From Roseivivax sp. GX 12232 (GTDB lineage: Bacteria; Pseudomonadota; Alphaproteobacteria; Rhodobacterales; Rhodobacteraceae), in the NCBI RefSeq assembly GCF_021272185.1, contig NZ_JAJSEC010000003.1, positions 310,001 to 374,000 of the forward strand: a stretch of DNA of 64,000 nucleotides, written 5' to 3'. Shown here piece by piece: positions 1-64,000 of the stretch. The notes under the pieces are model-generated. The model was not told the DNA's origin, did no database searches, and was given only the letters and a program-made list of their open reading frames with translations. Made by a program: the position numbers and the translations under genes. Within the stretch, counting starts at the first letter, position 1; the number at the start of each line of letters is the position of its first letter.

Positions 1-1305
1 CTCGTATTCGGCGCGTTTCACGATGGTATAGACCCGCGCGAACTCGGGCCCGAGCGCGGCATGCAGCGCCTCGGCCCCGTCGAAAAGCTCCAGCGCCTGG
101 CCCAGCACGCGGGGGATGTCGCCTTCGCCTTCGTAAGCGTCCCCCTTGAACTGCTTCGAGGGCCAGGCCTCCTCGGTCAGGCCGAGGTAGCCGCAGGCCA
201 GCGAGGCGGCGATGCCGAGGTAGGGGTTGCAGTCCATGCCCGCCAGGCGGTTCTCGATCCGCCGGCTCTCGGGGCCCGACAGCGGGATGCGGATGCCGGT
301 GGTGCGGTTGTCGCGCCCCCATTCGAGGTTGATCGGCGCGGCATGGTCGCGGACGTAACGCCGGTAGGAGTTCACGTAAGGTGCCAGCACCGCGATGGCC
401 GCGGGCAGATGGCGTTGCAGCCCGCCGATGAAGTTGAAGAAGGCGTCGGTCTCGCCGCCCTGCGGGCCCGAGAAGATCGACTTGCCGGTCTCGATGTCGT
501 TCACCGAGTGGTGGATGTGCATGGCCGAGCCCGGCTCCACCGCGATCGGCTTGGCCATGAAGGTGGCGAAGCAGTTGTGGCGCAGCGCCGCCTCGCGGAT
601 CAGCCGCTTGAAGTAGAAGACCTCGTCGGCCAGCTTCACCGGGTCGCCGTGGCGCAGGTTGATCTCGAGTTGCCCGGCGCCGCCTTCCTGGGTGATGCCG
701 TCGATCTCGAAGCCCTGGGCCTCGGCGAAGTCGTAGATGTCGTCGATCACCGGGCCGAACTCGTCCACGGCGGTCATCGAATAGGCCTGGCGCGCGGCGG
801 CGGGGCGCCCGGTGCGGCCCATCATCGGCTCGATGTCCTTGGCCGGATCGGTGTTGCGGGCGACCAGGTAGAACTCCATCTCGGGGGCCACAACCGGCTG
901 CCAGCCCTTCTTGTGGTAAAGGTCCACCACCCGGCGCAGCACGTTGCGCGGCGCGAAGGGGATCGGGCGGTCCTTGCGGTCGTAGGCGTCGTGGATCACC
1001 TGCAGCGTCCAGTCGCCGGTCCAGGGCGCCGCCGAGGCGGTCGACATGTCGGGCTTCAGGATCATGTCGCGCTCGATGAAGCCCTCTTCCTCGTCGGCGG
1101 CCTCGCCCCAGTCGCCGGTGATCGTCTGGTAGAAGATCGAGTCGGGCAGGTGGAAGGTCTTCTGCCGCGCGAATTTCGAGGCCGGCACCGCCTTGCCCCG
1201 GGCGATGCCGGGAATGTCGGAGATGATGCATTCCACCTCGTCGAGGCGGCGCCCCTCGAGGTAGTCGCGCGCCGCCTGCGGCAGGCCGTCGGTCCAGTCG
1301 CTCAT
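1..1305 (-). CDS. Glutamine synthetase family protein (gamma-glutamyl-amine ligase type), 3' end outside window
   Basis: This is a GlnA/PuuA-family ligase that would join glutamate to ammonia or an amine using ATP. About 435 residues are visible; the C-terminus lies beyond the left edge. The start is the ATG at 1305, which shares a 4-base ATGA overlap with the stop of the upstream amidotransferase, so the two are probably translationally coupled. GS hallmarks include a QLEINLRHGD stretch (metal/glutamate site), MAKP followed by GSAMHIHHS (the ATP-site HxH region), and RIPLSGPESRRIENRLAG near the C-terminus. It is a diverged paralogue of the ligase at 2049, not a copy. With an amidotransferase and an amino-acid ABC transporter in the same operon, amine catabolism through gamma-glutamyl intermediates is more likely than bulk ammonia assimilation. 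The actual substrate is not readable from the sequence. Confidence 0.85.
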   Translation of the reverse strand, partial: MSDWTDGLPQAARDYLEGRRLDEVECIISDIPGIARGKAVPASKFARQKTFHLPDSIFYQTITGDWGEAADEEEGFIERDMILKPDMSTASAAPWTGDWTLQVIHDAYDRKDRPIPFAPRNVLRRVVDLYHKKGWQPVVAPEMEFYLVARNTDPAKDIEPMMGRTGRPAAARQAYSMTAVDEFGPVIDDIYDFAEAQGFEIDGITQEGGAGQLEINLRHGDPVKLADEVFYFKRLIREAALRHNCFATFMAKPIAVEPGSAMHIHHSVNDIETGKSIFSGPQGGETDAFFNFIGGLQRHLPAAIAVLAPYVNSYRRYVRDHAAPINLEWGRDNRTTGIRIPLSGPESRRIENRLAGMDCNPYLGIAASLACGYLGLTEEAWPSKQFKGDAYEGEGDIPRVLGQALELFDGAEALHAALGPEFARVYTIVKRAEYE

Positions 1306-1988
1306 GCCTCGACCCTCCCGCCGCGGAAGACCCGGTCGAACTGGTCGGCCAGCTCGGCGCTGTCGAGCCGCCCGCCGAGGCTGCCGCGCGCGGCCTCGAG
1401 CTGGTCGTCAGGCACCACGCCCGGCCCGCGGCTCTCGATCAGGCCCTGGATGAAGGCGTCGTCGAACTCGGGGTGCGGCTGCACGGTGTAGATGTGATCG
1501 CCATAGGCCAGCGCCGCATGGGCGCAGAAGTCGCTCTTGGCCAGGGTGCGGGCGCCCTCGGGCACCTCGACCACCTGGTCCTGGTGCCAGGCGTGGATGC
1601 GGCGCGTGCCCTCGGGGAAGCTGTAGTCCTGGGCGCCGACCGACCAGCCGCCGGCGAATTTCTCGACCCGGCCGCCCAGGGCCTGGGCGATGATCTGATG
1701 GCCGAAGCAGACACCCACGAGCGGCCGCCCGCTGTCGCGGATGGCGCGGATCAGCTCTTCCAGCGGCGGGATCCAGGGGTGATCCTCGTAGGCGCCGTGG
1801 CGCGAGCCGGTGATCAGCCAGCCCTTCGCGTCCTCGGGGCCTTGGGGGAAGTCGTTCTCGACGACGCTCCAGGTCTGGAAGCTGTGGCCCTTGGGGGCCA
1901 GGAGCGCCTCGAACATGTCCTTGTACTGGCCATGCTCCGGGGCCAGCTCGCTGGGGACGAGGCCGGTTTGCAGGATGCCGATCTTCAT
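1302..1988 (-). CDS. Class I glutamine amidotransferase (GMP-synthase-like / PuuD-like hydrolase)
   Basis: A single-domain, 228-residue cytoplasmic GATase. The nucleophile elbow reads GVCFGHQ with Cys94, and the catalytic His172/Glu174 pair sits in QPHPEF, so the triad is complete. No synthetase domain is attached. Proteins of this type hydrolyse gamma-glutamyl amides or supply ammonia to a partner. Flanked on both sides by glutamine-synthetase-like ligases, it could hydrolyse a gamma-glutamylated intermediate as PuuD does in the putrescine route, although PuuD itself is a somewhat different, longer subfamily. The start is the ATG at 1988, 60 bases after the preceding ligase stop, and its stop overlaps the next ligase start. 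Family assignment is firm; the substrate is inferred. Confidence 0.85.
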   Translation of the reverse strand: MKIGILQTGLVPSELAPEHGQYKDMFEALLAPKGHSFQTWSVVENDFPQGPEDAKGWLITGSRHGAYEDHPWIPPLEELIRAIRDSGRPLVGVCFGHQIIAQALGGRVEKFAGGWSVGAQDYSFPEGTRRIHAWHQDQVVEVPEGARTLAKSDFCAHAALAYGDHIYTVQPHPEFDDAFIQGLIESRGPGVVPDDQLEAARGSLGGRLDSAELADQFDRVFRGGRVEA

Positions 1989-2048
1989 GGTTCACCGCGT
2001 TCAGGGAATGGGGCGGATGCTAGGTCGCAGCCGCGTCGGGGGCAAGCG

Positions 2049-3398
2049 TCAGACGGTGTCGAGATAGATCTCCACCTGTTCCTTGGGCGAGAGCTCGGCC
2101 ATGTAGTGGCGCTCCTGCTTCTTGGTCAGCAGGTAGTTGCGGATCAGCTCGGCCGGGAAGATCCGCGGCATGATCTCGCTCTGCTCGAAGCGGGTGATCG
2201 CATCGGCCCAGTTGTCGGGCATGTGCTCGAGCTCCAGCGCATAGGCGTTGCCGGTGATCGGCTCGGGCGGGTCGATGGCGTCCTCGATGCCGTTGAAGGC
2301 CGCGCCGAGGATCGCCGCGAGCGAGAGATAGGGGTTCACGTCGCCGCCCGAGACGCGGTGCTCGATCCGCCGGGCCGCGGGCGCGCCCGAGGGCACCCGC
2401 AGCGCCGCGGTGCGGTTCTCATAGGCCCAGCAAAGCCCGGTCGGCGCATGGGCGCCCGGCACCAGCCGGTCGTAGGAGTTGAGATGCGGCGCGAAGATCA
2501 GCGCGCTGTCGGACATCGCCGCGAGACAGCCCTGGATCGCATGGCGCAGGGTCTCGGTGCCGCGCGGGCCGCCGTCGTCGAAGATGTTGCGCCCGGCGGC
2601 GTCGAGCACCGAGAAATGCGCGTGCATGCCCGAGCCCGAGTAGTCCTCGTAGGGTTTGGCCATGAAGGAGGCGGCAAAGCCGTGGCTGCGCGCCAGCCCC
2701 TTGACCAGCATCTTGAAGAACCAGGCGTCATCGGCGGCGCGCAAGGCGTCGTCGCCATGCATGAGGTTGATCTCGAACTGCCCGAGCCCGGCCTCGGAGA
2801 TCGCCGTGTCGGCGGGAATGTCCATGGCCTCGCAGGCGTCGTAGAGATCGGTGAAGAAGCTGTCGAAGGCGTCGAGCGCGCGGATCGACATGGTCTCGGC
2901 GGCCTTGCGCCGTTTGCCCGAGCGCGGCGAGATCGGCACCTCGAGGGTGCGGCCGGAGTCGTCGATCAGGAAGAATTCGAGCTCCACCGCGACCACCGGG
3001 GTCAGCCCGCGCGCCTTGTAGCGGTCGAGCACCGCGCGCAGCGCGTGGCGCGGGTCGCCGTCATAGGGCCGGCCGTCCTCGCGGAACATCCAGATCGGCA
3101 GAAGCGCGGTCGGCGCCTCGAGCCAGGGCATGGGCAGGAAGCCGCGCTCGGTCGGGAAGAGGACGCCGTCGCGGTCGCCGCTCTCGAAGACCAGCGGGCT
3201 GTCGTCGATGTCCTCGCCCCAGATGTCGAGGTTGAGCACCGAGACCGGGAAGCGGGTGCCGTTCTCGACCACCTTATCGGCGAAGCGCGAGGGCACCCGC
3301 TTGCCGCGCGGCTGACCGTTGAGGTCGCAGGCGGCGACGCGGATGGTGCGGATCTGGGGGTGTTTCCGCAGGTAGTTCTTCATTTGCAGCGAGGACAT
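2049..3398 (-). CDS. Glutamine synthetase family protein (complete paralogue)
   Basis: A complete GS-family ligase of about 449 residues from the ATG at 3398. A GTG at 3434 would add 12 residues; neither start has a clear Shine-Dalgarno, so the start is uncertain. Family features: an N-terminal beta-grasp region with CDLNGQPRGKRVP (compare the LNGCFRGKRIP stretch of PuuA), GQFEINLMHGDD, SFMAKP followed by GSGMHAHFS, and RVPSGAPAARRIEHRVSGGDVNPYLS. Together with the second ligase and the amidotransferase it forms a ligase-hydrolase-ligase block. Two different ligases in one operon suggest either two amine substrates or a heteromeric enzyme. It lies downstream of the ABC transporter genes but is separated from them by a 680-base gap holding a repeat element, so co-transcription is uncertain. 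Confidence 0.88.
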   Translation of the reverse strand: MSSLQMKNYLRKHPQIRTIRVAACDLNGQPRGKRVPSRFADKVVENGTRFPVSVLNLDIWGEDIDDSPLVFESGDRDGVLFPTERGFLPMPWLEAPTALLPIWMFREDGRPYDGDPRHALRAVLDRYKARGLTPVVAVELEFFLIDDSGRTLEVPISPRSGKRRKAAETMSIRALDAFDSFFTDLYDACEAMDIPADTAISEAGLGQFEINLMHGDDALRAADDAWFFKMLVKGLARSHGFAASFMAKPYEDYSGSGMHAHFSVLDAAGRNIFDDGGPRGTETLRHAIQGCLAAMSDSALIFAPHLNSYDRLVPGAHAPTGLCWAYENRTAALRVPSGAPAARRIEHRVSGGDVNPYLSLAAILGAAFNGIEDAIDPPEPITGNAYALELEHMPDNWADAITRFEQSEIMPRIFPAELIRNYLLTKKQERHYMAELSPKEQVEIYLDTV

Positions 3399-3682
3399 TG
3401 GGGGACCGTGGATAATTTGATCAAAATCTTGCACGGCCCGTCGGGCGAGGCAAGGGGGCGTGTTTTTTGGGGTGTGGGGTGGAGGGCTGGCCCACGCCGG
3501 GCATAGATGTCTGTGCCTGCGATTGGACTGGGCGTCTATGCCTTGGGGATGGCTAATTGCCGGTGGCCTGCTGGAGGTAGGTTGGCCTTACCGCGCAGGA
3601 GGCTCGGTGATCCTGACCTTCGGACGGCAAGAAGGCCATACTGCGCGCAGTGCAACGTACCCCTGCCACCCAACAATCCCCC

Positions 3683-3856
3683 GCAACAGAGGGCGCGCGC
3701 CGGACCGGGGGCCGGCGCTACTGACCTTGGGGCTATGCGCTTTATTTCCGCAAGGTCAGGGCTGGCTGCGAGCTATACACGCCATCCCAAGGAGCGCCGG
3801 CCCAAGGGGCCGGTCCGGCGCGCGCCCGGCACCTTCGGTGCTATTCGGGCGCAAGG
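3683..3856 (-). repeat. Dispersed composite palindromic element, copy 1
   Basis: A roughly 174-base intergenic element in reverse orientation relative to copies 3-5. One end carries the arm GGGCGCGCGCCGGACCGG followed by GGGCCGGCGCT. The other end carries AGCGCCGGCCCAAGGGGCC then GGTCCGGCGCGCGCCC and the signature CACCTTCGGTGCTATTCGGG. The two arms are inverted repeats of about 30 bases and enclose a core of about 85 bases. In this copy the core has its own inner inverted repeat, CTGACCTTG ... CAAGGTCAG (3721-3760). No T-run follows either arm, so it is not a simple terminator. Four other copies lie at 10265, 29747, 30058 and 55101. Confidence 0.85.
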
Positions 3857-3996
3857 GGGCGCGCGGGGTGTGGGTGGGGGCGGCTGGCCGCAGGTTGGTG
3901 ACAATGGGCGAGATTGGTTGAGCGGGGGGCGAGAGCGTCTATTGGGGGCTTGGGCACAAATTGGATGCTGGTGCTCGGAACCGTCGCGGCGCAATC

Positions 3997-4028
3997 CTCA
4001 CCAGCTCACCAGCTCACCAGCTCACCAG
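3997..4028. repeat. Octanucleotide tandem repeat, CTCACCAG x4
   Basis: Four perfect head-to-tail copies of CTCACCAG lie about 50 bases beyond the stop of the permease at 4078. The number of copies could vary by slippage. It is outside any recognised coding region. Confidence 0.9.
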
Positions 4029-4077
4029 CTGCACCACACCACACCTCCCTCAGCCCGCGCAGCCCAAGCCCCACACC

Positions 4078-4884
4078 TCACCGGATCAGGTTCATCCGCA
4101 GCTTCAGCCGGCTCCGCCGCCCGCTCGGCAGGTGGCGGTTCAGCCGCCGGTTCACGGCGCCGAAAAGCCCGATGATCACCAGGGTCAGCAGGATGAAATA
4201 GCCCGCCAGGATCGGGTAGGGCACGAAGGGGTTGAAGGTCTTGTCCGCGAAGTAATTCGCGTAATAGAGCGCGTCGCCCTTCTGCTGCCAGGCGGGAAAG
4301 CCCGAGAAGAAGACCAGCGTGGTCGCGTGGAACAGGAAGATCGCCTCGTTGGTATAGGCGGGCCAGGCCAGCCGCAGCATGGTCGGCCAGACGATCCGCC
4401 GGAAGCGCGGCGTGCCCGAGAGCCCGTAGGCATCGGCGGCCTCGAGGTCGCCCTTGGGTACCGACAGAAGCGCGCCGTAGAAGATCTCGCCGGAATAGGC
4501 GGCGGTGTTCAGGAACAGCACGATCGTCGCCCCGAGCCAGGCCGAGGAGAGCGGATCGAAGAAGGGCGCCACCGGTTTCAGCGCCAGGAAGCTGAAGTAG
4601 GCGAAGAAGAACTGGATGAAGAGCGGCGAGCCCCGGAAGACGAAGATGAACCACTCCGAGGGCTTGCGGATCAGCGGGTTGGGCGAGGCCTTGCCCACCG
4701 CCACGGCGGTGGCGAGGAAGAAGCCCAGGCTCAGCGCCACGATGCCGAAATAGACGTTCCAGATCAGCCCCGAGCCGATCAGCGTGAACTGCTGGCAGAG
4801 GGTGAAATCCGTGCGCGGCAGGAGCCGCTCGCCGATGCCGACCGACCGCAGCCCGTAGTCGAGGATGGTGTCGATGCAGCTCAT
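4078..4884 (-). CDS. Polar amino-acid ABC transporter permease (HisM/ArtM type)
   Basis: An inner-membrane permease of 268 residues with about five hydrophobic segments. It has the EAA loop expected in binding-protein-dependent permeases: EAADAYGLSGTPRFRRIVWP, about residues 150-170, which docks the ATPase. The His/Glu/Gln-type permease core (around LFIQFFFAYFSFLALKPV) is present. It is the last transporter gene of the cluster and pairs with the permease at 5069. The ATG at 4884 lies 184 bases after that gene, a wide gap that is GC-rich and apparently non-coding. Partner genes indicate uptake of a polar or cationic amino acid; the ligand cannot be told from sequence. Confidence 0.9.
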   Translation of the reverse strand: MSCIDTILDYGLRSVGIGERLLPRTDFTLCQQFTLIGSGLIWNVYFGIVALSLGFFLATAVAVGKASPNPLIRKPSEWFIFVFRGSPLFIQFFFAYFSFLALKPVAPFFDPLSSAWLGATIVLFLNTAAYSGEIFYGALLSVPKGDLEAADAYGLSGTPRFRRIVWPTMLRLAWPAYTNEAIFLFHATTLVFFSGFPAWQQKGDALYYANYFADKTFNPFVPYPILAGYFILLTLVIIGLFGAVNRRLNRHLPSGRRSRLKLRMNLIR

Positions 4885-5068
4885 GCCGAGGGGCCTTTCG
4901 CGGCGGTGCGGGGATGAAGGGTGAGTGCTTCAGAGAGGGCCGGAGCGGCGCGCAGCGCGGGCCCTTCGCCGGCGTGGGCCGCGGGGCGCGCCGCTCCGCA
5001 GCCAGCCCAAGCCGCCCGCACCTCAACCGGGCCCAGCCCCCGGACGCCGATACCAGTCACACCAACCC

Positions 5069-5950
5069 TCATGCGCCGGCCTTTCTCTGGGCCTCGCCCG
5101 CCAGCGTCGCCTGGCCGCGCGTCAGCCGCGCCATGATCCGGTCGAGCACCACTTCGGAGACCCGGGTGAAGGCCAGGTAGAAAACCAGGAGCGCCAGGAA
5201 ATACCACATCCGCCAGTCGCCATGGGGATAGTCGGTGAAGCGCGGCGTCTTGGCCGCGCCCAGCTCGCGGGCCCAGTAGACGATGTCTTCGATGCCCAGG
5301 AGGAACAGCAAGGGCGTCGCCTTGATCAGCACCATCCAGAGGTTCGACAGCCCGGGCAGCGCATAGACCCACATCTGCGGCACCAGGATGCGCCAGAAGG
5401 TCTGCCGCGGCGAGAGCCCGTAAGCCTCGGCGGTCTCGATCTGGGCATGCGGCACCGCGCGCATCGCGCCGTACAGCACATTGGCCGCGAAGGCGCCGAA
5501 GACGATGGCGAAGGTCAGCACCGCGACGAAGAAGCCGTAGGTCTCATGCACCCATTGCGGCGAGGTCGAGAGCGGCAGCTTGGCCTCGGCGCAGACGATG
5601 AAATCCGAGCCCTGGCGGATCGGCTCGTCCCAGTCGGGGCATTTGACCTGGTGGCGCAGCCATTCGAAGGCCTGGTCGAGCGCGATCACGAAGAACAGGA
5701 AGAAGGCGATGTCCGGCACGCCGCGCACCACCGCGATATAGCCGCGCCCGAACCAGGACAGCGGCCAGATCCGCGAGCGCGCCGCCGTGGCCCCGCCGAA
5801 GCCGAACAGGAGCGCCGTCGGCGCGGTAATCGCCAGGAGCAGAAGCACCGTCCCGACCGAGATATACAGCGAGATGTGCTTGCCCGTGGTCAGGTAGCAC
5901 ATGAGCCAGCTGAGGCCCTCGAGCACGCTCGGATCGGCGCAGGTCGGCAT
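5069..5950 (-). CDS. Polar amino-acid ABC transporter permease (HisQ/ArtQ type)
   Basis: The second permease, 293 residues, starts at the ATG at 5950. An EAA-loop motif IETAEAYGLSPRQTFWRILVP lies around residue 180. Hydrophobic segments flank it, and a larger periplasmic insert with two Cys (WLRHQVKCPDW ... VCAEAKLP) sits in the middle. It probably forms a heterodimeric channel with the permease at 4078, driven by the ATPase at 6802 and fed by the binding protein at 6043. The insert makes it longer than the typical 230-residue HisQ, a variation seen in the octopine/histidine-type family. Confidence 0.9.
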   Translation of the reverse strand: MPTCADPSVLEGLSWLMCYLTTGKHISLYISVGTVLLLLAITAPTALLFGFGGATAARSRIWPLSWFGRGYIAVVRGVPDIAFFLFFVIALDQAFEWLRHQVKCPDWDEPIRQGSDFIVCAEAKLPLSTSPQWVHETYGFFVAVLTFAIVFGAFAANVLYGAMRAVPHAQIETAEAYGLSPRQTFWRILVPQMWVYALPGLSNLWMVLIKATPLLFLLGIEDIVYWARELGAAKTPRFTDYPHGDWRMWYFLALLVFYLAFTRVSEVVLDRIMARLTRGQATLAGEAQRKAGA

Positions 5951-6042
5951 GACGTCTTCGGCTCGCTTGCGGGGGGTGGAGAAAACGGATCCGGGCGGGG
6001 CGGCGCGCGGCCTCTCCCCGCCCGGAGGATGGTCTCAGCGGA

Positions 6043-6771
6043 TCAGAACTTCGGGCTGTCCGCGCCGAGCCACTTCACGATCAGCTCGTTCAGCGTGCCG
6101 TCGTCCTTCATCGACTGGATCGCAGCGTCGAAGGTCTCGCGCATCTCGGGATCGCTCTCGCGGAAGGCCATGCCGATGCCGCCGCCGAGCGGGATGTCCT
6201 CGCCCACGAAGGTCATGTTGGCGTTTTCCTCGACCAGCGGGATCAGGAAGTCCTTGTCGGCCATGACCGCATCGGCCTCGCCCGACATGACCGCCGCGAT
6301 GGTCTCGTCCGGGGAGGGGAACTCGAGCAGGGTCGCGCCCGATTCGGCGATATGCGCGGCCTGGATGGTGCCGGTCTGCGCTGCCACGACGCCGCCTTCG
6401 ATGTCGGCATCCGCGGAAAGCGCGGCAAAGGCCGAGGGCGAGGGCGGGGTGTAGTTCTGGGTGAAGTCCACCACCTCGTCACGCTCGGGCGTGATCGACA
6501 TGCCGGCGATGATCGCGTCGTAGTTGCCCGATACGAGGTTGGGGATGATCGAATCCCAGTCGTTGGTCACCCACTCGCAGGTCATCTCGGCGCGGGCGCA
6601 AAGCTCGTCGCCCAGCTCGCGCTCGAAGCCCGCGACCTCGCCGTTGTCGTCGAGGAAGTTGTACGGAGGGTAGGCGCCCTCGGTGCCGAGCCGCACGACC
6701 GAATGGCTGGCCGCAAAGGCCGTGGCGGCCGAAAGGGTAAGCACCGCGGTGCCCAGAAGAAGCGATTTCAT
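6043..6771 (-). CDS. Periplasmic amino-acid binding protein (HisJ/ArtJ type)
   Basis: A 242-residue solute-binding protein, SBP_bac_3 family. It has a clear Sec signal peptide (MKSLLLGTAVLTLSAATAFA, cleavage near residue 20). The mature N-terminus VRLGTEGAYPPYNFLDDNGE is the standard ligand-pocket opening, and IIAGMSITPERDEVVDFTQNY carries the conserved Arg that binds the ligand carboxylate. The last residues KWLGADSPKF end the fold normally. It lies between the ATPase and the permeases, with 30 and 92 base gaps. It should bind a polar amino acid or amine-containing amino acid for the downstream ligase/hydrolase enzymes; the ligand is inferred. Confidence 0.92.
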   Translation of the reverse strand: MKSLLLGTAVLTLSAATAFAASHSVVRLGTEGAYPPYNFLDDNGEVAGFERELGDELCARAEMTCEWVTNDWDSIIPNLVSGNYDAIIAGMSITPERDEVVDFTQNYTPPSPSAFAALSADADIEGGVVAAQTGTIQAAHIAESGATLLEFPSPDETIAAVMSGEADAVMADKDFLIPLVEENANMTFVGEDIPLGGGIGMAFRESDPEMRETFDAAIQSMKDDGTLNELIVKWLGADSPKF

Positions 6772-6801
6772 TGCTGTATCTCCCTGATGTTCAGCGATGG
6801 G

Positions 6802-7578
6802 TCAGTCCTGCATGGTGGAGCTCAGAAAGCCCCGCAGCCTCTCGGATTTGGGCGCGCCGAAAAGCGCGTCCGGGGGGCCTTCTTCTTCGATGAGCCCCTG
6901 ATGAAGGAACACGACGTGGTCGGACACGTCACGTGCCATTTTCATGTCATGCGTCACGATCAGCATGGTCCGCCCCTCGGCGGCCAGGTCGCGGATCACC
7001 CGCACCACCTCCTGTTCGAGCTCGGGATCGAGCGCCGATGTCGGCTCGTCGAACAGAAGCGCCTCGGGTTCCATGCAGAGCGCGCGCGCGATGGCCGCGC
7101 GCTGCTGCTGCCCGCCCGAGAGCTGGGCGGGGTAGGCCTCGGTCTTGTCGCCGATGCCGACCTTCTCGAGGTAGCCGCGGGCGGCGGCCTCGACCTCGGC
7201 GCGGGGGCGGCCGAGCACGGTCAGCGGCGCCTCCATGACGTTCTGCAGGATGGTCATATGGGACCAGAGATTGAACTGCTGGAAGACCATCGAAAGATTG
7301 GTGCGGATGCGCAGCACCTGGCGGTTGTCGGCGGGCCGGCGGTCGTGGCCGCCGCCGCGCCAGCGCACCGGCTCGTCCTTGAAGAGGATCTCGCCCTCCT
7401 GGCTGTCCTCGAGCAGGTTGGCGCAGCGCAAAAGCGTCGACTTGCCGGAGCCCGAGGAGCCGATCAGCGACACGACATCGCCGCGGCGCGCCTCGATGTC
7501 GACGCCCTTGAGCACTTCCAGCGCGCCATAGGCCTTGTGCAGGTTGCGGATCGCGATGACGGGCGGCTGTTCGGTCAC
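6802..7578 (-). CDS. Polar amino-acid ABC transporter ATP-binding protein (HisP type)
   Basis: A 258-residue ATPase with Walker A GSSGSGKST, signature LSGGQQQRAAIARAL, Walker B ALLFDEPTSALD and a switch His in IVTHDM. The spacing QILRTNLSMVFQQFNLW-like (here LRIRTNLSMVFQQFNLW) is typical of HisP/GlnQ. The start is GTG at 7578, giving MTEQPPVIAIRNLHKAYG; there is no earlier ATG and only a weak ribosome site. It is the first gene of the transporter cluster, so the promoter should lie in 7579-7713. It energises the two permeases downstream. Confidence 0.93.
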   Translation of the reverse strand: MTEQPPVIAIRNLHKAYGALEVLKGVDIEARRGDVVSLIGSSGSGKSTLLRCANLLEDSQEGEILFKDEPVRWRGGGHDRRPADNRQVLRIRTNLSMVFQQFNLWSHMTILQNVMEAPLTVLGRPRAEVEAAARGYLEKVGIGDKTEAYPAQLSGGQQQRAAIARALCMEPEALLFDEPTSALDPELEQEVVRVIRDLAAEGRTMLIVTHDMKMARDVSDHVVFLHQGLIEEEGPPDALFGAPKSERLRGFLSSTMQD

Positions 7579-7713
7579 GGGGCTCTACGGGTCCTCGGCT
7601 GCGTCGGGTTGGCGCCGAAGATGGCTGAAACTGCCAAGGCTTTGCAACGCGAAAGCCGCGCCCCGGGCACTCCGGGGTGCGGTTGACCCAAGGTCAGGCG
7701 GCTTTTGCGCCCT

Positions 7714-8160
7714 TCAGCCGGTGCGCGCGGCCTGGGCGCGCTGCCGGGCGCGGGCGCTGTCGGGGTCGCTGATGCCCAGGAGATTCGCGACCATCCGCAG
7801 GAGCGAATCCTCCTCGGCGTCGCGTTTGCCGTCGGCCAGCACCACCGACCAGAGCGCCTCGACGACCTGGATCCGGTGCTCGTAGGGCACCGCGTCCTTG
7901 ATCGCGCGGGTGAAGCGCACGGTGTCCGGGGCCTCGGCCTCGAGCGCCTCGGCATCGGCGCGCAGCGCGCCCGCGGCCTCGGGGTCGAGCCCGTAGCGGG
8001 TGGCGAGGATGCGGTCGATCCGCTGCGCCTCGTCGGCGTCGAAATGGCCATCGGCGCGGGCGACGCGGACGAGCAGCGCCGTGAGCGCCAGCCGGGCGTC
8101 GCCGTCATCGAGCGGGGCAGGGTCGGGGCGGACCAGGCGGGAGAGGAAATCGCTGAACAT
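7714..8160 (-). CDS. TerB-family (tellurite resistance / DjlA-like N-domain) protein
   Basis: A 148-residue cytoplasmic all-helical protein. The pattern ALTALLVRVARADGHFDADEAQRI followed by SVVLADGKRDAEEDSLLRMVANLL gives two acidic DG repeats, the hallmark of TerB metal-binding folds. In many genomes such proteins are stand-alone and unconnected to tellurite. It uses the ATG at 8160. A probable diverged relative follows upstream at 8221-8628, in the same direction. Function beyond the fold is unknown. Confidence 0.82.
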   Translation of the reverse strand: MFSDFLSRLVRPDPAPLDDGDARLALTALLVRVARADGHFDADEAQRIDRILATRYGLDPEAAGALRADAEALEAEAPDTVRFTRAIKDAVPYEHRIQVVEALWSVVLADGKRDAEEDSLLRMVANLLGISDPDSARARQRAQAARTG

Positions 8161-8220
8161 GGGGCGAAGATAATCGCTTGGCGCGCGGATGCCAGCCCGG
8201 GGTCGCGGAGGCGCCCGCGA

Positions 8221-8628
8221 TCAGAGGCTGTGGGTCGGCACCGCCTCGAGCCCGAAGCGGGCGCTGAGGGTGCGCAGGACCGCCGGCGAGCCCGCGGGAT
8301 GGCGGCTCAGCTCCTCGGTCATGCAATCGGCCAGGAGCCGGCGCTCGCCCTCTGGCACATGGGCGACGATCAGCTGCGAGAGCCGCTCGCCCGAGGAGAC
8401 CGCCGCGGCCACCGCCTCGCAGGCGGCGCGCATCTCCGAGGCCTCGCGGCGGGTCAGGTCGAAGCGGCGCGCGAAGATCGTGTCGAGCTCGGGCCCCTTC
8501 AGCATGTCGCGCGGCAGGCTCTTGCGCGCGGCATCCACCGCCAGCGCGCCCAGCGCAAGCGGGGTGTCGGCGGGGTCGAGCCACGCCGCATGAGGGGCAT
8601 TCAGCCAGAGGACCAGGCGCTTCGACAT
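8221..8628 (-). CDS. Uncharacterised protein, possible degenerate TerB-like fold
   Basis: A 135-residue soluble protein starting at the ATG at 8628, chosen because GGGAGAA sits just upstream; the open frame extends to 8700 but without support. The stretch ELDTIFARRFDLTRREASEM ... RLSQLIVAHVPEGERRLLADCM can be laid against the TerB-like neighbour (RIDRILATRYGLDPEAAGAL ... RFTRAIKDAVPYEHRIQVVEAL). The acidic DG metal sites of that protein are missing here. I do not recognise a family with certainty. Gap to the TerB gene is 60 bases, so co-transcription is plausible. Confidence 0.6.
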   Translation of the reverse strand: MSKRLVLWLNAPHAAWLDPADTPLALGALAVDAARKSLPRDMLKGPELDTIFARRFDLTRREASEMRAACEAVAAAVSSGERLSQLIVAHVPEGERRLLADCMTEELSRHPAGSPAVLRTLSARFGLEAVPTHSL

Positions 8629-8800
8629 CGGTTCTCCCGCAGGGCTGCGGTGGCGGTTGAGCAACATTGACCACGCGCCGCCTATGGGGCGGCACGTCAC
8701 TCGGCACCCAATCGAGCGTGGCGAAGCGCAGGGCGCTTGTCTACGGGAAATGCGAATATGTTCGCCCGTGGAGCGGGTGCCCGCTGTGCTCGGGCAGGGC

Positions 8801-8967
8801 GGGGCGCTGCGGGGGGCTTGGGCGGGGGTGGCCGCGCCGGAGGGCGGGTGCCTTGCGGGCGCTGCGGGGGCATGTGCAGGGGGCTGCTGTCGCGGCAGGC
8901 GAGCCTCGCTGGGCGCTGCGGGAGGTCATATGCGGGAGGCTGCCGCCCCGGCGGGCCGGTGCCTCGC
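8801..8967. repeat. Degenerate 55-bp tandem repeat, three units
   Basis: The 12-mer GGGCGCTGCGGG recurs at 8802, 8857 and 8911, spacing 55 and 54 bases, and flanking bases such as GGCTGC and GTGCCT(T/C)GC recur in register. The array fills most of the 346-base gap between the gene at 8628 and rlmJ. The rest of the gap shows nothing recognisable. The G-rich strand could form G-quadruplexes. Confidence 0.65.
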
Positions 8968-8974
8968 GCCCCCG

Positions 8975-9745
8975 TCAGCCCGCCTGCACCTCAATCAGCC
9001 CGGTGATCTCCGCCGCCGCCTCGGCCAGGCCGTAGGGCGGGTTCACCACGAACATCCCCGAGCCGACCATGGCATGCCCCGGCCGCGCCGGAGGAAAGCC
9101 CACCTCGGAGAGGAGCGCCTCGGGGAACGCGCGCCGCAGCGCCCCGGTCATCTCGACATGCCGGGCGTCGCGCAGGATCGGATACCAGAGCGCCAGGATG
9201 CCCACGTTCCAGGCCTTGGCGAGCCGGGTGAAATGGCGCGGGACGGCGGCGTAATCGGCCTTCACCTCGTAGGAGGGATCGCAGAGCAGGAGCCCCCGGC
9301 GCGGGGTCGGCGGGGTGAGGCTCTGGGCCAGTTCGAAGCCGTCCTGCCGGTAGACGCGCGCGCGCCGGACGGCCCGGGTCAGCGCCGCCTGTTCGCCGGG
9401 GTGCAGCTCGGCCAGGTGCAGGCTGTCGCCGGCGCGCAGGAGCTCCTCGGCGATCAAGGGCGAGCCCGGGTAGGCGCGGGCCCCGTGGCGGGCGCGCACG
9501 GCGGCGAGCGCCCGGGCCAGCGCATGGCCCTCGGGCAGCGCAAGCCGGTCGACGCCCGCGGCGGCCTCGCCGGTCTTCCGCGCCTCGGCGCTGTCGAGAT
9601 CGTAGAGCCCGCGCCCGGCGTGGGTCTCGATGTAGCTCAGCGGTTTGTCCTTCCGCGTGAGGTAGTCGAGCATCGCGGCCAGAAGCCCGTGCTTGTGCAG
9701 ATCGGCCAGGTTCCCGGCGTGATAGGCGTGTTGATACGACAGCAT
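8975..9745 (-). CDS. rlmJ: 23S rRNA (adenine-2030-N6)-methyltransferase RlmJ
   Basis: A 256-residue SAM-dependent methyltransferase that modifies A2030 of 23S rRNA. The N-terminus MLSYQHAYHAGNLADLHKHG is the diagnostic RlmJ signature. YIETHAGRGLYDL carries the SAM-binding start. The catalytic motif is DPSY at Asp156 instead of the usual DPPY; the Pro-to-Ser change still leaves the Asp and Tyr. The start is the ATG at 9745. The gene is monocistronic or follows cutA (44-base gap). Length is slightly below the E. coli protein. Confidence 0.93.
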   Translation of the reverse strand: MLSYQHAYHAGNLADLHKHGLLAAMLDYLTRKDKPLSYIETHAGRGLYDLDSAEARKTGEAAAGVDRLALPEGHALARALAAVRARHGARAYPGSPLIAEELLRAGDSLHLAELHPGEQAALTRAVRRARVYRQDGFELAQSLTPPTPRRGLLLCDPSYEVKADYAAVPRHFTRLAKAWNVGILALWYPILRDARHVEMTGALRRAFPEALLSEVGFPPARPGHAMVGSGMFVVNPPYGLAEAAAEITGLIEVQAG

Positions 9746-9789
9746 GGCCCGCGCCTTAGCGGCTTGTCGCAGGCTTGCCCAGAGCCATG

Positions 9790-10101
9790 TCAGCGCGTGC
9801 TCTCGGCGATCCAGTCGAGGAAGGCGGGCGCGCCCCGGCTGGCCTCGAAGGCCCAGAGCGCCGGCAGGTCGTAGGGATGCTCGTGCTCGATCAGCCGGGC
9901 GAGATCGTCATAGGCGGCCTCGGTGGTCTTGAAGAGCAGCCGCCACTCCGGGGCCTCCTCGACGCTGCCCTGCCAGAGGAAACAGGCGGAGATCTTCTCG
10001 AGGTGCACGCAGGCGGCCAGGCGCGCCTCGACGGCCTTGCGCGCGAGCGCCCGGGCGGCGGCCTCGTCGTCGAGCGTGGTGAGAACGGCAAGCGCGGTCA
10101 T
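9790..10101 (-). CDS. cutA: Divalent-cation tolerance protein CutA
   Basis: A 103-residue CutA1 family protein, a small trimeric ferredoxin-like fold. Conserved stretches LARKAVEARLAACVHLEKI, YRWQG-like (here FLWQGSVEEAPEWRLLFKT) and IEHEHPYDLPALWAF are present. The ATG at 10101 is chosen because the family begins there and AGGAGC-like sequence (GGAGCC, 10105-10110) precedes it; the open frame upstream runs into low-complexity DNA. CutA has been linked to copper tolerance but its molecular role is unsettled. Confidence 0.92.
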   Translation of the reverse strand: MTALAVLTTLDDEAAARALARKAVEARLAACVHLEKISACFLWQGSVEEAPEWRLLFKTTEAAYDDLARLIEHEHPYDLPALWAFEASRGAPAFLDWIAESTR

Positions 10102-10506
10102 GGAGGGGCTCCTTCGCTGGGGGTGTTGCAGGGCGAAGGGTAGCGCGGGGTGGCGCGCGGGGACATGGGGCGTGGTCGAGAGGTCCGGGTGGCGGTTGGC
10201 CCGCGCAGGGCGTGGCGACTGGGCCGCTCCGTCCCGCACCCGAGACCGGCCGCCCCGTTCCCGCCCCGAGCGGGTGCCGGGCCTGCGCCGGACCGGGGGG
10301 CTGGCGCCGCGCGGCCGGGGCGGGGCGCTTTATGGTGCAAGGTCAGGACACCGCCTGAGCGCCGCGCTGTCCGTCCCAAAGCGCCAGACCGGCGGGACCG
10401 GTCCGGCGCAGGCCCGGCACCTGCGGTGCTATTCGGGCCTTTGATAGATTTCTATTGCCTCAAAATGCCGATTTGGCGACCATCACGCATTATTTGGGAG
10501 ATTGCC
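10102..10506. other. Divergent intergenic region between cutA and a nuclease gene
   Basis: No gene is supported. It holds diverged copy 2 of the dispersed palindromic element (10265-10440). The final 65 bases before the GTG at 10507 turn abruptly AT-rich, which probably marks the promoter and the edge of acquired DNA. Confidence 0.6.
10265..10440 (-). repeat. Dispersed composite palindromic element, copy 2 (diverged)
   Basis: Same orientation as copy 1. Recognisable are GCGCCGGACCGGGGGGC (near 10287), GCGCTTTATGGTGCAAGGTCAGG in the core (10326-10348, compare GCGCTTTATTTCCGCAAGGTCAGG in copy 1), GACCGGTCCGGCGCAGGCCC (10397 on) and the end signature CACCTGCGGTGCTATTCGGG. Many substitutions separate it from the other copies. 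It ends about 65 bases upstream of the nuclease gene. Confidence 0.7.
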
Positions 10507-11550
10507 GTGTCTTTAGATCAATTGCTTTCCTCTCTTTCAGAGAGAGTCCGCGAACATGCTTCCGCCATCGCCACGGAAGAAGCCGCCAAAACCTCCATCA
10601 TTCTGCCGATGCTGCAAGGGCTGGGATATGACGTATTCAATCCCGCCGAGGTGGTTCCCGAGTTCACTGCCGACACTCCCGGCAAGAAAGGGGAAAAGGT
10701 CGATTACGCGGTGGTTCTGGATGGAGAGGTGCGCATTCTGATCGAGGCCAAGGGCCTTCAGACCAAGCTAGAGCAGAAACACCTCGGCCAGCTCTATCGC
10801 TATTTCTCGGTGACCAATACGCGGTTCGCCATTCTCACCAATGGTCAGGTCTACCAGTTCTTTTCCGATCTGGAAGAACCCAACAAACTGGACTCCCGGC
10901 CCTTCTTCACATTCGATCTTCTCGATTTCGGTCCCAACAAGATTGCGGAGCTTCGCAAGTTCGAGCGGTCCAACTTCGACGTGGACAAGATATTGGCCAA
11001 TGCGGAGAAACTGAAATACGTCTCGGCGATTAAGGCTTTCCTCGCCGAGGAGCTGGACGATCCCAGCGAGGATTTCGTGAAGCTTGTCGCATCGAAGGTC
11101 TATGACGGACGCATTTCCGCAAGCGTTCGGGAAATGGTCGGCTCTGCCATCAGGGCGGCCTTCAACGATCTCGTCAGAGATGGGGTCCGCAATCGGCTCA
11201 GCACAGCCTTGAATGACGACACCACGGAAGAGGACCTGCCCGAGGTCGAACCGGGTTCGGACATCGTCACCACCCAGGAAGAGATCGAGGGGATGCTGAC
11301 GATCCGTGCCATTGTCCGGGATGTGATCGACGCCGGGCGGGTCGATCTCAGAGACGCCAAGTCATACTGCGCGGTGTTGGTCGATGCGAACAACCGCAAG
11401 CCCCTTGCCCGGCTGCATCTCAACCGGAAGCAATGGTATGTCGGGCTGTTCGACACCGAGAAGGAAGAGCGCGTTCCAATCGAGTCGTTGAACGATCTCT
11501 TCGCGCACTCGGAACGGCTGCGGGCTACGGCGGCGCGTTACACCGCCTAG
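10507..11550 (+). CDS. Stand-alone HsdR N-terminal-type (PD-(D/E)XK) nuclease
   Basis: A protein of 347 residues with a restriction-type nuclease domain at the N-terminus. The core VDYAVVLDGEVRILIEAK gives Asp67, Glu80 and Lys82, followed by Gln95 in QLYRYF and NTRFAILTNGQVYQFF, which matches the D-ExK-Q pattern of type I R-subunit N-domains. There is no helicase motor, methylase or specificity subunit nearby. Residues 190-347 are helical then a small C-terminal domain of unknown role. GTG at 10507 is chosen for the GGGAG seven bases ahead and because homologues usually begin with SLDQL-like sequence; an ATG at 10465 is possible. Third positions are visibly more AT-rich than in neighbours, suggesting transfer. 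It may be a defence or DNA-repair nuclease; the role is inferred. Confidence 0.85.
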   Translation: MSLDQLLSSLSERVREHASAIATEEAAKTSIILPMLQGLGYDVFNPAEVVPEFTADTPGKKGEKVDYAVVLDGEVRILIEAKGLQTKLEQKHLGQLYRYFSVTNTRFAILTNGQVYQFFSDLEEPNKLDSRPFFTFDLLDFGPNKIAELRKFERSNFDVDKILANAEKLKYVSAIKAFLAEELDDPSEDFVKLVASKVYDGRISASVREMVGSAIRAAFNDLVRDGVRNRLSTALNDDTTEEDLPEVEPGSDIVTTQEEIEGMLTIRAIVRDVIDAGRVDLRDAKSYCAVLVDANNRKPLARLHLNRKQWYVGLFDTEKEERVPIESLNDLFAHSERLRATAARYTA

Positions 11551-11556
11551 CACCAC

Positions 11557-13200
11557 TCAAACCAACCGCGACACATCCTTCGCTGCCCGCACAAAGTCCT
11601 TGAACAGCGGATGCGGGTCAAAGGGTTTCGACTTCAGCTCGGGGTGGAACTGCACGCCGATGAACCACGGGTGGTCGGACCATTCGACGATCTCGGGCAG
11701 CTTGCCGTCGGGCGACATGCCCGAGAAGCAGAGGCCCGCCTTCTCCAGCGCCTCGCGGTACTGGATGTCGACCTCGTAGCGGTGGCGGTGGCGCTCGTCG
11801 ATGGTGGAGGTGCCATAGACCTCGGCCACCCGGCTGCCCTCCTTCAGCACCGCGTCATAGGCGCCGAGGCGCATGGTGCCGCCCTTGTCGTCGTCGGGCC
11901 GGCGGTTGACCTTCTCGTTGCCCTGCACCCACTCCTTGAGGTGGTAGACCACCGGCTCGAAGCGCTTCTTGCCGGCCTCGTGGTCGAACTCCTCGGAGCC
12001 CGCGCGGCTGACGCCGGCGGCGTTGCGCGCCGCCTCGATCACCGCCATCTGCATGCCGAGGCAGATGCCGAGATAGGGCACCTTGTGCTCGCGCGCGAAT
12101 TGCGCGGCCTTGATCTTGCCTTCCGTGCCGCGCTCGCCGAAGCCGCCGGGCACCAGGATCGCGTGGAAGCCCGAGAGATGCGGCGCGGGGTCCTCGCGCT
12201 CGAAGATCTCGGCGTCGACCCAGTCGACATTGACCTTCACGCGGTTCGAGAGCCCGCCGTGGGTCAGCGCCTCGGCGATGGACTTATAGGCGTCCTCGAG
12301 CTGGGTGTATTTGCCGACGATGGCGACATTCACCTCGCCCTCGGGATGGGCGATGCGGTCGGCCACATCCTCCCAGACGGTGAGGTTGGGCTTGGGCGCG
12401 GGCGTGATCTGGAAGGCGTCCAGCACCGCCTGGTCGAGCCCCTCGCGGTGATAGGCCAGCGGCGCCTGGTAGATCGACTTCAGGTCCTGCGCGGCGATCA
12501 CGCTGTCGGGGCGCACGTTGCAGAAAAGCGCGAGCTTCTCGCGTTCCTTCTGCGGGATCGGCCCCTCGGAGCGGCAGACCAGGATGTCCGGCGCCAGCCC
12601 GATGGAGCGCAGCTCCTTCACCGAGTGCTGCGTGGGCTTGGTCTTCAGCTCGCCCGAGGCCTTGATCCAGGGCAGGAGCGTCAGATGCATGAAGATGCAC
12701 TGGCCGCGCGGCTTCTCCTGGGCGAACTGGCGGATCGCCTCGAAGAAGGGCAGCCCTTCGATGTCGCCGACCGTGCCGCCGATCTCGCAGAGCATGAAGT
12801 CCACCTCGTCCTCGCCGATCGAGATGAAATCCTTGATCTCGTTGGTGACGTGGGGAATGACCTGGATGGTCTTGCCGAGGTAGTCGCCGCGGCGCTCCTT
12901 CTCCAGCACGTTGGTGTAGATCCGCCCCGAGGAGATCGAATCGGTCATCCGCGCCGGCACCCCGGTGAAGCGTTCGTAATGCCCGAGGTCGAGGTCGGTC
13001 TCGGCGCCGTCGTCGGTCACGAAGACCTCGCCGTGCTCGAAGGGCGACATCGTGCCCGGGTCGACGTTCAGGTAGGGATCGAGCTTCCTCAGCCGCACCG
13101 AATAGCCGCGCGCCTGCAGAAGCGCCCCGAGTGCCGCCGACGCCAGGCCCTTGCCCAGCGAGGAAACCACACCACCAGTGATGAAAATGAAGCGCGCCAT
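11557..13200 (-). CDS. pyrG: CTP synthase
   Basis: Makes CTP from UTP, ATP and glutamine in the cytoplasm. The 547-residue protein has the amidoligase domain ([21 protein letters not shown]-loop-like; [16 protein letters not shown]-type motif) and a C-terminal GATase with YLGICLGMQ (nucleophile Cys) and FHPE. The start is the ATG at 13200; the frame stays open upstream but the family starts at MARFIFIT. Its stop lies only six bases from the stop of the convergent nuclease gene, leaving no room for separate terminators. secG lies upstream, 193 bases away, in the same direction, a common alphaproteobacterial order. Confidence 0.97.
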
Positions 13201-13393
13201 ATGCCGCTTACCCCCGCGATTTGCCCCAATTCTCGAGCGATGAGAGGCGCATTTTCGCCCCACCCGCGGCCCGCTCGGACCGCAGCATCACGGGATTTAG
13301 ATGATATGAGATTCGCGCCCGTAACACAAGACGACCGCAAGATGCTGTTGCGGCCCGATGGGCGCCCTCAATGTTTGGTGCGGTGACCTCCGC

Positions 13394-13783
13394 TCATTCC
13401 GCCTGGGGAATGAGCGGTCCGTCGCCGGCCTCGCCGCCCGCGGAGGGCGGCGGCAGGAGCCCGTCGGTATCGAGCCCGGGCGCAGCACCGTCCTCGGTGC
13501 CGGCCTCGGAGGCCGGGGCGCCCGGCGTCAGCCGGTCGAGCACCGATCCCGTGGCGCTGTTGCGCGCGGCCAGGATCGTCAGCGTCAGCGATGTGGCGAT
13601 GAAGGCCGCCGCCAGGACCCAAGTCAGCTTGCCGAGCGCCGTGCCGGCGGACCGCGCCGACATGGCGCCGCCGCCGCCGCCCGATCCCATGCCGAGACCG
13701 CCGCCCTCCGAGCGCTGCAGCAGCACGACGCCGATCAGCGCCAGCGCGAGAAGAAGGTGCACGATGAGGATGACGTTCTGCAT
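13394..13783 (-). CDS. secG: Preprotein translocase subunit SecG
   Basis: The small SecYEG subunit in the inner membrane. It has 129 residues: TM1 (NVILIVHLLLALALIGVVLLQ), the conserved QRSEGGGLGMGSGGG loop, TM2 (LTWVLAAAFIATSLTLTILAA), then a Pro/Gly/Ala-rich acidic tail typical of alphaproteobacteria. The start is the ATG at 13783, matching family length. It lies upstream of pyrG. Confidence 0.95.
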   Translation of the reverse strand: MQNVILIVHLLLALALIGVVLLQRSEGGGLGMGSGGGGGAMSARSAGTALGKLTWVLAAAFIATSLTLTILAARNSATGSVLDRLTPGAPASEAGTEDGAAPGLDTDGLLPPPSAGGEAGDGPLIPQAE

Positions 13784-13832
13784 GCCGGTTCCGCTTTCGC
13801 CTGAATGACGGGGCGGAGATAGGCCATTCCCG

Positions 13833-14087
13833 TCACGCCCGCAACCCGCGCTCTTCGGTTGTGGCCCCGCCCCGGTGCGAATGTGCCGGACGGCGCCCCC
13901 AGGAGATCCGTTCCCAGAGCCTTTCGTGCAGCACATAGGTGACCAGCGCCACCGCGCTCGAGGTCACCGCGATGGCGCCGCCCTGGCTCAGCGAGCCGGT
14001 GAAGAGGTAGCCAAGCCCGGTCATCGTGCAGATGCCAAGCGCCTGCCAGCAGATCGCCTTCGCGAGGGTGCGGATCGGGGTGTCCAA
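13833..14087 (-). CDS. DUF2061 small membrane protein
   Basis: An 84-residue protein with two membrane segments: AICWQALGICTMTGLGYLFTG and GAIAVTSSAVALVTYVLHERLW. The pattern R..AK...W...G..T ... YY.HER.W is characteristic of DUF2061. The start codon is TTG at 14087, supported by a strong AGGAGG six bases upstream. It lies 49 bases upstream of secG in the same direction. Function unknown. Confidence 0.85.
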   Translation of the reverse strand: MDTPIRTLAKAICWQALGICTMTGLGYLFTGSLSQGGAIAVTSSAVALVTYVLHERLWERISWGRRPAHSHRGGATTEERGLRA

Positions 14088-14167
14088 GGGGGCCTCCTGT
14101 TGTTGTCACTGTCTCTTGTGGCCACAGGGCTAGCCGAGGGGCGGGGCACCGACCATTCCGGCTCTTG

Positions 14168-14199
14168 TTGACGGAAGGCGTCATTTGGTAACTATTCTG
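14168..14199 (+). promoter_or_regulatory. Candidate promoter/operator of the XRE regulator gene
   Basis: TTGACG (14168-14173) could be a -35 and AACTAT (14190-14195) a -10 with 16 bases between. A palindrome TGACG-GAAGG-CGTCA (14169-14183) overlaps the -35 and could be the regulator's own operator. Transcription would then begin within a few bases of the ATG at 14204, giving a leaderless mRNA; no Shine-Dalgarno is seen. Confidence 0.4.
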
Positions 14200-14203
14200 G
14201 ACA

Positions 14204-15070
14204 ATGAGTGACAAGATCGACAAACGCGCCCGGGCCGAGCTCTTCCGCCAGCGCCTGCGCGAGGCCATGCGGGTCAAGGGCAGCAACCTCTCGGCGCTCG
14301 CGCGCGAGACCGGGGTGACCCGCTCCACCGTCTCCCAGCTTCTGGGCGAGGGCGCGGCCCGGCTGCCCAACGCCCAGCTCGCCGCCGAGGCCGCCCGGGC
14401 GCTCGGCGTCTCGACCGACTGGCTTTTGGGGCTGACCGACCGGCCCGAGCGCCCCGGCGACGTGGTGGCCGCCGCGATGCAGATGACCGAGGCCGCGCGC
14501 AGCCCCTCGGACGACCAGCTCATCGGCTGGGCGCGCGAGGCGGCGGGCTACAAGATCCGCCATGTGCCGGCTATGCTGCCCGATCTTCTGAAGACCGAGG
14601 CGGTGATGCGCTGGGAATACGGCGCCTTCCTGGGCAAGACCCCCGACCAGGCGATCAGCGCCATGCGCGACCGGATGCGTCTTCTGCGCGACGGCGGCTC
14701 GGACTACGAAATCGCCGTGCCGATCTACGAGCTCGAGAGCATGGCCGCGGGCGAGGGCTATTACCGCAGCCTCTCTCGCGCCGACCGGGCCGAGCAGATC
14801 GCCCAGATCGCCGAGACCTGCGAGGAGCTCTACCCGCGGCTGCGGCTGTTCCTTTTCGACGCCGCCCGGGTCTTCAGCGCGCCGATCACCGTCTTCGGTC
14901 CGCTGGTCGGGGTGATCTACGTCGGGCGGGTCTATATCGCCTTCCGCGAATCCCGGCGGATCACCTCGCTGATCGACCATTTCGACTGGCTGGTGCGCGA
15001 GGCCGAGGTCGATGCCCGCGAGGCGCCGGACTACATCCGCGGGCTGACGCGGTTCCTCGACCGGGGCTGA
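14204..15070 (+). CDS. XRE-family transcriptional regulator
   Basis: A 288-residue cytoplasmic regulator. An N-terminal helix-turn-helix spans about residues 10-68 (LREAMRVKGSNLSALARETG then VTRSTVSQLLGEG), ending with the typical ALGVSTDWLLGLTDRPE. The C-terminal 200 residues form an unrecognised domain containing SDYEIAVPIYELESMAAGEGYY and VFSAPITVFGPLVGVIYVGR, possibly ligand binding. The start is the ATG at 14204. It lies divergent from the DUF2061/secG/pyrG genes, so it could control itself and that operon. Targets are not known. Confidence 0.88.
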   Translation: MSDKIDKRARAELFRQRLREAMRVKGSNLSALARETGVTRSTVSQLLGEGAARLPNAQLAAEAARALGVSTDWLLGLTDRPERPGDVVAAAMQMTEAARSPSDDQLIGWAREAAGYKIRHVPAMLPDLLKTEAVMRWEYGAFLGKTPDQAISAMRDRMRLLRDGGSDYEIAVPIYELESMAAGEGYYRSLSRADRAEQIAQIAETCEELYPRLRLFLFDAARVFSAPITVFGPLVGVIYVGRVYIAFRESRRITSLIDHFDWLVREAEVDAREAPDYIRGLTRFLDRG

Positions 15071-15130
15071 GGGGCAGGGGGCTTCTGTCCTGAGAGGCCG
15101 CGCGTGGCGCCGCCTCCCGCCACCCCAGAA

Positions 15131-15198
15131 GCCCGCACCCGGCGCAGCCTCGCGCCGCCCCGGCGCCCGCACCCGGCGCAGCCCCGCACTACCCGGTG
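15131..15198. repeat. 34-bp direct repeat, two units
   Basis: GCCCGCACCCGGCGCAGCC occurs at 15131 and again at 15165, 34 bases apart, in the gap before purA. The flanking sequence is proline/arginine-codon-like and GC-rich but no gene is supported. Confidence 0.7.
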
Positions 15199-15319
15199 CA
15201 CCCGCGCGCCGAACGGCCTCGCCGCACATCCAAAGCGCCGCCGCGCATTTCCCGGTTTCACCGCCGCGCGGCTCTCGTTAAGAGAGGCGCGGTCAAAACT
15301 GACTGGACAAGGGGTCGAT

Positions 15320-16615
15320 ATGGCAAACGTGGTGGTCGTGGGCGCCCAGTGGGGCGACGAAGGCAAAGGCAAGATCGTCGATTGGCTGAGCGAGCGCGCC
15401 GATGTGATCGCGCGCTTCCAGGGCGGGCACAACGCCGGCCATACGCTGGTCATCGGCTCCGAGGTCTACAAGCTGCACGCGCTGCCCTCGGGCGTCGTGC
15501 GCGGCGGCAAGCTCTCGGTGATCGGCAACGGCGTGGTCCTCGACCCCTGGCACCTGATCAAGGAGATCGAGACGATCCGCGCCCAGGGGGTCGAGATCAC
15601 CCCCGAGACGCTGATGGTCGCCGAGAACACGCCGCTGATCCTGCCGCTGCACGGCGAGCTCGACCGCGCCCGCGAGGAGGCGGCGAACCCCGGCGCCAAG
15701 ATCGGCACCACCGGCCGCGGCATCGGCCCGGCCTATGAGGACAAGGTCGGCCGCCGCTCGGTGCGGGTCGCCGACCTGGGCGACCGGGCCACGCTCGAGG
15801 CCCGCGTCGACCGCGCGCTGACCCACCACAACGCGCTGCGCCGCGGGCTCGGCATCGCGCCGATCGACCGCGACCGGCTGGTCGCCGAGCTCGAGGAGAT
15901 TGCGCCGCAGATCCTGCCCTTCGCGGCCCCGGTCTGGAAGGTGCTGAACGAGAAGCGCAAGGCGGGCCGCCGGATCCTCTTCGAGGGTGCCCAGGGCGCG
16001 CTTCTCGACATCGACTTCGGCACCTATCCCTTCGTCACCTCCTCCAACGTGATCGCGGGCCAGGCGGCGACCGGCGTGGGCCTCGGCCCCTCGGCCATCG
16101 ACTACACGCTGGGCATCGTGAAGGCCTATACCACCCGCGTCGGCGAAGGGCCCTTCCCGACCGAGCTGCAGGACACCGACGGCCAGCGGCTGGGCGAGCG
16201 CGGCCACGAGTTCGGCACCACCACCGGGCGGCAGCGCCGCTGCGGCTGGTTCGACGCCTGCCTGGTCAAGCAGACCTGCGCCACATCGGGGGTGAACGGC
16301 ATCGCGCTGACCAAGCTCGACGTGCTCGACGGCTTCGAGACGCTGAAGATCTGCACCGGCTACGAGCTTGACGGCACCCGGCTCGACTACCTGCCGACCG
16401 CCGCCGACCAGCAGGCGCGCTGCACCCCGATCTACGAGGAGCTGCCCGGCTGGTCGCAATCGACCGAGGGCGCGCGGAGCTGGGCCGACCTGCCTGCCGA
16501 GGCGATCAAATACGTCCGCCGGGTCGAGGAATTGATCGAATGCCCGGTGGCGCTACTTTCCACCTCGCCCGAGCGTGACGACACGATCCTCGTCACCGAT
16601 CCTTTCGCGGACTGA
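15320..16615 (+). CDS. purA: Adenylosuccinate synthetase
   Basis: Converts IMP, aspartate and GTP to adenylosuccinate, the first committed step to AMP. The 431-residue length is normal. The GTP P-loop and catalytic Asp/His are in [13 protein letters not shown] and GGHNAGHT. Further family blocks: [35 protein letters not shown], and the C-terminal TKLDVLDG guanine-binding region. The start is the ATG at 15320; the open frame upstream (from 15104) is the repeat-bearing gap. It is followed 14 bases on by the DUF2842 gene. Confidence 0.97.
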
Positions 16616-16629
16616 GAACTGGACAGCCG

Positions 16630-16860
16630 ATGCCGAGCCACAAGACCAAGAAGCGCCTTGCGATCCTGATCCTCGTGGTCGGCCTGCCGGTCTACGCGGT
16701 GGTGGCCTCCTCGGTGATGACCTGGCTCGACCGTCCGCCGATCCTGCTCGAGCTCCTGATCTACGCCGCCCTGGGCGTGATCTGGGCGCTGCCTTTCCGC
16801 TGGGTGTTCCTCGGCGTCGGCCAGCCCGACCCCGAGGCCCCGCGCGAGGACCAGGGCTAG
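16630..16860 (+). CDS. DUF2842 small membrane protein
   Basis: A 76-residue protein with two transmembrane helices (KRLAILILVVGLPVYAVVASSVM and LLELLIYAALGVIWALPFRWVF). It matches the DUF2842 family of alphaproteobacteria, which often sits directly after purA. The ATG at 16630 is 14 bases beyond the purA stop, so it is probably co-transcribed. Function unknown. Confidence 0.88.
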   Translation: MPSHKTKKRLAILILVVGLPVYAVVASSVMTWLDRPPILLELLIYAALGVIWALPFRWVFLGVGQPDPEAPREDQG

Positions 16861-16912
16861 GCAACCGGGCCGAGCGCCCGGCACTAATCACCACGGACAC
16901 ACCCGCGCCGCC

Positions 16913-17039
16913 CCCTCGGGACGGCGCGCCTCTCCACAGCTTCACCTTGGCCAACCCTCAGGACGGCGCGCCGCCCCCCAGCGTCACCGTGGCCAACCCT
17001 CGGGACAGCGCGCCGCCCCCATGGCTTCAGCTTGGCCAA
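16913..17039. repeat. 42-bp tandem repeat, three units
   Basis: Units begin at 16913, 16955 and 16997. Each carries CCCTC(G/A)GGAC(G/A)GCGCGCC and ends near TTGGCCAA or GTGGCCAA. The last unit runs into CCAAAATACCTCGGGAGCG, which resembles short palindromic intergenic sequences I recall as common in Rhodobacterales. Confidence 0.75.
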
Positions 17040-17051
17040 AATACCTCGGGA

Positions 17052-17072
17052 GCGCGAGGGCAGCGCCCTCGC
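17052..17072. terminator. Hairpin between purA/DUF2842 and priA
   Basis: GCGAGGGC-AGC-GCCCTCGC forms a perfect 8-bp stem between two convergent transcription units. There is no T-run on either strand, so its role as a terminator is only probable. Confidence 0.5.
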
Positions 17073-17108
17073 ATAAATCTCACCCGACCGCCAAGCCGCC
17101 CAACCGCT

Positions 17109-19307
17109 TCAGAAAAAGCTCTGCGGGTCGATGTCCACCGCCAGCCGCAGATCGCCCTTCAGCCGGAACTGCCCGACCCAGTCGGCGACCGCCGCCTGCA
17201 GCGCGCTGCCCTTGGGCGCCTTGACCAGGAGCCGCACCCGGTGGCGCCCGCGCACCCGGGCGATGGGGGCGGGGGCCGGCCCGAAGACCTCGGCGCCGAT
17301 GCGGCGCAGGGCGCCGGCGTTGCGGGCCAGCGCATTGCCGAGGTCGAAGACCTTCTGCACGTCCTCGGAGGACAGGATGATCCCCGCCATGCGGCCATAG
17401 GGCGGCACGCCCGCGGCCTCGCGCTCGCGGGCCTCGGCGCGCCAGAAGCCCTCTTCGTCGCCCGAGAGGATCGCCCGGATCACCGGGTGTTCGGGCTGGT
17501 AGGTCTGCAGCACCGCGACGCCCGGCTTCTCGGCCCGGCCCGCCCGGCCGGCGACCTGGCGCATGAGCTGGAAGGTGCGCTCGGCGGCGCGCAGGTCCGA
17601 GCCCTGCAGCCCGAGGTCGGCGTCGATCACACCCACCAGCGTCAGGAGCGGGAAGTTGTGGCCCTTGGCGACAAGCTGGGTGCCGACGATGATGTCGGCG
17701 CCGCCCTCGGCGATGCCCGCGATCTCGACCTTGAGCGCCCTTGCGGTGGTGAACATGTCCGACGACAGCACCGCCACCCGCGCCTCGGGAAAACGCGCGC
17801 GGGCCTCTTCGGCCAGCCGTTCGACCCCGGGGCCCACGGCGGCGAGCTTGCCCTCGACCTCGCAGGAGGGGCAGACCTCGGGGCGGGGCTCGGTCTCGCC
17901 GCATTGGTGGCAGACCAGGCGCTTGAGGAAGCGATGCTCCACCATGCGCGCGTCGCAGTGCTTGCAGCCGATCATATGCCCGCAGGCGCGGCAGATGGTG
18001 ACCGGCGCGTAGCCGCGGCGGTTGAGGAAGAGAAGCGCCTGTTCGCCTGCCGTAATGCGCCGTTCCACGCCGCGCGCCAGGGGCTCCGAGATCCAGCGGT
18101 CGGCGGGCAGGTCCTCGCCGCGCATGTCGAGGCTCTTCATCTCGGGCAGGGCGGCGGTGCCGAAGCGCGAGGTCAGCGTCAGCCGCTCGTATTTCCCCGC
18201 CTCCGCATTGGCCCAGCTTTCGAGCGAGGGCGTCGCCGAGGCCAGCACCACCCGCGCCTCGGCCAGGGAGGCGCGCAGCACCGCCATGTCGCGGGCGTTG
18301 TAGAGCGCGCCTTCCTCCTGCTTGTAGGAGGTGTCGTGTTCCTCGTCGACGACGACCAGCCCGAGGTCGCGGAACGGCAGGAAAAGCGCCGAGCGCGCGC
18401 CGACCACGAGCTGCGCGCCATTCTCGGCGACCATGTGCCAGACCCGCCGCCGCTCGGTCGCGGTCACGCCCGAGTGCCATTCCGCCGGGCGCGCGCCGAA
18501 GCGGGCCTCGACGCGGGTCAGGAACTCCGCCGAAAGCGCGATCTCGGGCAGGAGCACCAGCGCCTGGCGGCCCTGGCGCAGGCATTCGGCGACGGCCTCG
18601 AGGTAGACCTCGGTCTTGCCCGAGCCGGTCACGCCCTTGAGGAGCGTCGTGCCATAGGCGCGTTGCTCCAGCCCTCGGGCGAGGTGGCGCGCGGCCTCGG
18701 CCTGATCCTCGGCCAGGGGTTTGCCGGGCAGTTCGGGGTCGAGCCGGGGGAAAGGCGTGTCGCGGGGGCTTTCCTCCTCGAGAACGGCGCCCTGTTTGAC
18801 CAGCCCCTTGACCACCGAGCTGGTGACGCCCGCGGTGGCGCTCAGCTCCGAGAGCGTCAGCGCCAGGCCGCCCATCTCCTCGAGCGCGGCCAGCACCCGG
18901 GTGCGCGCCTCGGTCATGCGGTCGGGTTGGCCGGTGCCCCGGCGGTAGACCTTGCGCTTGCCGGGCGGCTGGCCGAGCCCCGGCGCGCGGGTCGCGAGCC
19001 GCAGCATGACCGGCATGGGCGTCAGGGTGTAAGCCCCTGCCTTCTCGAGGAAACTCTGCATCTCGGCGCGCATGTCCGGCACGTCGAGCGGCGGGCCCGC
19101 GGGGCGCAGCCGGGCGCGGTCGATCGCGCCTTCGCCGGGGCCCCAGACCACCCCCATGACCCGGCGCGGGCCGAGCGGCACCTCGATGAAGGCGCCGAGG
19201 CGCACCCCGCCCGCGGGCGCGAGATAGTCCAGCGCGCCGCCCAGGGGCTGGGTGGTCAGCACCGCGATGCGGGCGCCTTCGGGGAAGAATGAGGGGTGGT
19301 CGGCCAT
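17109..19307 (-). CDS. priA: Primosomal replication protein N' (PriA helicase)
   Basis: A 3'-to-5' DNA helicase that restarts stalled replication forks. The 732-residue protein has the N-terminal DNA-binding domain, Walker A GVTGSGKTEVYLEAV, the DEEHD box in VVVDEEHDTSYKQEE, and GARSALFLPF. The zinc-finger insert has eight cysteines (CRACGHMIGCKHCDARM ... CHQCGETEPRPEVCPSC). The C-terminus holds VAGRAGRAEKPG (motif VI) and a final DIDPQSFF. The start is the ATG at 19307; the open frame continues to 19364, but the upstream residues are not family-like. It is divergent from the small transaldolase gene. Confidence 0.96.
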   Translation of the reverse strand: MADHPSFFPEGARIAVLTTQPLGGALDYLAPAGGVRLGAFIEVPLGPRRVMGVVWGPGEGAIDRARLRPAGPPLDVPDMRAEMQSFLEKAGAYTLTPMPVMLRLATRAPGLGQPPGKRKVYRRGTGQPDRMTEARTRVLAALEEMGGLALTLSELSATAGVTSSVVKGLVKQGAVLEEESPRDTPFPRLDPELPGKPLAEDQAEAARHLARGLEQRAYGTTLLKGVTGSGKTEVYLEAVAECLRQGRQALVLLPEIALSAEFLTRVEARFGARPAEWHSGVTATERRRVWHMVAENGAQLVVGARSALFLPFRDLGLVVVDEEHDTSYKQEEGALYNARDMAVLRASLAEARVVLASATPSLESWANAEAGKYERLTLTSRFGTAALPEMKSLDMRGEDLPADRWISEPLARGVERRITAGEQALLFLNRRGYAPVTICRACGHMIGCKHCDARMVEHRFLKRLVCHQCGETEPRPEVCPSCEVEGKLAAVGPGVERLAEEARARFPEARVAVLSSDMFTTARALKVEIAGIAEGGADIIVGTQLVAKGHNFPLLTLVGVIDADLGLQGSDLRAAERTFQLMRQVAGRAGRAEKPGVAVLQTYQPEHPVIRAILSGDEEGFWRAEAREREAAGVPPYGRMAGIILSSEDVQKVFDLGNALARNAGALRRIGAEVFGPAPAPIARVRGRHRVRLLVKAPKGSALQAAVADWVGQFRLKGDLRLAVDIDPQSFF

Positions 19308-19384
19308 AATTTCAGGTTTTGCCTTTGCCGGGCCTGAGGTAAAGGCTCGGGCAGAGAAGGCCAAGCATCCCGAGGAGCGCGCCC

Positions 19385-20038
19385 ATGAAATTCTTTGTCG
19401 ACACCGCCGATATCGACGCCATCCGTGAATTGAACGACCTGGGGATGGTCGACGGGGTGACCACCAACCCCTCGCTGATCCTGAAGTCGGGCCGGGACAT
19501 CTTCGAGGTCACCAAGGAAATCTGCGACCTGGTGCCCGGGCCGGTCTCGGCCGAGGTCATCGCGCTCGAGGCCGACGAGATGATCGCCGAGGGCCGCAAG
19601 CTCGCCGGCATCGCCGAGAACATCGCCGTGAAGGTGCCGCTGACCTGGGACGGTCTGAAGGCCTGCAAGGTGCTCTCCGACGAGGGCCGCATGGTCAACG
19701 TGACGCTGTGTTTCTCGGCCAACCAGGCGCTGCTGGCGGCCAAGGCCGGCGCGACCTTCATCTCGCCCTTCGTGGGCCGGCTCGACGACATCAACCTCGA
19801 CGGGCTCGAGCTGATCTCGGACATCCGCGAGATCTACGACAACTACGGCTACGAGACGCAGATCCTGGCGGCCTCGATCCGCTCGGCGAACCACATCTCC
19901 GAATGCGCCAAGATCGGCGCCGACGTGGTGACCGCGCCGCCGGCGGTGATCTCGGCCATGGCCAAGCACGTGCTGACCGACAAGGGGCTCGATGCCTTCG
20001 TGGCCGACGCCAAGAAGGCGGGAATCAAGATCGTGTAA
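19385..20038 (+). CDS. Small transaldolase / fructose-6-phosphate aldolase (TalC/FSA family)
   Basis: A 217-residue TIM-barrel class I aldolase. The N-terminus [20 protein letters not shown], the GVTTNPSLI block and the Schiff-base lysine Lys83 in NIAVKVPLT are diagnostic; [29 protein letters not shown] follows. The family contains both transaldolases and fructose-6-phosphate aldolases, so the activity is left open. AGGAGC lies ahead of the ATG at 19385. A strong terminator lies at 20159. Confidence 0.92.
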
Positions 20039-20158
20039 GAGGGTTTGCCCGGGGGTGCCCACCGCCCCTGGGGAAAGGCGCCGGTCCTTCGGGGCCGGGG
20101 CCCGGGTGCCGCCCTGCGCGCCGCGCGCCATCCGCCGGGCGGGGCTGCATCCGACGAC

Positions 20159-20193
20159 AAAGGCCCGGGGCCGTTATGGCGCCCGGGCCTTTT
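20159..20193 (+). terminator. Rho-independent terminator after the transaldolase gene
   Basis: AAAGGCCCGGG (20159-20169) pairs with CCCGGGCCTTT (20182-20193), with loop bases GCCGTTATGGCG and a T-run at the 3' side. It lies about 120 bases beyond the stop and fits the + strand transcript. Confidence 0.85.
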
Positions 20194-20333
20194 GCTGTTT
20201 TGAGGGGTGTTTTGGGGCTTGGGGCGTTGTGTCGGGTGGCCGTTTCACCAGTCATCAGTCGCGCCTGCCGCCCGTGACTGATCGCCTCCGACTCAAGCTC
20301 GGGGTTCGTGACCTCTAAATCGCAGCCGCAGCC

Positions 20334-22916
20334 TCAGCCCGCCGCGCGCTTCGAGGGTTTGAAGCCGATGCCCTGGGTCGCGGTGAAGCGCCCGCCTTCG
20401 AGCCGTTCGATCTTGCCCTCGCGCAGGAGTACGCCGAAGCTGCGCAGCCGGTCCTCGCGCGAGCTTTCGGTTGCCTCGACCTCGCGCACCTTGCCCATGA
20501 GCTGCGGGCGCGAGAAGGCGGGGCGTTCCTCGACGAAGGCCATGTAGGCGGCGGCGGCTTCGAGCAGTTCCGACAGTTCCGTCGCGCCGACCTGCCGGGC
20601 GTAATCGCCGAAGCTCATGTCGGCTGCTGCGGCGGGGGCGGCGACCTCCTCGCGGGCGACCCGACGGGGCCGGATGGCGCGGGGGCGGGCGGTCGCCTCG
20701 TCGACGCGCTGCTCGGCCACCAGCTTCAGCGGCGCGGGACGGCCGGGCGTCGGGCGGGCCGGGGCCTCGGCGGCGGTGCGCTCGGCCACGGGGCGGCGCG
20801 GGCGCACGACGGATTTCAGGTCCTCGCGGTAGGGTTCGGTCTTCTCGGCCTCGTCGTCCTGGCGGCCGAGCAGCCGGTCGGCGCGAGTCGCGGCGACGGC
20901 GGCGCGCAGGTGCTGGATCGCCGAGCGGCGGTCGCGCGAGGCGGGTTCTTCCATCTCGCGGTCGGTCTCGTCCATCAGGCGGTCGACGCCCGAGCCCTGG
21001 TCGTCGAGCCGGCCCTCGTTGAACATCGCGCGCGCCGGGGAGGCGAGTTTCACCGCGCGGCGCACCTCCTGTTCGCCACCCTGGGCGGCGTCGTCGTCAC
21101 CGTCGAGCGCGGGCTGCGGCGCGGAGGTCATCTCCTGGCGCTCGCTGGCGGGGGATTCGGCCTCGTCCTCGCCGAAGGCGGCGTCGAGCTCGCGGGCGAA
21201 ATCCTCGTCGTCCTCGAGGTCCTCGGCGGCGTGATCGGCGGTCAGGCGGAAGGGATCTGCGGGCTTGGTCTCGGCGGTGTCGTCTTCGTCCGCGTCGTCG
21301 GCGTCCTGCGGGAGGCTGCCGAGGCCCAGTTCCTCGGCCTCGAAGGCGGCCAACTCGCGGGCGAGATCGGCCTCGTCCTCGGCCGAGAGCGTGCTTTCCG
21401 AGGCATAGGGCGCGACGGAGCTGGTGGCGCCGGGGGCGTCTTCCTCGACCTCCTCGAAGTCGCCCGAGGCGAGCGCCCGGTCGAAATCGGCGCGCTTCAT
21501 CTTCATGATGCGCAGGCCCGAGCGCTGCGGGGCGGGGGTGTCGGCGTCGTCTGCGGCGTCAGCGGTGTCGATCCCGACCTCGACGGCCTCGTCCTTAGCG
21601 GCCTGCTCGTCGTCAGCCTCTGTGGCGTCGGTCTCTTCGTTGGCAGCCTCGGCATCGGCCATCTCGGCCTCATCCGCAGCTTCAGCCGAGTCGGCCTCAT
21701 CCAATTCCGCCGCGAACTCCGCCGCGTCCTCGGCGGTCTCGTCCAGCTCGGCCACGCCTTCCGCGTCGCCGTCCTCGGCGGGATAGCCCTCGGCGGTCTC
21801 TACCTCGGCGGCGCTGCCCATGCTGCCCGCGACGAGGCCCGCGATGGTGTCCTCGAGCGCGTCCTCCTCGGACGCCTCGGGCGTCTCGTCAATCCGGCGG
21901 CTGCTGGCGGCCACCTCGGCTTCGGCGCGGTCGGCGGCTTCGGCGGCGGCGAGACGGGCGGCCATGCGGGCATTGCCATAGGCGGTCTCGTCGGCGTCCT
22001 CGGGGTCGATCTCGCCGGTCTCGGGCGCGGGGGCGGCGGGCACGGCGGGCATCGCGGGTTGCGGCGCCTCGGCGTCGTCTTCTTCCTCGGTTTCGAGGAA
22101 GGGCACGCCGCTGCCCATCATCTCTTCGGAATGGGCGTCCTCGATCAGATCCTCGGTCAGCGCGGGGCTGTCCTCGGCGGGCGCCTTGGAGGTCACCACG
22201 GCGCGGATGCGCGCGAGCTTGGCCGCGACGCTGGCCTCGGGGGCGACGGTGAAGGGCGCGGGCGCGCGGTCGGTGGCGAGGTCTTCGGCCAGATCCTCGG
22301 CGGCGGCTTCCGCGGCCTCCTCGGGGGTGTTGGTCTTGGGTTCTTCGGCAGCTGCTTCGGCAGGCGCGGTCTCGGTAGCCGGAGCCACAGCGGCAGGCGC
22401 CGGGCTCTCTTCAGCAGGTGCCGGGGCCTCTGCCGCAGCGGCGGCTTCGGCGCGGGCGGCGGCCTCGGCGGCGCGGGCCTCGGCTTCGAGCCGGGCTTCC
22501 ACGGCGGCGGCCAGAGCGTCTTCCTCAGGGGCGCGGGTCGTGTCGTCGGGCTGGGCCTCGGAGGCCGCCTCAGGCGCCTTTGCGGGTGCCTCGGGCTGCG
22601 CTTCGGTTTGCGCCTCGCCTTCGCCCTGCGCCGCGGCTGCCGCCGCGCCGGGCTGCGCCAGGCTCGGACGCAGCACCACGCCGCCATCCTGTTCGAACCG
22701 CGCCTCGACCCGGCGGGCGATCTCGCGCTCGGCGATCCGGGCCAGCATCTCGGCGTCGGGGGTCGGCGGCTCGGCGCCGAAGTAGCGGTCGTCCTGGGCC
22801 AGGTCGCGGAAATACTCCGCGATTGCCTTCATCGTGTCGAAGGAATCGTCGAAGCCCTCGAGCGTGCAGGAAAAGGTCCCGTACGACACCGTGAGGATTT
22901 TGCTCGAACTCACCAT
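20334..22916 (-). CDS. Large acidic Ala/Glu-rich protein of unknown function
   Basis: An 860-residue protein that I do not assign to a named family. Residues 1-80 are well structured (KILTVSYGTFSCTLEGFDDS, MKAIAEYFRDLAQDDRYFGA, AEMLARIAEREIARRVEARF). Residues 90-590 are strongly acidic low complexity, dominated by Ala, Glu, Asp and Pro, and probably disordered. The last 100 residues are again structured (MSFGDYARQVGATELSELLE, AAAYMAFVEERPAFSRPQLM, GVLLREGKIERLEGGRF). Two folded ends joined by a long disordered acidic tether suggest a scaffold or chromosome/cell-pole organiser, but this is speculation. The start is the ATG at 22916. It is divergent from the thiamine pyrophosphokinase gene across a 137-base AT-rich gap. 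Confidence 0.8.
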   Translation of the reverse strand: MVSSSKILTVSYGTFSCTLEGFDDSFDTMKAIAEYFRDLAQDDRYFGAEPPTPDAEMLARIAEREIARRVEARFEQDGGVVLRPSLAQPGAAAAAAQGEGEAQTEAQPEAPAKAPEAASEAQPDDTTRAPEEDALAAAVEARLEAEARAAEAAARAEAAAAAEAPAPAEESPAPAAVAPATETAPAEAAAEEPKTNTPEEAAEAAAEDLAEDLATDRAPAPFTVAPEASVAAKLARIRAVVTSKAPAEDSPALTEDLIEDAHSEEMMGSGVPFLETEEEDDAEAPQPAMPAVPAAPAPETGEIDPEDADETAYGNARMAARLAAAEAADRAEAEVAASSRRIDETPEASEEDALEDTIAGLVAGSMGSAAEVETAEGYPAEDGDAEGVAELDETAEDAAEFAAELDEADSAEAADEAEMADAEAANEETDATEADDEQAAKDEAVEVGIDTADAADDADTPAPQRSGLRIMKMKRADFDRALASGDFEEVEEDAPGATSSVAPYASESTLSAEDEADLARELAAFEAEELGLGSLPQDADDADEDDTAETKPADPFRLTADHAAEDLEDDEDFARELDAAFGEDEAESPASERQEMTSAPQPALDGDDDAAQGGEQEVRRAVKLASPARAMFNEGRLDDQGSGVDRLMDETDREMEEPASRDRRSAIQHLRAAVAATRADRLLGRQDDEAEKTEPYREDLKSVVRPRRPVAERTAAEAPARPTPGRPAPLKLVAEQRVDEATARPRAIRPRRVAREEVAAPAAAADMSFGDYARQVGATELSELLEAAAAYMAFVEERPAFSRPQLMGKVREVEATESSREDRLRSFGVLLREGKIERLEGGRFTATQGIGFKPSKRAAG

Positions 22917-23053
22917 GGCTACTCACTTTCAGTCTGTCCGCAACAAACTGTTTAGCACGCGGACCGGGACCAAAGCTGACCGAATCTGCGTCCACCAACG
23001 TATCATTTCGTGTCTGGATTGTGATCTATTCCCTAAAATGAGATGAATTCGCC

Positions 23054-23731
23054 ATGATTGACGCGATTGTTCACAGCGCATCCCCCGTGCTGCTGGTCGG
23101 GGGCGGGGAGCTGGACAAAGACGCGCTCCGGGCGGAATTGTCCCGCTTTGACAAGGTGGTGGCCGCTGATGGCGGGGCCGACGCGGTGCTGGCGGCAGGC
23201 GGCAGGCCCGATGCGCTGATCGGCGATCTGGATTCCGTCTCCGAGGCCGCCCGGGCGGCGCTGCCCGCCGAAGCCGTGCACGAGATCGCCGAACAGGACA
23301 GCACCGATTTCGACAAATGCCTGCGCAACATCGCGGCGCCGCTGGTCGTCGCCATGGGGTTCCTGGGCGCGCGGGTCGACCACCAGCTTGCGGCCTTCAC
23401 GGTGCTCGCGCAGCGGGCCGAGCGGCCCTGCCTGCTGATCGGCGCGCATGACGCAGTGGCGCTTTGCCCGCCCGAGCTGAAGATTGGCCTGCCGCGCGAC
23501 ACGCGGGTTTCGCTCTGGCCCCTGGCCGAGGTGACGGGCCGATCGGACGGGCTGCACTGGCCGATCGCGGGGATGCGTTTCGCGCCGCATGCCACCATCG
23601 GCACCTCGAACCGCGCCGAGGGGCCGATCCGGCTGCGCATGGACGCGCCGGGGATGCTGATCCTTCTGCCCGCGCGCTTTGCCGGGGCGCTGGCCCAGGC
23701 GCTTATGGCGGCGCCGCGCTGGGGGTCGTGA
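23054..23731 (+). CDS. Thiamine diphosphokinase
   Basis: Transfers pyrophosphate from ATP to thiamine, giving thiamine diphosphate. The 225-residue protein has the family motifs VVAADGGADAVL, DALIGDLDSVS and EQDSTDFDKCLRNI, which hold the metal/ATP site. GFLGARVDHQLAAFTVL completes the catalytic domain; the C-terminal half is the thiamine-binding beta domain. The start is the ATG at 23054. The last 29 bases overlap the convergent exporter gene at 23703. Confidence 0.93.
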   Translation: MIDAIVHSASPVLLVGGGELDKDALRAELSRFDKVVAADGGADAVLAAGGRPDALIGDLDSVSEAARAALPAEAVHEIAEQDSTDFDKCLRNIAAPLVVAMGFLGARVDHQLAAFTVLAQRAERPCLLIGAHDAVALCPPELKIGLPRDTRVSLWPLAEVTGRSDGLHWPIAGMRFAPHATIGTSNRAEGPIRLRMDAPGMLILLPARFAGALAQALMAAPRWGS

Positions 23732-24608
23732 GCCGGCGGGCCACCTGCCGCTCGCGCCAGATCACGTAGAGCCCCGCGACGCAGATCAGCCCGATCCCGA
23801 GGCTCGCCTGCGGGCCGGGAAGGTCGCCGAAGATCACCAGCCCGAAGAAGGTCGCCACCGGGATCTCGATGTATTGCATCGGCGCCAGCGTCGCGGCGGG
23901 GGCGAAGCGCAGCGACCAGGTCATCAGCAGATGCGCCAGCGTGCCCAGCACCCCCATGGCCGCCAGAAGCATGAGCGTGCCGCCCTCGGGCGCGGGCCAG
24001 TCGGTGCCGAAGGCCAGGAGCGGCAGCAGGAGCGCCAGCGCCATCCAGCCGTTCATCGCCTGCAGCGCCAGCGCGCCGACCTCGCGCGCGATCATCCGGG
24101 TGACCAGCATGAACCCCGCGAAGAAGACCGCGACGCCCAGCGGCAGAAGCGCCGGCAGGCCGACGCTGTCGAAGGCGGGCTCCAGCACCAGGAGCGTGCC
24201 GGCAAAGCCCACCAGGCAGGCGCCGAGGCGGCGGGTGCCGACCTCCTCGTCCAAGAACAGCCAGCCGAGGAGCAGAAGCAGGAAGGGCATGACGAAGGCG
24301 ATGGAGATCGCATCGGCCAGCGGCAGGAAGCGCAGCGCGGTGAACATGCAGCCGATGCCGCCGATGTGCAGAACGGTCCGGGCAAGCGCGATGCGCCAGA
24401 CCCGGGCGGGCGCGCGCCGCATGGCCGGGAGGCTGACCGGCGTCAGGATGACCGCTTGGAAGCCGAAGCGCACGATCAGCAGCAGAAGCAGCGGCACATG
24501 CGGCCCGAGCAGCTTGGCCAGGCTGTCGCCGAGCGGCGCCAGCACGCAGAAGCCCGCCATCAGGGCAATGCCGAGGATCGGCCGGTCGGAGGGAGGCGGG
24601 GCGCTCAT
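23703..24608 (-). CDS. DMT-superfamily (EamA) transporter
   Basis: A 301-residue inner-membrane protein with ten predicted helices in two EamA repeats. The first repeat contains RTVLHIGGIGCMFTALRFLP then LADAISIAFVMPFLLLLLGW; the second contains MTWSLRFAPAATLAPMQYIE, the typical repeat signature. It probably exports a small metabolite; the substrate is unknown. The start is the ATG at 24608. Its 3' end overlaps the thiamine pyrophosphokinase gene by 29 bases. Confidence 0.9.
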   Translation of the reverse strand: MSAPPPSDRPILGIALMAGFCVLAPLGDSLAKLLGPHVPLLLLLIVRFGFQAVILTPVSLPAMRRAPARVWRIALARTVLHIGGIGCMFTALRFLPLADAISIAFVMPFLLLLLGWLFLDEEVGTRRLGACLVGFAGTLLVLEPAFDSVGLPALLPLGVAVFFAGFMLVTRMIAREVGALALQAMNGWMALALLLPLLAFGTDWPAPEGGTLMLLAAMGVLGTLAHLLMTWSLRFAPAATLAPMQYIEIPVATFFGLVIFGDLPGPQASLGIGLICVAGLYVIWRERQVARRLTTPSAAPP

Positions 24609-24675
24609 GGCGGCGAGCCTGTGCCGCGGCGCGCAGAATGTCGAGGCGGCTTCGCGCGCTTAGTGCGGCGCAACG

Positions 24676-24703
24676 AAAAAGGCCGCCCGGGCGGGCGGCC
24701 TTT
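24676..24703 (-). terminator. Rho-independent terminator of the cold-shock gene
   Basis: AAAGGCCGCCC and GGGCGGCCTTT form a perfect stem around GGGC-like loop bases, with an A-run on the + strand that reads as a T-run on the - strand. It lies 25 bases downstream of the cold-shock gene stop. Confidence 0.88.
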
Positions 24704-24727
24704 GATGTCCTGCAGGCAGGGCCTGGA

Positions 24728-24934
24728 TCAGGCGAGGGCGAGGTTGGTCGCGCTCTCGCGGCCGTCGCGGCCGGATTCGACGTCGAAGGTCACCTTCTGG
24801 TCGTCACGCAGGCCGGTGAGGCCAGCGCGCTCGACGGCGGAGATGTGCACGAAGATGTCCTTGCCACCGGATTCCGGTGCGATGAAGCCGTAGCCTTTGG
24901 TGGTGTTGAACCACTTAACGGTGCCTTGAGCCAT
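24728..24934 (-). CDS. Cold-shock domain protein (CspA family)
   Basis: A 68-residue single cold-shock domain. RNP1 (KGYGFI) and RNP2 (DIFVHI) are intact in [20 protein letters not shown] ... [14 protein letters not shown]. It binds single-stranded RNA/DNA and acts as an RNA chaperone. The start is the ATG at 24934. The 148-base gap to the divergent gene at 25083 leaves room for the long structured leader common in csp mRNAs. Several paralogues usually exist, so temperature regulation is not assured. Confidence 0.95.
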
Positions 24935-25082
24935 TGGGGTCGTCCTTGATGTTTCCGCTGCCCGCGGGAGTGCGGCAGCCCGGCAAAGTCACGTCTGGAT
25001 CGATAGACCTGAGTGCCGAAGTCGGAAAACAGCAGGGGTCGAAAGAGAAGATCGTCAGCAGCGACGCCTATGACAGGAAAAG

Positions 25083-25883
25083 ATGCATCGGGCAATAGGA
25101 TTCGCGATGTGTCGGCGGGATGGGCTGCACAATTTCTTAACCTTGTCGGCGCAGGGTGCGGGGATGCGAGAGCTTGCCGCACATTCAGCGCGTAGTGCGC
25201 CTGCTGCTTCCGGGGCGCCTGACGCGCCCGTGGCCTCCGGGGCGTCTGACGCTCCGGCTGCGCCGATCGGTGCCGCGCCCGCCATGCTCGGGGCCTCAGC
25301 CGTGGCCGCTGCCTTCGCCGGGCCCGCTGTGCCCACTGGGTCCGCCGTCCCCGCCGCCCGCGCCGCGCCCGACCCGGGCTTCGTGCATCCGCATCTCGCG
25401 GGCCGGACGGAGTTCTTCACCCTCGCCGTCGCCCACCGCGGCAGCGCGCTTCTGACCGAGGAGGTGGCCCTCCTGCGCGCCGCCCTGCGCGAGGTGCTGC
25501 GCCGAAGGCCCTTCCATATCGACGCCTTCGTGGTGCTGCCCGACCATTTGCACGCGCTCTGGACCCTGCCCGAGGCCGACGACAATGCCTCCGAACGCTG
25601 GGGCAACCTCAAGGCGCATTTCTCCCGCGCGCTGCGCCGGGCCGGCCGGGCGCCCGAACCGCCGCTGGGGCGGCTTTCCGCCAAGGCGCGGCGGCGCGGA
25701 GAGATCGGCATCTGGACCAAGGGCTTCCGCCGCCACCGCGTGGGTGATCGCGCCGAATACGAGGCGCTGCGCCGCGCCTGCTGGTGCGACCCGGTGAAAC
25801 ACGGGCTGGTCGCCCGGGCCGAGGACTGGCCCTTCTCCTCGCTGCACCGCGACCGGCGGATGGGAGAGGTGGGTGAGATGTGA
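25083..25883 (+). CDS. REP-associated tyrosine transposase-like (RAYT/Y1 HUH) protein, probably inactive
   Basis: The C-terminal 165 residues match the RAYT/TnpA_REP family: RTEFFTLAVAHRGSALL, RRPFHIDAFVVLPDHLHALW with the HUH metal pair (His codons at 25545 and 25551), DDNASERWGNLKAHFSRAL, IWTKGF and DPVKHGLVARAEDWPFSSLH. In E. coli RAYT (YafM/TnpA_REP) the catalytic tyrosine sits in VDYIYINPVKHG. The aligned stretch here is RRACWCDPVKHG, so the tyrosine is alanine (codon 25776-25778). An upstream Tyr (EYEALRR) is conserved but is not the expected nucleophile. The N-terminal 100 residues are Ala/Pro-rich low complexity. The real start may be later, for example GTG 25383. No REP pair directly flanks it. 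Confidence 0.75.
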   Translation: MHRAIGFAMCRRDGLHNFLTLSAQGAGMRELAAHSARSAPAASGAPDAPVASGASDAPAAPIGAAPAMLGASAVAAAFAGPAVPTGSAVPAARAAPDPGFVHPHLAGRTEFFTLAVAHRGSALLTEEVALLRAALREVLRRRPFHIDAFVVLPDHLHALWTLPEADDNASERWGNLKAHFSRALRRAGRAPEPPLGRLSAKARRRGEIGIWTKGFRRHRVGDRAEYEALRRACWCDPVKHGLVARAEDWPFSSLHRDRRMGEVGEM

Positions 25884-26175
25884 CGCGGAAGTGGTCGGAT
25901 GAGCAAAACTCGACGGCGTGTTTGGAACGGGTGAAGTTGGGCGAGCCTTGGCCGCACGTTTGGCCCGGTGCGGAGTGCGTAGCGGAAGAGACTGGGCTGT
26001 CTGCTGCGGCGCGCGGGGCCATGGGCCCTAGCGCAGGCCTGAGATTCCCGTTGCTCCCAAACGACACCGGGCGCGCAGGTCTCCCCGCACGCCCGGCGTG
26101 ATGTCTGCGCTCAAGGAGGCCCGGCCCGTCTTGCTCCGGTCACCTAGACCAAGCCGCCCAGCCCGGGCCTCGCCC
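25884..26175. other. Intergenic gap between RAYT-like gene and ettA
   Basis: A stretch of 292 bases between convergent genes. I see no gene, repeat or obvious terminator in it. The first 100 bases are less GC-rich than the surroundings. Confidence 0.5.
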
Positions 26176-27831
<1,656 letters not shown>

Positions 27832-27936
27832 GGAGCGCGTGCCCTCTTGCCTGTGTGAGACTGGGTTGCGCGCCTCTTTAGGGGATTTGCGCGGCCACTA
27901 AAAGGGCGCGTTCGGCGGCTTGTGGAGGGGGCGCGG

Positions 27937-28419
27937 ATGGAACGGCTGAAGGACATGATCGACCGCCATGCTCAGCCCGGGCGGGTGGTCTGGATCGGGC
28001 TCAGGCCCGAGCGGCGCATGGAGATCGTCCCGCGCGAGGCCGCGCTTCTGGGCGTCTCGGGGCTCGAGGGCGACCATGCCCGGCCCGGCAAGCGGGCGCT
28101 GACGCTCTTCCAGGCCGAGCACCTGGCGGCGGTGGCCTCCTACCTCGGGCGCGAGGCGATCGCCCCCGAGGCCTTGCGGCGCAACCTGCATGTGGCGGGG
28201 CTGAACCTGGCCTCGCTGCGCGACCGCGAGATCGCGCTCGGCGAGGCGGTGGTGCGGCTGACCACCATCTGCGCGCCCTGTTCGCGCATGGAGGAGGCCT
28301 TCGGTCCCGGCGGCTATGCCGCGATCCGGGGCCATGGCGGCTGGTGCGCCGAGGTGGTGGAGCCGGGCCGCATCGCGCTCGGCGACCCGGTCCGGCCCCT
28401 CGGCGATCAGAGCGCGTAG
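27937..28419 (+). CDS. MOSC-domain protein
   Basis: A 160-residue stand-alone MOSC domain, a fold related to molybdenum-cofactor sulphurase C-termini. The conserved cysteine lies in RLTTICAPCSRMEEAFGPGG, and GLEGDHARPGKRALTLFQAE and RRNLHVAGLNLASL match the family. These proteins bind sulphur or N-hydroxylated substrates. The ATG at 27937 has GGAGGG ahead of it; a GTG at 27922 is possible. Its 3' end overlaps the convergent hydrolase gene by 13 bases. Confidence 0.9.
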   Translation: MERLKDMIDRHAQPGRVVWIGLRPERRMEIVPREAALLGVSGLEGDHARPGKRALTLFQAEHLAAVASYLGREAIAPEALRRNLHVAGLNLASLRDREIALGEAVVRLTTICAPCSRMEEAFGPGGYAAIRGHGGWCAEVVEPGRIALGDPVRPLGDQSA

Positions 28420-29375
28420 TCCCACTGGGCGGGCACCAGGCGGTAGCCCTCGCCCTCGCGGGCGACATTGGCGAGCCCGGGGAAGCCGATATGCGAGCCC
28501 GCGATCATCAGCCGGTCGGCGCTGACCCGGTCGAGGATCGCCTGCCGGGTGCTGACCGCCTGTTCGGGGTCCACGTCGAAGCCGATGGCGACATCGGGGC
28601 GGGCCATCTGGATCGGCGCGACATGCACGATGTCGGCCCAGATCAGGAGCGCGTCATCGCCCGAGGTGATCATGTAGCCCGCATGGCCCGGGGTGTGCCC
28701 CGGCAGCGGCACCGCCGAGACCCCGCGGGCGACCTCTTCCTCGCCCTCGAAGGTGGTCAGCCGGTCGGAATAGGCGCCGACGACGTTCTGGGCGAGGGCG
28801 GCGAAGCTCTGCACCATCTCGGGCGCGCCGGAGAAATTGCCCGCGTCGGTCCAGAAGGCGCGGTCGGTCTCGCTGACCACCAGTTCGGCATTGGGGAAGA
28901 AGGCCCCGCCGTCCGAAAGCGCGCCCGCGACGTGGTCGGGGTGCAGGTGGGTGGCGAGAAGCTTGGTCACATCGCCCGGCGCCACGCCCGCGGCCTCGAG
29001 GTTCTGCGGCATCTTGCCGAGGTCCGGGCCCATGGCATCGGCGGTGCCCGCGTCGACCATGATCACCTCGTCGCCGCTTTCGATCAGGAAGGCGTTGACC
29101 GCCGAGGGGAAGGTCGCGGGGTCGCGGAAGGCGGCGCGCATGCGCTCTTCGTATTCCGGCGCCTCGATGCCGATCAGCGCCTCGGGGCCGATGTGCAGCG
29201 CCCCGTCGGCGAGCGCGGTGACGGTGATGTCGCCCACGGCGAAGCGCTGGACGGCGGGCACCTGGCCCGCGGGCGCGGCATGGGCGGCGGCCCGGGCGGT
29301 CCGGGGCAGGGCGGCGCTGCCGAGGCCCGCCAGCCCGGCGAGCGGCACGGTGGACAGGAAATCGCGGCGTTTCAT
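28407..29375 (-). CDS. Tat-exported metallo-beta-lactamase-fold hydrolase
   Basis: A 322-residue exported hydrolase. A twin-arginine signal (MKRRDFLSTVPLAGLAGLG, A-rich cleavage region near 30) suggests that a folded zinc enzyme is sent to the periplasm. Zinc motif THLHPDHVAG (HxHxDH), PGHTPGHAGY, WADIVHVAP and a final SHIGFPG supply all the MBL ligands. The substrate is unknown; relatives include lactonases and arylsulphatase-like enzymes. The start ATG at 29375 has GGAGGAGAC upstream. Upstream is a long repeat-bearing gap. Confidence 0.9.
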   Translation of the reverse strand: MKRRDFLSTVPLAGLAGLGSAALPRTARAAAHAAPAGQVPAVQRFAVGDITVTALADGALHIGPEALIGIEAPEYEERMRAAFRDPATFPSAVNAFLIESGDEVIMVDAGTADAMGPDLGKMPQNLEAAGVAPGDVTKLLATHLHPDHVAGALSDGGAFFPNAELVVSETDRAFWTDAGNFSGAPEMVQSFAALAQNVVGAYSDRLTTFEGEEEVARGVSAVPLPGHTPGHAGYMITSGDDALLIWADIVHVAPIQMARPDVAIGFDVDPEQAVSTRQAILDRVSADRLMIAGSHIGFPGLANVAREGEGYRLVPAQWDYAL

Positions 29376-29746
29376 GGTTCTGTCTCCTCCTTCGGGTGAC
29401 CCGGGGTCACTTGGGTTGGTGCCGCAGAGGTATCCCGAGCGCGCGCCCGGGCCGGTCACGATCGGGTGATACCTGTCGCGCGCGATGGAAATTCGGGGGT
29501 GGGGGCAGGGTTGGAGCTGGAGAAGGCAGGGCGCAGTGGGGCTGGCCCGAGAGAGGGCTGGGCAGGTCATGCCGCCACAAAGCGACCCGCAGCCGCAGTT
29601 CTTGCCGCATTTCGCCCACCTCCGTAGCTCTTCCCAGCCAACCCCAACCAATCGGCCCAAGATCGCATGCCTCCTTCCGCACCCACCAAGCATTCGCCCA
29701 GCCCCACGCGCCTTCCGAAGACACCGCCATCGCCTTCGCGCCTCCT

Positions 29747-29921
29747 TGCGCCCGAATAGCACCGAAGGTGCCGGGCGCGCGCCGGACCGGCCCGATGGGC
29801 CGGCGCTCTTTCGGGCGGTGCGCTTAGCTATCCCCTCGTCCTGACCTTGCAGCCATAAAACGCTTCGCTCAGAGGCCAGCAGCGCCGGCCCCCGGTCCGG
29901 CGCGCGCCCTCTGTGGCGAGG
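29747..29921 (+). repeat. Dispersed composite palindromic element, copy 3
   Basis: Begins with TGCGCCCGAATAGCACCGAA then GGTGCCGGGCGCGCGCC and GGACCGGCCCGATGGGCC. The core includes GTGCGCTTAGCT and CCTGACCTTGCAGCCATAAA. It ends with CAGCGCCGGCCCCCGGTCC then GGCGCGCGCCCTCTG. The left arm carries about six extra bases relative to the right arm, so the terminal inverted repeats are imperfect. Same orientation as copies 4 and 5. Confidence 0.87.
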
Positions 29922-30057
29922 AGGGCGCGCGGGGGCGGGGCTGCTTGACGAGACGGGGGTGCTGCCCTCGGGGGCGTTTCTTCGTGGTTGCCCCGATATT
30001 TCAAGCACACCACCACTCTGCCGTCGTTTTCCCCGAACTTCGACACTGATGCACCTC

Positions 30058-30234
30058 CTTGCGCCCGAACAGCATCAAAGATGCCGGGCGCGCGCCGGAC
30101 CGGCCCCTTGGGCCGGCGCTCCTTGGGATGGTGTGCTTAGCTCTACGCTAGTCCTGACCTTGCTGGGATAAAACGCTTCGCTCAGAGGCCAGCAGCGCCG
30201 GCCCCCGGTCCGGCGCGCGCCCTCTGTTGCGAGG
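30058..30234 (+). repeat. Dispersed composite palindromic element, copy 4
   Basis: Begins CTTGCGCCCGAACAGCATCAAAG, differing by a few bases from copy 3, with CGGCCCCTTGGGCCGGCGCT in the left arm. The core has GGTGTGCTTAGCTC and CCTGACCTTGCTGGGATAAA, then CGCTTCGCTCAGAGGCCAGC, identical to copy 3. It ends GCGCGCGCCCTCTGTTGCGA. It lies 136 bases beyond copy 3 in the same orientation. Confidence 0.87.
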
Positions 30235-30431
30235 GGTGGAGAGGAGGATTGGGTGGAGAGGGAAGGCCAAATTGGCAGATTGACCGCTGTGCCACTGAAG
30301 GGCCAAAGGGTAGCGCTGAGGGCCGCGCGATAGGGCGGTGAAGGGCAAGGCCGAGTGCGACGCCACGGGATCGTCGAAGCGCGGGACGGGGCGCCGCGCA
30401 CAGGAGGCCCGAAGCTTATGACCGGGCACGG

Positions 30432-30540
30432 TGCCACGGGGACGTCAAAGGGTCAGGCCGAGTGCCGGGCCACAGGCCAGCCAAAGCGCAGGACCAAGCG
30501 CCCCGCCACAGGCCAGCCAATGCGCTTCGCAGACGCGCGA
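30432..30540. repeat. 36-bp tandem repeat before nadD
   Basis: CCACAGGCCAGCCAA occurs at 30470 and 30506, exactly 36 bases apart, and a diverged unit (GCCACGGGGACGTCAAAG) precedes it at 30433. The sequence is not recognisably coding. Confidence 0.65.
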
Positions 30541-30661
30541 TCCGGCCCATCCGCCCCCAACAGCGCCCAAGTGCCAGCCCGCCCGCCGCCTTACCTCCCA
30601 ACCCCGCCCAACCTCCCCCAACACATTGCCTTTCCCCGCAATCCGGTGTTTCACCCCTCCC

Positions 30662-31279
30662 ATGATGGAGCTTGCCCAGCACACCGGCCTTGCCCTGCCG
30701 CCCGGACGGGCCGTGGGGCTCTTGGGCGGGTCCTTCGACCCGCCGCACGCGGGGCACCTGGAGATCAGCCGCGAGGCGATGCGGCGCTTCGGGCTCGACC
30801 GGGTGCTCTGGCTGGTCTCGCCGGGCAACCCGCTGAAGACCCGCGGGCCGGCGCCGCTGGATGACCGCATGGCAGCGGCGCGGGCGCTGGTCGATCATCC
30901 GCGCATCCATGTCTGTGACCTCGAGGCGCGGCTCGAGACCCGCCACACCGCCGAGACCCTGCGGCTCCTGCAGCGCCGCTTTCCGAAGGTGCGCTTCGTC
31001 TGGCTCATGGGCGCCGACAACCTGCGGCAGTTCCACCGCTGGCAGAACTGGCACGACATCCTGGCGCGGGTGCCGGTGGGGGTGCTGGCACGCCCCGGAG
31101 ACCGGATCTCCGCCCGCCGCTCGACCGCCGCGCGGGTCTATGCCGACGCCCGGCTGCCGGCGCCGCAGAGCCGTGCCCTCGCCCGGGCCGAGACCCCGGC
31201 CTGGTGCTTCGTGAACGTGCCGATGACGGACATTTCCTCCTCGGAGATCCGCGCGCGGGGCGACTGGCGCAAGGGCTGA
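30662..31279 (+). CDS. nadD: Nicotinate-nucleotide adenylyltransferase
   Basis: Adenylates nicotinate mononucleotide on the way to NAD. The 205-residue protein has the nucleotidyltransferase signature [19 protein letters not shown] (HxGH) and the C-terminal ISSSEIR motif. [10 protein letters not shown] and [17 protein letters not shown] are typical NadD blocks. The start is the ATG at 30662, or the adjacent one at 30665; upstream frame is repeat DNA. Confidence 0.95.
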
Positions 31280-31309
31280 GGCCCGGGGCAGGGCGCTCCT
31301 GCGCCGCCG

Positions 31310-31391
31310 CTCTCTCCGCCACGCCCAATGGCTCGCTTCCGCGGGCGAAGGCCCTCTCCGCCGCGCCCGAAGGCCCGCATCCCGCGGCGCT
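31310..31391. repeat. 41-bp direct repeat, two units
   Basis: CTCTCCGCCACGCCCAATGG and CTCTCCGCCGCGCCCGAAGG begin two consecutive units about 41 bases apart, in the 244-base gap between nadD and the DD-peptidase gene. Nothing else is seen in that gap. Confidence 0.6.
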
Positions 31392-31523
31392 CCTGGCCCC
31401 GCGTCCCGCCGCCCTCCAAAACCCGTCCCCCCACGCGACTCCCCGCCGATCCGCCACTCCCCGGCACCTGCCGTCGCGGCGGGCCGCTTGTCTTGCCCGC
31501 AAACGGTCTATTTACTCCGCCGC

Positions 31524-33050
31524 ATGACGACGCGGCTGACACGAAGGCACCTGATGCAGGGGCTGGGCCTGGCCTGGCTCGCCGGCCCCGCATGGGCGAC
31601 TGCCCCCGAACGCTCGCTCCGGCCGATCGGGCGGGGCGACGACCTTCTGAAGAAAACCGTGCCCGACCTGCGCGAGATCGTCTCGGGCGCGGGGCTGAAC
31701 GGGCCGAGCTCGGTCGCCGTGGCGCGGGTCGAGACCGGCGAGATGCTGGAGAACTACGCCGGCAGCATCGGCCTGCCGCCCGCCTCGGTCGCCAAGGCGC
31801 TGACCGCGGGCTATGCGCTCGACACGCTGGGCGGCGACTACCGCTTCACCACGCGGCTCCTGACCACCACGCCCCCGACCGAGAGCGGCGCCATCACCGG
31901 CGACCTGATCCTGGCCGGCGGCGGCGATCCGACGCTCGACACCGACGGGCTGGGGCGACTGGCCGAACGGCTGAAGGCGGCCGGCGTGACCGAGGTGCGC
32001 GGGCGGCTCCTGGTCTGGGGCGGCGCGCTGCCCCGCATCGTCGAGATCGACAGCGAACAGCCCGACCACGTGGGCTACAACCCGGCGATCTCGGGGCTGA
32101 ACCTCAACTACAACCGCGTGCATTTCGAATGGCGCCGCGCGGGGTCGGACTACGCCGTCACCATGGACGGCCGCTCGGGCAAATACCGCCCCGAGGTGGC
32201 CATGGCGCGCATGGTGGTCGTGGCCCGCTCGAGCCCGATCTACACCTACCGCGACGCGGGCCTGCGCGACGACTGGACGGTGGCGAAATCGGCGCTGGGC
32301 GACGGCGGCGCGCGCTGGCTGCCGGTGCGCGAGCCCGAGCTTTACGCGGGCGAGGTCTTCCAGACCCTCGCGGGCGCCTATGGCATCCGCCTGAAGGCCC
32401 CCGAACGCATCGAGACCCTGCCGCAGGAAGCGACCGAAGTGGCCGCGCTCGACAGCGCGCCGCTCCTCGAGATCCTCGAGGACATGCTGCTTTATTCGAC
32501 CAATCTCACCGCCGAGATCACCGGGCTGACCGCCAGCGCGGCGCGGGGCGTGGCGGCGACCGACCTCGCGGCTTCGGCGGCGGCGATGAACACCTGGGCG
32601 CAGGAGGCGCTGGGCCTCGAGAAGGTGGCGCTGGTCGATCATTCGGGCCTCGGCGACATGAGCCGCATCTCCGCCCAGGCCATGGTCACCGCGCTCATCG
32701 CGCTGCGCGACCGGCTGCCGCTGCGCGCGATCCTCAAGGACATCCCGCTGGTCGACGACAGCCGCGCGGCGATCCCGGATTCGGGCGTGGAGATCCGCGC
32801 CAAGACCGGCACGCTCAACTTCGTTTCGGGGCTCGCGGGCTACGAGACCCTGGCCGACGGCTCGGAGCTGGCCTTCGCGATCTTCTCGGCCGATCTTCAG
32901 CGCCGCGCCGAGATACCGATGGAAGCCCGCGAGCGGCCGCAGGGCGGGCGCACCTGGAACGGCAAGGCCAAGCGCATGCAGCAGGCGCTGCTCCGGCGCT
33001 GGCGAGTGGTCTTCGCCGAGGCCCGCGAACAGGCGGAAGTGCAGGAGTGA
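31524..33050 (+). CDS. dacB: D-alanyl-D-alanine carboxypeptidase/endopeptidase (PBP4, peptidase S13)
   Basis: A periplasmic penicillin-binding protein that trims or opens peptidoglycan cross-links. The three active-site motifs are present: SVAK (Ser88, Lys91) in LPPASVAKALTAG, SxN as YSTN in LLYSTNLTAEI, and KTG in EIRAKTGTLNFVSG. The 508-residue length fits S13 with its inserted domains (GDLILAGGGDPTL, LNYNRVHFEW). The export signal TTRLTRRHLMQGLGLAWLAG looks Tat-like because of the RR followed by HLM. The start ATG at 31524 is preferred; the frame is open a further 12 codons. Confidence 0.93.
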   Translation: MTTRLTRRHLMQGLGLAWLAGPAWATAPERSLRPIGRGDDLLKKTVPDLREIVSGAGLNGPSSVAVARVETGEMLENYAGSIGLPPASVAKALTAGYALDTLGGDYRFTTRLLTTTPPTESGAITGDLILAGGGDPTLDTDGLGRLAERLKAAGVTEVRGRLLVWGGALPRIVEIDSEQPDHVGYNPAISGLNLNYNRVHFEWRRAGSDYAVTMDGRSGKYRPEVAMARMVVVARSSPIYTYRDAGLRDDWTVAKSALGDGGARWLPVREPELYAGEVFQTLAGAYGIRLKAPERIETLPQEATEVAALDSAPLLEILEDMLLYSTNLTAEITGLTASAARGVAATDLAASAAAMNTWAQEALGLEKVALVDHSGLGDMSRISAQAMVTALIALRDRLPLRAILKDIPLVDDSRAAIPDSGVEIRAKTGTLNFVSGLAGYETLADGSELAFAIFSADLQRRAEIPMEARERPQGGRTWNGKAKRMQQALLRRWRVVFAEAREQAEVQE

Positions 33051-33111
33051 GCCGCGGCCTCTGGCCGGGCGCGGCGCGCGGCCTAGCTCGCGCAGGCAAA
33101 GGAGCCTGCCC

Positions 33112-33675
33112 ATGAGTGCCACCATCGAGGACGAGCTGCGCCTCGCCCGCCGCACCCAGCTTCCCGACGCCCTGCGTGTGCTACTGGCGGAATTTCCCCG
33201 CAGCGGCTGGGAGGCGCATCCGCATTTCCAGGGGCTGGTGCAGTTCTGGCTCGGCCGCCACGGCATGTTCCGCGAGATTGTCGCGGCGCTGAAATCCGAT
33301 GCCGAGGCGGCGATGGACGGCAAGCTCGAGGGCCGTGCCCGCGACGCGCGGCTCTCGCGCTACGGGGGCGCGCTGGTCAACGAGCTGCACGGCCACCACC
33401 AGATCGAGGACCACCATTATTTCCCGGTGCTGGTGGGGCTCGATGCGCGGATCAAGCGCGGCTTCGACATCCTCGACCGCGATCACGACGACATGGACGG
33501 GCTGCTCGACCGCTTCGCCCGGGGCGCCAACGGCGTGCTGCGGGGCGAGCTGGAGACCGGGCGCTTCCGCGAGGAGCTTCTGGGCTTCGAGGCGCTGCTC
33601 GACCGGCATCTCAACGACGAGGAAGAGCTGATCGTCCCGGTGATCCTGAAGAACGGCCCCGGCGGTTTGCACTGA
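33112..33675 (+). CDS. Hemerythrin-domain (HHE) protein
   Basis: A 187-residue four-helix di-iron protein. Metal ligands appear as His in GRHGMF, HGHHQIEDHHYFP, DRDHDDMDGLLDRF and DRHLNDEEELIVPV, the usual H...HxxxE...H...HxxxD type spacing. Such domains sense or bind oxygen or nitric oxide, or store iron. The start ATG at 33112 has AGGAG ten bases ahead. It lies 61 bases after the DD-peptidase gene. Partner and ligand are unknown. Confidence 0.88.
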   Translation: MSATIEDELRLARRTQLPDALRVLLAEFPRSGWEAHPHFQGLVQFWLGRHGMFREIVAALKSDAEAAMDGKLEGRARDARLSRYGGALVNELHGHHQIEDHHYFPVLVGLDARIKRGFDILDRDHDDMDGLLDRFARGANGVLRGELETGRFREELLGFEALLDRHLNDEEELIVPVILKNGPGGLH

Positions 33676-33690
33676 CCGGGGCCGGGGGCC

Positions 33691-33945
33691 TCACTCGACG
33701 ATCGAGACCGCGTTGATCGTCTTCCAGCCGTTGTCGGCGTCGGAGGTATAGAGGATCGCGACCTTCTGGCCCGGGGCCAGCACCGGCGCGGTCTCGAGGG
33801 TTTCGAGCGACCAGACGGTCTTGTCGGTCAGCACCAGGAGCCGTTTCTCGGGGTCGTAGGTCGCGATGGTGCCCTGGGTCTGGTCGGCGAAAGCGGCCAG
33901 CGGCGCGAGGGCGAGAAGGGCGGCGGCGGCGAAGGGTTTCAGCAT
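33691..33945 (-). CDS. DUF1344-like small exported protein
   Basis: An 84-residue protein with a Sec signal (MLKPFAAAALLALAPLAAFA). The mature part QGTIATYDPEKRLLVLTDKT ... LAPGQKVAILYTSDADNGWK resembles the DUF1344 pattern of a short beta-barrel-like domain in periplasmic proteins. The start is the ATG at 33945 with AAGGAGACC upstream. Function unknown. It converges on the hemerythrin gene, with 15 bases between stops. Confidence 0.78.
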   Translation of the reverse strand: MLKPFAAAALLALAPLAAFADQTQGTIATYDPEKRLLVLTDKTVWSLETLETAPVLAPGQKVAILYTSDADNGWKTINAVSIVE

Positions 33946-34087
33946 CGGTGGTCTCCTTGGACCGGGTTGCGACTGAGCTGAAATGGGAGAGCGCGGCGGC
34001 CCTGCAAGTGGGCGCGGCGGAATTATTTTCACGGCTTCGCGCGCGCGGTCCCTAGGCCGGGGCGGTCCCGGAAAATCCCGTTCCCGT

Positions 34088-35467
34088 TCAATCCCTTGGC
34101 CTGTCGTCCCGCCTGGTCTCCGGGAAGCGCAGCACCGCCCTGAGGCCGGGCGCGTTGTCGCCCAGCTCCAGCGCCGCGCCATGCGCCTGGGCGACCGCCG
34201 AGACCAGCGCCAGTCCGAGCCCGTTGCCGGGCGTCGTGCGGCTGCGTTCGAGCCGGTAGAGCCGCCGCGTCACCAGCCCGCGCTCCTCCTCGGGGATGCC
34301 GGGGCCGCGGTCCGCGACCGACAGGACCGGGGCGCCGCGCTCGCGCCGGGCGGTGAGGCGGATCGCGCTGCCGCCGCCGTGGCGCAGGGCGTTCTCGATC
34401 AGGTTGGCCAGCGCCTGGCCCAGGAGCGCGCGGTTGCCGGTGACGGGCAGGGGGCCCGTGGCGATCTCGGTCTCGAGCGTCACGCCGGCCTCCTCGGCGG
34501 CGGGCTCGTAAAGCTCGGCGATCTCGGCGGCCAGCTCGGCCAGGTCGAGCGGCGCGGGGTCGGCCTCAGGGCCGCCGGCCTCGATCTGGGCGATCTCCAG
34601 GAGCGACTGGAAGACCCGCACCGCGCGGTCGGCCTCCTCGCGGGCCCGGTCGGCCAGGGGCGCGCGGGGGTCGTCGTCCTCGGTCCGGGCCTGCATCTCG
34701 TCGAGCAGCACCGCGATGCGCTGCAGCGGCGTGCGCAGGTCGTGGGCGATGTCGGCGCTGACCTGGCGCAGCGCCTCGGTCGCCTCTTCCTGCCGCGCGG
34801 CCATGCGGTTCAGCCCGCGCCCGATGCGGGTCAGGTCGTCCTCGCCGGCGCGGCCCGGATCGTAGCGCGCCGAGAGGTCGCCGCCGGCGATCCGGTCGAG
34901 CGTCGTCTCGATCCGCGCCACCCGCCGGGCCGAGCGCCGGGCGATCAGCGTGCCGAGCCCGAAGGACAGGATCACCGTCGGCAGGAGCGAGAGCACCACC
35001 AGCCCCGCGAAGGTGCGGCTGAGGTCGGCCACCCGCTCGCGCGACTGCGCCACCACCAGCACCCCGGAGGAAAGCCTCCGCACCTCCTTCATGTAGCCCG
35101 CCTCGGAGAGCGACTCGCCCTCGCGCGCGGCCAGGACCACCTGGCTGCCGATCAGCCGCGCGTCGGCATTGCCCGCATGGGCCCCGTCGTCGCCGAGAAA
35201 GAGGTAGACCCGCTGGCGCGGATCGGCGGCCCGGGCGCGCACCGCGACCAGGGTGCGCAGGGCGCGCGGCGTGGCGCTGATGTCGAGGCCCGCCATCTCG
35301 GCCTCGAGATCGGCGCGGATGCCCGCCTCGGCCTGGGCCTTGAGCGTCAGATAGGCGCCGCCCAGGGTCACCAGGTTCACCGTCGCGAAGACCAGCACCA
35401 GCCAGAGCGCGATCCGCACCGGGGTGGAGCGGACGAGGTTCGACAGGGTGGCGCGGTCTCGGGTCAT
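34088..35467 (-). CDS. Two-component sensor histidine kinase
   Basis: A 459-residue membrane kinase. TM1 spans about residues 17-40, a periplasmic sensor about 41-155, TM2 about 156-177 (VVLSLLPTVILSFGLGTLIA), then HAMP. HisKA carries His242 in SADIAHDLRTPLQRIAVLLD. The ATPase N, G1 and G2 boxes are ANLIENALRHGGG, VADRGPGIPEEE and GNGLGLALVSAVA. The gene overlaps the regulator at 35464 by ATGA, so the pair is coupled. The sensed signal is not evident; the neighbouring divergent DegP-type protease suggests envelope stress. Confidence 0.93.
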   Translation of the reverse strand: MTRDRATLSNLVRSTPVRIALWLVLVFATVNLVTLGGAYLTLKAQAEAGIRADLEAEMAGLDISATPRALRTLVAVRARAADPRQRVYLFLGDDGAHAGNADARLIGSQVVLAAREGESLSEAGYMKEVRRLSSGVLVVAQSRERVADLSRTFAGLVVLSLLPTVILSFGLGTLIARRSARRVARIETTLDRIAGGDLSARYDPGRAGEDDLTRIGRGLNRMAARQEEATEALRQVSADIAHDLRTPLQRIAVLLDEMQARTEDDDPRAPLADRAREEADRAVRVFQSLLEIAQIEAGGPEADPAPLDLAELAAEIAELYEPAAEEAGVTLETEIATGPLPVTGNRALLGQALANLIENALRHGGGSAIRLTARRERGAPVLSVADRGPGIPEEERGLVTRRLYRLERSRTTPGNGLGLALVSAVAQAHGAALELGDNAPGLRAVLRFPETRRDDRPRD

Positions 35468-36138
35468 TCGGTGATCTTGTAGCCCGCCCCGCGCACGGTG
35501 ACGATCAGGTCGCGCCCGAAGGGCCGGTCGACCTTGGCGCGGAGCCGCGAGATATGGGTCTCCACCACGTTGGTCTGCGGGTCGAAATGGATGTTCCAGA
35601 CCGCCTCGAGCAGCATGGTGCGGGTCTGCACCCGGCCTTTGCGGCGCAGAAGATGCTCCAGAAGCGCGAACTCGCGCGGCAAGAGGTCCAGCGGCTGGCC
35701 CGCGCGGGTCACCGTGCGGCGCACCAGGTCCATCTCGAGGTCGCCCGCGCGCAGCACCGTCTCGGCGGCATCGGCCATCGGCAGCCGCCGCCCCAGCGCC
35801 GCGATCCGCGCCGAGAGCTCGCCGAAGGCGAAGGGTTTCACCAGGTAGTCGTCGCCGCCCGCGGAGAGCCCCTCGATCCGGTCGCCGATGCCGCCCATGG
35901 CGGTCAGGAAGATCACCGGCGTCGCGACCTTGGCGGTGCGCAGCGCCTTGACCAGCGACAGCCCGTCGAGGTCCGGCAGCATCCGGTCGATCACCAGCAC
36001 GTCGTAGGGCTGGCCCATGGCCTGGCCCAGGGCGTCCTTGCCCGAGACCAGCCGGTCCACCGAATGGCCTTCCTCGGTCAGTCCGCGGGTGATGAAGTCC
36101 GCGGTTGTCACGTCGTCTTCCACGACCAGGATTTTCAT
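35464..36138 (-). CDS. OmpR-family response regulator
   Basis: A 224-residue regulator with a receiver domain (acidic EDD at 7-9, phospho-acceptor Asp51 in YDVLVIDRMLPDLDG, Lys101 in YLVKPF). The C-terminal winged-helix (PLDLLPREFALLEHLLRRKG ... VWNIHFDPQTNVVETHISRL) is OmpR/PhoB type. It is the partner of the kinase at 34088. Its start, ATG 36138, faces the protease gene across a 243-base gap with a possible operator. Confidence 0.94.
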   Translation of the reverse strand: MKILVVEDDVTTADFITRGLTEEGHSVDRLVSGKDALGQAMGQPYDVLVIDRMLPDLDGLSLVKALRTAKVATPVIFLTAMGGIGDRIEGLSAGGDDYLVKPFAFGELSARIAALGRRLPMADAAETVLRAGDLEMDLVRRTVTRAGQPLDLLPREFALLEHLLRRKGRVQTRTMLLEAVWNIHFDPQTNVVETHISRLRAKVDRPFGRDLIVTVRGAGYKITE

Positions 36139-36264
36139 CGCTGCGCCTCGCTCAAGAAGCCGTGAGGGGGTGGGGGTTACAAAGGCAGGCCCGGGCGGAT
36201 TTCAAGGGAAGGCGCCCCTCGGGGCCCCGGAACTGGCGGCGCCGTGACATTCCTTGCGGATTTG

Positions 36265-36307
36265 TAATCTCCCGCCGGGCGCCCCTGCAATCTCGGGCGC
36301 AGAGATT
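36265..36307. promoter_or_regulatory. Candidate operator between response regulator and DegP-type gene
   Basis: AATCTC occurs at 36266 and 36289, 23 bases apart (about two helical turns), followed by its inverse GAGATT at 36302, forming AATCTC-N7-GAGATT. The location between divergent regulator and protease genes suits control by the OmpR-type regulator. Pattern-based only. Confidence 0.4.
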
Positions 36308-36381
36308 ATGGCATGAGCCCCGGCGGAGCCCTCTGCCGGGTCGCATCCCAGTCAGAACGGACAAGAACGGAGAGCTTTGCG

Positions 36382-37527
36382 ATGACACGGACCACAGGCA
36401 CGGCACAGGGCATGATGGCAGGCGTGGCGGTGGCCGCCCTGGTCGGCACCGCCGGGGCGTTTGGCGCCGCCACCACCATGCCCGCCCCCGCCGCGGCGGC
36501 CACGCCCGGCAGCGATTACGTCGATCTGGTGGCCGAGCTGTCGCCTGCCGTCGTCACCATCGAGGTGACCAAGACCGCCGGCGGCGCGCCCGACGAGATG
36601 ACCGAGGAGCAGAAGGAGTTCTTCGAGGAATTCGAGAAGCGCTTCGGCATGCCCTTCCCGAACCAGCCCGGCCAGCGCGGCGGCCCTGGCGGCGAGATGC
36701 GCGGCTCGGGCACCGGCTTCATCGTCTCGGCCGATGGCCAGGTGGTGACCAACGCCCATGTCATCGACGGCGCCGACGAGGTGACGGTGACGCTCTCCGA
36801 CGGGCGCGAGCTGACCGCCGAGGTGGTGGGCTCGGACCCCGCGACCGACCTCGCGCTTCTGGACGTCGAGGGCGAGGACCTGCCTTTCGTGGGCTTCGGC
36901 GACAGCACCGCGCTGCAGGTCGGCCAGAACGTCATCGCCATGGGCAACCCCTTCGGTCTCGGCAATTCGGTCTCCACGGGCATCGTCTCGGCGCTGGGCC
37001 GTGACATCAACGCCGGGCCCTTCGACGACTTCATCCAGACCGATGCGGCGATCAACCGGGGCAACTCCGGCGGGCCGCTCTTCAACGAGGCAGGCGAGGT
37101 CGTCGGCGTGAACACCGCGATCATCTCGCCCACCGGCGGCTCGGTCGGGATCGGCTTCTCGGTGCCGTCTGAGCTGGCCTCCGAAGTGGTGGCCGATCTC
37201 GCCGATGACGGCACGGTCGAGCGTGGCTGGCTCGGCGTGCGCATCCAGCCGGTCAGCGAGGAGGTCGCCATGGCGCTTGGCTTCGACGAGGGCGAGGGAG
37301 TGATGATCGCCGATGTGACCGAGGAGACCCCCGCCGCCGAGGCCGGTTTCCAGCAGGGCGACATCGTGACCGCGGTGAACGGCGAGCCGGTGGAGACCCC
37401 GCGCGACCTGACCCGCGCCATCGCCATCGAGAAGCCCGGCGCCGAGGTGGAGATCACCTACCTGCGCCGCGGCAACGAAGAGAGCGTCTCGGTGACCCTC
37501 GGCGACCGGGCGGACCTGGACGCCTGA
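36382..37527 (+). CDS. HtrA/DegP-type serine protease with one PDZ domain
   Basis: A periplasmic quality-control protease of 381 residues. A signal/anchor segment covers residues 10-40. The catalytic triad is His126 (TNAHVIDG), Asp156 (DPATDLALL) and Ser229 (NRGNSGGPLFN). A single PDZ domain follows (about 270-370: RGWLGVRIQPVSEEVAMALG, GFQQGDIVTAVNGEPV), so it resembles DegS/DegQ-like short members instead of two-PDZ DegP. Residues 66-107 form a Glu/Gly-rich LA-loop region. The ATG at 36382 has GGAGAG upstream. It lies divergent from a two-component system that may control it. Confidence 0.92.
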   Translation: MTRTTGTAQGMMAGVAVAALVGTAGAFGAATTMPAPAAAATPGSDYVDLVAELSPAVVTIEVTKTAGGAPDEMTEEQKEFFEEFEKRFGMPFPNQPGQRGGPGGEMRGSGTGFIVSADGQVVTNAHVIDGADEVTVTLSDGRELTAEVVGSDPATDLALLDVEGEDLPFVGFGDSTALQVGQNVIAMGNPFGLGNSVSTGIVSALGRDINAGPFDDFIQTDAAINRGNSGGPLFNEAGEVVGVNTAIISPTGGSVGIGFSVPSELASEVVADLADDGTVERGWLGVRIQPVSEEVAMALGFDEGEGVMIADVTEETPAAEAGFQQGDIVTAVNGEPVETPRDLTRAIAIEKPGAEVEITYLRRGNEESVSVTLGDRADLDA

Positions 37528-37538
37528 TCGGGGTGTGA

Positions 37539-37634
37539 ACTGGTCGGGGTTGGACCCGAGGCAAGCTTGAGCCGGTTGGGTTGGGACCCGCCGCGAAGTT
37601 TGCGCTGGTCGGGTTGGGACCCGACGCAAGGATG
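37539..37634. repeat. 32-bp tandem repeat, three units
   Basis: Units start near 37539, 37571 and 37603. Each carries CTGGT(C/T)GGG(G)TTGG(G)ACCCG followed by a CAAG-like end. The array lies between the protease stop and its terminator. Confidence 0.7.
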
Positions 37635-37636
37635 AG

Positions 37637-37667
37637 AACGCGGGCGCTTCGGTGCCCGCGTTTTTTT
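37637..37667 (+). terminator. Rho-independent terminator of the DegP-type gene
   Basis: AACGCGGGC and GCCCGCGTT form a perfect 9-bp stem around GCTTCGGT, followed by a run of T. It belongs to the + strand protease transcript. Confidence 0.92.
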
Positions 37668-37845
37668 GTGGGGCTTCGGAAGAGGGCTCACTTCCTGCCT
37701 TGATGGGCGCAGACCTCTCAGGTTGCTGCCGCAGCGGACGAGGCAGCCCGTCCGTCAAGCCGGTGTCGCACTTAACCGACACGCGCCTTCCTTACAGCTT
37801 CGACTTTTGGCTTGCCTGTTTGGGCACTTGGCCCCGCCGCGCGCT

Positions 37846-38262
37846 TTATCCCGCCGCCGGTGGCTCCGCCCCCTCCGCAGGCTCCCCCAGCACCGCCCGG
37901 CATTGCGCCGCACCCTCCGCCGCAACGGGCCGCAGCGCCGCGATATCCGCCCTGAGCGTCTCGGCCCGCGCCGCCACGCGGGCGAGGTCCACCGGCACCT
38001 TGACCGTCACCTCCTGCTCCCAGTCGCGGAAACATGGGTAGATCCGGCCGTCACCCGCCCGGCAGGAGGTGTAGATCGGGATGCTCCGCCGCCGGGTCTC
38101 GATTGCATGACCGCGCGCCAGCGTCGCCTCGGCCGAGGCCAGCTCGCGCTCGGCCGCGCGCAGGCTCTCGGTGGCCTGGGCGACGCAGCGCTCCATCGGG
38201 CTCTGGCAGGCCGCCAGCGCCAGTAACAGCGGTCCCAGCAAGGCCGCCCGGCACCCCCGCAT
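37846..38262 (-). CDS. Small lipoprotein of unknown function
   Basis: A 138-residue protein with a lipoprotein signal (MRGCRAALLGPLLLALAAC; lipobox LAAC, acylated Cys near 19). The mature part is mainly helical with further cysteines (RCVAQATESL, TSCRAGDGRIYPCFRDWEQ, QCRAVLG). I do not recognise the family. The start ATG at 38262 is chosen for the signal peptide; the open frame upstream would give an implausible N-terminus. It faces the protease transcript across a 318-base gap containing a repeat and terminator. Confidence 0.75.
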   Translation of the reverse strand: MRGCRAALLGPLLLALAACQSPMERCVAQATESLRAAERELASAEATLARGHAIETRRRSIPIYTSCRAGDGRIYPCFRDWEQEVTVKVPVDLARVAARAETLRADIAALRPVAAEGAAQCRAVLGEPAEGAEPPAAG

Positions 38263-38345
38263 CAAAAAGGCGCCGGGCACAGCGCCCGACGCCTTGGTCT
38301 TAAACCGTCCCGAGGCCGCAGGGCCCCGCGGAGCGGCTGTTCTCA

Positions 38346-38531
38346 TCACGCGCGCACCGATCCGCCGCGCGGCCCGGCGACCAGCCAGGCGATGAAGCCC
38401 AGGACCGGCAGGATCAGGATGGCGAGCACCCAGACCACCTTCGCCAGCGTCGAGGCGCCCGAGGTGATTGTCTGGTAGATGGCATAGATGTCGAGGATGA
38501 GGACCAGCAGGCCCAGAAGTCCATATTCCAT
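38346..38531 (-). CDS. PLDc_N-type small membrane protein
   Basis: A 61-residue protein with two membrane helices (GLLGLLVLILDIYAIYQTI and AKVVWVLAILILPVLGFIAW). The pattern LDIYAIYQ ... K.WV..IL.LP..G.I.W matches the PLDc_N / phospholipase D-nuclease N-terminal family, which here stands alone. The start ATG at 38531 is chosen because family members begin there. Function unknown; such genes are often stress-induced. Confidence 0.8.
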   Translation of the reverse strand: MEYGLLGLLVLILDIYAIYQTITSGASTLAKVVWVLAILILPVLGFIAWLVAGPRGGSVRA

Positions 38532-38691
38532 GATGTGCCTCCAATATGTGTCTTGCGGCAATAACGCGCATCCCCGGGTCATGTTCCCGTGAGGCGTGCG
38601 TTATGGCGCAAGAGGGCGGCAGGGGGGCGGGGCGCAAAGGCCCCGGAGGACAGAGCCCGCGCGGCAGGCGATGAGCGCCGCCCGCGCAGTG

Positions 38692-38991
38692 TCACAGGCC
38701 CCAGAGGATCGCGTTCATCCCATCCATGACCATCTGCCCCTCGTCCGGTGTAAGGCTGTGGACGGGCCGCAGGTGCCTCAGGCGCTGGGCCTCGATGGTG
38801 AGCGGCATATGGGTGCGGATGCGGTACGGCGCGCCGTCGATGGAAATATCGACCGTCAGCTTGCGCAGCGCGGGATAGGCCTCGCGCGGCAGAACTGGCA
38901 GAACGATGACCGAGTTGAGATCGAGCAGATGTTCCGCCTGGACAACCAGGTAAAGCGCGCCGCTGATCTCGAAGAGGTCAAAGGTCCTCAT
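38692..38991 (-). CDS. CcdB-family toxin
   Basis: A 99-residue protein close in length to CcdB (101). The C-terminal MVMDGMNAILWGL matches the CcdB tail in which the last residues contact gyrase. LYLVVQAEHLLDLNSVIVLP, EAYPALRKLTVDI and PLTIEAQRLRHLRPV align with the CcdB barrel core. It would poison DNA gyrase if active. The start ATG at 38991 overlaps the antitoxin by 14 bases, with the antitoxin first, the standard order. Confidence 0.82.
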   Translation of the reverse strand: MRTFDLFEISGALYLVVQAEHLLDLNSVIVLPVLPREAYPALRKLTVDISIDGAPYRIRTHMPLTIEAQRLRHLRPVHSLTPDEGQMVMDGMNAILWGL

Positions 38992-39241
38992 CGCGTTCCG
39001 GGAAGTGCAGGGCGAGATGCGCCCCGGGGATGCCGGCGCTCTGAATGAGTCGGGCTTCATCGGCCAGCGCCTCTCGGTGCTCCGCAAGCCAGGCCGCCGC
39101 CCGGCTGTCCGCGCTGCCCGCCTGCATGTCGGCGGCGACGAGGTCCTTGATGTAGTCGGTCACATTCTGGCCCTTGCTGGCCGCCCAGGCGGAGAGCTGG
39201 CGTTTTTCCTCGGGCTCCATGCGGATGGTCAGATTGGTCAT
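38978..39241 (-). CDS. CcdA-like ribbon-helix-helix antitoxin
   Basis: An 87-residue protein. Residues 1-38 (MTNLTIRMEPEEKRQLSAWA ... GQNVTDYIKDLVA) form a ribbon-helix-helix DNA-binding domain. The C-terminal RAAAWLAEHREALADEARLI ... GAHLALHF resembles the CcdA toxin-wrapping tail (W/E-rich, ending hydrophobic). It should neutralise the CcdB-like toxin and repress the operon. The start is the ATG at 39241. A palindrome just upstream may be its operator. Confidence 0.8.
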   Translation of the reverse strand: MTNLTIRMEPEEKRQLSAWAASKGQNVTDYIKDLVAADMQAGSADSRAAAWLAEHREALADEARLIQSAGIPGAHLALHFPERDEDL

Positions 39242-39263
39242 GGCATTTGTTCTGTGACGGGAT

Positions 39264-39293
39264 GCACTGACAGACTACCCCGAACGTCAGTGC
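39264..39293. promoter_or_regulatory. Candidate operator of the CcdAB-like operon
   Basis: GCACTGAC (39264-39271) and GTCAGTGC (39286-39293) form a perfect 8-bp inverted repeat with a 14-base spacer, 22 bases upstream of the antitoxin start. Confidence 0.45.
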
Positions 39294-39439
39294 GGGTAAA
39301 GCGCGACGCTGGCGGCGGCGGCCCCGGTTGAGGCCGGCCGTGCGTGAGAGGTCACCGCTGCCCGGACAGCCTCGAGGTGACAAAGGGCGTCTGCCTCACG
39401 CCCTCGCAGGGTCGCGCGAGGGCCCAGGCGCATGCCCCC

Positions 39440-41644
<2,205 letters not shown>

Positions 41645-42095
41645 GGGCGGGGGCCTCCTTGCTCGAAGGCTAGACTTGCGGTCGCGCGCGGCGGAATCAA
41701 GGCCGGGCGGGGCGGTTCCTTCGGGTCTTGCGCTCTGTCTATCGGGGTCTTTGCGCTTCGGGGCAAGGCGCCGGACGGGCATCGAGCCCGCCCGGCGCCT
41801 CCGAGAGCGCTGCTCTCGGGCTCTCGGAGTATTTGGGGCCCGGTCAGGCCTGGGGGGCGGGGGCTCTGGGGTGTTTGGGTGGCGCGCCGTGCCGGGGCGT
41901 GGTGTTTTTTGGTGGGGCAAGGCGCCGGGCGGGCATCGAGCCCGCCCGGCGCCTCCGAGAGCTCTGCTCTCGGGCTCTCGGAGTATTTGAGGCCCGGTCA
42001 GGCCTGGGGGTGGTGGCTCTGGGGTGTCGGGGGTGGTGCGCCGTGCCGGGCGGGCTGTGTTTGCGTGGGATGCGCTGGGCGGTTTGGTGGTCGGG
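41645..42095. other. Intergenic region between uvrB and the SCO gene
   Basis: Gene-free. Most of it is a 154-bp direct duplication (41761-42068). The first 115 bases should hold the uvrB promoter, but no clear boxes are seen. Confidence 0.6.
41761..42068 (-). repeat. 154-bp tandem duplication with two hairpins per unit
   Basis: Unit A (41761-41914) and unit B (41915-42068) each hold a hairpin GCGCCGGGCGGGC-ATCGA-GCCCGCCCGGCGC (one mismatch in unit A), then CTCCGAGAG ... CTCTCGGAG, then GTATTTG and GGCCCGGTCAGGCCTGGGG. Both lie downstream of the leftward SCO gene and could act as terminators or RNA-protecting structures. GAGTATTTG-type sequence resembles palindromic intergenic elements I recall from Rhodobacterales. 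Confidence 0.88.
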
Positions 42096-42863
42096 TCAGC
42101 GGGGCAGGTAGCTTTGCGCGATCTCGGCGAGGCGTTCGGCGGAGAGGATCGGCGGGACCAAGGTGAGCACCTTTCCGGCGCCGTCGAGCAGGAAGATATG
42201 GCTGCCGTGGGCATAGACCGGATGGCCACCGGGGTCGTGGAAGAGCACCTCGGCCTCGACCCCGAAGGCCTTGTAGACGGCGGCGAGTTCCTCGGGGCTG
42301 CCGGTCAGTCCCAAGAAGGCCGGATGGTGCCGGGTGAGCGGCGGGCCGATGGTCTCGACCCGGTCGCGCGCGGGATCGACGGTGATCATCACCGGGCGGG
42401 CGGTGAGACCGTCTTCGGCGAGCGCCGTCACCGCGCCGCCCATGCGGGGCAGGGCGACCGAGCAGATCGCCTCGCAATTGGCATAGCCGAAGAAGAGGAG
42501 CTGCAGGTCGGCGCCTGGGGCGCGCTCGGTCCGGCGGGTGCCGGTCTGGTCGGTCAGGGCGAAGGGCCCGCCGAGGGCCAGTGGGAAAGGCGCGGGCGGG
42601 GTGGTGTCGCTGGCCGGGGGCGCGGCGGTGGTGGCCGGGATGGGAGCGGGGGTGTGGGCCGAGAAGGGCGCGGGTGCGGAGGCTTGCAAAGGTGCGGGGG
42701 TATGGGCCGCAAATTGGGCGGTATTGTCGCCCCGGATGTGCTTGGGCGCCGCGACCCACGCGGGCGCCGGCGCCTCCGCCCATAACGGCGCGCCCAGCAG
42801 CGGCGCGGGCAGCGCCAGGAGCGCCGCGCAGCCAAACGCCCGCAGAGGAGCCGCGCGGCTCAT
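42096..42863 (-). CDS. SCO1/SenC-family copper chaperone-like protein
   Basis: A 255-residue exported thioredoxin-fold protein. The copper-binding pair is Cys130 and Cys134 in [18 protein letters not shown], and the third ligand is His222 in [11 protein letters not shown], as in proteins that load CuA of cytochrome oxidase. Residues 31-95 form a Pro/Ala/Thr-rich linker with repeats of HTPAP, longer than usual. The signal peptide covers about residues 1-28. Its start overlaps the stop of the upstream exported protein (ATGA). The three exported proteins probably form one unit; the client enzyme is unknown. Confidence 0.88.
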
Positions 42864-43447
42864 TCCACCCCCAGCCAGTCCTTGACGAAGGCCTGCTCGG
42901 CCTCTGGGCCGAGACCCAGCCAGCCCTCGGCCTCAATCTCGGCGGTCACGCGCGGGTCGCGGCGGAACCAGGGGCCTTCGCCCGCGGCCTCGGGGTTCTC
43001 CTCGGCCCAGGCGCGGGTGAAGCGGTTGGCGGGTAACCAGTCGCCCTCGGGCAGCGGGCGCAGGCGCTGCAGCTGGTAGATATGCGTGGCGCCGATCTCG
43101 GGGTTCTCGATCATCAGCCCGTCGACCTCGACCCGGGTGCCGCAGAAGGGCGCAAGCTCCAGCGCCGCCCCGGTGAAGAGCGGCTGGCCGTTCTTCAGGG
43201 GCAGGATCAGCGCGCCGTCGGCCTCGCGCAGGAGGGCGTATTGCCGCCCCGGCGCGCAGGCTGTCTCGCAGGCGCCCGAGAGGGTGCAGATCGGGTCGAC
43301 GACCTCGGCCTCGAAGCGGGCCTTCTCCTCGCCGTAGAGGTTCCAGCTGGTGGCTTCGGAGCCTTCCGAGAAGTCCTGCGCCGTGGCGGCGAAGGGCAGG
43401 GCGGCAAGAGCCGCGAGCGGCATGGCAAAGGGCAGGGGGATCCGCAT
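42860..43447 (-). CDS. Exported Cys-containing protein of unknown function (SCO neighbour)
   Basis: A 195-residue protein with a Sec signal (MRIPLPFAMPLAALAALPFA, cleavage near AATAQ). The mature part has CTLSGACETACAPGRQYALL (three cysteines in a tight cluster) and a further Cys in ELAPFCGTRVEVDGLMIENP. I recognise no family. The spacing could bind a metal or form disulphides. It overlaps the SCO gene by four bases and lies three bases after the gene at 43451, so the three are almost surely co-translated. Confidence 0.8.
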   Translation of the reverse strand: MRIPLPFAMPLAALAALPFAATAQDFSEGSEATSWNLYGEEKARFEAEVVDPICTLSGACETACAPGRQYALLREADGALILPLKNGQPLFTGAALELAPFCGTRVEVDGLMIENPEIGATHIYQLQRLRPLPEGDWLPANRFTRAWAEENPEAAGEGPWFRRDPRVTAEIEAEGWLGLGPEAEQAFVKDWLGVE

Positions 43448-43450
43448 GGC

Positions 43451-43960
43451 CTAGTCCTCCAGCGCGTCGTCGGGGATCGCGAAGCCGGGCACCACGCCGT
43501 AATCCTCGTGGTTGAGATTGGTGATGTCGGCGTCCGAGAGCACCTCTTCGACCAGGATGTAGTTCAGCCCGTCGCGGGCGTAGTGCAGCCCCTCGGCGCT
43601 GACGCTGTGCGAGGCGAGCCGCAGCGCGGTGTCGCCCCCGGCGAGCTGGTCGGTGCCGGGCAGCTTGAGGATCATGTAGACCTCGCCCTCGGGGGTCAGC
43701 AGGCCCACCGGGATGCCGCCCGCCGAGCACCAGAGCGCGCAGGTGTGATGGGCCGAGCCGACCACCGCCTCGGGCCCGCCCATGACCCCGGAGAAATAAC
43801 ACCAGGTGTCGATGATCTCGCCCTCGACGGTGATGCGCTGGCCTTCGCTGGCGGCAAGCGGCGGCGCGAGGCCGACGGCCAGCGCGAGAGGGGCGAGCGC
43901 GCTGGCCAGCCTCCTCGTGCGCGGGGTCTTCTGCGGGCTCGTGATGGATGGTCTCGGCAT
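43451..43960 (-). CDS. Exported Cys/His-rich protein of unknown function (first gene of SCO operon)
   Basis: A 169-residue exported protein. Residues 12-37 form a signal segment. The mature part contains [20 protein letters not shown] followed by [20 protein letters not shown], giving a C...HHxC...WC pattern that looks like a metal or haem-related site. The remainder is [17 protein letters not shown] and [14 protein letters not shown] cannot name the family. Strong GGAGGCG precedes the ATG at 43960. Context with a SCO protein suggests a copper or respiratory-enzyme maturation role. Confidence 0.8.
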
Positions 43961-44153
43961 CGGCGCCTCCCGTCGCGCGTGTCCTTTGCCCCCGAGACTA
44001 GCCGAGATCGCCCGTCACCGAGTTGACGTTCCCGTGCTCGCGCCGCGATGGGGCGGGCGCGCGGCTCCGATCGGGGCGCCCCGGCCCGCTTCCCGCCTTG
44101 CAAGCCACGGCATTTTTCCCGATAAGCCCAAGGGCAAGACCGGAGGTGTTCCC

Positions 44154-44465
44154 ATGCGCGCACGCATCTATCAGCCCGCCAAGACCGCGATGTCCTCGGG
44201 CTGGGCCATGACAAAGCACTGGGTGCTGGAATTCGTGCCCGAGACCCCGCGGACCGTGGATCCGCTGATGGGCTGGACCTCGTCCGACGACACCCAGGCG
44301 CAGGTCCGCATCAGCTTCGAGACCCGCGAGGCGGCGGTCGAATACGCCCGCGACCACGGCATCGACGCGCAGGTCTTCGAGCCCAAGCGCCGCAAGCACA
44401 ACGTCCGCCCGCGCGGCTACGCCGAGAACTTCGCGCACGACCGCCGCTCGACCTGGACGCACTGA
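44154..44465 (+). CDS. Complex I accessory subunit, NDUFS4-like (ETC complex I subunit)
   Basis: A 103-residue protein matching the NDUFS4 family that alphaproteobacteria share with mitochondria. The diagnostic blocks are [60 protein letters not shown] and [20 protein letters not shown] followed by the Pro-rich [15 protein letters not shown] end. It docks near the N-module of NADH:ubiquinone oxidoreductase. The ATG at 44154 has GGAGG nine bases ahead. It stands alone, away from nuo genes, as usual in this order. Confidence 0.93.
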
Positions 44466-44521
44466 GCGCGCCTCTCGCCGCTTGCCCCGGCCCGCGCGCC
44501 CCGGCATAGAGGGCGCCGAGC

Positions 44522-44598
44522 GGTCCCTTAGCTCAACTGGATAGAGCAGCTGACTTCTAATCAGCAGGTTCGGGGTTCGAGTCCTCGAGGGATCGCCA
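44522..44598 (+). tRNA. tRNA-Arg (anticodon TCT)
   Basis: A full cloverleaf is seen: acceptor GGTCCCT with AGGGATC, D-arm GCTC...GAGC, anticodon stem GCTGA/TCAGC with loop CTTCTAA (anticodon TCT, reading AGA/AGG), T-arm CGGGG/CCTCG with loop TTCGAGT. The discriminator base is G and CCA is encoded. A HigBA module follows 93 bases downstream. Confidence 0.97.
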
Positions 44599-44690
44599 GA
44601 ATTCTGATCTTGATCGAGCAAACGCTCTTCGACCGGCTGGCTAGCGGTAAGCAGCAGCCGTTCGCGCGGCTGTCACCCGGCGGGCCAAAG

Positions 44691-44981
44691 TCACGCGATT
44701 TCAAGGGGTGTGATGTCCGAAACGTCGATCTCTTCCGCGCCTTTGATCAGTTCGTAATTCTTCTGAAGGTTGGCCCAATAGTCTGGCGTGGTGCCAAAGA
44801 AGCGGGCAAGGCGAAAGGCCGTGTCGACCGAAAGGCCGACCTCTTCGCGGCAAAGCCGCTCCATCCGGGTGCGCGGCACGCCGGTGCGCCGAGCGAGCGT
44901 CCCGGTGCTCATTTCGAGGGGGGCCAGGTAGAGTTCGCGCAGCACCTCGCCCGGGTGAACTGCGACCTGCATCCGTGTCAT
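44691..44981 (-). CDS. higA: HigA-family XRE antitoxin
   Basis: A 96-residue DNA-binding antitoxin. VAVHPGEVLRELYLAPLEMS is the HigA/VapI opening, LARRTGVPRTRMERLCREEV the helix-turn-helix, and DTAFRLARFFGTTPDYWANL the family end. It lies 11 bases after the toxin gene, toxin first, which is the HigBA order. The ATG at 44981 is chosen; an ATG three codons later is possible. It should bind HigB and repress the promoter. Confidence 0.9.
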   Translation of the reverse strand: MTRMQVAVHPGEVLRELYLAPLEMSTGTLARRTGVPRTRMERLCREEVGLSVDTAFRLARFFGTTPDYWANLQKNYELIKGAEEIDVSDITPLEIA

Positions 44982-44992
44982 CTCATCGCCTC

Positions 44993-45274
44993 TCAGTGGT
45001 AGTCCACGATCTCGACCTCGGCCGGGCCTTGGTCCGTCCAACGAAAACACACGCGCCATTGTCGGTTGATCCGCACGGAGTGCTGACCCGCACGATCCCC
45101 CTTCAGCTCTTCAAGGTGATTGCCAGGAGGGAAGCGCAAATCCTCTAGAACCACCGCCGAATCGAGCGCCGCGAAGATCGCGCGGACCCGCTTCACCAGA
45201 TCCGCCGGAAAGCGCTTGCCGTAGGTTCCGCTCATGGCGCCTGCGGCGAGCTTGCCCTTCGTGCTCTGGATCAT
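44993..45274 (-). CDS. higB: HigB-family (RelE/ParE) toxin
   Basis: A 93-residue mRNA-interferase type toxin. VVLEDLRFPPGNHLEELKGD, AGQHSVRINRQWRVCFRWTD and the final VEIVDYH are diagnostic of the RelE-superfamily HigB/plasmid-killer group. HigB cleaves mRNA at the ribosome. The ATG at 45274 is preferred to a TTG at 45280 because the family begins MIKS-like, here MIQS. It lies upstream of the antitoxin gene with an 11-base gap. Confidence 0.9.
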   Translation of the reverse strand: MIQSTKGKLAAGAMSGTYGKRFPADLVKRVRAIFAALDSAVVLEDLRFPPGNHLEELKGDRAGQHSVRINRQWRVCFRWTDQGPAEVEIVDYH

Positions 45275-45283
45275 GCTCAAGAT

Positions 45284-45300
45284 GTATCATGGTGCGATAC
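45284..45300. promoter_or_regulatory. Candidate HigA operator
   Basis: GTATC-ATGGTGC-GATAC is an inverted repeat 10 bases upstream of the higB start. It resembles the GTAT...ATAC operators typical of HigBA promoters and lies in a locally AT-richer stretch. Confidence 0.5.
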
Positions 45301-45408
45301 GAATTCAAGCGCAGAATAATGCAGAAGCGAAAATTGCGTCGCCTGACTTGATCAGTAAAGCGGCGGCCCAACCCCCACCCTCCCGGGCAGGGGCCGGAAC
45401 CAACTCCC

Positions 45409-49035
<3,627 letters not shown>

Positions 49036-49172
49036 GCCTAGCTCCTCAATGAGTATTCACCGACAAATCGTTGACAAAATATAGGTGTCTGGTCAAGCTT
49101 CCCGCATCCGGGCCAAGGGCGGCAGGTCCGGGGCTGCCAAAAGCCGCCCGCACAACAACAGGGAAATCCGCA
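49036..49172. promoter_or_regulatory. Divergent promoter region of oxoprolinase and TRAP operon
   Basis: The AT-rich part holds TTGACA (49071-49076, a possible + strand -35). GACAAA is repeated at 49062 and 49073, 11 bases apart, which could be a regulator site, perhaps for the MarR-like protein at 52075. No good -10 is seen, so this is tentative. Confidence 0.3.
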
Positions 49173-50153
49173 ATGACCATGAGTACCTTTCGCACTCTGC
49201 CCGCGGCGCTGATCGCCGCATCGCTCGCGCTGCCTGCTGCGGCGGCGGAATGGGACATGCCGACGCCCTATGGCGACAGCGTCTTCCACACCCAGAATAT
49301 CCAGCAATTCGCCGAGGATGTCTCGGCGGCGACCGATGGGTCGATGACCATCACCGTGCATTCGGCGGGCTCGCTTTTTGCCCATCCCGAGATCAAGGAC
49401 AGCGTGCGGCGCGGGCTCGCGCCGATCGGCGAGGTGCTGATGTCGCGGCTGGCCAACGAGGATCCGATCTTCGCGGTCGACTCGATTCCCTTCCTGGCCT
49501 CGAGCTACGACGAGGGCCGCGCGCTCTGGGAGGCCTCGCGCCCGCTGGTCGAGGAAAAGCTCGCCGCCCAGGGGCTGACGCTGCTCTTCGCGGTGCCCTG
49601 GCCGGGCCAGTCGATCTACACCCAGGAGCCGGTGGAAAGCGCCGCCGACCTCGAAGGCGCCTCCTTCCGGGCCTATAACGCCGCGACCGAGCGGCTGGCG
49701 CAGCTCATGGGCGCGGTGCCGACCCAGATCGAGACCGGCGACATCCCCACGGCCTTCGCCACCGGCCGGGTCGACGCGATGATTACCTCGCCCTCGACCG
49801 GCGTTTCCTCGCAGGCCTGGGACTTCACCTCGAACTACACCGACACCCAGGCCTGGCTGCCGAAGAACATGGTGATCGTGAATTCCTCGGCCTTCGACGG
49901 GCTCTCCGAGGCCGAGCAGGAGGCGATCCTGTCCGCCGCCGAAGAAGCCGAGACCCGCGGCTGGGAGATGTCCGAGGCCGAGACGGAATCGAAAATGGCC
50001 GAGCTTGAAGAGAACGGCATGACCATCTCGGCACCCTCCGAGACGCTCTCGGGCGAGCTGGCTGAGATCGGCGAGACCATGACCCAGGAATGGCTCGAGG
50101 ACGCCGGCGCGGAAGGCCAGGAGGTCATCGACGCCTATCAGTCCAGCATGTGA
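49173..50153 (+). CDS. TRAP transporter substrate-binding protein (DctP type)
   Basis: A 326-residue periplasmic protein with a Sec signal (MTMSTFRTLPAALIAASLAL PAAAA). The mature part carries the DctP organisation: FHTQNIQQFAEDVSAATDGS near the start, SAADLEGASFRAYNAATERL with the Arg that binds the substrate carboxylate, and VDAMITSPSTGVSSQAWDF. The ATG at 49173 is chosen for the signal peptide. It precedes the two membrane subunits by 69 bases. The ligand may be 5-oxoproline or a related ring compound, inferred from the divergent enzyme. Confidence 0.92.
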   Translation: MTMSTFRTLPAALIAASLALPAAAAEWDMPTPYGDSVFHTQNIQQFAEDVSAATDGSMTITVHSAGSLFAHPEIKDSVRRGLAPIGEVLMSRLANEDPIFAVDSIPFLASSYDEGRALWEASRPLVEEKLAAQGLTLLFAVPWPGQSIYTQEPVESAADLEGASFRAYNAATERLAQLMGAVPTQIETGDIPTAFATGRVDAMITSPSTGVSSQAWDFTSNYTDTQAWLPKNMVIVNSSAFDGLSEAEQEAILSAAEEAETRGWEMSEAETESKMAELEENGMTISAPSETLSGELAEIGETMTQEWLEDAGAEGQEVIDAYQSSM

Positions 50154-50222
50154 CGGACCTTCGGGCGCGGCGGGGCCTGGCGTCCCGCCGCATCCGTCCA
50201 TTCCCAACCGAAGGGGCACGAC

Positions 50223-50774
50223 ATGCGCCGATTGCTCGACCGCATCTACGACCTCGCGCTGTGGCTGGCGGCGCTGACCTTCGCGCTGATCGCCGTCTTG
50301 GTGCTCGCGCAGATCCTCGGACGGCTGACCGACCGGGCGGCCCGCGCGCTGGCGCTGCCGCCGCCGGGGCTGACGGTGCCCTCGCTGGCCGAGTTCGGGG
50401 CCTTCCTCTTTGCCGGCGCGGTCTTCCTCGGCCTCGCGGGCACGCTGCAGGCGGGCGGCCACGTCCGTGTGAAACTGCTGATCACCGCGCTGCCCGAGAC
50501 CGCGGCGCGCTGGCTCGGGGCCGCGGTCGCGGGCGGGGCTGCGGCGCTGGCCGGTTTCGCCACCTGGTCGAGCCTCCTGCAGGCGCTCGACAGTCTGAAA
50601 TTCAACTCGGTCAGCTACGGCGTCGTGCCGATCCCGCTGGTGATCCCGCAGGGGGTGATGACGCTGGGGCTCGCGCTGTTCACGCTGGCGATCCTCGACG
50701 CGATGGTCACCCAGATCCGCGGCGGCACGCCCGCCCATGACGCGGCCGAGGTCAAGGACGGGGGCAAGTCCTGA
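50223..50774 (+). CDS. TRAP transporter small permease (DctQ type)
   Basis: A 183-residue membrane protein with four helices. LALWLAALTFALIAVLVLAQ opens it; the conserved EFGAFLFAGAVFLGLAGTLQ AGGHVRV block, in which the R/K after H is typical, follows. It links the binding protein to the large permease. A GGGG-rich site precedes the ATG at 50223. Its stop overlaps the large permease start by one base (TGATG). Confidence 0.92.
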   Translation: MRRLLDRIYDLALWLAALTFALIAVLVLAQILGRLTDRAARALALPPPGLTVPSLAEFGAFLFAGAVFLGLAGTLQAGGHVRVKLLITALPETAARWLGAAVAGGAAALAGFATWSSLLQALDSLKFNSVSYGVVPIPLVIPQGVMTLGLALFTLAILDAMVTQIRGGTPAHDAAEVKDGGKS

Positions 50775-52078
50775 TGGAAATCGCAACGCTCGCGCCGCTC
50801 CTGGTGGTGGTTCTTTTCGGCGCGCTGGCGCTGGGCCTCTGGGTCGGTTTCGCGCTGATCGCGGTGGGGCTGGTGGCCATGCTGGCCGCCGCCTCGGCAC
50901 CGCCGAGCCTGGTCTTCGCCACCAAGGTCTGGGGCGGGCTGACCGTCTGGGACCTGACCGCGCTGCCGATGTTCATCTGGATGGGCGAGATCCTGGTGCG
51001 ATCCCGGCTCTCCTCGGACATGTTCTCGGGCCTCGCGCCCTTCACCGCGAAGCTGCCCGGGCGGCTTCTGCATGTGAACGTCATGGGCTGCGCGCTGTTT
51101 GCCGCGGTCTCGGGCTCCTCGGCGGCGACCACGGCGACCATCGGGCGGATGTCGCTGCCCGAGCTGAAAGCGCGCGGCTATGACGACGCCATGGCGATCG
51201 GCACGCTGGCGGGCTCGGGCACCTTCGGCTTCCTGATCCCGCCCTCGATCATCCTGATCGTCTACGGCGCCGCCACCGAGCAATCCATCGCCCGGCTGTT
51301 CCTCGCGGGCGTGGTGCCCGGCTTCATGCTGGCGGCGCTCTTCGGCGGCTACATCATGCTCTGGTCGCTTTTGAACCGCAGCCGCATGCCCGAAGCCGAA
51401 CCCGCCGTCGACCGGCGCGAGGCGCTGGGCGCCGCCGCCCGGCTTCTTCCGGTGCTGGGTCTGATCGTGGCGGTGATCGGCTCGATCTACCTTGGCATCG
51501 CGAGCCCCACCGAGGCCGCCGTCATCGGCGTCACCGGCGCGCTGATCCTGGCCGCCGTGACCGGCGCGATGAGCTTCCGCGGTTTCTTCGACTCGCTCCG
51601 GGCCGCGACGATCACCACCTGCATGATCGCCTTCATCCTGGCCGGGGCCTCCTTCCTGACGGTCGCCATGGGCTACACCGGCATCCCGCGCGAACTGGCG
51701 CGGCTGATCGGCGACATGGGGCTGTCGCCCTATGCGCTGCTCGCGATGCTGACGGTCTTCTTCATCGTCATGGGGATGTTCCTCGACGGGATCTCCATCG
51801 TGGTGCTGACGGTCTCGATCATCCTGCCGATGGTGGTGGGCGCGGGCATCGACCCGATCTGGTTCGGGATCTTCCTGGTGCTGGTCGTGGAGATGAGCCA
51901 GATCACCCCGCCGGTGGGCTTCAACCTCTTCGTGATCCAGACCATCACCGGGCGGGACATCTTCACCGTGGCGCGTTACGCCGCGCCCTTCTTCCTGCTT
52001 CTGGTGCTGGCGGTGGCGATCCTTTCGGCCTTCCCGGGGATCGCGCTCTGGCTGCCCGGGACGATGCTGTCACGATGA
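50774..52078 (+). CDS. TRAP transporter large permease (DctM type)
   Basis: A 434-residue membrane protein with about twelve helices. SSAATTATIGRMSLPELKAR, LAGSGTFGFLIPPSIILIVY (the GxxxPPS motif) and MSQITPPVGFNLFVIQTITG are the DctM signatures. It uses the sodium or proton gradient to move the substrate. The start overlaps dctQ by one base, and its stop overlaps the MarR-like gene by four (ATGA), so all are coupled. Confidence 0.94.
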   Translation: MEIATLAPLLVVVLFGALALGLWVGFALIAVGLVAMLAAASAPPSLVFATKVWGGLTVWDLTALPMFIWMGEILVRSRLSSDMFSGLAPFTAKLPGRLLHVNVMGCALFAAVSGSSAATTATIGRMSLPELKARGYDDAMAIGTLAGSGTFGFLIPPSIILIVYGAATEQSIARLFLAGVVPGFMLAALFGGYIMLWSLLNRSRMPEAEPAVDRREALGAAARLLPVLGLIVAVIGSIYLGIASPTEAAVIGVTGALILAAVTGAMSFRGFFDSLRAATITTCMIAFILAGASFLTVAMGYTGIPRELARLIGDMGLSPYALLAMLTVFFIVMGMFLDGISIVVLTVSIILPMVVGAGIDPIWFGIFLVLVVEMSQITPPVGFNLFVIQTITGRDIFTVARYAAPFFLLLVLAVAILSAFPGIALWLPGTMLSR

Positions 52079-52602
52079 GCGCCGAGGGCAAGAAGACGGG
52101 CATCGGCCCGGTCGTGAGCTCGGCCCATCTGGCGGCCTCGGGCATGCCCGAGCTGTCCGAGGTCGAATACGCGCTGACCATGGCCAACCACGCCTTCCAG
52201 CGTTGGATCGTGCGCTGCATGGATGCCGCGGGCGCGCCGGGCATGGCGCCGCTCGAGGTGCTGATCCTGCACCTGGTGAACCACCGCGACCGGGCCAAGA
52301 CCCTGGGCGACATCCGGCTGGTCCTGCACGTCGAGGACGCGCATCTGGTCAGCTACGCGGTGCGCAAGCTGTCCGAGCGCAAGCTGGTGGTCACCGCCCG
52401 GCAGGGCAAGGAAAAGGCCGTGGAGATCACCGAGGAGGGCGCCGCCCTCTGCGCCCGCTACGCCGAGGTGCGCGAGGCGCTGCTGGTCGATCTCGCCCGG
52501 GAGAACGGCTTCCGCCCCGAGGAGATGTCGCGGCTGGCCGCCCTCCTGCGGGCGCTCTCGGGCAGTTACGACCACGCCGCGCGGGCGGCGACCACGCTTT
52601 GA
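52075..52602 (+). CDS. MarR-like winged-helix regulator
   Basis: A 175-residue DNA-binding protein. The winged-helix region is MAPLEVLILHLVNHRDRAKT, LGDIRLVLHVEDAHLVSYAV then RKLSERKLVVTARQGKEKAV, with the beta-wing VEITEEGAALCARYAEV. It overlaps the TRAP large permease by ATGA and so is the operon's own regulator. It probably controls the TRAP operon and perhaps the divergent oxoprolinase; the ligand is inferred to be their substrate. Confidence 0.85.
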   Translation: MSAEGKKTGIGPVVSSAHLAASGMPELSEVEYALTMANHAFQRWIVRCMDAAGAPGMAPLEVLILHLVNHRDRAKTLGDIRLVLHVEDAHLVSYAVRKLSERKLVVTARQGKEKAVEITEEGAALCARYAEVREALLVDLARENGFRPEEMSRLAALLRALSGSYDHAARAATTL

Positions 52603-53519
52603 GGGCGCTGGCCGCGCTGGCGGGCTGGGGGCGCTGGCTCCTGATCGCGGGGCTGGTGGCGGGCACGCTTCTGCCCGGGCTGGCGCGGGCCTTCGCCCCG
52701 GCAATCGTGCCGCTTTTGGCGGTGCTCCTCTGCCTCGCCGGCCTGCGCGAGGGGCCGCGCGCCGCGCTGCCCGCACGGGCGGGGCTGCGCTCCGGCCTGA
52801 CCGCCACGCTGGCGCTGCAGTTCGCGCTGCCGCTCCTGGCGGGGGCCGCGCTTTGGGCCGGGGGGCTTCTGGATGCGCCGCTCGCGCTGGCCGCGCTTCT
52901 GGTCTTTGCCGCAGCCCCGATCACCGGGGCGCCGGGGCTCGCGGTCATGTCCGGGGCGGATGCGGGCGCGGCGCTGCGCCAGCTGACGCTGGGCACCGCG
53001 CTTCTGCCGCTGACGGCGCTGCCGGTCTTCGCGCTGCTGCCGGTCTTTCCCGACCCCATGGCGGTCTTCGGCGGGGCGCTGCGGCTCCTTTTGCTGATCG
53101 CGCTGGCGGTGGGGCTGGCGGGGCTCCTGCGCCGCGTCCTCCCGGCGCTGAGCCGCCCCGAGGCGCGCCCGGCGATCGACGGGGCCATGGCGCTGGCCAT
53201 GGCGCTGGTCGTCGTGGGCCTGATGTCGGCGCTGGCCCCGGCCGCGCGCGATGCGCCGGGGGCCCTGGCGCTGACCTTCCTGTTTGCCTGGGCGCTCTAC
53301 CTCGCCCAGAGCCTCGGCGCCTGGCGCATCGGGCGGCGTCTGACCGCGAAAACCGAGGCCCGGGCCTTCGCGATCTCGGCGGGCAACCGCAACCTCGCGC
53401 TCTTCCTCGCGGCGATCCCGCCCGAGATGGCCGCGCCCTTCATGGTCTTCATCGGCTGCTACCAGGTGCCGATGTATCTCACGCCCCTGGTGCTGCCGCG
53501 GCTGACGGGCCGGGGCTGA
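52599..53519 (+). CDS. Bile-acid:sodium symporter-like (BASS) membrane protein
   Basis: A 306-residue protein with about nine hydrophobic segments. FAISAGNRNLALFLAAIP near residue 260 resembles the second crossover of BASS carriers, and the first half has VFAAAPITGAPGLAVMSGAD. The start is read as TTG at 52599, which overlaps the MarR-like stop (TTGA); no better start is near. It would be coupled to the regulator. The substrate could be an organic anion; no ligand is evident. Its last 41 bases overlap the convergent BNR-repeat gene. Confidence 0.75.
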   Translation: MRALAALAGWGRWLLIAGLVAGTLLPGLARAFAPAIVPLLAVLLCLAGLREGPRAALPARAGLRSGLTATLALQFALPLLAGAALWAGGLLDAPLALAALLVFAAAPITGAPGLAVMSGADAGAALRQLTLGTALLPLTALPVFALLPVFPDPMAVFGGALRLLLLIALAVGLAGLLRRVLPALSRPEARPAIDGAMALAMALVVVGLMSALAPAARDAPGALALTFLFAWALYLAQSLGAWRIGRRLTAKTEARAFAISAGNRNLALFLAAIPPEMAAPFMVFIGCYQVPMYLTPLVLPRLTGRG

Positions 53520-54657
53520 AGGCCTCGACGCAGAGCACCGTCGGCAGGTGGCGGGCGATCTCCTCCCAGCTCTCGCCGCCGTCGCGGCTGCCGAAGACCG
53601 AGCCCGAGTTGGTGCCGAAATAGACCCCGGGGTCGGCCTCGCGGTCGGTCGCCATGGCCTGGCGCAGGACGGTGAAGAAGCAGTCGCGCTCGGGCAGGCC
53701 GACCTGGCGCGGGCTCCAGCTCGCGCCGCCGTCCGAGGTCTTCCAGACCTTGGCCGAGGCGCCGGGCGGGAAGCGCCCCTCCATGTCGCCGTTGAGCGGC
53801 AGCACCCAGGCGGTCTCGGGGTCGGCGGGATGCACTGCGATCGGAAAGCCGAAGGTCGAGGGCAGGCCCGCGCCCGCCTCCTCCCAGGAGCGGCCGCCGT
53901 CGGCGGAACGGAAGGTGCCATGGTGGTTCTGCTGCCAGATCACGTCGCCCGCCGCCGAGGGCGCCCGCACCATGTTGTGCACGCAGAGGCCGATCTCCTC
54001 GGGGCTGCCCGCCGCCGGGTGGCCCGAGGTCGCCGCGGGGGTGTTGGCCCGCCGCACCCGCCGGTCCCAGGAGGCGCCGCCGTCCTCGCTGGCGAAGACG
54101 CCCGCGGCGGAGATGCCGACCCAGAGCTTCTCGGGGGCGCGCGGGTCGCTGAGGATCGTGTGCAGGGTCAGCCCGGCGGCCCCCGGCGCCCAGTCCTTGG
54201 CGGTCGGATGCTCGGTCAGCGCCTCGAGCGCGGTCCAGCTCGTGCCGCCGTCGGTGCTTTTGGCCAGCGTCGCGGGCTTGGCCCCGGCGTAGAGCGTGCC
54301 CTGGCTGTAGTGCAGCGACCAGATCGCATCGAGGCTGTCGCCGAAGGGCGCGTCCTCGGCGGGCGCCTGGCCGAAGAAGGCGCGCATCTCGGGGTCATTG
54401 GCGAGCCAGGTGTCGATCTCGCCGCGCGAGAGCTTGGTGAGGGTCCATGTTGCGCCGCCGTCCTCGGAGCGGAAGACGCCCGCGCCGTGGAAGTCGTTGC
54501 CGCCCCCGGCCCAGAGCGTCCCGCCCTCGGCGTCGCCCGCCATGTGGTTGATCGGCCAGCCGTCGCAATGCGGCCCGCTCACGGACCAGGCGGCGCGGTC
54601 CTCGGAGGTGAGGATGAAGGCGCCCTTGGTGGTGCCGACGAGAAGATGGAATGCCAT
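53479..54657 (-). CDS. BNR/Asp-box repeat beta-propeller protein
   Basis: A 392-residue protein with six Asp-box motifs of the S/T-x-D-G-G-x-[ST]-W type: SEDGGATW, STDGGTSW, SEDGGASW, SADGGRSW, TSDGGASW and SRDGGESW. This is a propeller fold related to sialidases, but the arginine triad of true sialidases is not evident. There is no export signal, so it is probably cytosolic. The start is the ATG at 54657. It is convergent with the BASS-like gene, overlapping by 41 bases. Confidence 0.87.
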   Translation of the reverse strand: MAFHLLVGTTKGAFILTSEDRAAWSVSGPHCDGWPINHMAGDAEGGTLWAGGGNDFHGAGVFRSEDGGATWTLTKLSRGEIDTWLANDPEMRAFFGQAPAEDAPFGDSLDAIWSLHYSQGTLYAGAKPATLAKSTDGGTSWTALEALTEHPTAKDWAPGAAGLTLHTILSDPRAPEKLWVGISAAGVFASEDGGASWDRRVRRANTPAATSGHPAAGSPEEIGLCVHNMVRAPSAAGDVIWQQNHHGTFRSADGGRSWEEAGAGLPSTFGFPIAVHPADPETAWVLPLNGDMEGRFPPGASAKVWKTSDGGASWSPRQVGLPERDCFFTVLRQAMATDREADPGVYFGTNSGSVFGSRDGGESWEEIARHLPTVLCVEAFSPGPSAAAAPGA

Positions 54658-54906
54658 GGCAGCGCCTCCCCGGGGTGGTTCGGCGCGAGGGTAACACGGG
54701 GTGTGCCGGGGGAGGGCGGGAAAATGGGGGGGCTTAGTTGGAAGGTGGGGCTGGAGAGCTGGGCGTTGGGGTTCGAGGACTGGTCGTTGGGGTTGGGAGC
54801 GGCTGGGGCAGGTGAGCTGGAAGGGGAGCGTGCGGGCGGATTGGGGCTTGTGCCGTTATCGATGGGTCATCGGGCCCAATGTCGCCGCGCATCAGACCGC
54901 CTCAAC

Positions 54907-55085
54907 CCACCATCAGAGACGCACCGCACTTATCACCCGAGACACACCACACCTGCCACCCGGCACACACGACGCCGTCCACCCGACACATCTCACACGG
55001 GCCACCCGACACGCACGACGCCCGCCACCTGACAAACCCCACACCTGCCACTCGACAGGCTCTACACTCACCACCGCGCACAACG
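54907..55085. repeat. 23-bp tandem repeat, six units in strict register
   Basis: Units start exactly at 54933, 54956, 54979, 55002, 55025 and 55048, each beginning (T/C)CAC(C/T)(C/T)G(A/G), with diverged partial units at both ends. The period is not a multiple of three, and no unique spacers separate the units, so it is a minisatellite and not a coding repeat or CRISPR array. Confidence 0.85.
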
Positions 55086-55100
55086 CTGGGACAACGCCCT

Positions 55101-55276
55101 TCTTGCGCCCGAATAGCACCGAAGGTGCCGGGCGCGCGCCGGACCGGCCCCTTGGGCCGGCGCTCCTTGGGGTGGCGTGCCTAGCTCACAGCGAGCAATG
55201 ACCTTGCAGCCATAAAGTGCGCAGCCCAGAGGTCAGAAGCGCCGGCCCCCGGTCCGGCGCGCGCCCTCTGGCGGGA
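55101..55276 (+). repeat. Dispersed composite palindromic element, copy 5
   Basis: Begins TTGCGCCCGAATAGCACCGA then AGGTGCCGGGCGCGCGCCGG and ACCGGCCCCTTGGGCCGGCG, as in copy 1 reversed. The core has GGTGGCGTGCCTAGCTC, ACCTTGCAGCCATAAAG and CCCAGAGGTCAGAAGCGCCG. It ends GGCCCCCGGTCCGGCGCGC then GCCCTCTG. It lies between a 23-bp and a 41-bp array. Confidence 0.87.
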
Positions 55277-55368
55277 GGGCTGTGAGGGGGGCAGGGCGTT
55301 GCGCGACAGGGTGGAGCGGGGCGCGACGCTGGGAGAGGGGGAGGCCGCTGAGGATCAGGAGGGAGAGA

Positions 55369-55598
55369 GGCCGCGCGGGTTCAAAGGCGCGCGGCTCCAA
55401 TAGGCCCAGGCGCCACACGCCCTGATCGCCGCTCCGGCTTAAAGGCGCGCGGCACCAAGAAGCACCGGGGCCGCCCGGTCTCAAAGGCTTGCGGCACCAA
55501 GACCCCCGGGACCGCGCGGGCTCATAGCCTTGCAGCACCAAGAACCCCCATGCCGCACGGCCTCATTGCCGCGCGCCACCGAGCCCCCCCGCCACACG
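55369..55598. repeat. 41-bp tandem repeat, about five units
   Basis: TCAAAGGCGCGCGGC-like motifs recur at 55381, 55439, 55481, 55522 and 55563. The last three intervals are 41 to 42 bases; the first is longer (58). Each is followed by ACCAAGA-type sequence and a C-rich end. Confidence 0.7.
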
Positions 55599-55660
55599 AC
55601 CCCAAAGAAGCGCCGCACCGAGCCCCGCCAGCGGCCAGCCTCACGCCACCTAAGCCCCCC

Positions 55661-55840
55661 TTACTCCGCCGCCTCCGTCTCCGTCGGGCTGCCGGCGTTC
55701 TCCGGGCCGGCTTCGCCCAGGCGCACGGCGCCGTTCGAGGCGGTGCGGTCGGCGGCCGAGAAGTCCCAGGCGGTCAGCCCGGCCCAGGCGACGACGGCGA
55801 TTGCGATCACGGCGGCAAAGCCCAGGATCATGGCTTTCAT
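55661..55840 (-). CDS. Small single-pass membrane protein at the end of the formate operon
   Basis: A 59-residue protein with one N-terminal helix (MKAMILGFAAVIAIAVVAWA) and an acidic periplasmic or cytoplasmic tail (AADRTASNGAVRLGEAGPEN). The ATG at 55840 has GGAGCAGCC upstream, and ATGA overlap ties it to the WD40/cytochrome gene. I do not recognise it. It could anchor the cytochrome or assist its assembly. Confidence 0.7.
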   Translation of the reverse strand: MKAMILGFAAVIAIAVVAWAGLTAWDFSAADRTASNGAVRLGEAGPENAGSPTETEAAE

Positions 55841-57165
55841 GGCTGCTCCTTCTTGGGTGCGGTCTCGCGGCGCAGGTAGGCGATCAGGTCCGCCCTGTCG
55901 CCCGCGCCGGTGATCCGCTGCATCGGCATCTTGGTTCCGGGTATATAATGCGCCGGGCCCTGATCGAAGAGGGCGTCGATCGTCGCCGCCTCCCAGACCA
56001 GCTCGGAGCCCGTCAGCGCCTCGGAATAGCTGTAGTCCGAAAGGCTGCCGGCGGGGCGCCCGAAGAGCGCATAAAGCGAAGGGCCGGCGCGGCGCGCCGA
56101 GCCCGGGGTCAGCGTGTGGCAGATCGAGCACTTGCGTTTGAACTGCCGCTCGCCGTTGGGCATCGCCTCGGGATCGCCGAGGAAGGCCATGTCGCCGGTC
56201 TGCATCTGCGGCTGGTCCGAGAGGCTCTCGACCGGCCAGCGGTGCACGGCGGAATCGAGCCCGGCGGCGTAAAGCGCCCGGCCCGAAGGGTCGAAGGCCA
56301 GGGCCCAGATCGGGCCCCGGGTGGCGGCGCGGAAATCGCCCTCGATGCTCCAGCGGTCGGTGGCGACGACCGAGATGAAACCCTCGCCGTCGCCGATGGC
56401 GAGCCGGGCGCCGTCGGGCGTGCGGGCCAGCGCCAGGATCGGGCGGCGGTCGAGCGTCAGATCGGCCCGCGCCGCGCCGGTCGCGAGGTCGACCACCCGG
56501 GTCACCCCGTCGACCGCGCCATAGGCGAGCCAGCCCGCGGCCTCGTCGATCACCAGTTCGTTCAGCCCGAAGCCGTGTTCGACCAGCCGGGCGCGCTCGG
56601 TGCCCGCGGGCAGATCCCAGATCCGCAAGCTGCCGTCGGCGGAGGCGGAGTAAAGCACCGCCCCGCCCTCGGCGAAGGCCAGGTCGTTGACCGGCCCGTC
56701 ATGGCCCGAGAGGAACCGCCCCGGCCCGCCATCGCGCGGCCAGAGCCCGATCACCCCGTCCCAGCCCGCCGAGGCGATCAGCCGCTCGGAGGCCGCCAGC
56801 GCCACCACCTTGCCCCGGTGCCCGGAAAGCCGGGTCGCCGCGCCGGTCGCGAGGTCCCAGCGGATCAGGTCGAAGTCGTCGGCGGCCGAGACGGCCTCGC
56901 TCTCGGAGAGGAAGAGCACCGCGTTGACCGCGGCGGCATGGCCGTCGTGCCAGCGCGGCGTGCCGCCCTCCCAGAGCCCCACGGCGTTGTCGAAGCTCGC
57001 CGTGGCGACGCGGCCCTCGGGGCTGACGGCGACGTCCATGACCGGGCCGCCGTGGCCCTCGAGCCGCAGATAGGGCAGCTCGGCCGCCGCCGGGGCGGGG
57101 CCGAGCGGCGCCTGAAGCGCGGCAAGCGCTGCCAGCGCGAGGGCCGGGGCGCGCAAGGCCGTCAC
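55837..57165 (-). CDS. WD40 beta-propeller / cytochrome c fusion protein
   Basis: A 442-residue exported protein. A signal segment covers residues 5-28 (ALALAALAALQAPLGPAPAA). Residues 30-315 contain WD40-type repeats (GHGGPVMDVAVSPEG, GHRGKVVALAASERL, GHDGPVNDLAFAEGG, DGSLRIWDLPAGTE). The C-terminus is a class I cytochrome c with haem motif CSICH (Cys346-His350), PSLYALFGRPAGSL and a probable axial Met in PGTKMPM. The start is GTG at 57165, overlapping the cytochrome b subunit stop (GTGA). The coupling places it in the formate dehydrogenase system as a periplasmic electron acceptor or a regulator; this is inference. Confidence 0.88.
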   Translation of the reverse strand: MTALRAPALALAALAALQAPLGPAPAAAELPYLRLEGHGGPVMDVAVSPEGRVATASFDNAVGLWEGGTPRWHDGHAAAVNAVLFLSESEAVSAADDFDLIRWDLATGAATRLSGHRGKVVALAASERLIASAGWDGVIGLWPRDGGPGRFLSGHDGPVNDLAFAEGGAVLYSASADGSLRIWDLPAGTERARLVEHGFGLNELVIDEAAGWLAYGAVDGVTRVVDLATGAARADLTLDRRPILALARTPDGARLAIGDGEGFISVVATDRWSIEGDFRAATRGPIWALAFDPSGRALYAAGLDSAVHRWPVESLSDQPQMQTGDMAFLGDPEAMPNGERQFKRKCSICHTLTPGSARRAGPSLYALFGRPAGSLSDYSYSEALTGSELVWEAATIDALFDQGPAHYIPGTKMPMQRITGAGDRADLIAYLRRETAPKKEQP

Positions 57166-58388
57166 TCTGCTGGGGTGGCCCCGGAGGCCCCGCGAGTCGG
57201 GCCCGCGCCCTCGGAGAGCTTCTTCTCGGCCCAGAGCGAATGGTGCTCGCGCGCCCATTGCTCCTCGACGTCGCCCTGGCCCATGGCGTCGAAGGCGCCC
57301 TCCATGCCGATCGTGCCGATGTAGATATGGGCGATGATCACCGCCATCATCACGAAGGCCACGATGGCGTGCCAGAGCTGGGCGAACTGCATCTCTTCCT
57401 GCGGTTCGAGATCGGTGGGGAAGCTCTCCATGCCGATCAGGCTGGGCACGCCCCAGGAATTGAGATGCGCGAAGGTCGGCTCGAAAAGCGTGATCTGGAA
57501 GGGAAACAGCAGCGCCACGCCCGAGGCCGAGACCGAGACCCCGAAGATCACCACCACCCAGAAGATCATCTTCTGGCCGGCGTTGAACTTCTTCGCGGGC
57601 GGGTGGCCCTTGGTGAAGATCCCGCCGCCCTTGGCGATCCACTTCAGGTCGGTGAGATCGGGGATGTTATGCGCCACCCACATCACGAAGACCATGATCA
57701 GCCCCAGCATGAAGGCCCAGGAGACGTTGTTGTGCAGCCACTTGGAGCCGATGGCGATGTCCGAGAAAAGCTCGAGCCCGAAGACCGGGATCAGGAACTC
57801 GCGGCCCATCAGCGTGATCAGCCCGGTCAGCGCCAGGATCACGAAGGAGCCGGCGATGAGCCAATGGCCGAAGCGCTCGATGCCGGTGAAGCGCTGGATG
57901 CGGCGGCCGGTCTTCTCGCCCTCGATGCGGATCCGGCCCTTGATGAGGTAGAAGAGCGCCAGGAGCCCCATGGTGCCGAGTAGCAGGTAGCCGCCCCAGT
58001 GCAGCACCGGGCCTTCGCGCAGCTCGAGCCACCACTGGCCGCCGCCCTGCATGATGACATTGGAGGCCGGGCCCCGCGCCTGGGTGGTGATCTCGCCCTC
58101 GTCAAAGCGGAAGGCGCGCCAGAGGTCGGCGTCAGAGGCGCCGCCGAGCGTGCCGAGCGGCCCGTCCGAGGCGCTCTCGGTGGGTTCGCGCACGCCGGTC
58201 AGGGCGCGGCGGGCGGCGGTGTCGTCCGAGGAGAGACCCTCCTGGCGGCGCAGGATGTCCTCGAGCGTGGTGGTCGCGGCGTCGGGTTCGGCGCGCTGCA
58301 CCTCGGGGTCGACCGCCTGGGCCGCGCCCATCTGGGGCAGCGCCATGAGGGCCGCGAGGACGATCAGGAGCGAGCGGAGAAGGTGCAT
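57162..58388 (-). CDS. Formate dehydrogenase cytochrome b556 (gamma) subunit with N-terminal extension
   Basis: A 408-residue membrane subunit that passes electrons from the Fe-S subunit to the membrane. The C-terminal 270 residues are FdnI-like: helix GGYLLLGTMGLLALFYLIKG, IQRFTGIERFGHWLIAGSFV, DIAIGSKWLHNNVSWAFMLG and FAQLWHAIVAFVMMAVIIAH with haem histidines. An extra 130-residue N-terminal region (signal MHLLRSLLIVLAALMALPQM, then an acidic Gln/Glu-rich segment) precedes them. The start is the ATG at 58388. Its stop overlaps the WD40/cytochrome start. A GC-rich gap of 235 bases separates it from the Fe-S subunit gene. Confidence 0.92.
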   Translation of the reverse strand: MHLLRSLLIVLAALMALPQMGAAQAVDPEVQRAEPDAATTTLEDILRRQEGLSSDDTAARRALTGVREPTESASDGPLGTLGGASDADLWRAFRFDEGEITTQARGPASNVIMQGGGQWWLELREGPVLHWGGYLLLGTMGLLALFYLIKGRIRIEGEKTGRRIQRFTGIERFGHWLIAGSFVILALTGLITLMGREFLIPVFGLELFSDIAIGSKWLHNNVSWAFMLGLIMVFVMWVAHNIPDLTDLKWIAKGGGIFTKGHPPAKKFNAGQKMIFWVVVIFGVSVSASGVALLFPFQITLFEPTFAHLNSWGVPSLIGMESFPTDLEPQEEMQFAQLWHAIVAFVMMAVIIAHIYIGTIGMEGAFDAMGQGDVEEQWAREHHSLWAEKKLSEGAGPTRGASGATPAE

Positions 58389-58570
58389 GGGTCTGCCTCC
58401 CAGAGGTCGGATCCGGCGCGGGCGGCTCGGCGCGGCGCGGGACATCGGAAATGCGGTCAAAACAGTCACGAGGCTGCGTCCGGGTGAAGCTGCGGCGCCC
58501 GGAGCCCCGCGCCGCCCGGTCGCCCCCTTGCCGGGGGGTGCTGCGCGACGGGACGGGGACCGGACGGAAA

Positions 58571-58594
58571 GGGCCGGCCTCGGCAGGCCGGCCC
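58571..58594 (-). terminator. Strong hairpin between Fe-S and cytochrome b subunit genes
   Basis: GGGCCGGCCT-CGGC-AGGCCGGCCC forms a perfect 10-bp stem 30 bases beyond the Fe-S gene stop. No T-run follows, so it could slow or stabilise the message and lower expression of the membrane subunit instead of ending transcription. Confidence 0.45.
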
Positions 58595-58623
58595 CGGAGG
58601 TGTCGGGCCGTCGGCCCGGGGCC

Positions 58624-59217
58624 TTACTGGCCCTTCTGGTCGTAGGCCGTGCCCCAGCCCCAGGCGCCCGAGCCGAAGCCGCGGGCGACGACGCGCTCGC
58701 GGTAGATGCCGGAGACCACGTCCCCGTCACCGGCCAGGAGCGCCTTGGTCGAGCACATCTCGGCGCAGATCGGCAGCTTGCCTTCCGCGATCCGGTTGCG
58801 GCCGTACTTCTGGAACTCCGCCTGGCTGTTGTCCTCTTCGGGGCCGCCGGCGCAGAAGGTGCATTTGTCCATCTTGCCGCGGCTGCCGAAGTTGCCGGCC
58901 TGCGGATACTGCGGCGCGCCGAAGGGGCAGGCGTAGAAGCAGTAACCGCAGCCGATGCAGAGGTCCTTGGAGTGCAGGACCACGCCGTCGGCGGTCTGGT
59001 AGAAGCAATCCACCGGGCAGACCGCCATGCAGGGCGCATCGGAGCAATGCATGCAGGCCACCGAGATCGAGCGTTCGCCCGGGCTGCCGTCCTGGATCGT
59101 CACCACCCGGCGCCGGTTGATGCCCCAGGGCACCTCGTGCTCGTTCTTGCAGGCGGTCACGCAGGCGTTGCATTCGATGCAGCGTTCGGCGTCACAGAGG
59201 AATTTTGCGCGTGCCAT
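58624..59217 (-). CDS. Formate dehydrogenase iron-sulphur (beta) subunit
   Basis: A 197-residue electron-transfer subunit. Four Cys-rich clusters are seen: CIECNACVTACKNEH, CMHCSDAPCMAVCPVDC, CIGCGYCFYACPFG and CTFC with a later CAEMC, consistent with four 4Fe-4S centres. It is shorter than E. coli FdnH and lacks its C-terminal membrane anchor. The start is the ATG at 59217, preceded by AGGAGAG-like bases. It follows the catalytic subunit by 15 bases. Confidence 0.94.
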   Translation of the reverse strand: MARAKFLCDAERCIECNACVTACKNEHEVPWGINRRRVVTIQDGSPGERSISVACMHCSDAPCMAVCPVDCFYQTADGVVLHSKDLCIGCGYCFYACPFGAPQYPQAGNFGSRGKMDKCTFCAGGPEEDNSQAEFQKYGRNRIAEGKLPICAEMCSTKALLAGDGDVVSGIYRERVVARGFGSGAWGWGTAYDQKGQ

Positions 59218-59232
59218 AAGTCTCTCTCCTCC

Positions 59233-62200
59233 TTACGCGGCTTCGATGCGGCAAAGGGTTGCCTTGGTTTCCTGCATCTGCGTGACCGAGTCGTAGCCAT
59301 AGGTCTGCGCAGTGTTGCAGCTTTCGCCGAGGACGTAGGGATCCGCGCCCTCGGGGTAGTGGTCGCGGCGATCCTCGCCCTGCCAGAAGCCCCCGAAGTG
59401 GAAGGGCATGAAGGCGACGCCGGGCGCGACGCGCTCGGTCACCATGGCCATGACGCGGATCTTGCCGCCCTCGGGGCCATGCACCCAGACCATCGCCCCG
59501 TCCCGGACGCCCAGGTTGTTGGCGTCGCGCGGGTTGACCTCGATGAACATGTCCTGCTGGAGCTCGGCGAGCCAGGGGTTGGAGCGGGTCTCGTCGCCGC
59601 CGCCCTCGTATTCGACCAGGCGGCCGGAGGTGAGGGTGATCGGGTAGTCGGACGAGAAATCCGTCGCCTGGATCGACTTGTAGAGCGTCGGCACCCGCCA
59701 GAACTTCTTGTCCTCGTAGGTCGGGTAATCCGCCACCAGGTCGTAGCGCGGCGTGTAGAGCGGCTCGCGGTGGATCGGCACCGGGTCCGGGAAGGTCCAG
59801 ACCACGGCGCGGGCCTTGGCGTTGCCGTAGGGCGCGCAGCCATGCTTGATCGCGACGCGCTGGATGCCGCCCGAGAGGTCGGTCTTCCAGTTCACCCCGC
59901 CGACGGCCTTGGCGTAGTCGGACTTGAGCGGGCCGGTCTGGCTTTGCTCTCCGACCTCGGTCTCGGCGTCCGAGGCGCCGCCGGCCTGGGCCTGCGGGCG
60001 CTCGCCGCTGTAGCCGGCGACCCGTTCGATCACGCTGCGCTCCTCGTCGGTGAGATCGCCGTCCCAGCCGAGGTCGATGAGCATCTGCATGGTGAACTCG
60101 GGGTAGCCGTCGGGGATCTCCGAGCCGACCGGCGCGACACCCTCGGCCAGGAGGTTGTCGCCGTCGCGCTCCACCCCGAAGCGGGCGCGGAAGCCCATGC
60201 CGCCATCGGAGACGGGCTTGGAGATGTCGTAGAGGTTCGGCGAGCCGGGATGGTTCATCTCGGCCGTGCCCCAGCTCGGCCAGGGCAGACCGTAGTAGTC
60301 GCCGTCAGCCGGACCGCCGAGCGCCTTGAGCGTGGTGCGGTCGAAGGTGTGCTGGTTCTGCATGTGGGTGCGCATCCGCTCCGGCGACTGGCCGGTGTAG
60401 CCGATGGTCCACATGCCGCGGTTGAACTCGCGGGTGATGTCCTCGATCAGCGGCTCGTCGCCATTCACCTCGATGTTCCGGAAGATCCGGTCCGAGAAGC
60501 CGAACTTGTCGGCGAAGAGCTTCATGATCGTGTGGTCGGGCTTCGACTCGAAGATCGGGTCGACGACCTTTTCGCGCCACTGCAGCGAGCGGTTGGACGC
60601 GGTGACCGAGCCGTAGGTCTCGAACTGCGTGGCCGCGGGCAGCAGGTAGACCCCGTCGGTGCGGTCGTTCATCACCGCCGAGACGGTCGGATAGGGATCG
60701 ACCACCACCAGGAGATCGAGCTTTTCCATCGCCGTCTTCATTTCCGGCAGGCGGGTCTGCGAGTTCGGCGCGTGGCCCCAGAAGACCATGGCCTTGGTGC
60801 TGTTGGGCTGGGCCAGGTTCTCGGCGTCCTCGAGCACACCGTCGATCCAGCGCGAGACCGGGATGCCGGTGACGTTCATCATCGGAACGTCTTCGTTGCC
60901 CTTGTCGCTGGCGGTCTCCTGGCTGAAGCGGCTCTTGAGCCAGTCCAGGTCCTCTTCCCAGACGCGCGCCCAGTGGGCGTAGGCGCCGGCGGAGAGGCCG
61001 TAGTAGCCGGGCAGCGTGTCGGCGAGCACGCCGAGGTCGGTCGCGCCCTGCACGTTGTCATGGCCGCGGAAGATGTTGGTGCCGCCGCCGGCCTTGCCCA
61101 TGTTGCCCAGGGCCAGCTGCAGGATGCAGTAGGCGCGGGTGTTGTTGTTGCCGTTGGTGTGCTGGGTGCCGCCCATGCACCAGATCACGGTGCCGGGACG
61201 GTTGTTGGCCAGCGTGCGGGCCACCCGCTCGAGCTGCGAGCCCGGCGTGCCGGTGATGCGCTCGACCTCCTCGGGGTTGTACTTGGCGACCTCCTCGCGG
61301 ATCTGGTCCATGCCCCAGACCCGGGTGCGGATGAACTCCTCGTCCTCCCACTTGTTCTCGAGGATGTGCCAGAGGATGCCCCAGACCAGAGCGACGTCGG
61401 TGCCGGGCCGGAAGCGCACGTATTCGTCCGCATGGGCCGCGGTCCGCGTGAAGCGCGGGTCGCAGACGATCAGCGGCGCGTTGTTCTGCTCCTTGGCCTT
61501 GAGAAGGTGCAGCAGCGAGACCGGATGCGCCTCGGCGGGGTTGCCGCCGATCACGAAGATCGCCTGGCTGTTGTGGATGTCGTTGTAGGAGTTGGTCATG
61601 GCGCCGTAGCCCCATGTATTCGCAACGCCCGCGACCGTGGTGGAGTGGCAGATCCGCGCCTGGTGGTCGACGTTGTTGGTGCCCCAGTAGGCGGCGAACT
61701 TGCGGAAGAGATAGGCCTGTTCATTGTTATGCTTGGCCGAGCCCAGCCAGTAGACCGAATCCGGGCCGCTTTCCTCGCGGATGCGCAGCATCTCGTCGCC
61801 GATCTCGTTGATCGCCTGCTCCCAGGAAATCCGGGTCCACTCGCCGTCGACCTTCTTCATGGGATACTTGAGACGGCGCTCGCCGTGGGTGTGTTCGCGC
61901 ACCGAGGCGCCCTTGGCGCAATGGGCGCCGAGGTTGAACGGGCTGTCCCAGCCCGGCTCCTGGCCGGTCCAGACGCCGTCGCGCACCTCGGCGATGACGG
62001 TGCAGCCGACCGAGCAGTGGGTGCAGACCGATTTCACCGTCTGCACGGCGTCATTGACGGCCTGCTGGGCCGAGGCCTGCGTGACCGAGCCCGCGGTGGC
62101 GCTGATCGCGGCCAGACCGCCGATGGCCAGGCCCGAGCCGCGCAGGAAGGCGCGGCGATCGACGGAAGCCCCGCCGATCTCGGACAGAAGCCCGGTTCTC

Positions 62201-62241
62201 TGGGGGCGGCGCGCCACCCCGCTTGTCTTTTTCCTGAGCAT
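59233..62241 (-). CDS. Formate dehydrogenase catalytic (alpha) subunit, Cys form
   Basis: A 1002-residue molybdopterin (bis-MGD) enzyme, exported by Tat (DRRAFLRGSGLAIGGLAA, residues 28-45). A 4Fe-4S cluster is held by Cys73, Cys76, Cys80 and Cys108. At the metal ligand, QARICHSTT, residue 198 is Cys (codon TGC, at 61648-61650 on the opposite strand), in the position of selenocysteine in E. coli FdnG. GNPAEAHPVSLLHLL and NNTRAYCILQLALGNMGKAG are typical FDH-N blocks. It oxidises formate to CO2 in the periplasm. The ATG at 62241 has GGAGGG four bases upstream, which a hairpin may cover. Confidence 0.95.
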   Translation of the reverse strand: MLRKKTSGVARRPQRTGLLSEIGGASVDRRAFLRGSGLAIGGLAAISATAGSVTQASAQQAVNDAVQTVKSVCTHCSVGCTVIAEVRDGVWTGQEPGWDSPFNLGAHCAKGASVREHTHGERRLKYPMKKVDGEWTRISWEQAINEIGDEMLRIREESGPDSVYWLGSAKHNNEQAYLFRKFAAYWGTNNVDHQARICHSTTVAGVANTWGYGAMTNSYNDIHNSQAIFVIGGNPAEAHPVSLLHLLKAKEQNNAPLIVCDPRFTRTAAHADEYVRFRPGTDVALVWGILWHILENKWEDEEFIRTRVWGMDQIREEVAKYNPEEVERITGTPGSQLERVARTLANNRPGTVIWCMGGTQHTNGNNNTRAYCILQLALGNMGKAGGGTNIFRGHDNVQGATDLGVLADTLPGYYGLSAGAYAHWARVWEEDLDWLKSRFSQETASDKGNEDVPMMNVTGIPVSRWIDGVLEDAENLAQPNSTKAMVFWGHAPNSQTRLPEMKTAMEKLDLLVVVDPYPTVSAVMNDRTDGVYLLPAATQFETYGSVTASNRSLQWREKVVDPIFESKPDHTIMKLFADKFGFSDRIFRNIEVNGDEPLIEDITREFNRGMWTIGYTGQSPERMRTHMQNQHTFDRTTLKALGGPADGDYYGLPWPSWGTAEMNHPGSPNLYDISKPVSDGGMGFRARFGVERDGDNLLAEGVAPVGSEIPDGYPEFTMQMLIDLGWDGDLTDEERSVIERVAGYSGERPQAQAGGASDAETEVGEQSQTGPLKSDYAKAVGGVNWKTDLSGGIQRVAIKHGCAPYGNAKARAVVWTFPDPVPIHREPLYTPRYDLVADYPTYEDKKFWRVPTLYKSIQATDFSSDYPITLTSGRLVEYEGGGDETRSNPWLAELQQDMFIEVNPRDANNLGVRDGAMVWVHGPEGGKIRVMAMVTERVAPGVAFMPFHFGGFWQGEDRRDHYPEGADPYVLGESCNTAQTYGYDSVTQMQETKATLCRIEAA

Positions 62242-62245
62242 GGTT

Positions 62246-62280
62246 CCCTCCGTTAGCGTCCCCGCTGGCAGCCCGGAGGG
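62246..62280 (-). promoter_or_regulatory. Possible Shine-Dalgarno-sequestering hairpin of the formate dehydrogenase alpha gene
   Basis: On the transcript, CCCTCCG (62274-62280) can pair with CGGAGGG (62246-62252), which includes the ribosome site four bases ahead of the ATG. An inner AGCG-GGGA-CGCT stem stacks in the loop. It could be a translational control element. Confidence 0.4.
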
Positions 62281-62355
62281 CCGGTGCGGGATCCTGTATC
62301 CGGCTTTCGGGGACGTGACACCCTGTGGCCGGTTATGCGTAGAAGCTGGCGTCCG

Positions 62356-62550
62356 TCAGAACCGGGCGCTGTCGAAATAGGCGCGGGTATGCGCGGTGTC
62401 GCGCAGGCCGCTCTCCGATCCCTGGTCGGAGGCGGCGGCCTCGGCCTCGGTGCCGGAGGTCGCGACGGCGGCGAAGGCGGCGGGCGCCGCGGTGCCGGCG
62501 AGTTTCAGGAAGTTGCGGCGGCTCGCATCCGCCTTCTTGCTCTCGGACAT
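62356..62550 (-). CDS. Formate dehydrogenase region TAT target protein
   Basis: A 64-residue protein with a twin-arginine motif (SRRNFLKLAGTAAPAAFAAV). Small Tat-signal proteins of this type are a known companion of formate dehydrogenase clusters (the formate_TAT family, TIGR02811 by memory). The remaining acidic tail (EAEAAASDQGSESGLRDTAH) is short. It may help Tat targeting of FdhA. The start is the ATG at 62550. It lies upstream of the catalytic subunit gene, in the operon direction. Confidence 0.9.
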   Translation of the reverse strand: MSESKKADASRRNFLKLAGTAAPAAFAAVATSGTEAEAAASDQGSESGLRDTAHTRAYFDSARF

Positions 62551-62687
62551 TCTGGGTCTCTCCCTTCCTTGTCGTGGACCGCGGGTGAAGGCCGGTCCGA
62601 CCTTTTTGGCAGCCCTCCCCGCAAGCCACGGGAAACCTGCAATTTTTCAGGGCCGACGCGGCGCGTGCCGCGGCAACCTGGGGTGGA

Positions 62688-63299
62688 TCACTCCGAGGTC
62701 AATCGGAAGCCCTCGCGTTCGATCTCCACGAAGGCGCGGCCGACCGAGCCGACCGCGGCGTAAAGCATCGCCGATTTCGCGGTCTCGAGGTCCGCGAAGA
62801 AATGCCCGGCCCAGGGCCCGACGTGGCGATTGAAGAAGGTCTTCTGATCCTCGAGCGGCGCCGGCTGGCCGAAGCGGCCGACGATCAGCGCGCCCATGAC
62901 CTCCATCAGCGAGGCGATGTTGTCCTCGGGTTCGAAGACATTGGGCGAACGCGTCAGCCCGCGCGCGCGCAGGTCCTGGCGCAGCGTGGCGAGCGGCTTC
63001 TCGTTCAGGAACCCGGTCAGGTAATACGAGGCATAGGGCAGAAGCTCGCCCCGGCCGAGGCCGATGAAGAGCCGGTTGAACTCGCGTTCGAGGTCGCGGA
63101 CCGAGGAGCTCTTGGCGCAATCGGCCAGCCGGGTGATCGCCTGGCCCAGGTCGCTGTCATCGCCCGAGAGGCCGGCGACCTGCGCCAGCAACATCTCGTC
63201 CGGCGGCCCTGCCAGGAGCAGGCCGAGAAAGTTGTAGAGATCGGCGCGAAGCCGGTCCTCCTCGCCCACATGGGGGCTCGCCGAAGCAGCGGTGGTCAT
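62688..63299 (-). CDS. TorD-family molybdoenzyme chaperone
   Basis: A 203-residue cytoplasmic all-helical chaperone. LRADLYNFLGLLLAGPPDEM, DLEREFNRLFIGLGRGELLP and PYASYYLTGFLNEKPLATLR carry the family pattern (Y..Y...F). EPEDNIASLMEVMGALI fits the E-P-x-D-H-I motif with N for H. It binds the Tat signal or apo-enzyme of FdhA until cofactor loading. The ATG at 63299 overlaps the DUF3306 gene by four bases. Confidence 0.9.
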   Translation of the reverse strand: MTTAASASPHVGEEDRLRADLYNFLGLLLAGPPDEMLLAQVAGLSGDDSDLGQAITRLADCAKSSSVRDLEREFNRLFIGLGRGELLPYASYYLTGFLNEKPLATLRQDLRARGLTRSPNVFEPEDNIASLMEVMGALIVGRFGQPAPLEDQKTFFNRHVGPWAGHFFADLETAKSAMLYAAVGSVGRAFVEIEREGFRLTSE

Positions 63300-64000
63300 T
63301 CCCTCTCCTCGAAATCGAAGCGCATCCGGCGGGGCCGATGAAACGCCTCGGGATCTGTATGCAATGGTGTTCCTTCCGGGGCGGGAGCCTCCATTGCGAC
63401 TTTGGTCGTAGAAGGGCTCTCCACCCATGCCTGATCCTGCATATCTGCGCGGGACCCTGCATTTTTTCCCGAACCCGCCAGGGTTCCAGCTGTTGAAGGT
63501 GTCTCGGGCGCGCTCTCGGCCCCGGTCTGAGGCTCCGTTTCGCGTGCAGGATCCGAGGCCAGGGCAGGGGGCTCGACCGAGTCTTCGGCGTCCTCTCCGG
63601 GCGTCTCATCCCCGTGCCCCTCGGGGGACACAGCGGGGGCGCTCTCCGCCGTCTCGCCCGCATCCGCCGCCAGCGCCTCGGGCGCCGCGTCACCCGCCTC
63701 GGCCTCCGCCTCGGCGGCCAGCGTCTCGACATGGGCGCGCATGCCCCGGCCGATCTCATAGGCGGTCTTCACCCCCGGCATGTCGGTCGCGGCGTTGGTG
63801 TAATCGTCGTCGTAGTCGTTCAGCCCGTCGACGCAGGCCAGGACCGGGTTCGAGCCCCAGAGCTTGCGCAGCGCCCGGCGGCGCAGCCGCTCGGGGATCT
63901 CCCGGCGCATGAAGGCGGCGATGCCCTCGCCGGGCTCCAGGCTGTCGGGATCGGGCAGGCCCAGCTCGGCGCAGATCTCGGCGTCGCTCTTCTCGGCCAG
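63296..64000 (-). CDS. DUF3306 protein, 5' end outside window
   Basis: At least 234 residues are visible, continuing beyond the right edge. The conserved DUF3306 core is IPERLRRRALRKLWGSNPVL then ACVDGLNDYDDDYTNAATDM, preceded by EICAELGLPDPDSLEPGEGI. An acidic Glu/Ala/Pro-rich tail of more than 130 residues follows. An internal ATG at 63910 is not the real start because the family-like sequence continues upstream. Its stop overlaps the chaperone start. DUF3306 genes are regular members of formate dehydrogenase clusters in this group; the molecular role is unknown. Confidence 0.85.
   Translation of the reverse strand: MAEKSDAEICAELGLPDPDSLEPGEGIAAFMRREIPERLRRRALRKLWGSNPVLACVDGLNDYDDDYTNAATDMPGVKTAYEIGRGMRAHVETLAAEAEAEAGDAAPEALAADAGETAESAPAVSPEGHGDETPGEDAEDSVEPPALASDPARETEPQTGAESAPETPSTAGTLAGSGKNAGSRADMQDQAWVESPSTTKVAMEAPAPEGTPLHTDPEAFHRPRRMRFDFEERE

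What the first reader, a model, noticed from the sequence alone, without database searches (positions are those of the whole stretch)
3683..55276. Five copies of a 175-bp composite palindromic element
The element occurs at 3683, 10265, 29747, 30058 and 55101, always intergenic, in both orientations. The ends share CGCCCGAATAGCACCGAAGG and GCGCGCGCCCTCTG, flanked by inverted GC-rich arms of about 30 bases. The shared core has CCTGACCTTG and AAACGCTTCGCTCAGAGGCC. No reading frame is conserved and no T-run follows. This looks like a mobile or RNA-forming repeat family specific to this lineage. At five copies in 64 kb, hundreds per genome are possible. Copy 2 is much more diverged, so ages differ.
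Basis: partly seen in the sequence, partly recalled or inferred. Interest (0 to 1): 0.78.

Follow-up and report, generated by a model that had tools for sequence, protein, structure and literature searches.

The report
Family-wide intergenic hairpin repeat in Rhodobacteraceae
The five copies belong to a large, apparently undescribed family of folded, non-coding DNA repeats that sits between genes in roughly half of the sampled Rhodobacteraceae bacteria, has multiplied to about two hundred copies in this genome, and appears to be kept in shape by natural selection, a Rhodobacteraceae counterpart of the ERIC and REP repeats of gut bacteria.

Summary
In detail: five copies of one ~165-bp element, intergenic, both orientations, no T-run, no reading frame. 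The genome (a Roseivivax by inference) has 233 matches to its 26-base hairpin, the reversed control none. It is not confined to this lineage: a covariance model finds it in 141 of 295 family genomes and 143 of 244 of the order sample, but in none of the 288 other genomes of the class sample. Hairpin and long stem show compensatory change (15 of 29 pairs); a competing local fold covaries too. Among 76 own copies the left arm diverges 0.5%, the loops about 20%. At sites shared between species the element is conserved while flanks are not. Of 15 sites shared by two sister species 4 carry it in opposite orientation; 9 further sites have it in one species only. No Y1 transposase in nine Roseivivax genomes, no target duplication, no Rfam match. 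Best reading: an ERIC-like, non-autonomous mobile repeat under structural selection, mobiliser unknown. Copies inside essential operons argue against a strong terminator.

The parts
3687..3851 (-). copy 1, expanded own-genome subfamily
   Evidence: CM hit 144.5 bits; alignment
10275..10439 (-). copy 2, older subfamily; elements sit at the same locus (near cutA and pyrG) in two sister species
   Evidence: CM hit 123.9 bits; nearest relative L091:1795-1960 at 82% and conserved flanking genes
29749..29913 (+). copy 3, expanded subfamily, first of a tandem pair
   Evidence: CM hit 143.7 bits
30062..30226 (+). copy 4, expanded subfamily, second of the tandem pair (313 bases further)
   Evidence: CM hit 146.8 bits; hairpin 1 is the T-A variant
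55106..55270 (+). copy 5, expanded subfamily
   Evidence: CM hit 142.8 bits
29751..29776 (+). hairpin 1 of copy 3: inner stem GCACC/GGTGC (29759-29763 with 29767-29771), an AATA bulge on its 5' side, CCCG/CGGG on either side
   Evidence: C-G to T-A switch in 15 of 76 own copies
29773..29790 (+). left arm of the long stem in copy 3
   Evidence: pairs with 29892-29909; 9 of the 17 pairs of this helix change on both sides across 28 copies
29800..29806 (+). inner arm of copy 3; pairs with 29882-29888, or, in the competing fold, with the left arm
29840..29863 (+). conserved core CCTGACCTTG...CATAAAACGC enclosed by the stem
   Evidence: its two blocks diverge 3.7-4.5% among 76 own copies (four bases between them 28%), against 17-21% in the loops beside them; ATAAAGCGC shared across genera
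29892..29909 (+). right arm of the long stem in copy 3

Best explanation
It is a non-autonomous, dispersed, structured repeat of the ERIC/REP kind, found in Rhodobacteraceae: a bulged 5' hairpin followed by a long imperfect stem that encloses a conserved core. Shown: the structure is kept by compensatory change, the copies examined are intergenic, copy number varies greatly, some sites have an element in one sister species and not in the other, and at conserved sites arms and core stay while the flanks drift away. Inferred: copies spread through the hairpin and the inverted arms, recognised as single-stranded or cruciform DNA by a trans-acting enzyme that I did not identify, in bursts in some lineages; resident copies are transcribed with their neighbours and fold into a stable RNA hairpin that affects processing or stability of mRNA, which is why arms and core are selected in place. 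The inverted arms would also let recombination swap or turn round a copy at a fixed site.
For: Structure: 15 of 29 pairs (hairpin 1 and long stem) with two-sided change, 96.3% of cells paired, covariation 0.226 against 0.066 in shuffles and at most 0.040 in slid controls. A second hairpin-1 form in two sister species keeps its bulge while stems covary (20 distinct rows, 96.9% paired, covariation score reached by 0 of 500 shuffles). Selection: divergence among 76 own copies 0.5% left arm, 0.4% inner arm, 1.9% right arm, 3.3% hairpin 1, against 21% and 18% in loops and 28-38% just outside; one hairpin-1 pair is C-G in 58, T-A in 15 and other in 3 of 76, and T-A copies do not cluster significantly (P 0.18). 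In place: pheS-pheT copies of three species, arms and hairpin 93-97%, loop and core 71-77%, flanks 33-45% identical; copy 2 against its counterpart 94%, 66%, 36%. Mobility: 233 hairpin matches here; 0 to 150 CM hits among the nine genus genomes, own included, 150 being the scoring cap; nine sites with an element in one sister species only; two sites with one copy in one species and two in the other. All 53 pattern-found copies with a called gene on both sides overlap no called gene.
Against: No mobilising enzyme and no target duplication were found, so transposition rests on copy number and presence/absence. The one-sided sites are not clean insertions: most of the intergenic region differs, opposite L090 stands unrelated sequence, and opposite L093 about 44 bases of one end remain. 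No transcript data. Orthology of copies at shared sites is uncertain: at least 4 of 15 carry different arm types in the two species. In genus g44 the single hit is at pheS-pheT in three species examined but elsewhere in a fourth. MFE of shortened copies is unremarkable against shuffles in two of three (z -0.6, -1.5, -2.6).
Confidence: 0.58

Rival explanations
1. A host-owned regulatory or boundary module (RNA or DNA) rather than a mobile repeat: kept where a family-specific protein or RNase must bind, its number following host need.
For: Conservation in place and within the genome; the pheS-pheT interval holds an element in two genera with the same orientation but different arm types; 159 bases between two anchors in 71 of 81 own matches.
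Against: 0 to at least 150 hits among genus genomes, no common function among the neighbours of four low-copy genomes, no hit in 154 of 295 family genomes (strict filter and at most 9 candidates scored per genome).
Confidence: 0.2
2. A transcription terminator acting in both directions, possibly with Rho, that insulates neighbouring genes.
For: Convergent gene pairs are enriched: 12 of 37 element-bearing regions against 31 of the other 288 in the same sample, Fisher p 0.001; divergent pairs are not significantly depleted, p 0.33. In this genome both approaches to the element have C over G in 38 of 53 copies.
Against: No T-run. The C-rich approach is absent in relatives: 4 of 33 copies in two sister species, 1 of 13 in R. 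sediminis, control 6 of 25. Copies sit between pheS and pheT and between ribosomal L23 and L2 genes, which are usually co-transcribed (recalled).
Confidence: 0.1
3. A decaying MITE derived from a classical DDE transposon, without function.
For: Inverted arms, size, intergenic place, high number in some genomes.
Against: Arms and core do not decay with the loops, no target duplication in 76 copies, structure covaries across genera.
Confidence: 0.08
4. A REPIN mobilised by a RAYT (TnpA-REP) transposase.
For: Bulged 5' hairpin, intergenic, high copy.
Against: No PF01797 match in any of 9 genus genomes, while 5 of 14 control genomes ring; no constant GTAG or CGTC tag at the ends.
Confidence: 0.04

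Closest known systems
ERIC (enterobacterial repetitive intergenic consensus)
   Same: Single long stem-loop of similar size, mostly intergenic, taxon-wide, strongly varying copy number (passages of PMC2267715 and PMC10969869); no known mobilising gene (recalled)
   Different: Other bacterial family; an extra bulged 5' hairpin and a competing local fold of the arms; sequences were not compared
REP/BIME and REPIN with RAYT
   Same: Bulged hairpin, intergenic, clusters, high copy (recalled)
   Different: No Y1_Tnp match in the genus, no constant GTAG/CGTC tag (tags from PMC3733652, one section read), a long-range stem
Correia/NEMIS and other bacterial MITEs
   Same: Inverted arms, intergenic, RNA hairpin possible (passages of PMC10969869, partly recalled)
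   Different: No target duplication, arms do not decay with the loops
[quoted passage not shown]
   Same: Intergenic repeat of an alphaproteobacterium (name seen in PMC10969869; the rest recalled)
   Different: 0 of 76 own copies hold GANTC, though the second hairpin-1 form of two sister species contains GAATC
HRC-8-4 RNA motif of Rhodobacterales
   Same: Structured motif confined to the order (PMC8632094, section read)
   Different: Sits mainly between the cco operons and ends in a U-run terminator; ours is dispersed and has no T-run

Membership tests
ERIC-like structured interspersed repeat (as a kind) | imperfect palindrome able to fold into one long stem, shared across a bacterial family | tested here: met
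ERIC-like structured interspersed repeat (as a kind) | intergenic location, variable copy number | tested here: met
ERIC proper | homologous sequence | not tested
   no ERIC sequence was compared; only the kind is claimed
REPIN/RAYT | RAYT (Y1_Tnp) gene in the genome | tested here: not met
   0 of 9 genus genomes, PF01797; control rings in 5 of 14
REPIN/RAYT | GTAG or CGTC tag beside the hairpin | tested here: not met
   a tag or its complement within 12 bases upstream in 3 of 76, downstream in 6 of 76 copies
MITE of a DDE transposon | terminal inverted repeats | tested here: met
   arms pair
MITE of a DDE transposon | target-site duplication | tested here: not met
   76 copies, highest z 3.4 in 1452 tests; old copies could have lost it, and the ends of the unit are not certain
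MITE of a DDE transposon | autonomous element with the same ends | not tested
   no search for such an element was made
CIR | CcrM sites (GANTC) inside (recalled) | tested here: not met
   0 of 76 own copies; present in the second hairpin-1 form of two sister species
intrinsic terminator | T-run after the hairpin | tested here: not met
   0 of 76 on either strand
any Rfam 15 family | covariance-model match | tested here: not met
   window at gathering cut-off: tRNA only; 29650-30300 at E up to 5: none

The most novel reading that the evidence does not exclude
A family-wide, host-maintained nucleic-acid module with two competing folds: hundreds of intergenic copies under purifying selection are recognised by one Rhodobacteraceae-specific factor, the arms co-evolve with it lineage by lineage (both arms change together), and sites stay occupied while the individual element is swapped or turned round. 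That would be a genome-scale distributed regulon or chromosome-organising element that grew from a mobile repeat.
Probability: 0.2. Interest if true: 0.82.

Novelty: new variant of a known kind. Interest (0 to 1): 0.6.

Why it matters
Rhodobacteraceae are abundant, much-studied marine bacteria (recalled), yet nine searches of the open-access library and Rfam showed no description of this family; subscription papers were not searchable. It offers a natural experiment: genomes with one hit, tens and hundreds, and sister species with shared, missing and oppositely oriented copies, so that spread, selection and function of ERIC-like repeats become testable in one group.

Tried and rejected
RAYT partner: not found in the genus. 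Plasmid or phage carriers: copy 3 has no blastn match in either collection; but the Roseivivax sediminis copy L034 matches 151 bases of a Salipiger plasmid at 68.9% over the element (E 1e-6), so plasmid copies exist; the other match of that call, Pseudorhodobacter, lies in the flank. Inverted repeats as the cause of the skewed flanks: spacers fold no better than block-shuffled ones (mean z -0.40; control regions -0.90). Rho-type bidirectional terminator: the C-rich approach was not seen in three relatives. Common neighbour gene in four low-copy genomes: none. Target duplication: none. HRC-8-4 motif: different. The first count of the local fold had its brackets one column off and was redone; only one search is used. 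Of 81 anchored own matches 5 were dropped: they pair an extra upstream left hairpin with the right arm of the next copy. Two further own copies found by the model (L065:10452-10616 and one cut at the end of L062) are not in the context counts. In the sister-species comparison, loci whose partner was not found and L108/L143 (18.6 bits in the partner) were left out.
Full report
What is there. The five copies of the finding are real and fall at 3687-3851 (-), 10275-10439 (-), 29749-29913 (+), 30062-30226 (+) and 55106-55270 (+). Apart from weaker opposite-strand matches of the same copies, nothing else in the window scores above 23.6 bits. All lie between genes called by a codon-usage script of mine. 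The window belongs to genome G000 (4.12 Mb, 38 contigs). The genus is Roseivivax by inference: a congener, G301, has a contig of 318,859 bases with a copy that reads the same as the one in Roseivivax sediminis NZ_FOMS01000005.1, of the same length.

Copy number. The 26-base hairpin, up to 3 mismatches, occurs 121 times forward and 112 times reverse in the genome, and the reversed control 0 times. In 50 fetched own-genome loci and the window I anchored 81 matches; 71 have exactly 159 bases between the anchors, 5 have 158 or 160, and the other 5 are extra left hairpins lying upstream of a full copy. Tandem pairs about 250 to 370 bases apart are common.

Anatomy. An alignment of 28 copies from this genome and relatives gives a 5' hairpin with a bulge (CCCG-AAYA-GCACC-GAA-GGTGC-CGGG), a long stem of two helices (17 and 7 pairs) enclosing a conserved core (GATAAAGCGC), and short tails. 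Of 31 pairs predicted by RNAalifold, 15 have two-sided changes. Counted for the named structure without two short inner pairs: 29 pairs, 15 with two-sided change, 96.3% of cells paired, covariation 0.226 against 0.066 in shuffles, reached by none of 500 shuffles, slid controls at most 0.040. The left arm can instead pair locally with the region just after it; this competing fold (with hairpin 1 and a local right hairpin, 20 pairs) is 95.9% paired with covariation 0.145 against 0.068 in shuffles. The two folds share the left arm and exclude each other; they are not independent evidence, and I cannot say which forms. In two sister species a second form of hairpin 1 (GCGCGG-AATCAA-stem-loop-stem-G-CCGCGC) has covarying stems (20 distinct rows, 96.9% paired, 4 of 13 pairs with two-sided change). 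Folding energies of three shortened copies are z -0.6, -1.5 and -2.6 against shuffles, so the case for structure rests on covariation.

Who has it. Family sample: 141 of 295 genomes, each of a different genus, at E 1e-5, with at most 9 candidates scored per genome. Order sample: 143 of 244 genomes, 73 of 101 genera; every listed positive is of the same family. Class sample: 1 of 289, that one being G000; three of the listed negatives are of the same family. So in these samples the repeat is confined to one bacterial family and is far from specific to this lineage.

Selection. Among 76 own copies mean pairwise identity is 0.837, but divergence from consensus is 0.5% in the left arm, 0.4% in the inner arm, 1.9% in the right arm, 3.3% in hairpin 1, 3.7-4.5% in the two core blocks (28% in four bases between them), 15% in the arm loop, 21% and 18% in the two large loops and 28-38% immediately outside. 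A freely decaying repeat would not show this. In hairpin 1 the second pair from the loop is C-G in 58, T-A in 15 and something else in 3 copies; the T-A copies are not significantly closer to each other in the rest of the element (5 of 15 nearest neighbours, expected 2.8, P 0.18), so the switch has probably happened repeatedly or been spread by conversion.

Fixed sites. In three species of another genus (g44) with a single hit each, the element lies between pheS and pheT in matching places; arms and hairpin are 93-97% identical, loop and core 71-77%, flanks 33-45%. A species of a further genus has an element with a different, paired arm type in the same interval and orientation. A fourth g44 species, G603, has its single hit elsewhere, in the ribosomal L23-L2 interval, which also holds an element in two g295 species and in G213, not all in the same place or orientation. 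Copy 2 of the window has counterparts at the same locus in two sister species (same flanking genes, same orientation); against one of them arms are 94%, loop and core 66%, flanks 36% identical. The other four window copies belong to the subfamily that expanded in this genome.

Turnover. G299 and G302 are sister species, 82-92% identical in aligned blocks. I fetched 20 loci from each plus one 20-kb stretch each, and then partner stretches predicted from synteny or by search. Fifteen intergenic sites have an element in both; in 4 of the 15 it is in opposite orientation (L092/L112 second copy, L096/L122, L107/L129, and L100/L141, where the partner scores only 38.9 bits). L097/L125 counts as shared on a 19.6-bit remnant. 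Nine sites have a detectable element in one species only (L090, L093, L095, L105, L110, L115, L119, L123, L125 first copy). Loci whose partner I could not find, and one ambiguous site, were left out. At least four shared sites carry different arm types in the two species (L101/L124, L102/L121, L106/L120, and the L092/L112 second copy), so some opposite orientations are replacements rather than simple inversions. The one-sided sites are not clean: most of the intergenic region differs, opposite the L090 copy stands unrelated sequence that looks coding by eye, and opposite L093 about 44 bases of one end remain. So sites persist while elements come, go and are swapped; the inverted arms offer a route, which I have not shown.

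Context. In the 394-kb own sample (the window plus 20 stretches chosen to contain hits, so not random) 55 full copies were found by pattern; 53 have a called gene on both sides and none of these overlaps a called gene. They lie in 37 large intergenic regions: 22 between tandem genes, 12 convergent, 3 divergent, against 233, 43 and 49 among all 325 neighbouring pairs; convergent pairs are enriched (p 0.001), divergent ones not significantly depleted (p 0.33). Element strand shows no preference relative to tandem genes (15 same, 17 opposite). Neighbours in four low-copy genomes are UvrB and NDUS4, LepA and a pyridoxamine oxidase-like protein, PurA and a nitrile hydratase-like protein, ribosomal L2 and an AAA protein. 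In L156 and L157 the element follows the L23 gene and precedes the L2 gene by about 1.8 kb without a called gene between; in L152 and L077 other called genes lie in the interval.

How it most likely works. The kind of thing is clear: a structured interspersed repeat like ERIC. That it spreads rests on copy number and presence/absence (shown); the agent is unknown. RAYT is excluded for the genus as far as PF01797 can tell, and no target duplication was found in 76 copies. That resident copies matter to the host is suggested by conservation in place (shown); that they act as RNA is inferred from position between co-directional genes and from compensatory changes, which DNA hairpins would show too. 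Termination is unlikely to be the main role: no T-run, presence inside essential operons, and the C-rich approach seen in this genome was absent in three relatives.

Novelty. Rfam has no match. Nine literature searches of the open-access library found no description; subscription papers were not searchable. Passages of PMC2267715, PMC10969869 and PMC2864571, one section and passages of PMC3733652, and two sections and passages of PMC8632094 were read; all other papers were seen as search listings only. I rate it a new variant of a known kind.

Noticed in passing
window 29376-30661, 54658-55660 and 35 other own-genome intergenic regions (loci L054-L073): In this genome most stretches between a gene and an element, or between two elements, run from G-rich to C-rich whatever the gene orientation (gene-side GC skew +0.28 at 3' ends, +0.34 at 5' ends; element-side -0.26 and -0.12; between copies +0.27 then -0.27). 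It is weak in 63 control regions (quarter means +0.02 to -0.08; convergent ones reach -0.22 at one end), was not seen around copies of three relatives and is not an inverted repeat. Unexplained.
   Followed up: partly
window 41760-41856 and 41914-42010: Two 97-base copies, 97% identical, starting 154 bases apart, of another hairpin-rich repeat.
   Followed up: no
L028:1833: A copy whose interior is gone so that the left arm runs straight into the right arm, as if deleted between short repeats in the two arms.
   Followed up: no
L057 around 10692-10899: A short tandem array of left-hairpin units about 73 bases apart beside a full copy.
   Followed up: no
L039:4344-4436 (Roseivivax sediminis by inference): A shorter variant with the hairpin and closing arms but without the usual core.
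   Followed up: no
right of L091:1795-1960 and L092:3917-4080: Sequences like CGTCATCCTCGGGCTCGACCCGAGGA, which resemble CGTC-tagged REPs (resemblance by eye; tag from PMC3733652), lie beside some copies.
   Followed up: no
L152, L156, L157, L077: In several genera the interval between the ribosomal L23 and L2 genes is opened by roughly 1.3 to 4.5 kb that include this element.
   Followed up: partly
L158:4025-4190: In another genus an element sits directly beside pyrG, the gene near copy 2 of the window, in the opposite orientation.
   Followed up: no
NZ_CP014598.1:227770-227920 (Salipiger plasmid): A 68.9% match over the element of Roseivivax sediminis, so the repeat probably also sits on plasmids.
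   Followed up: no
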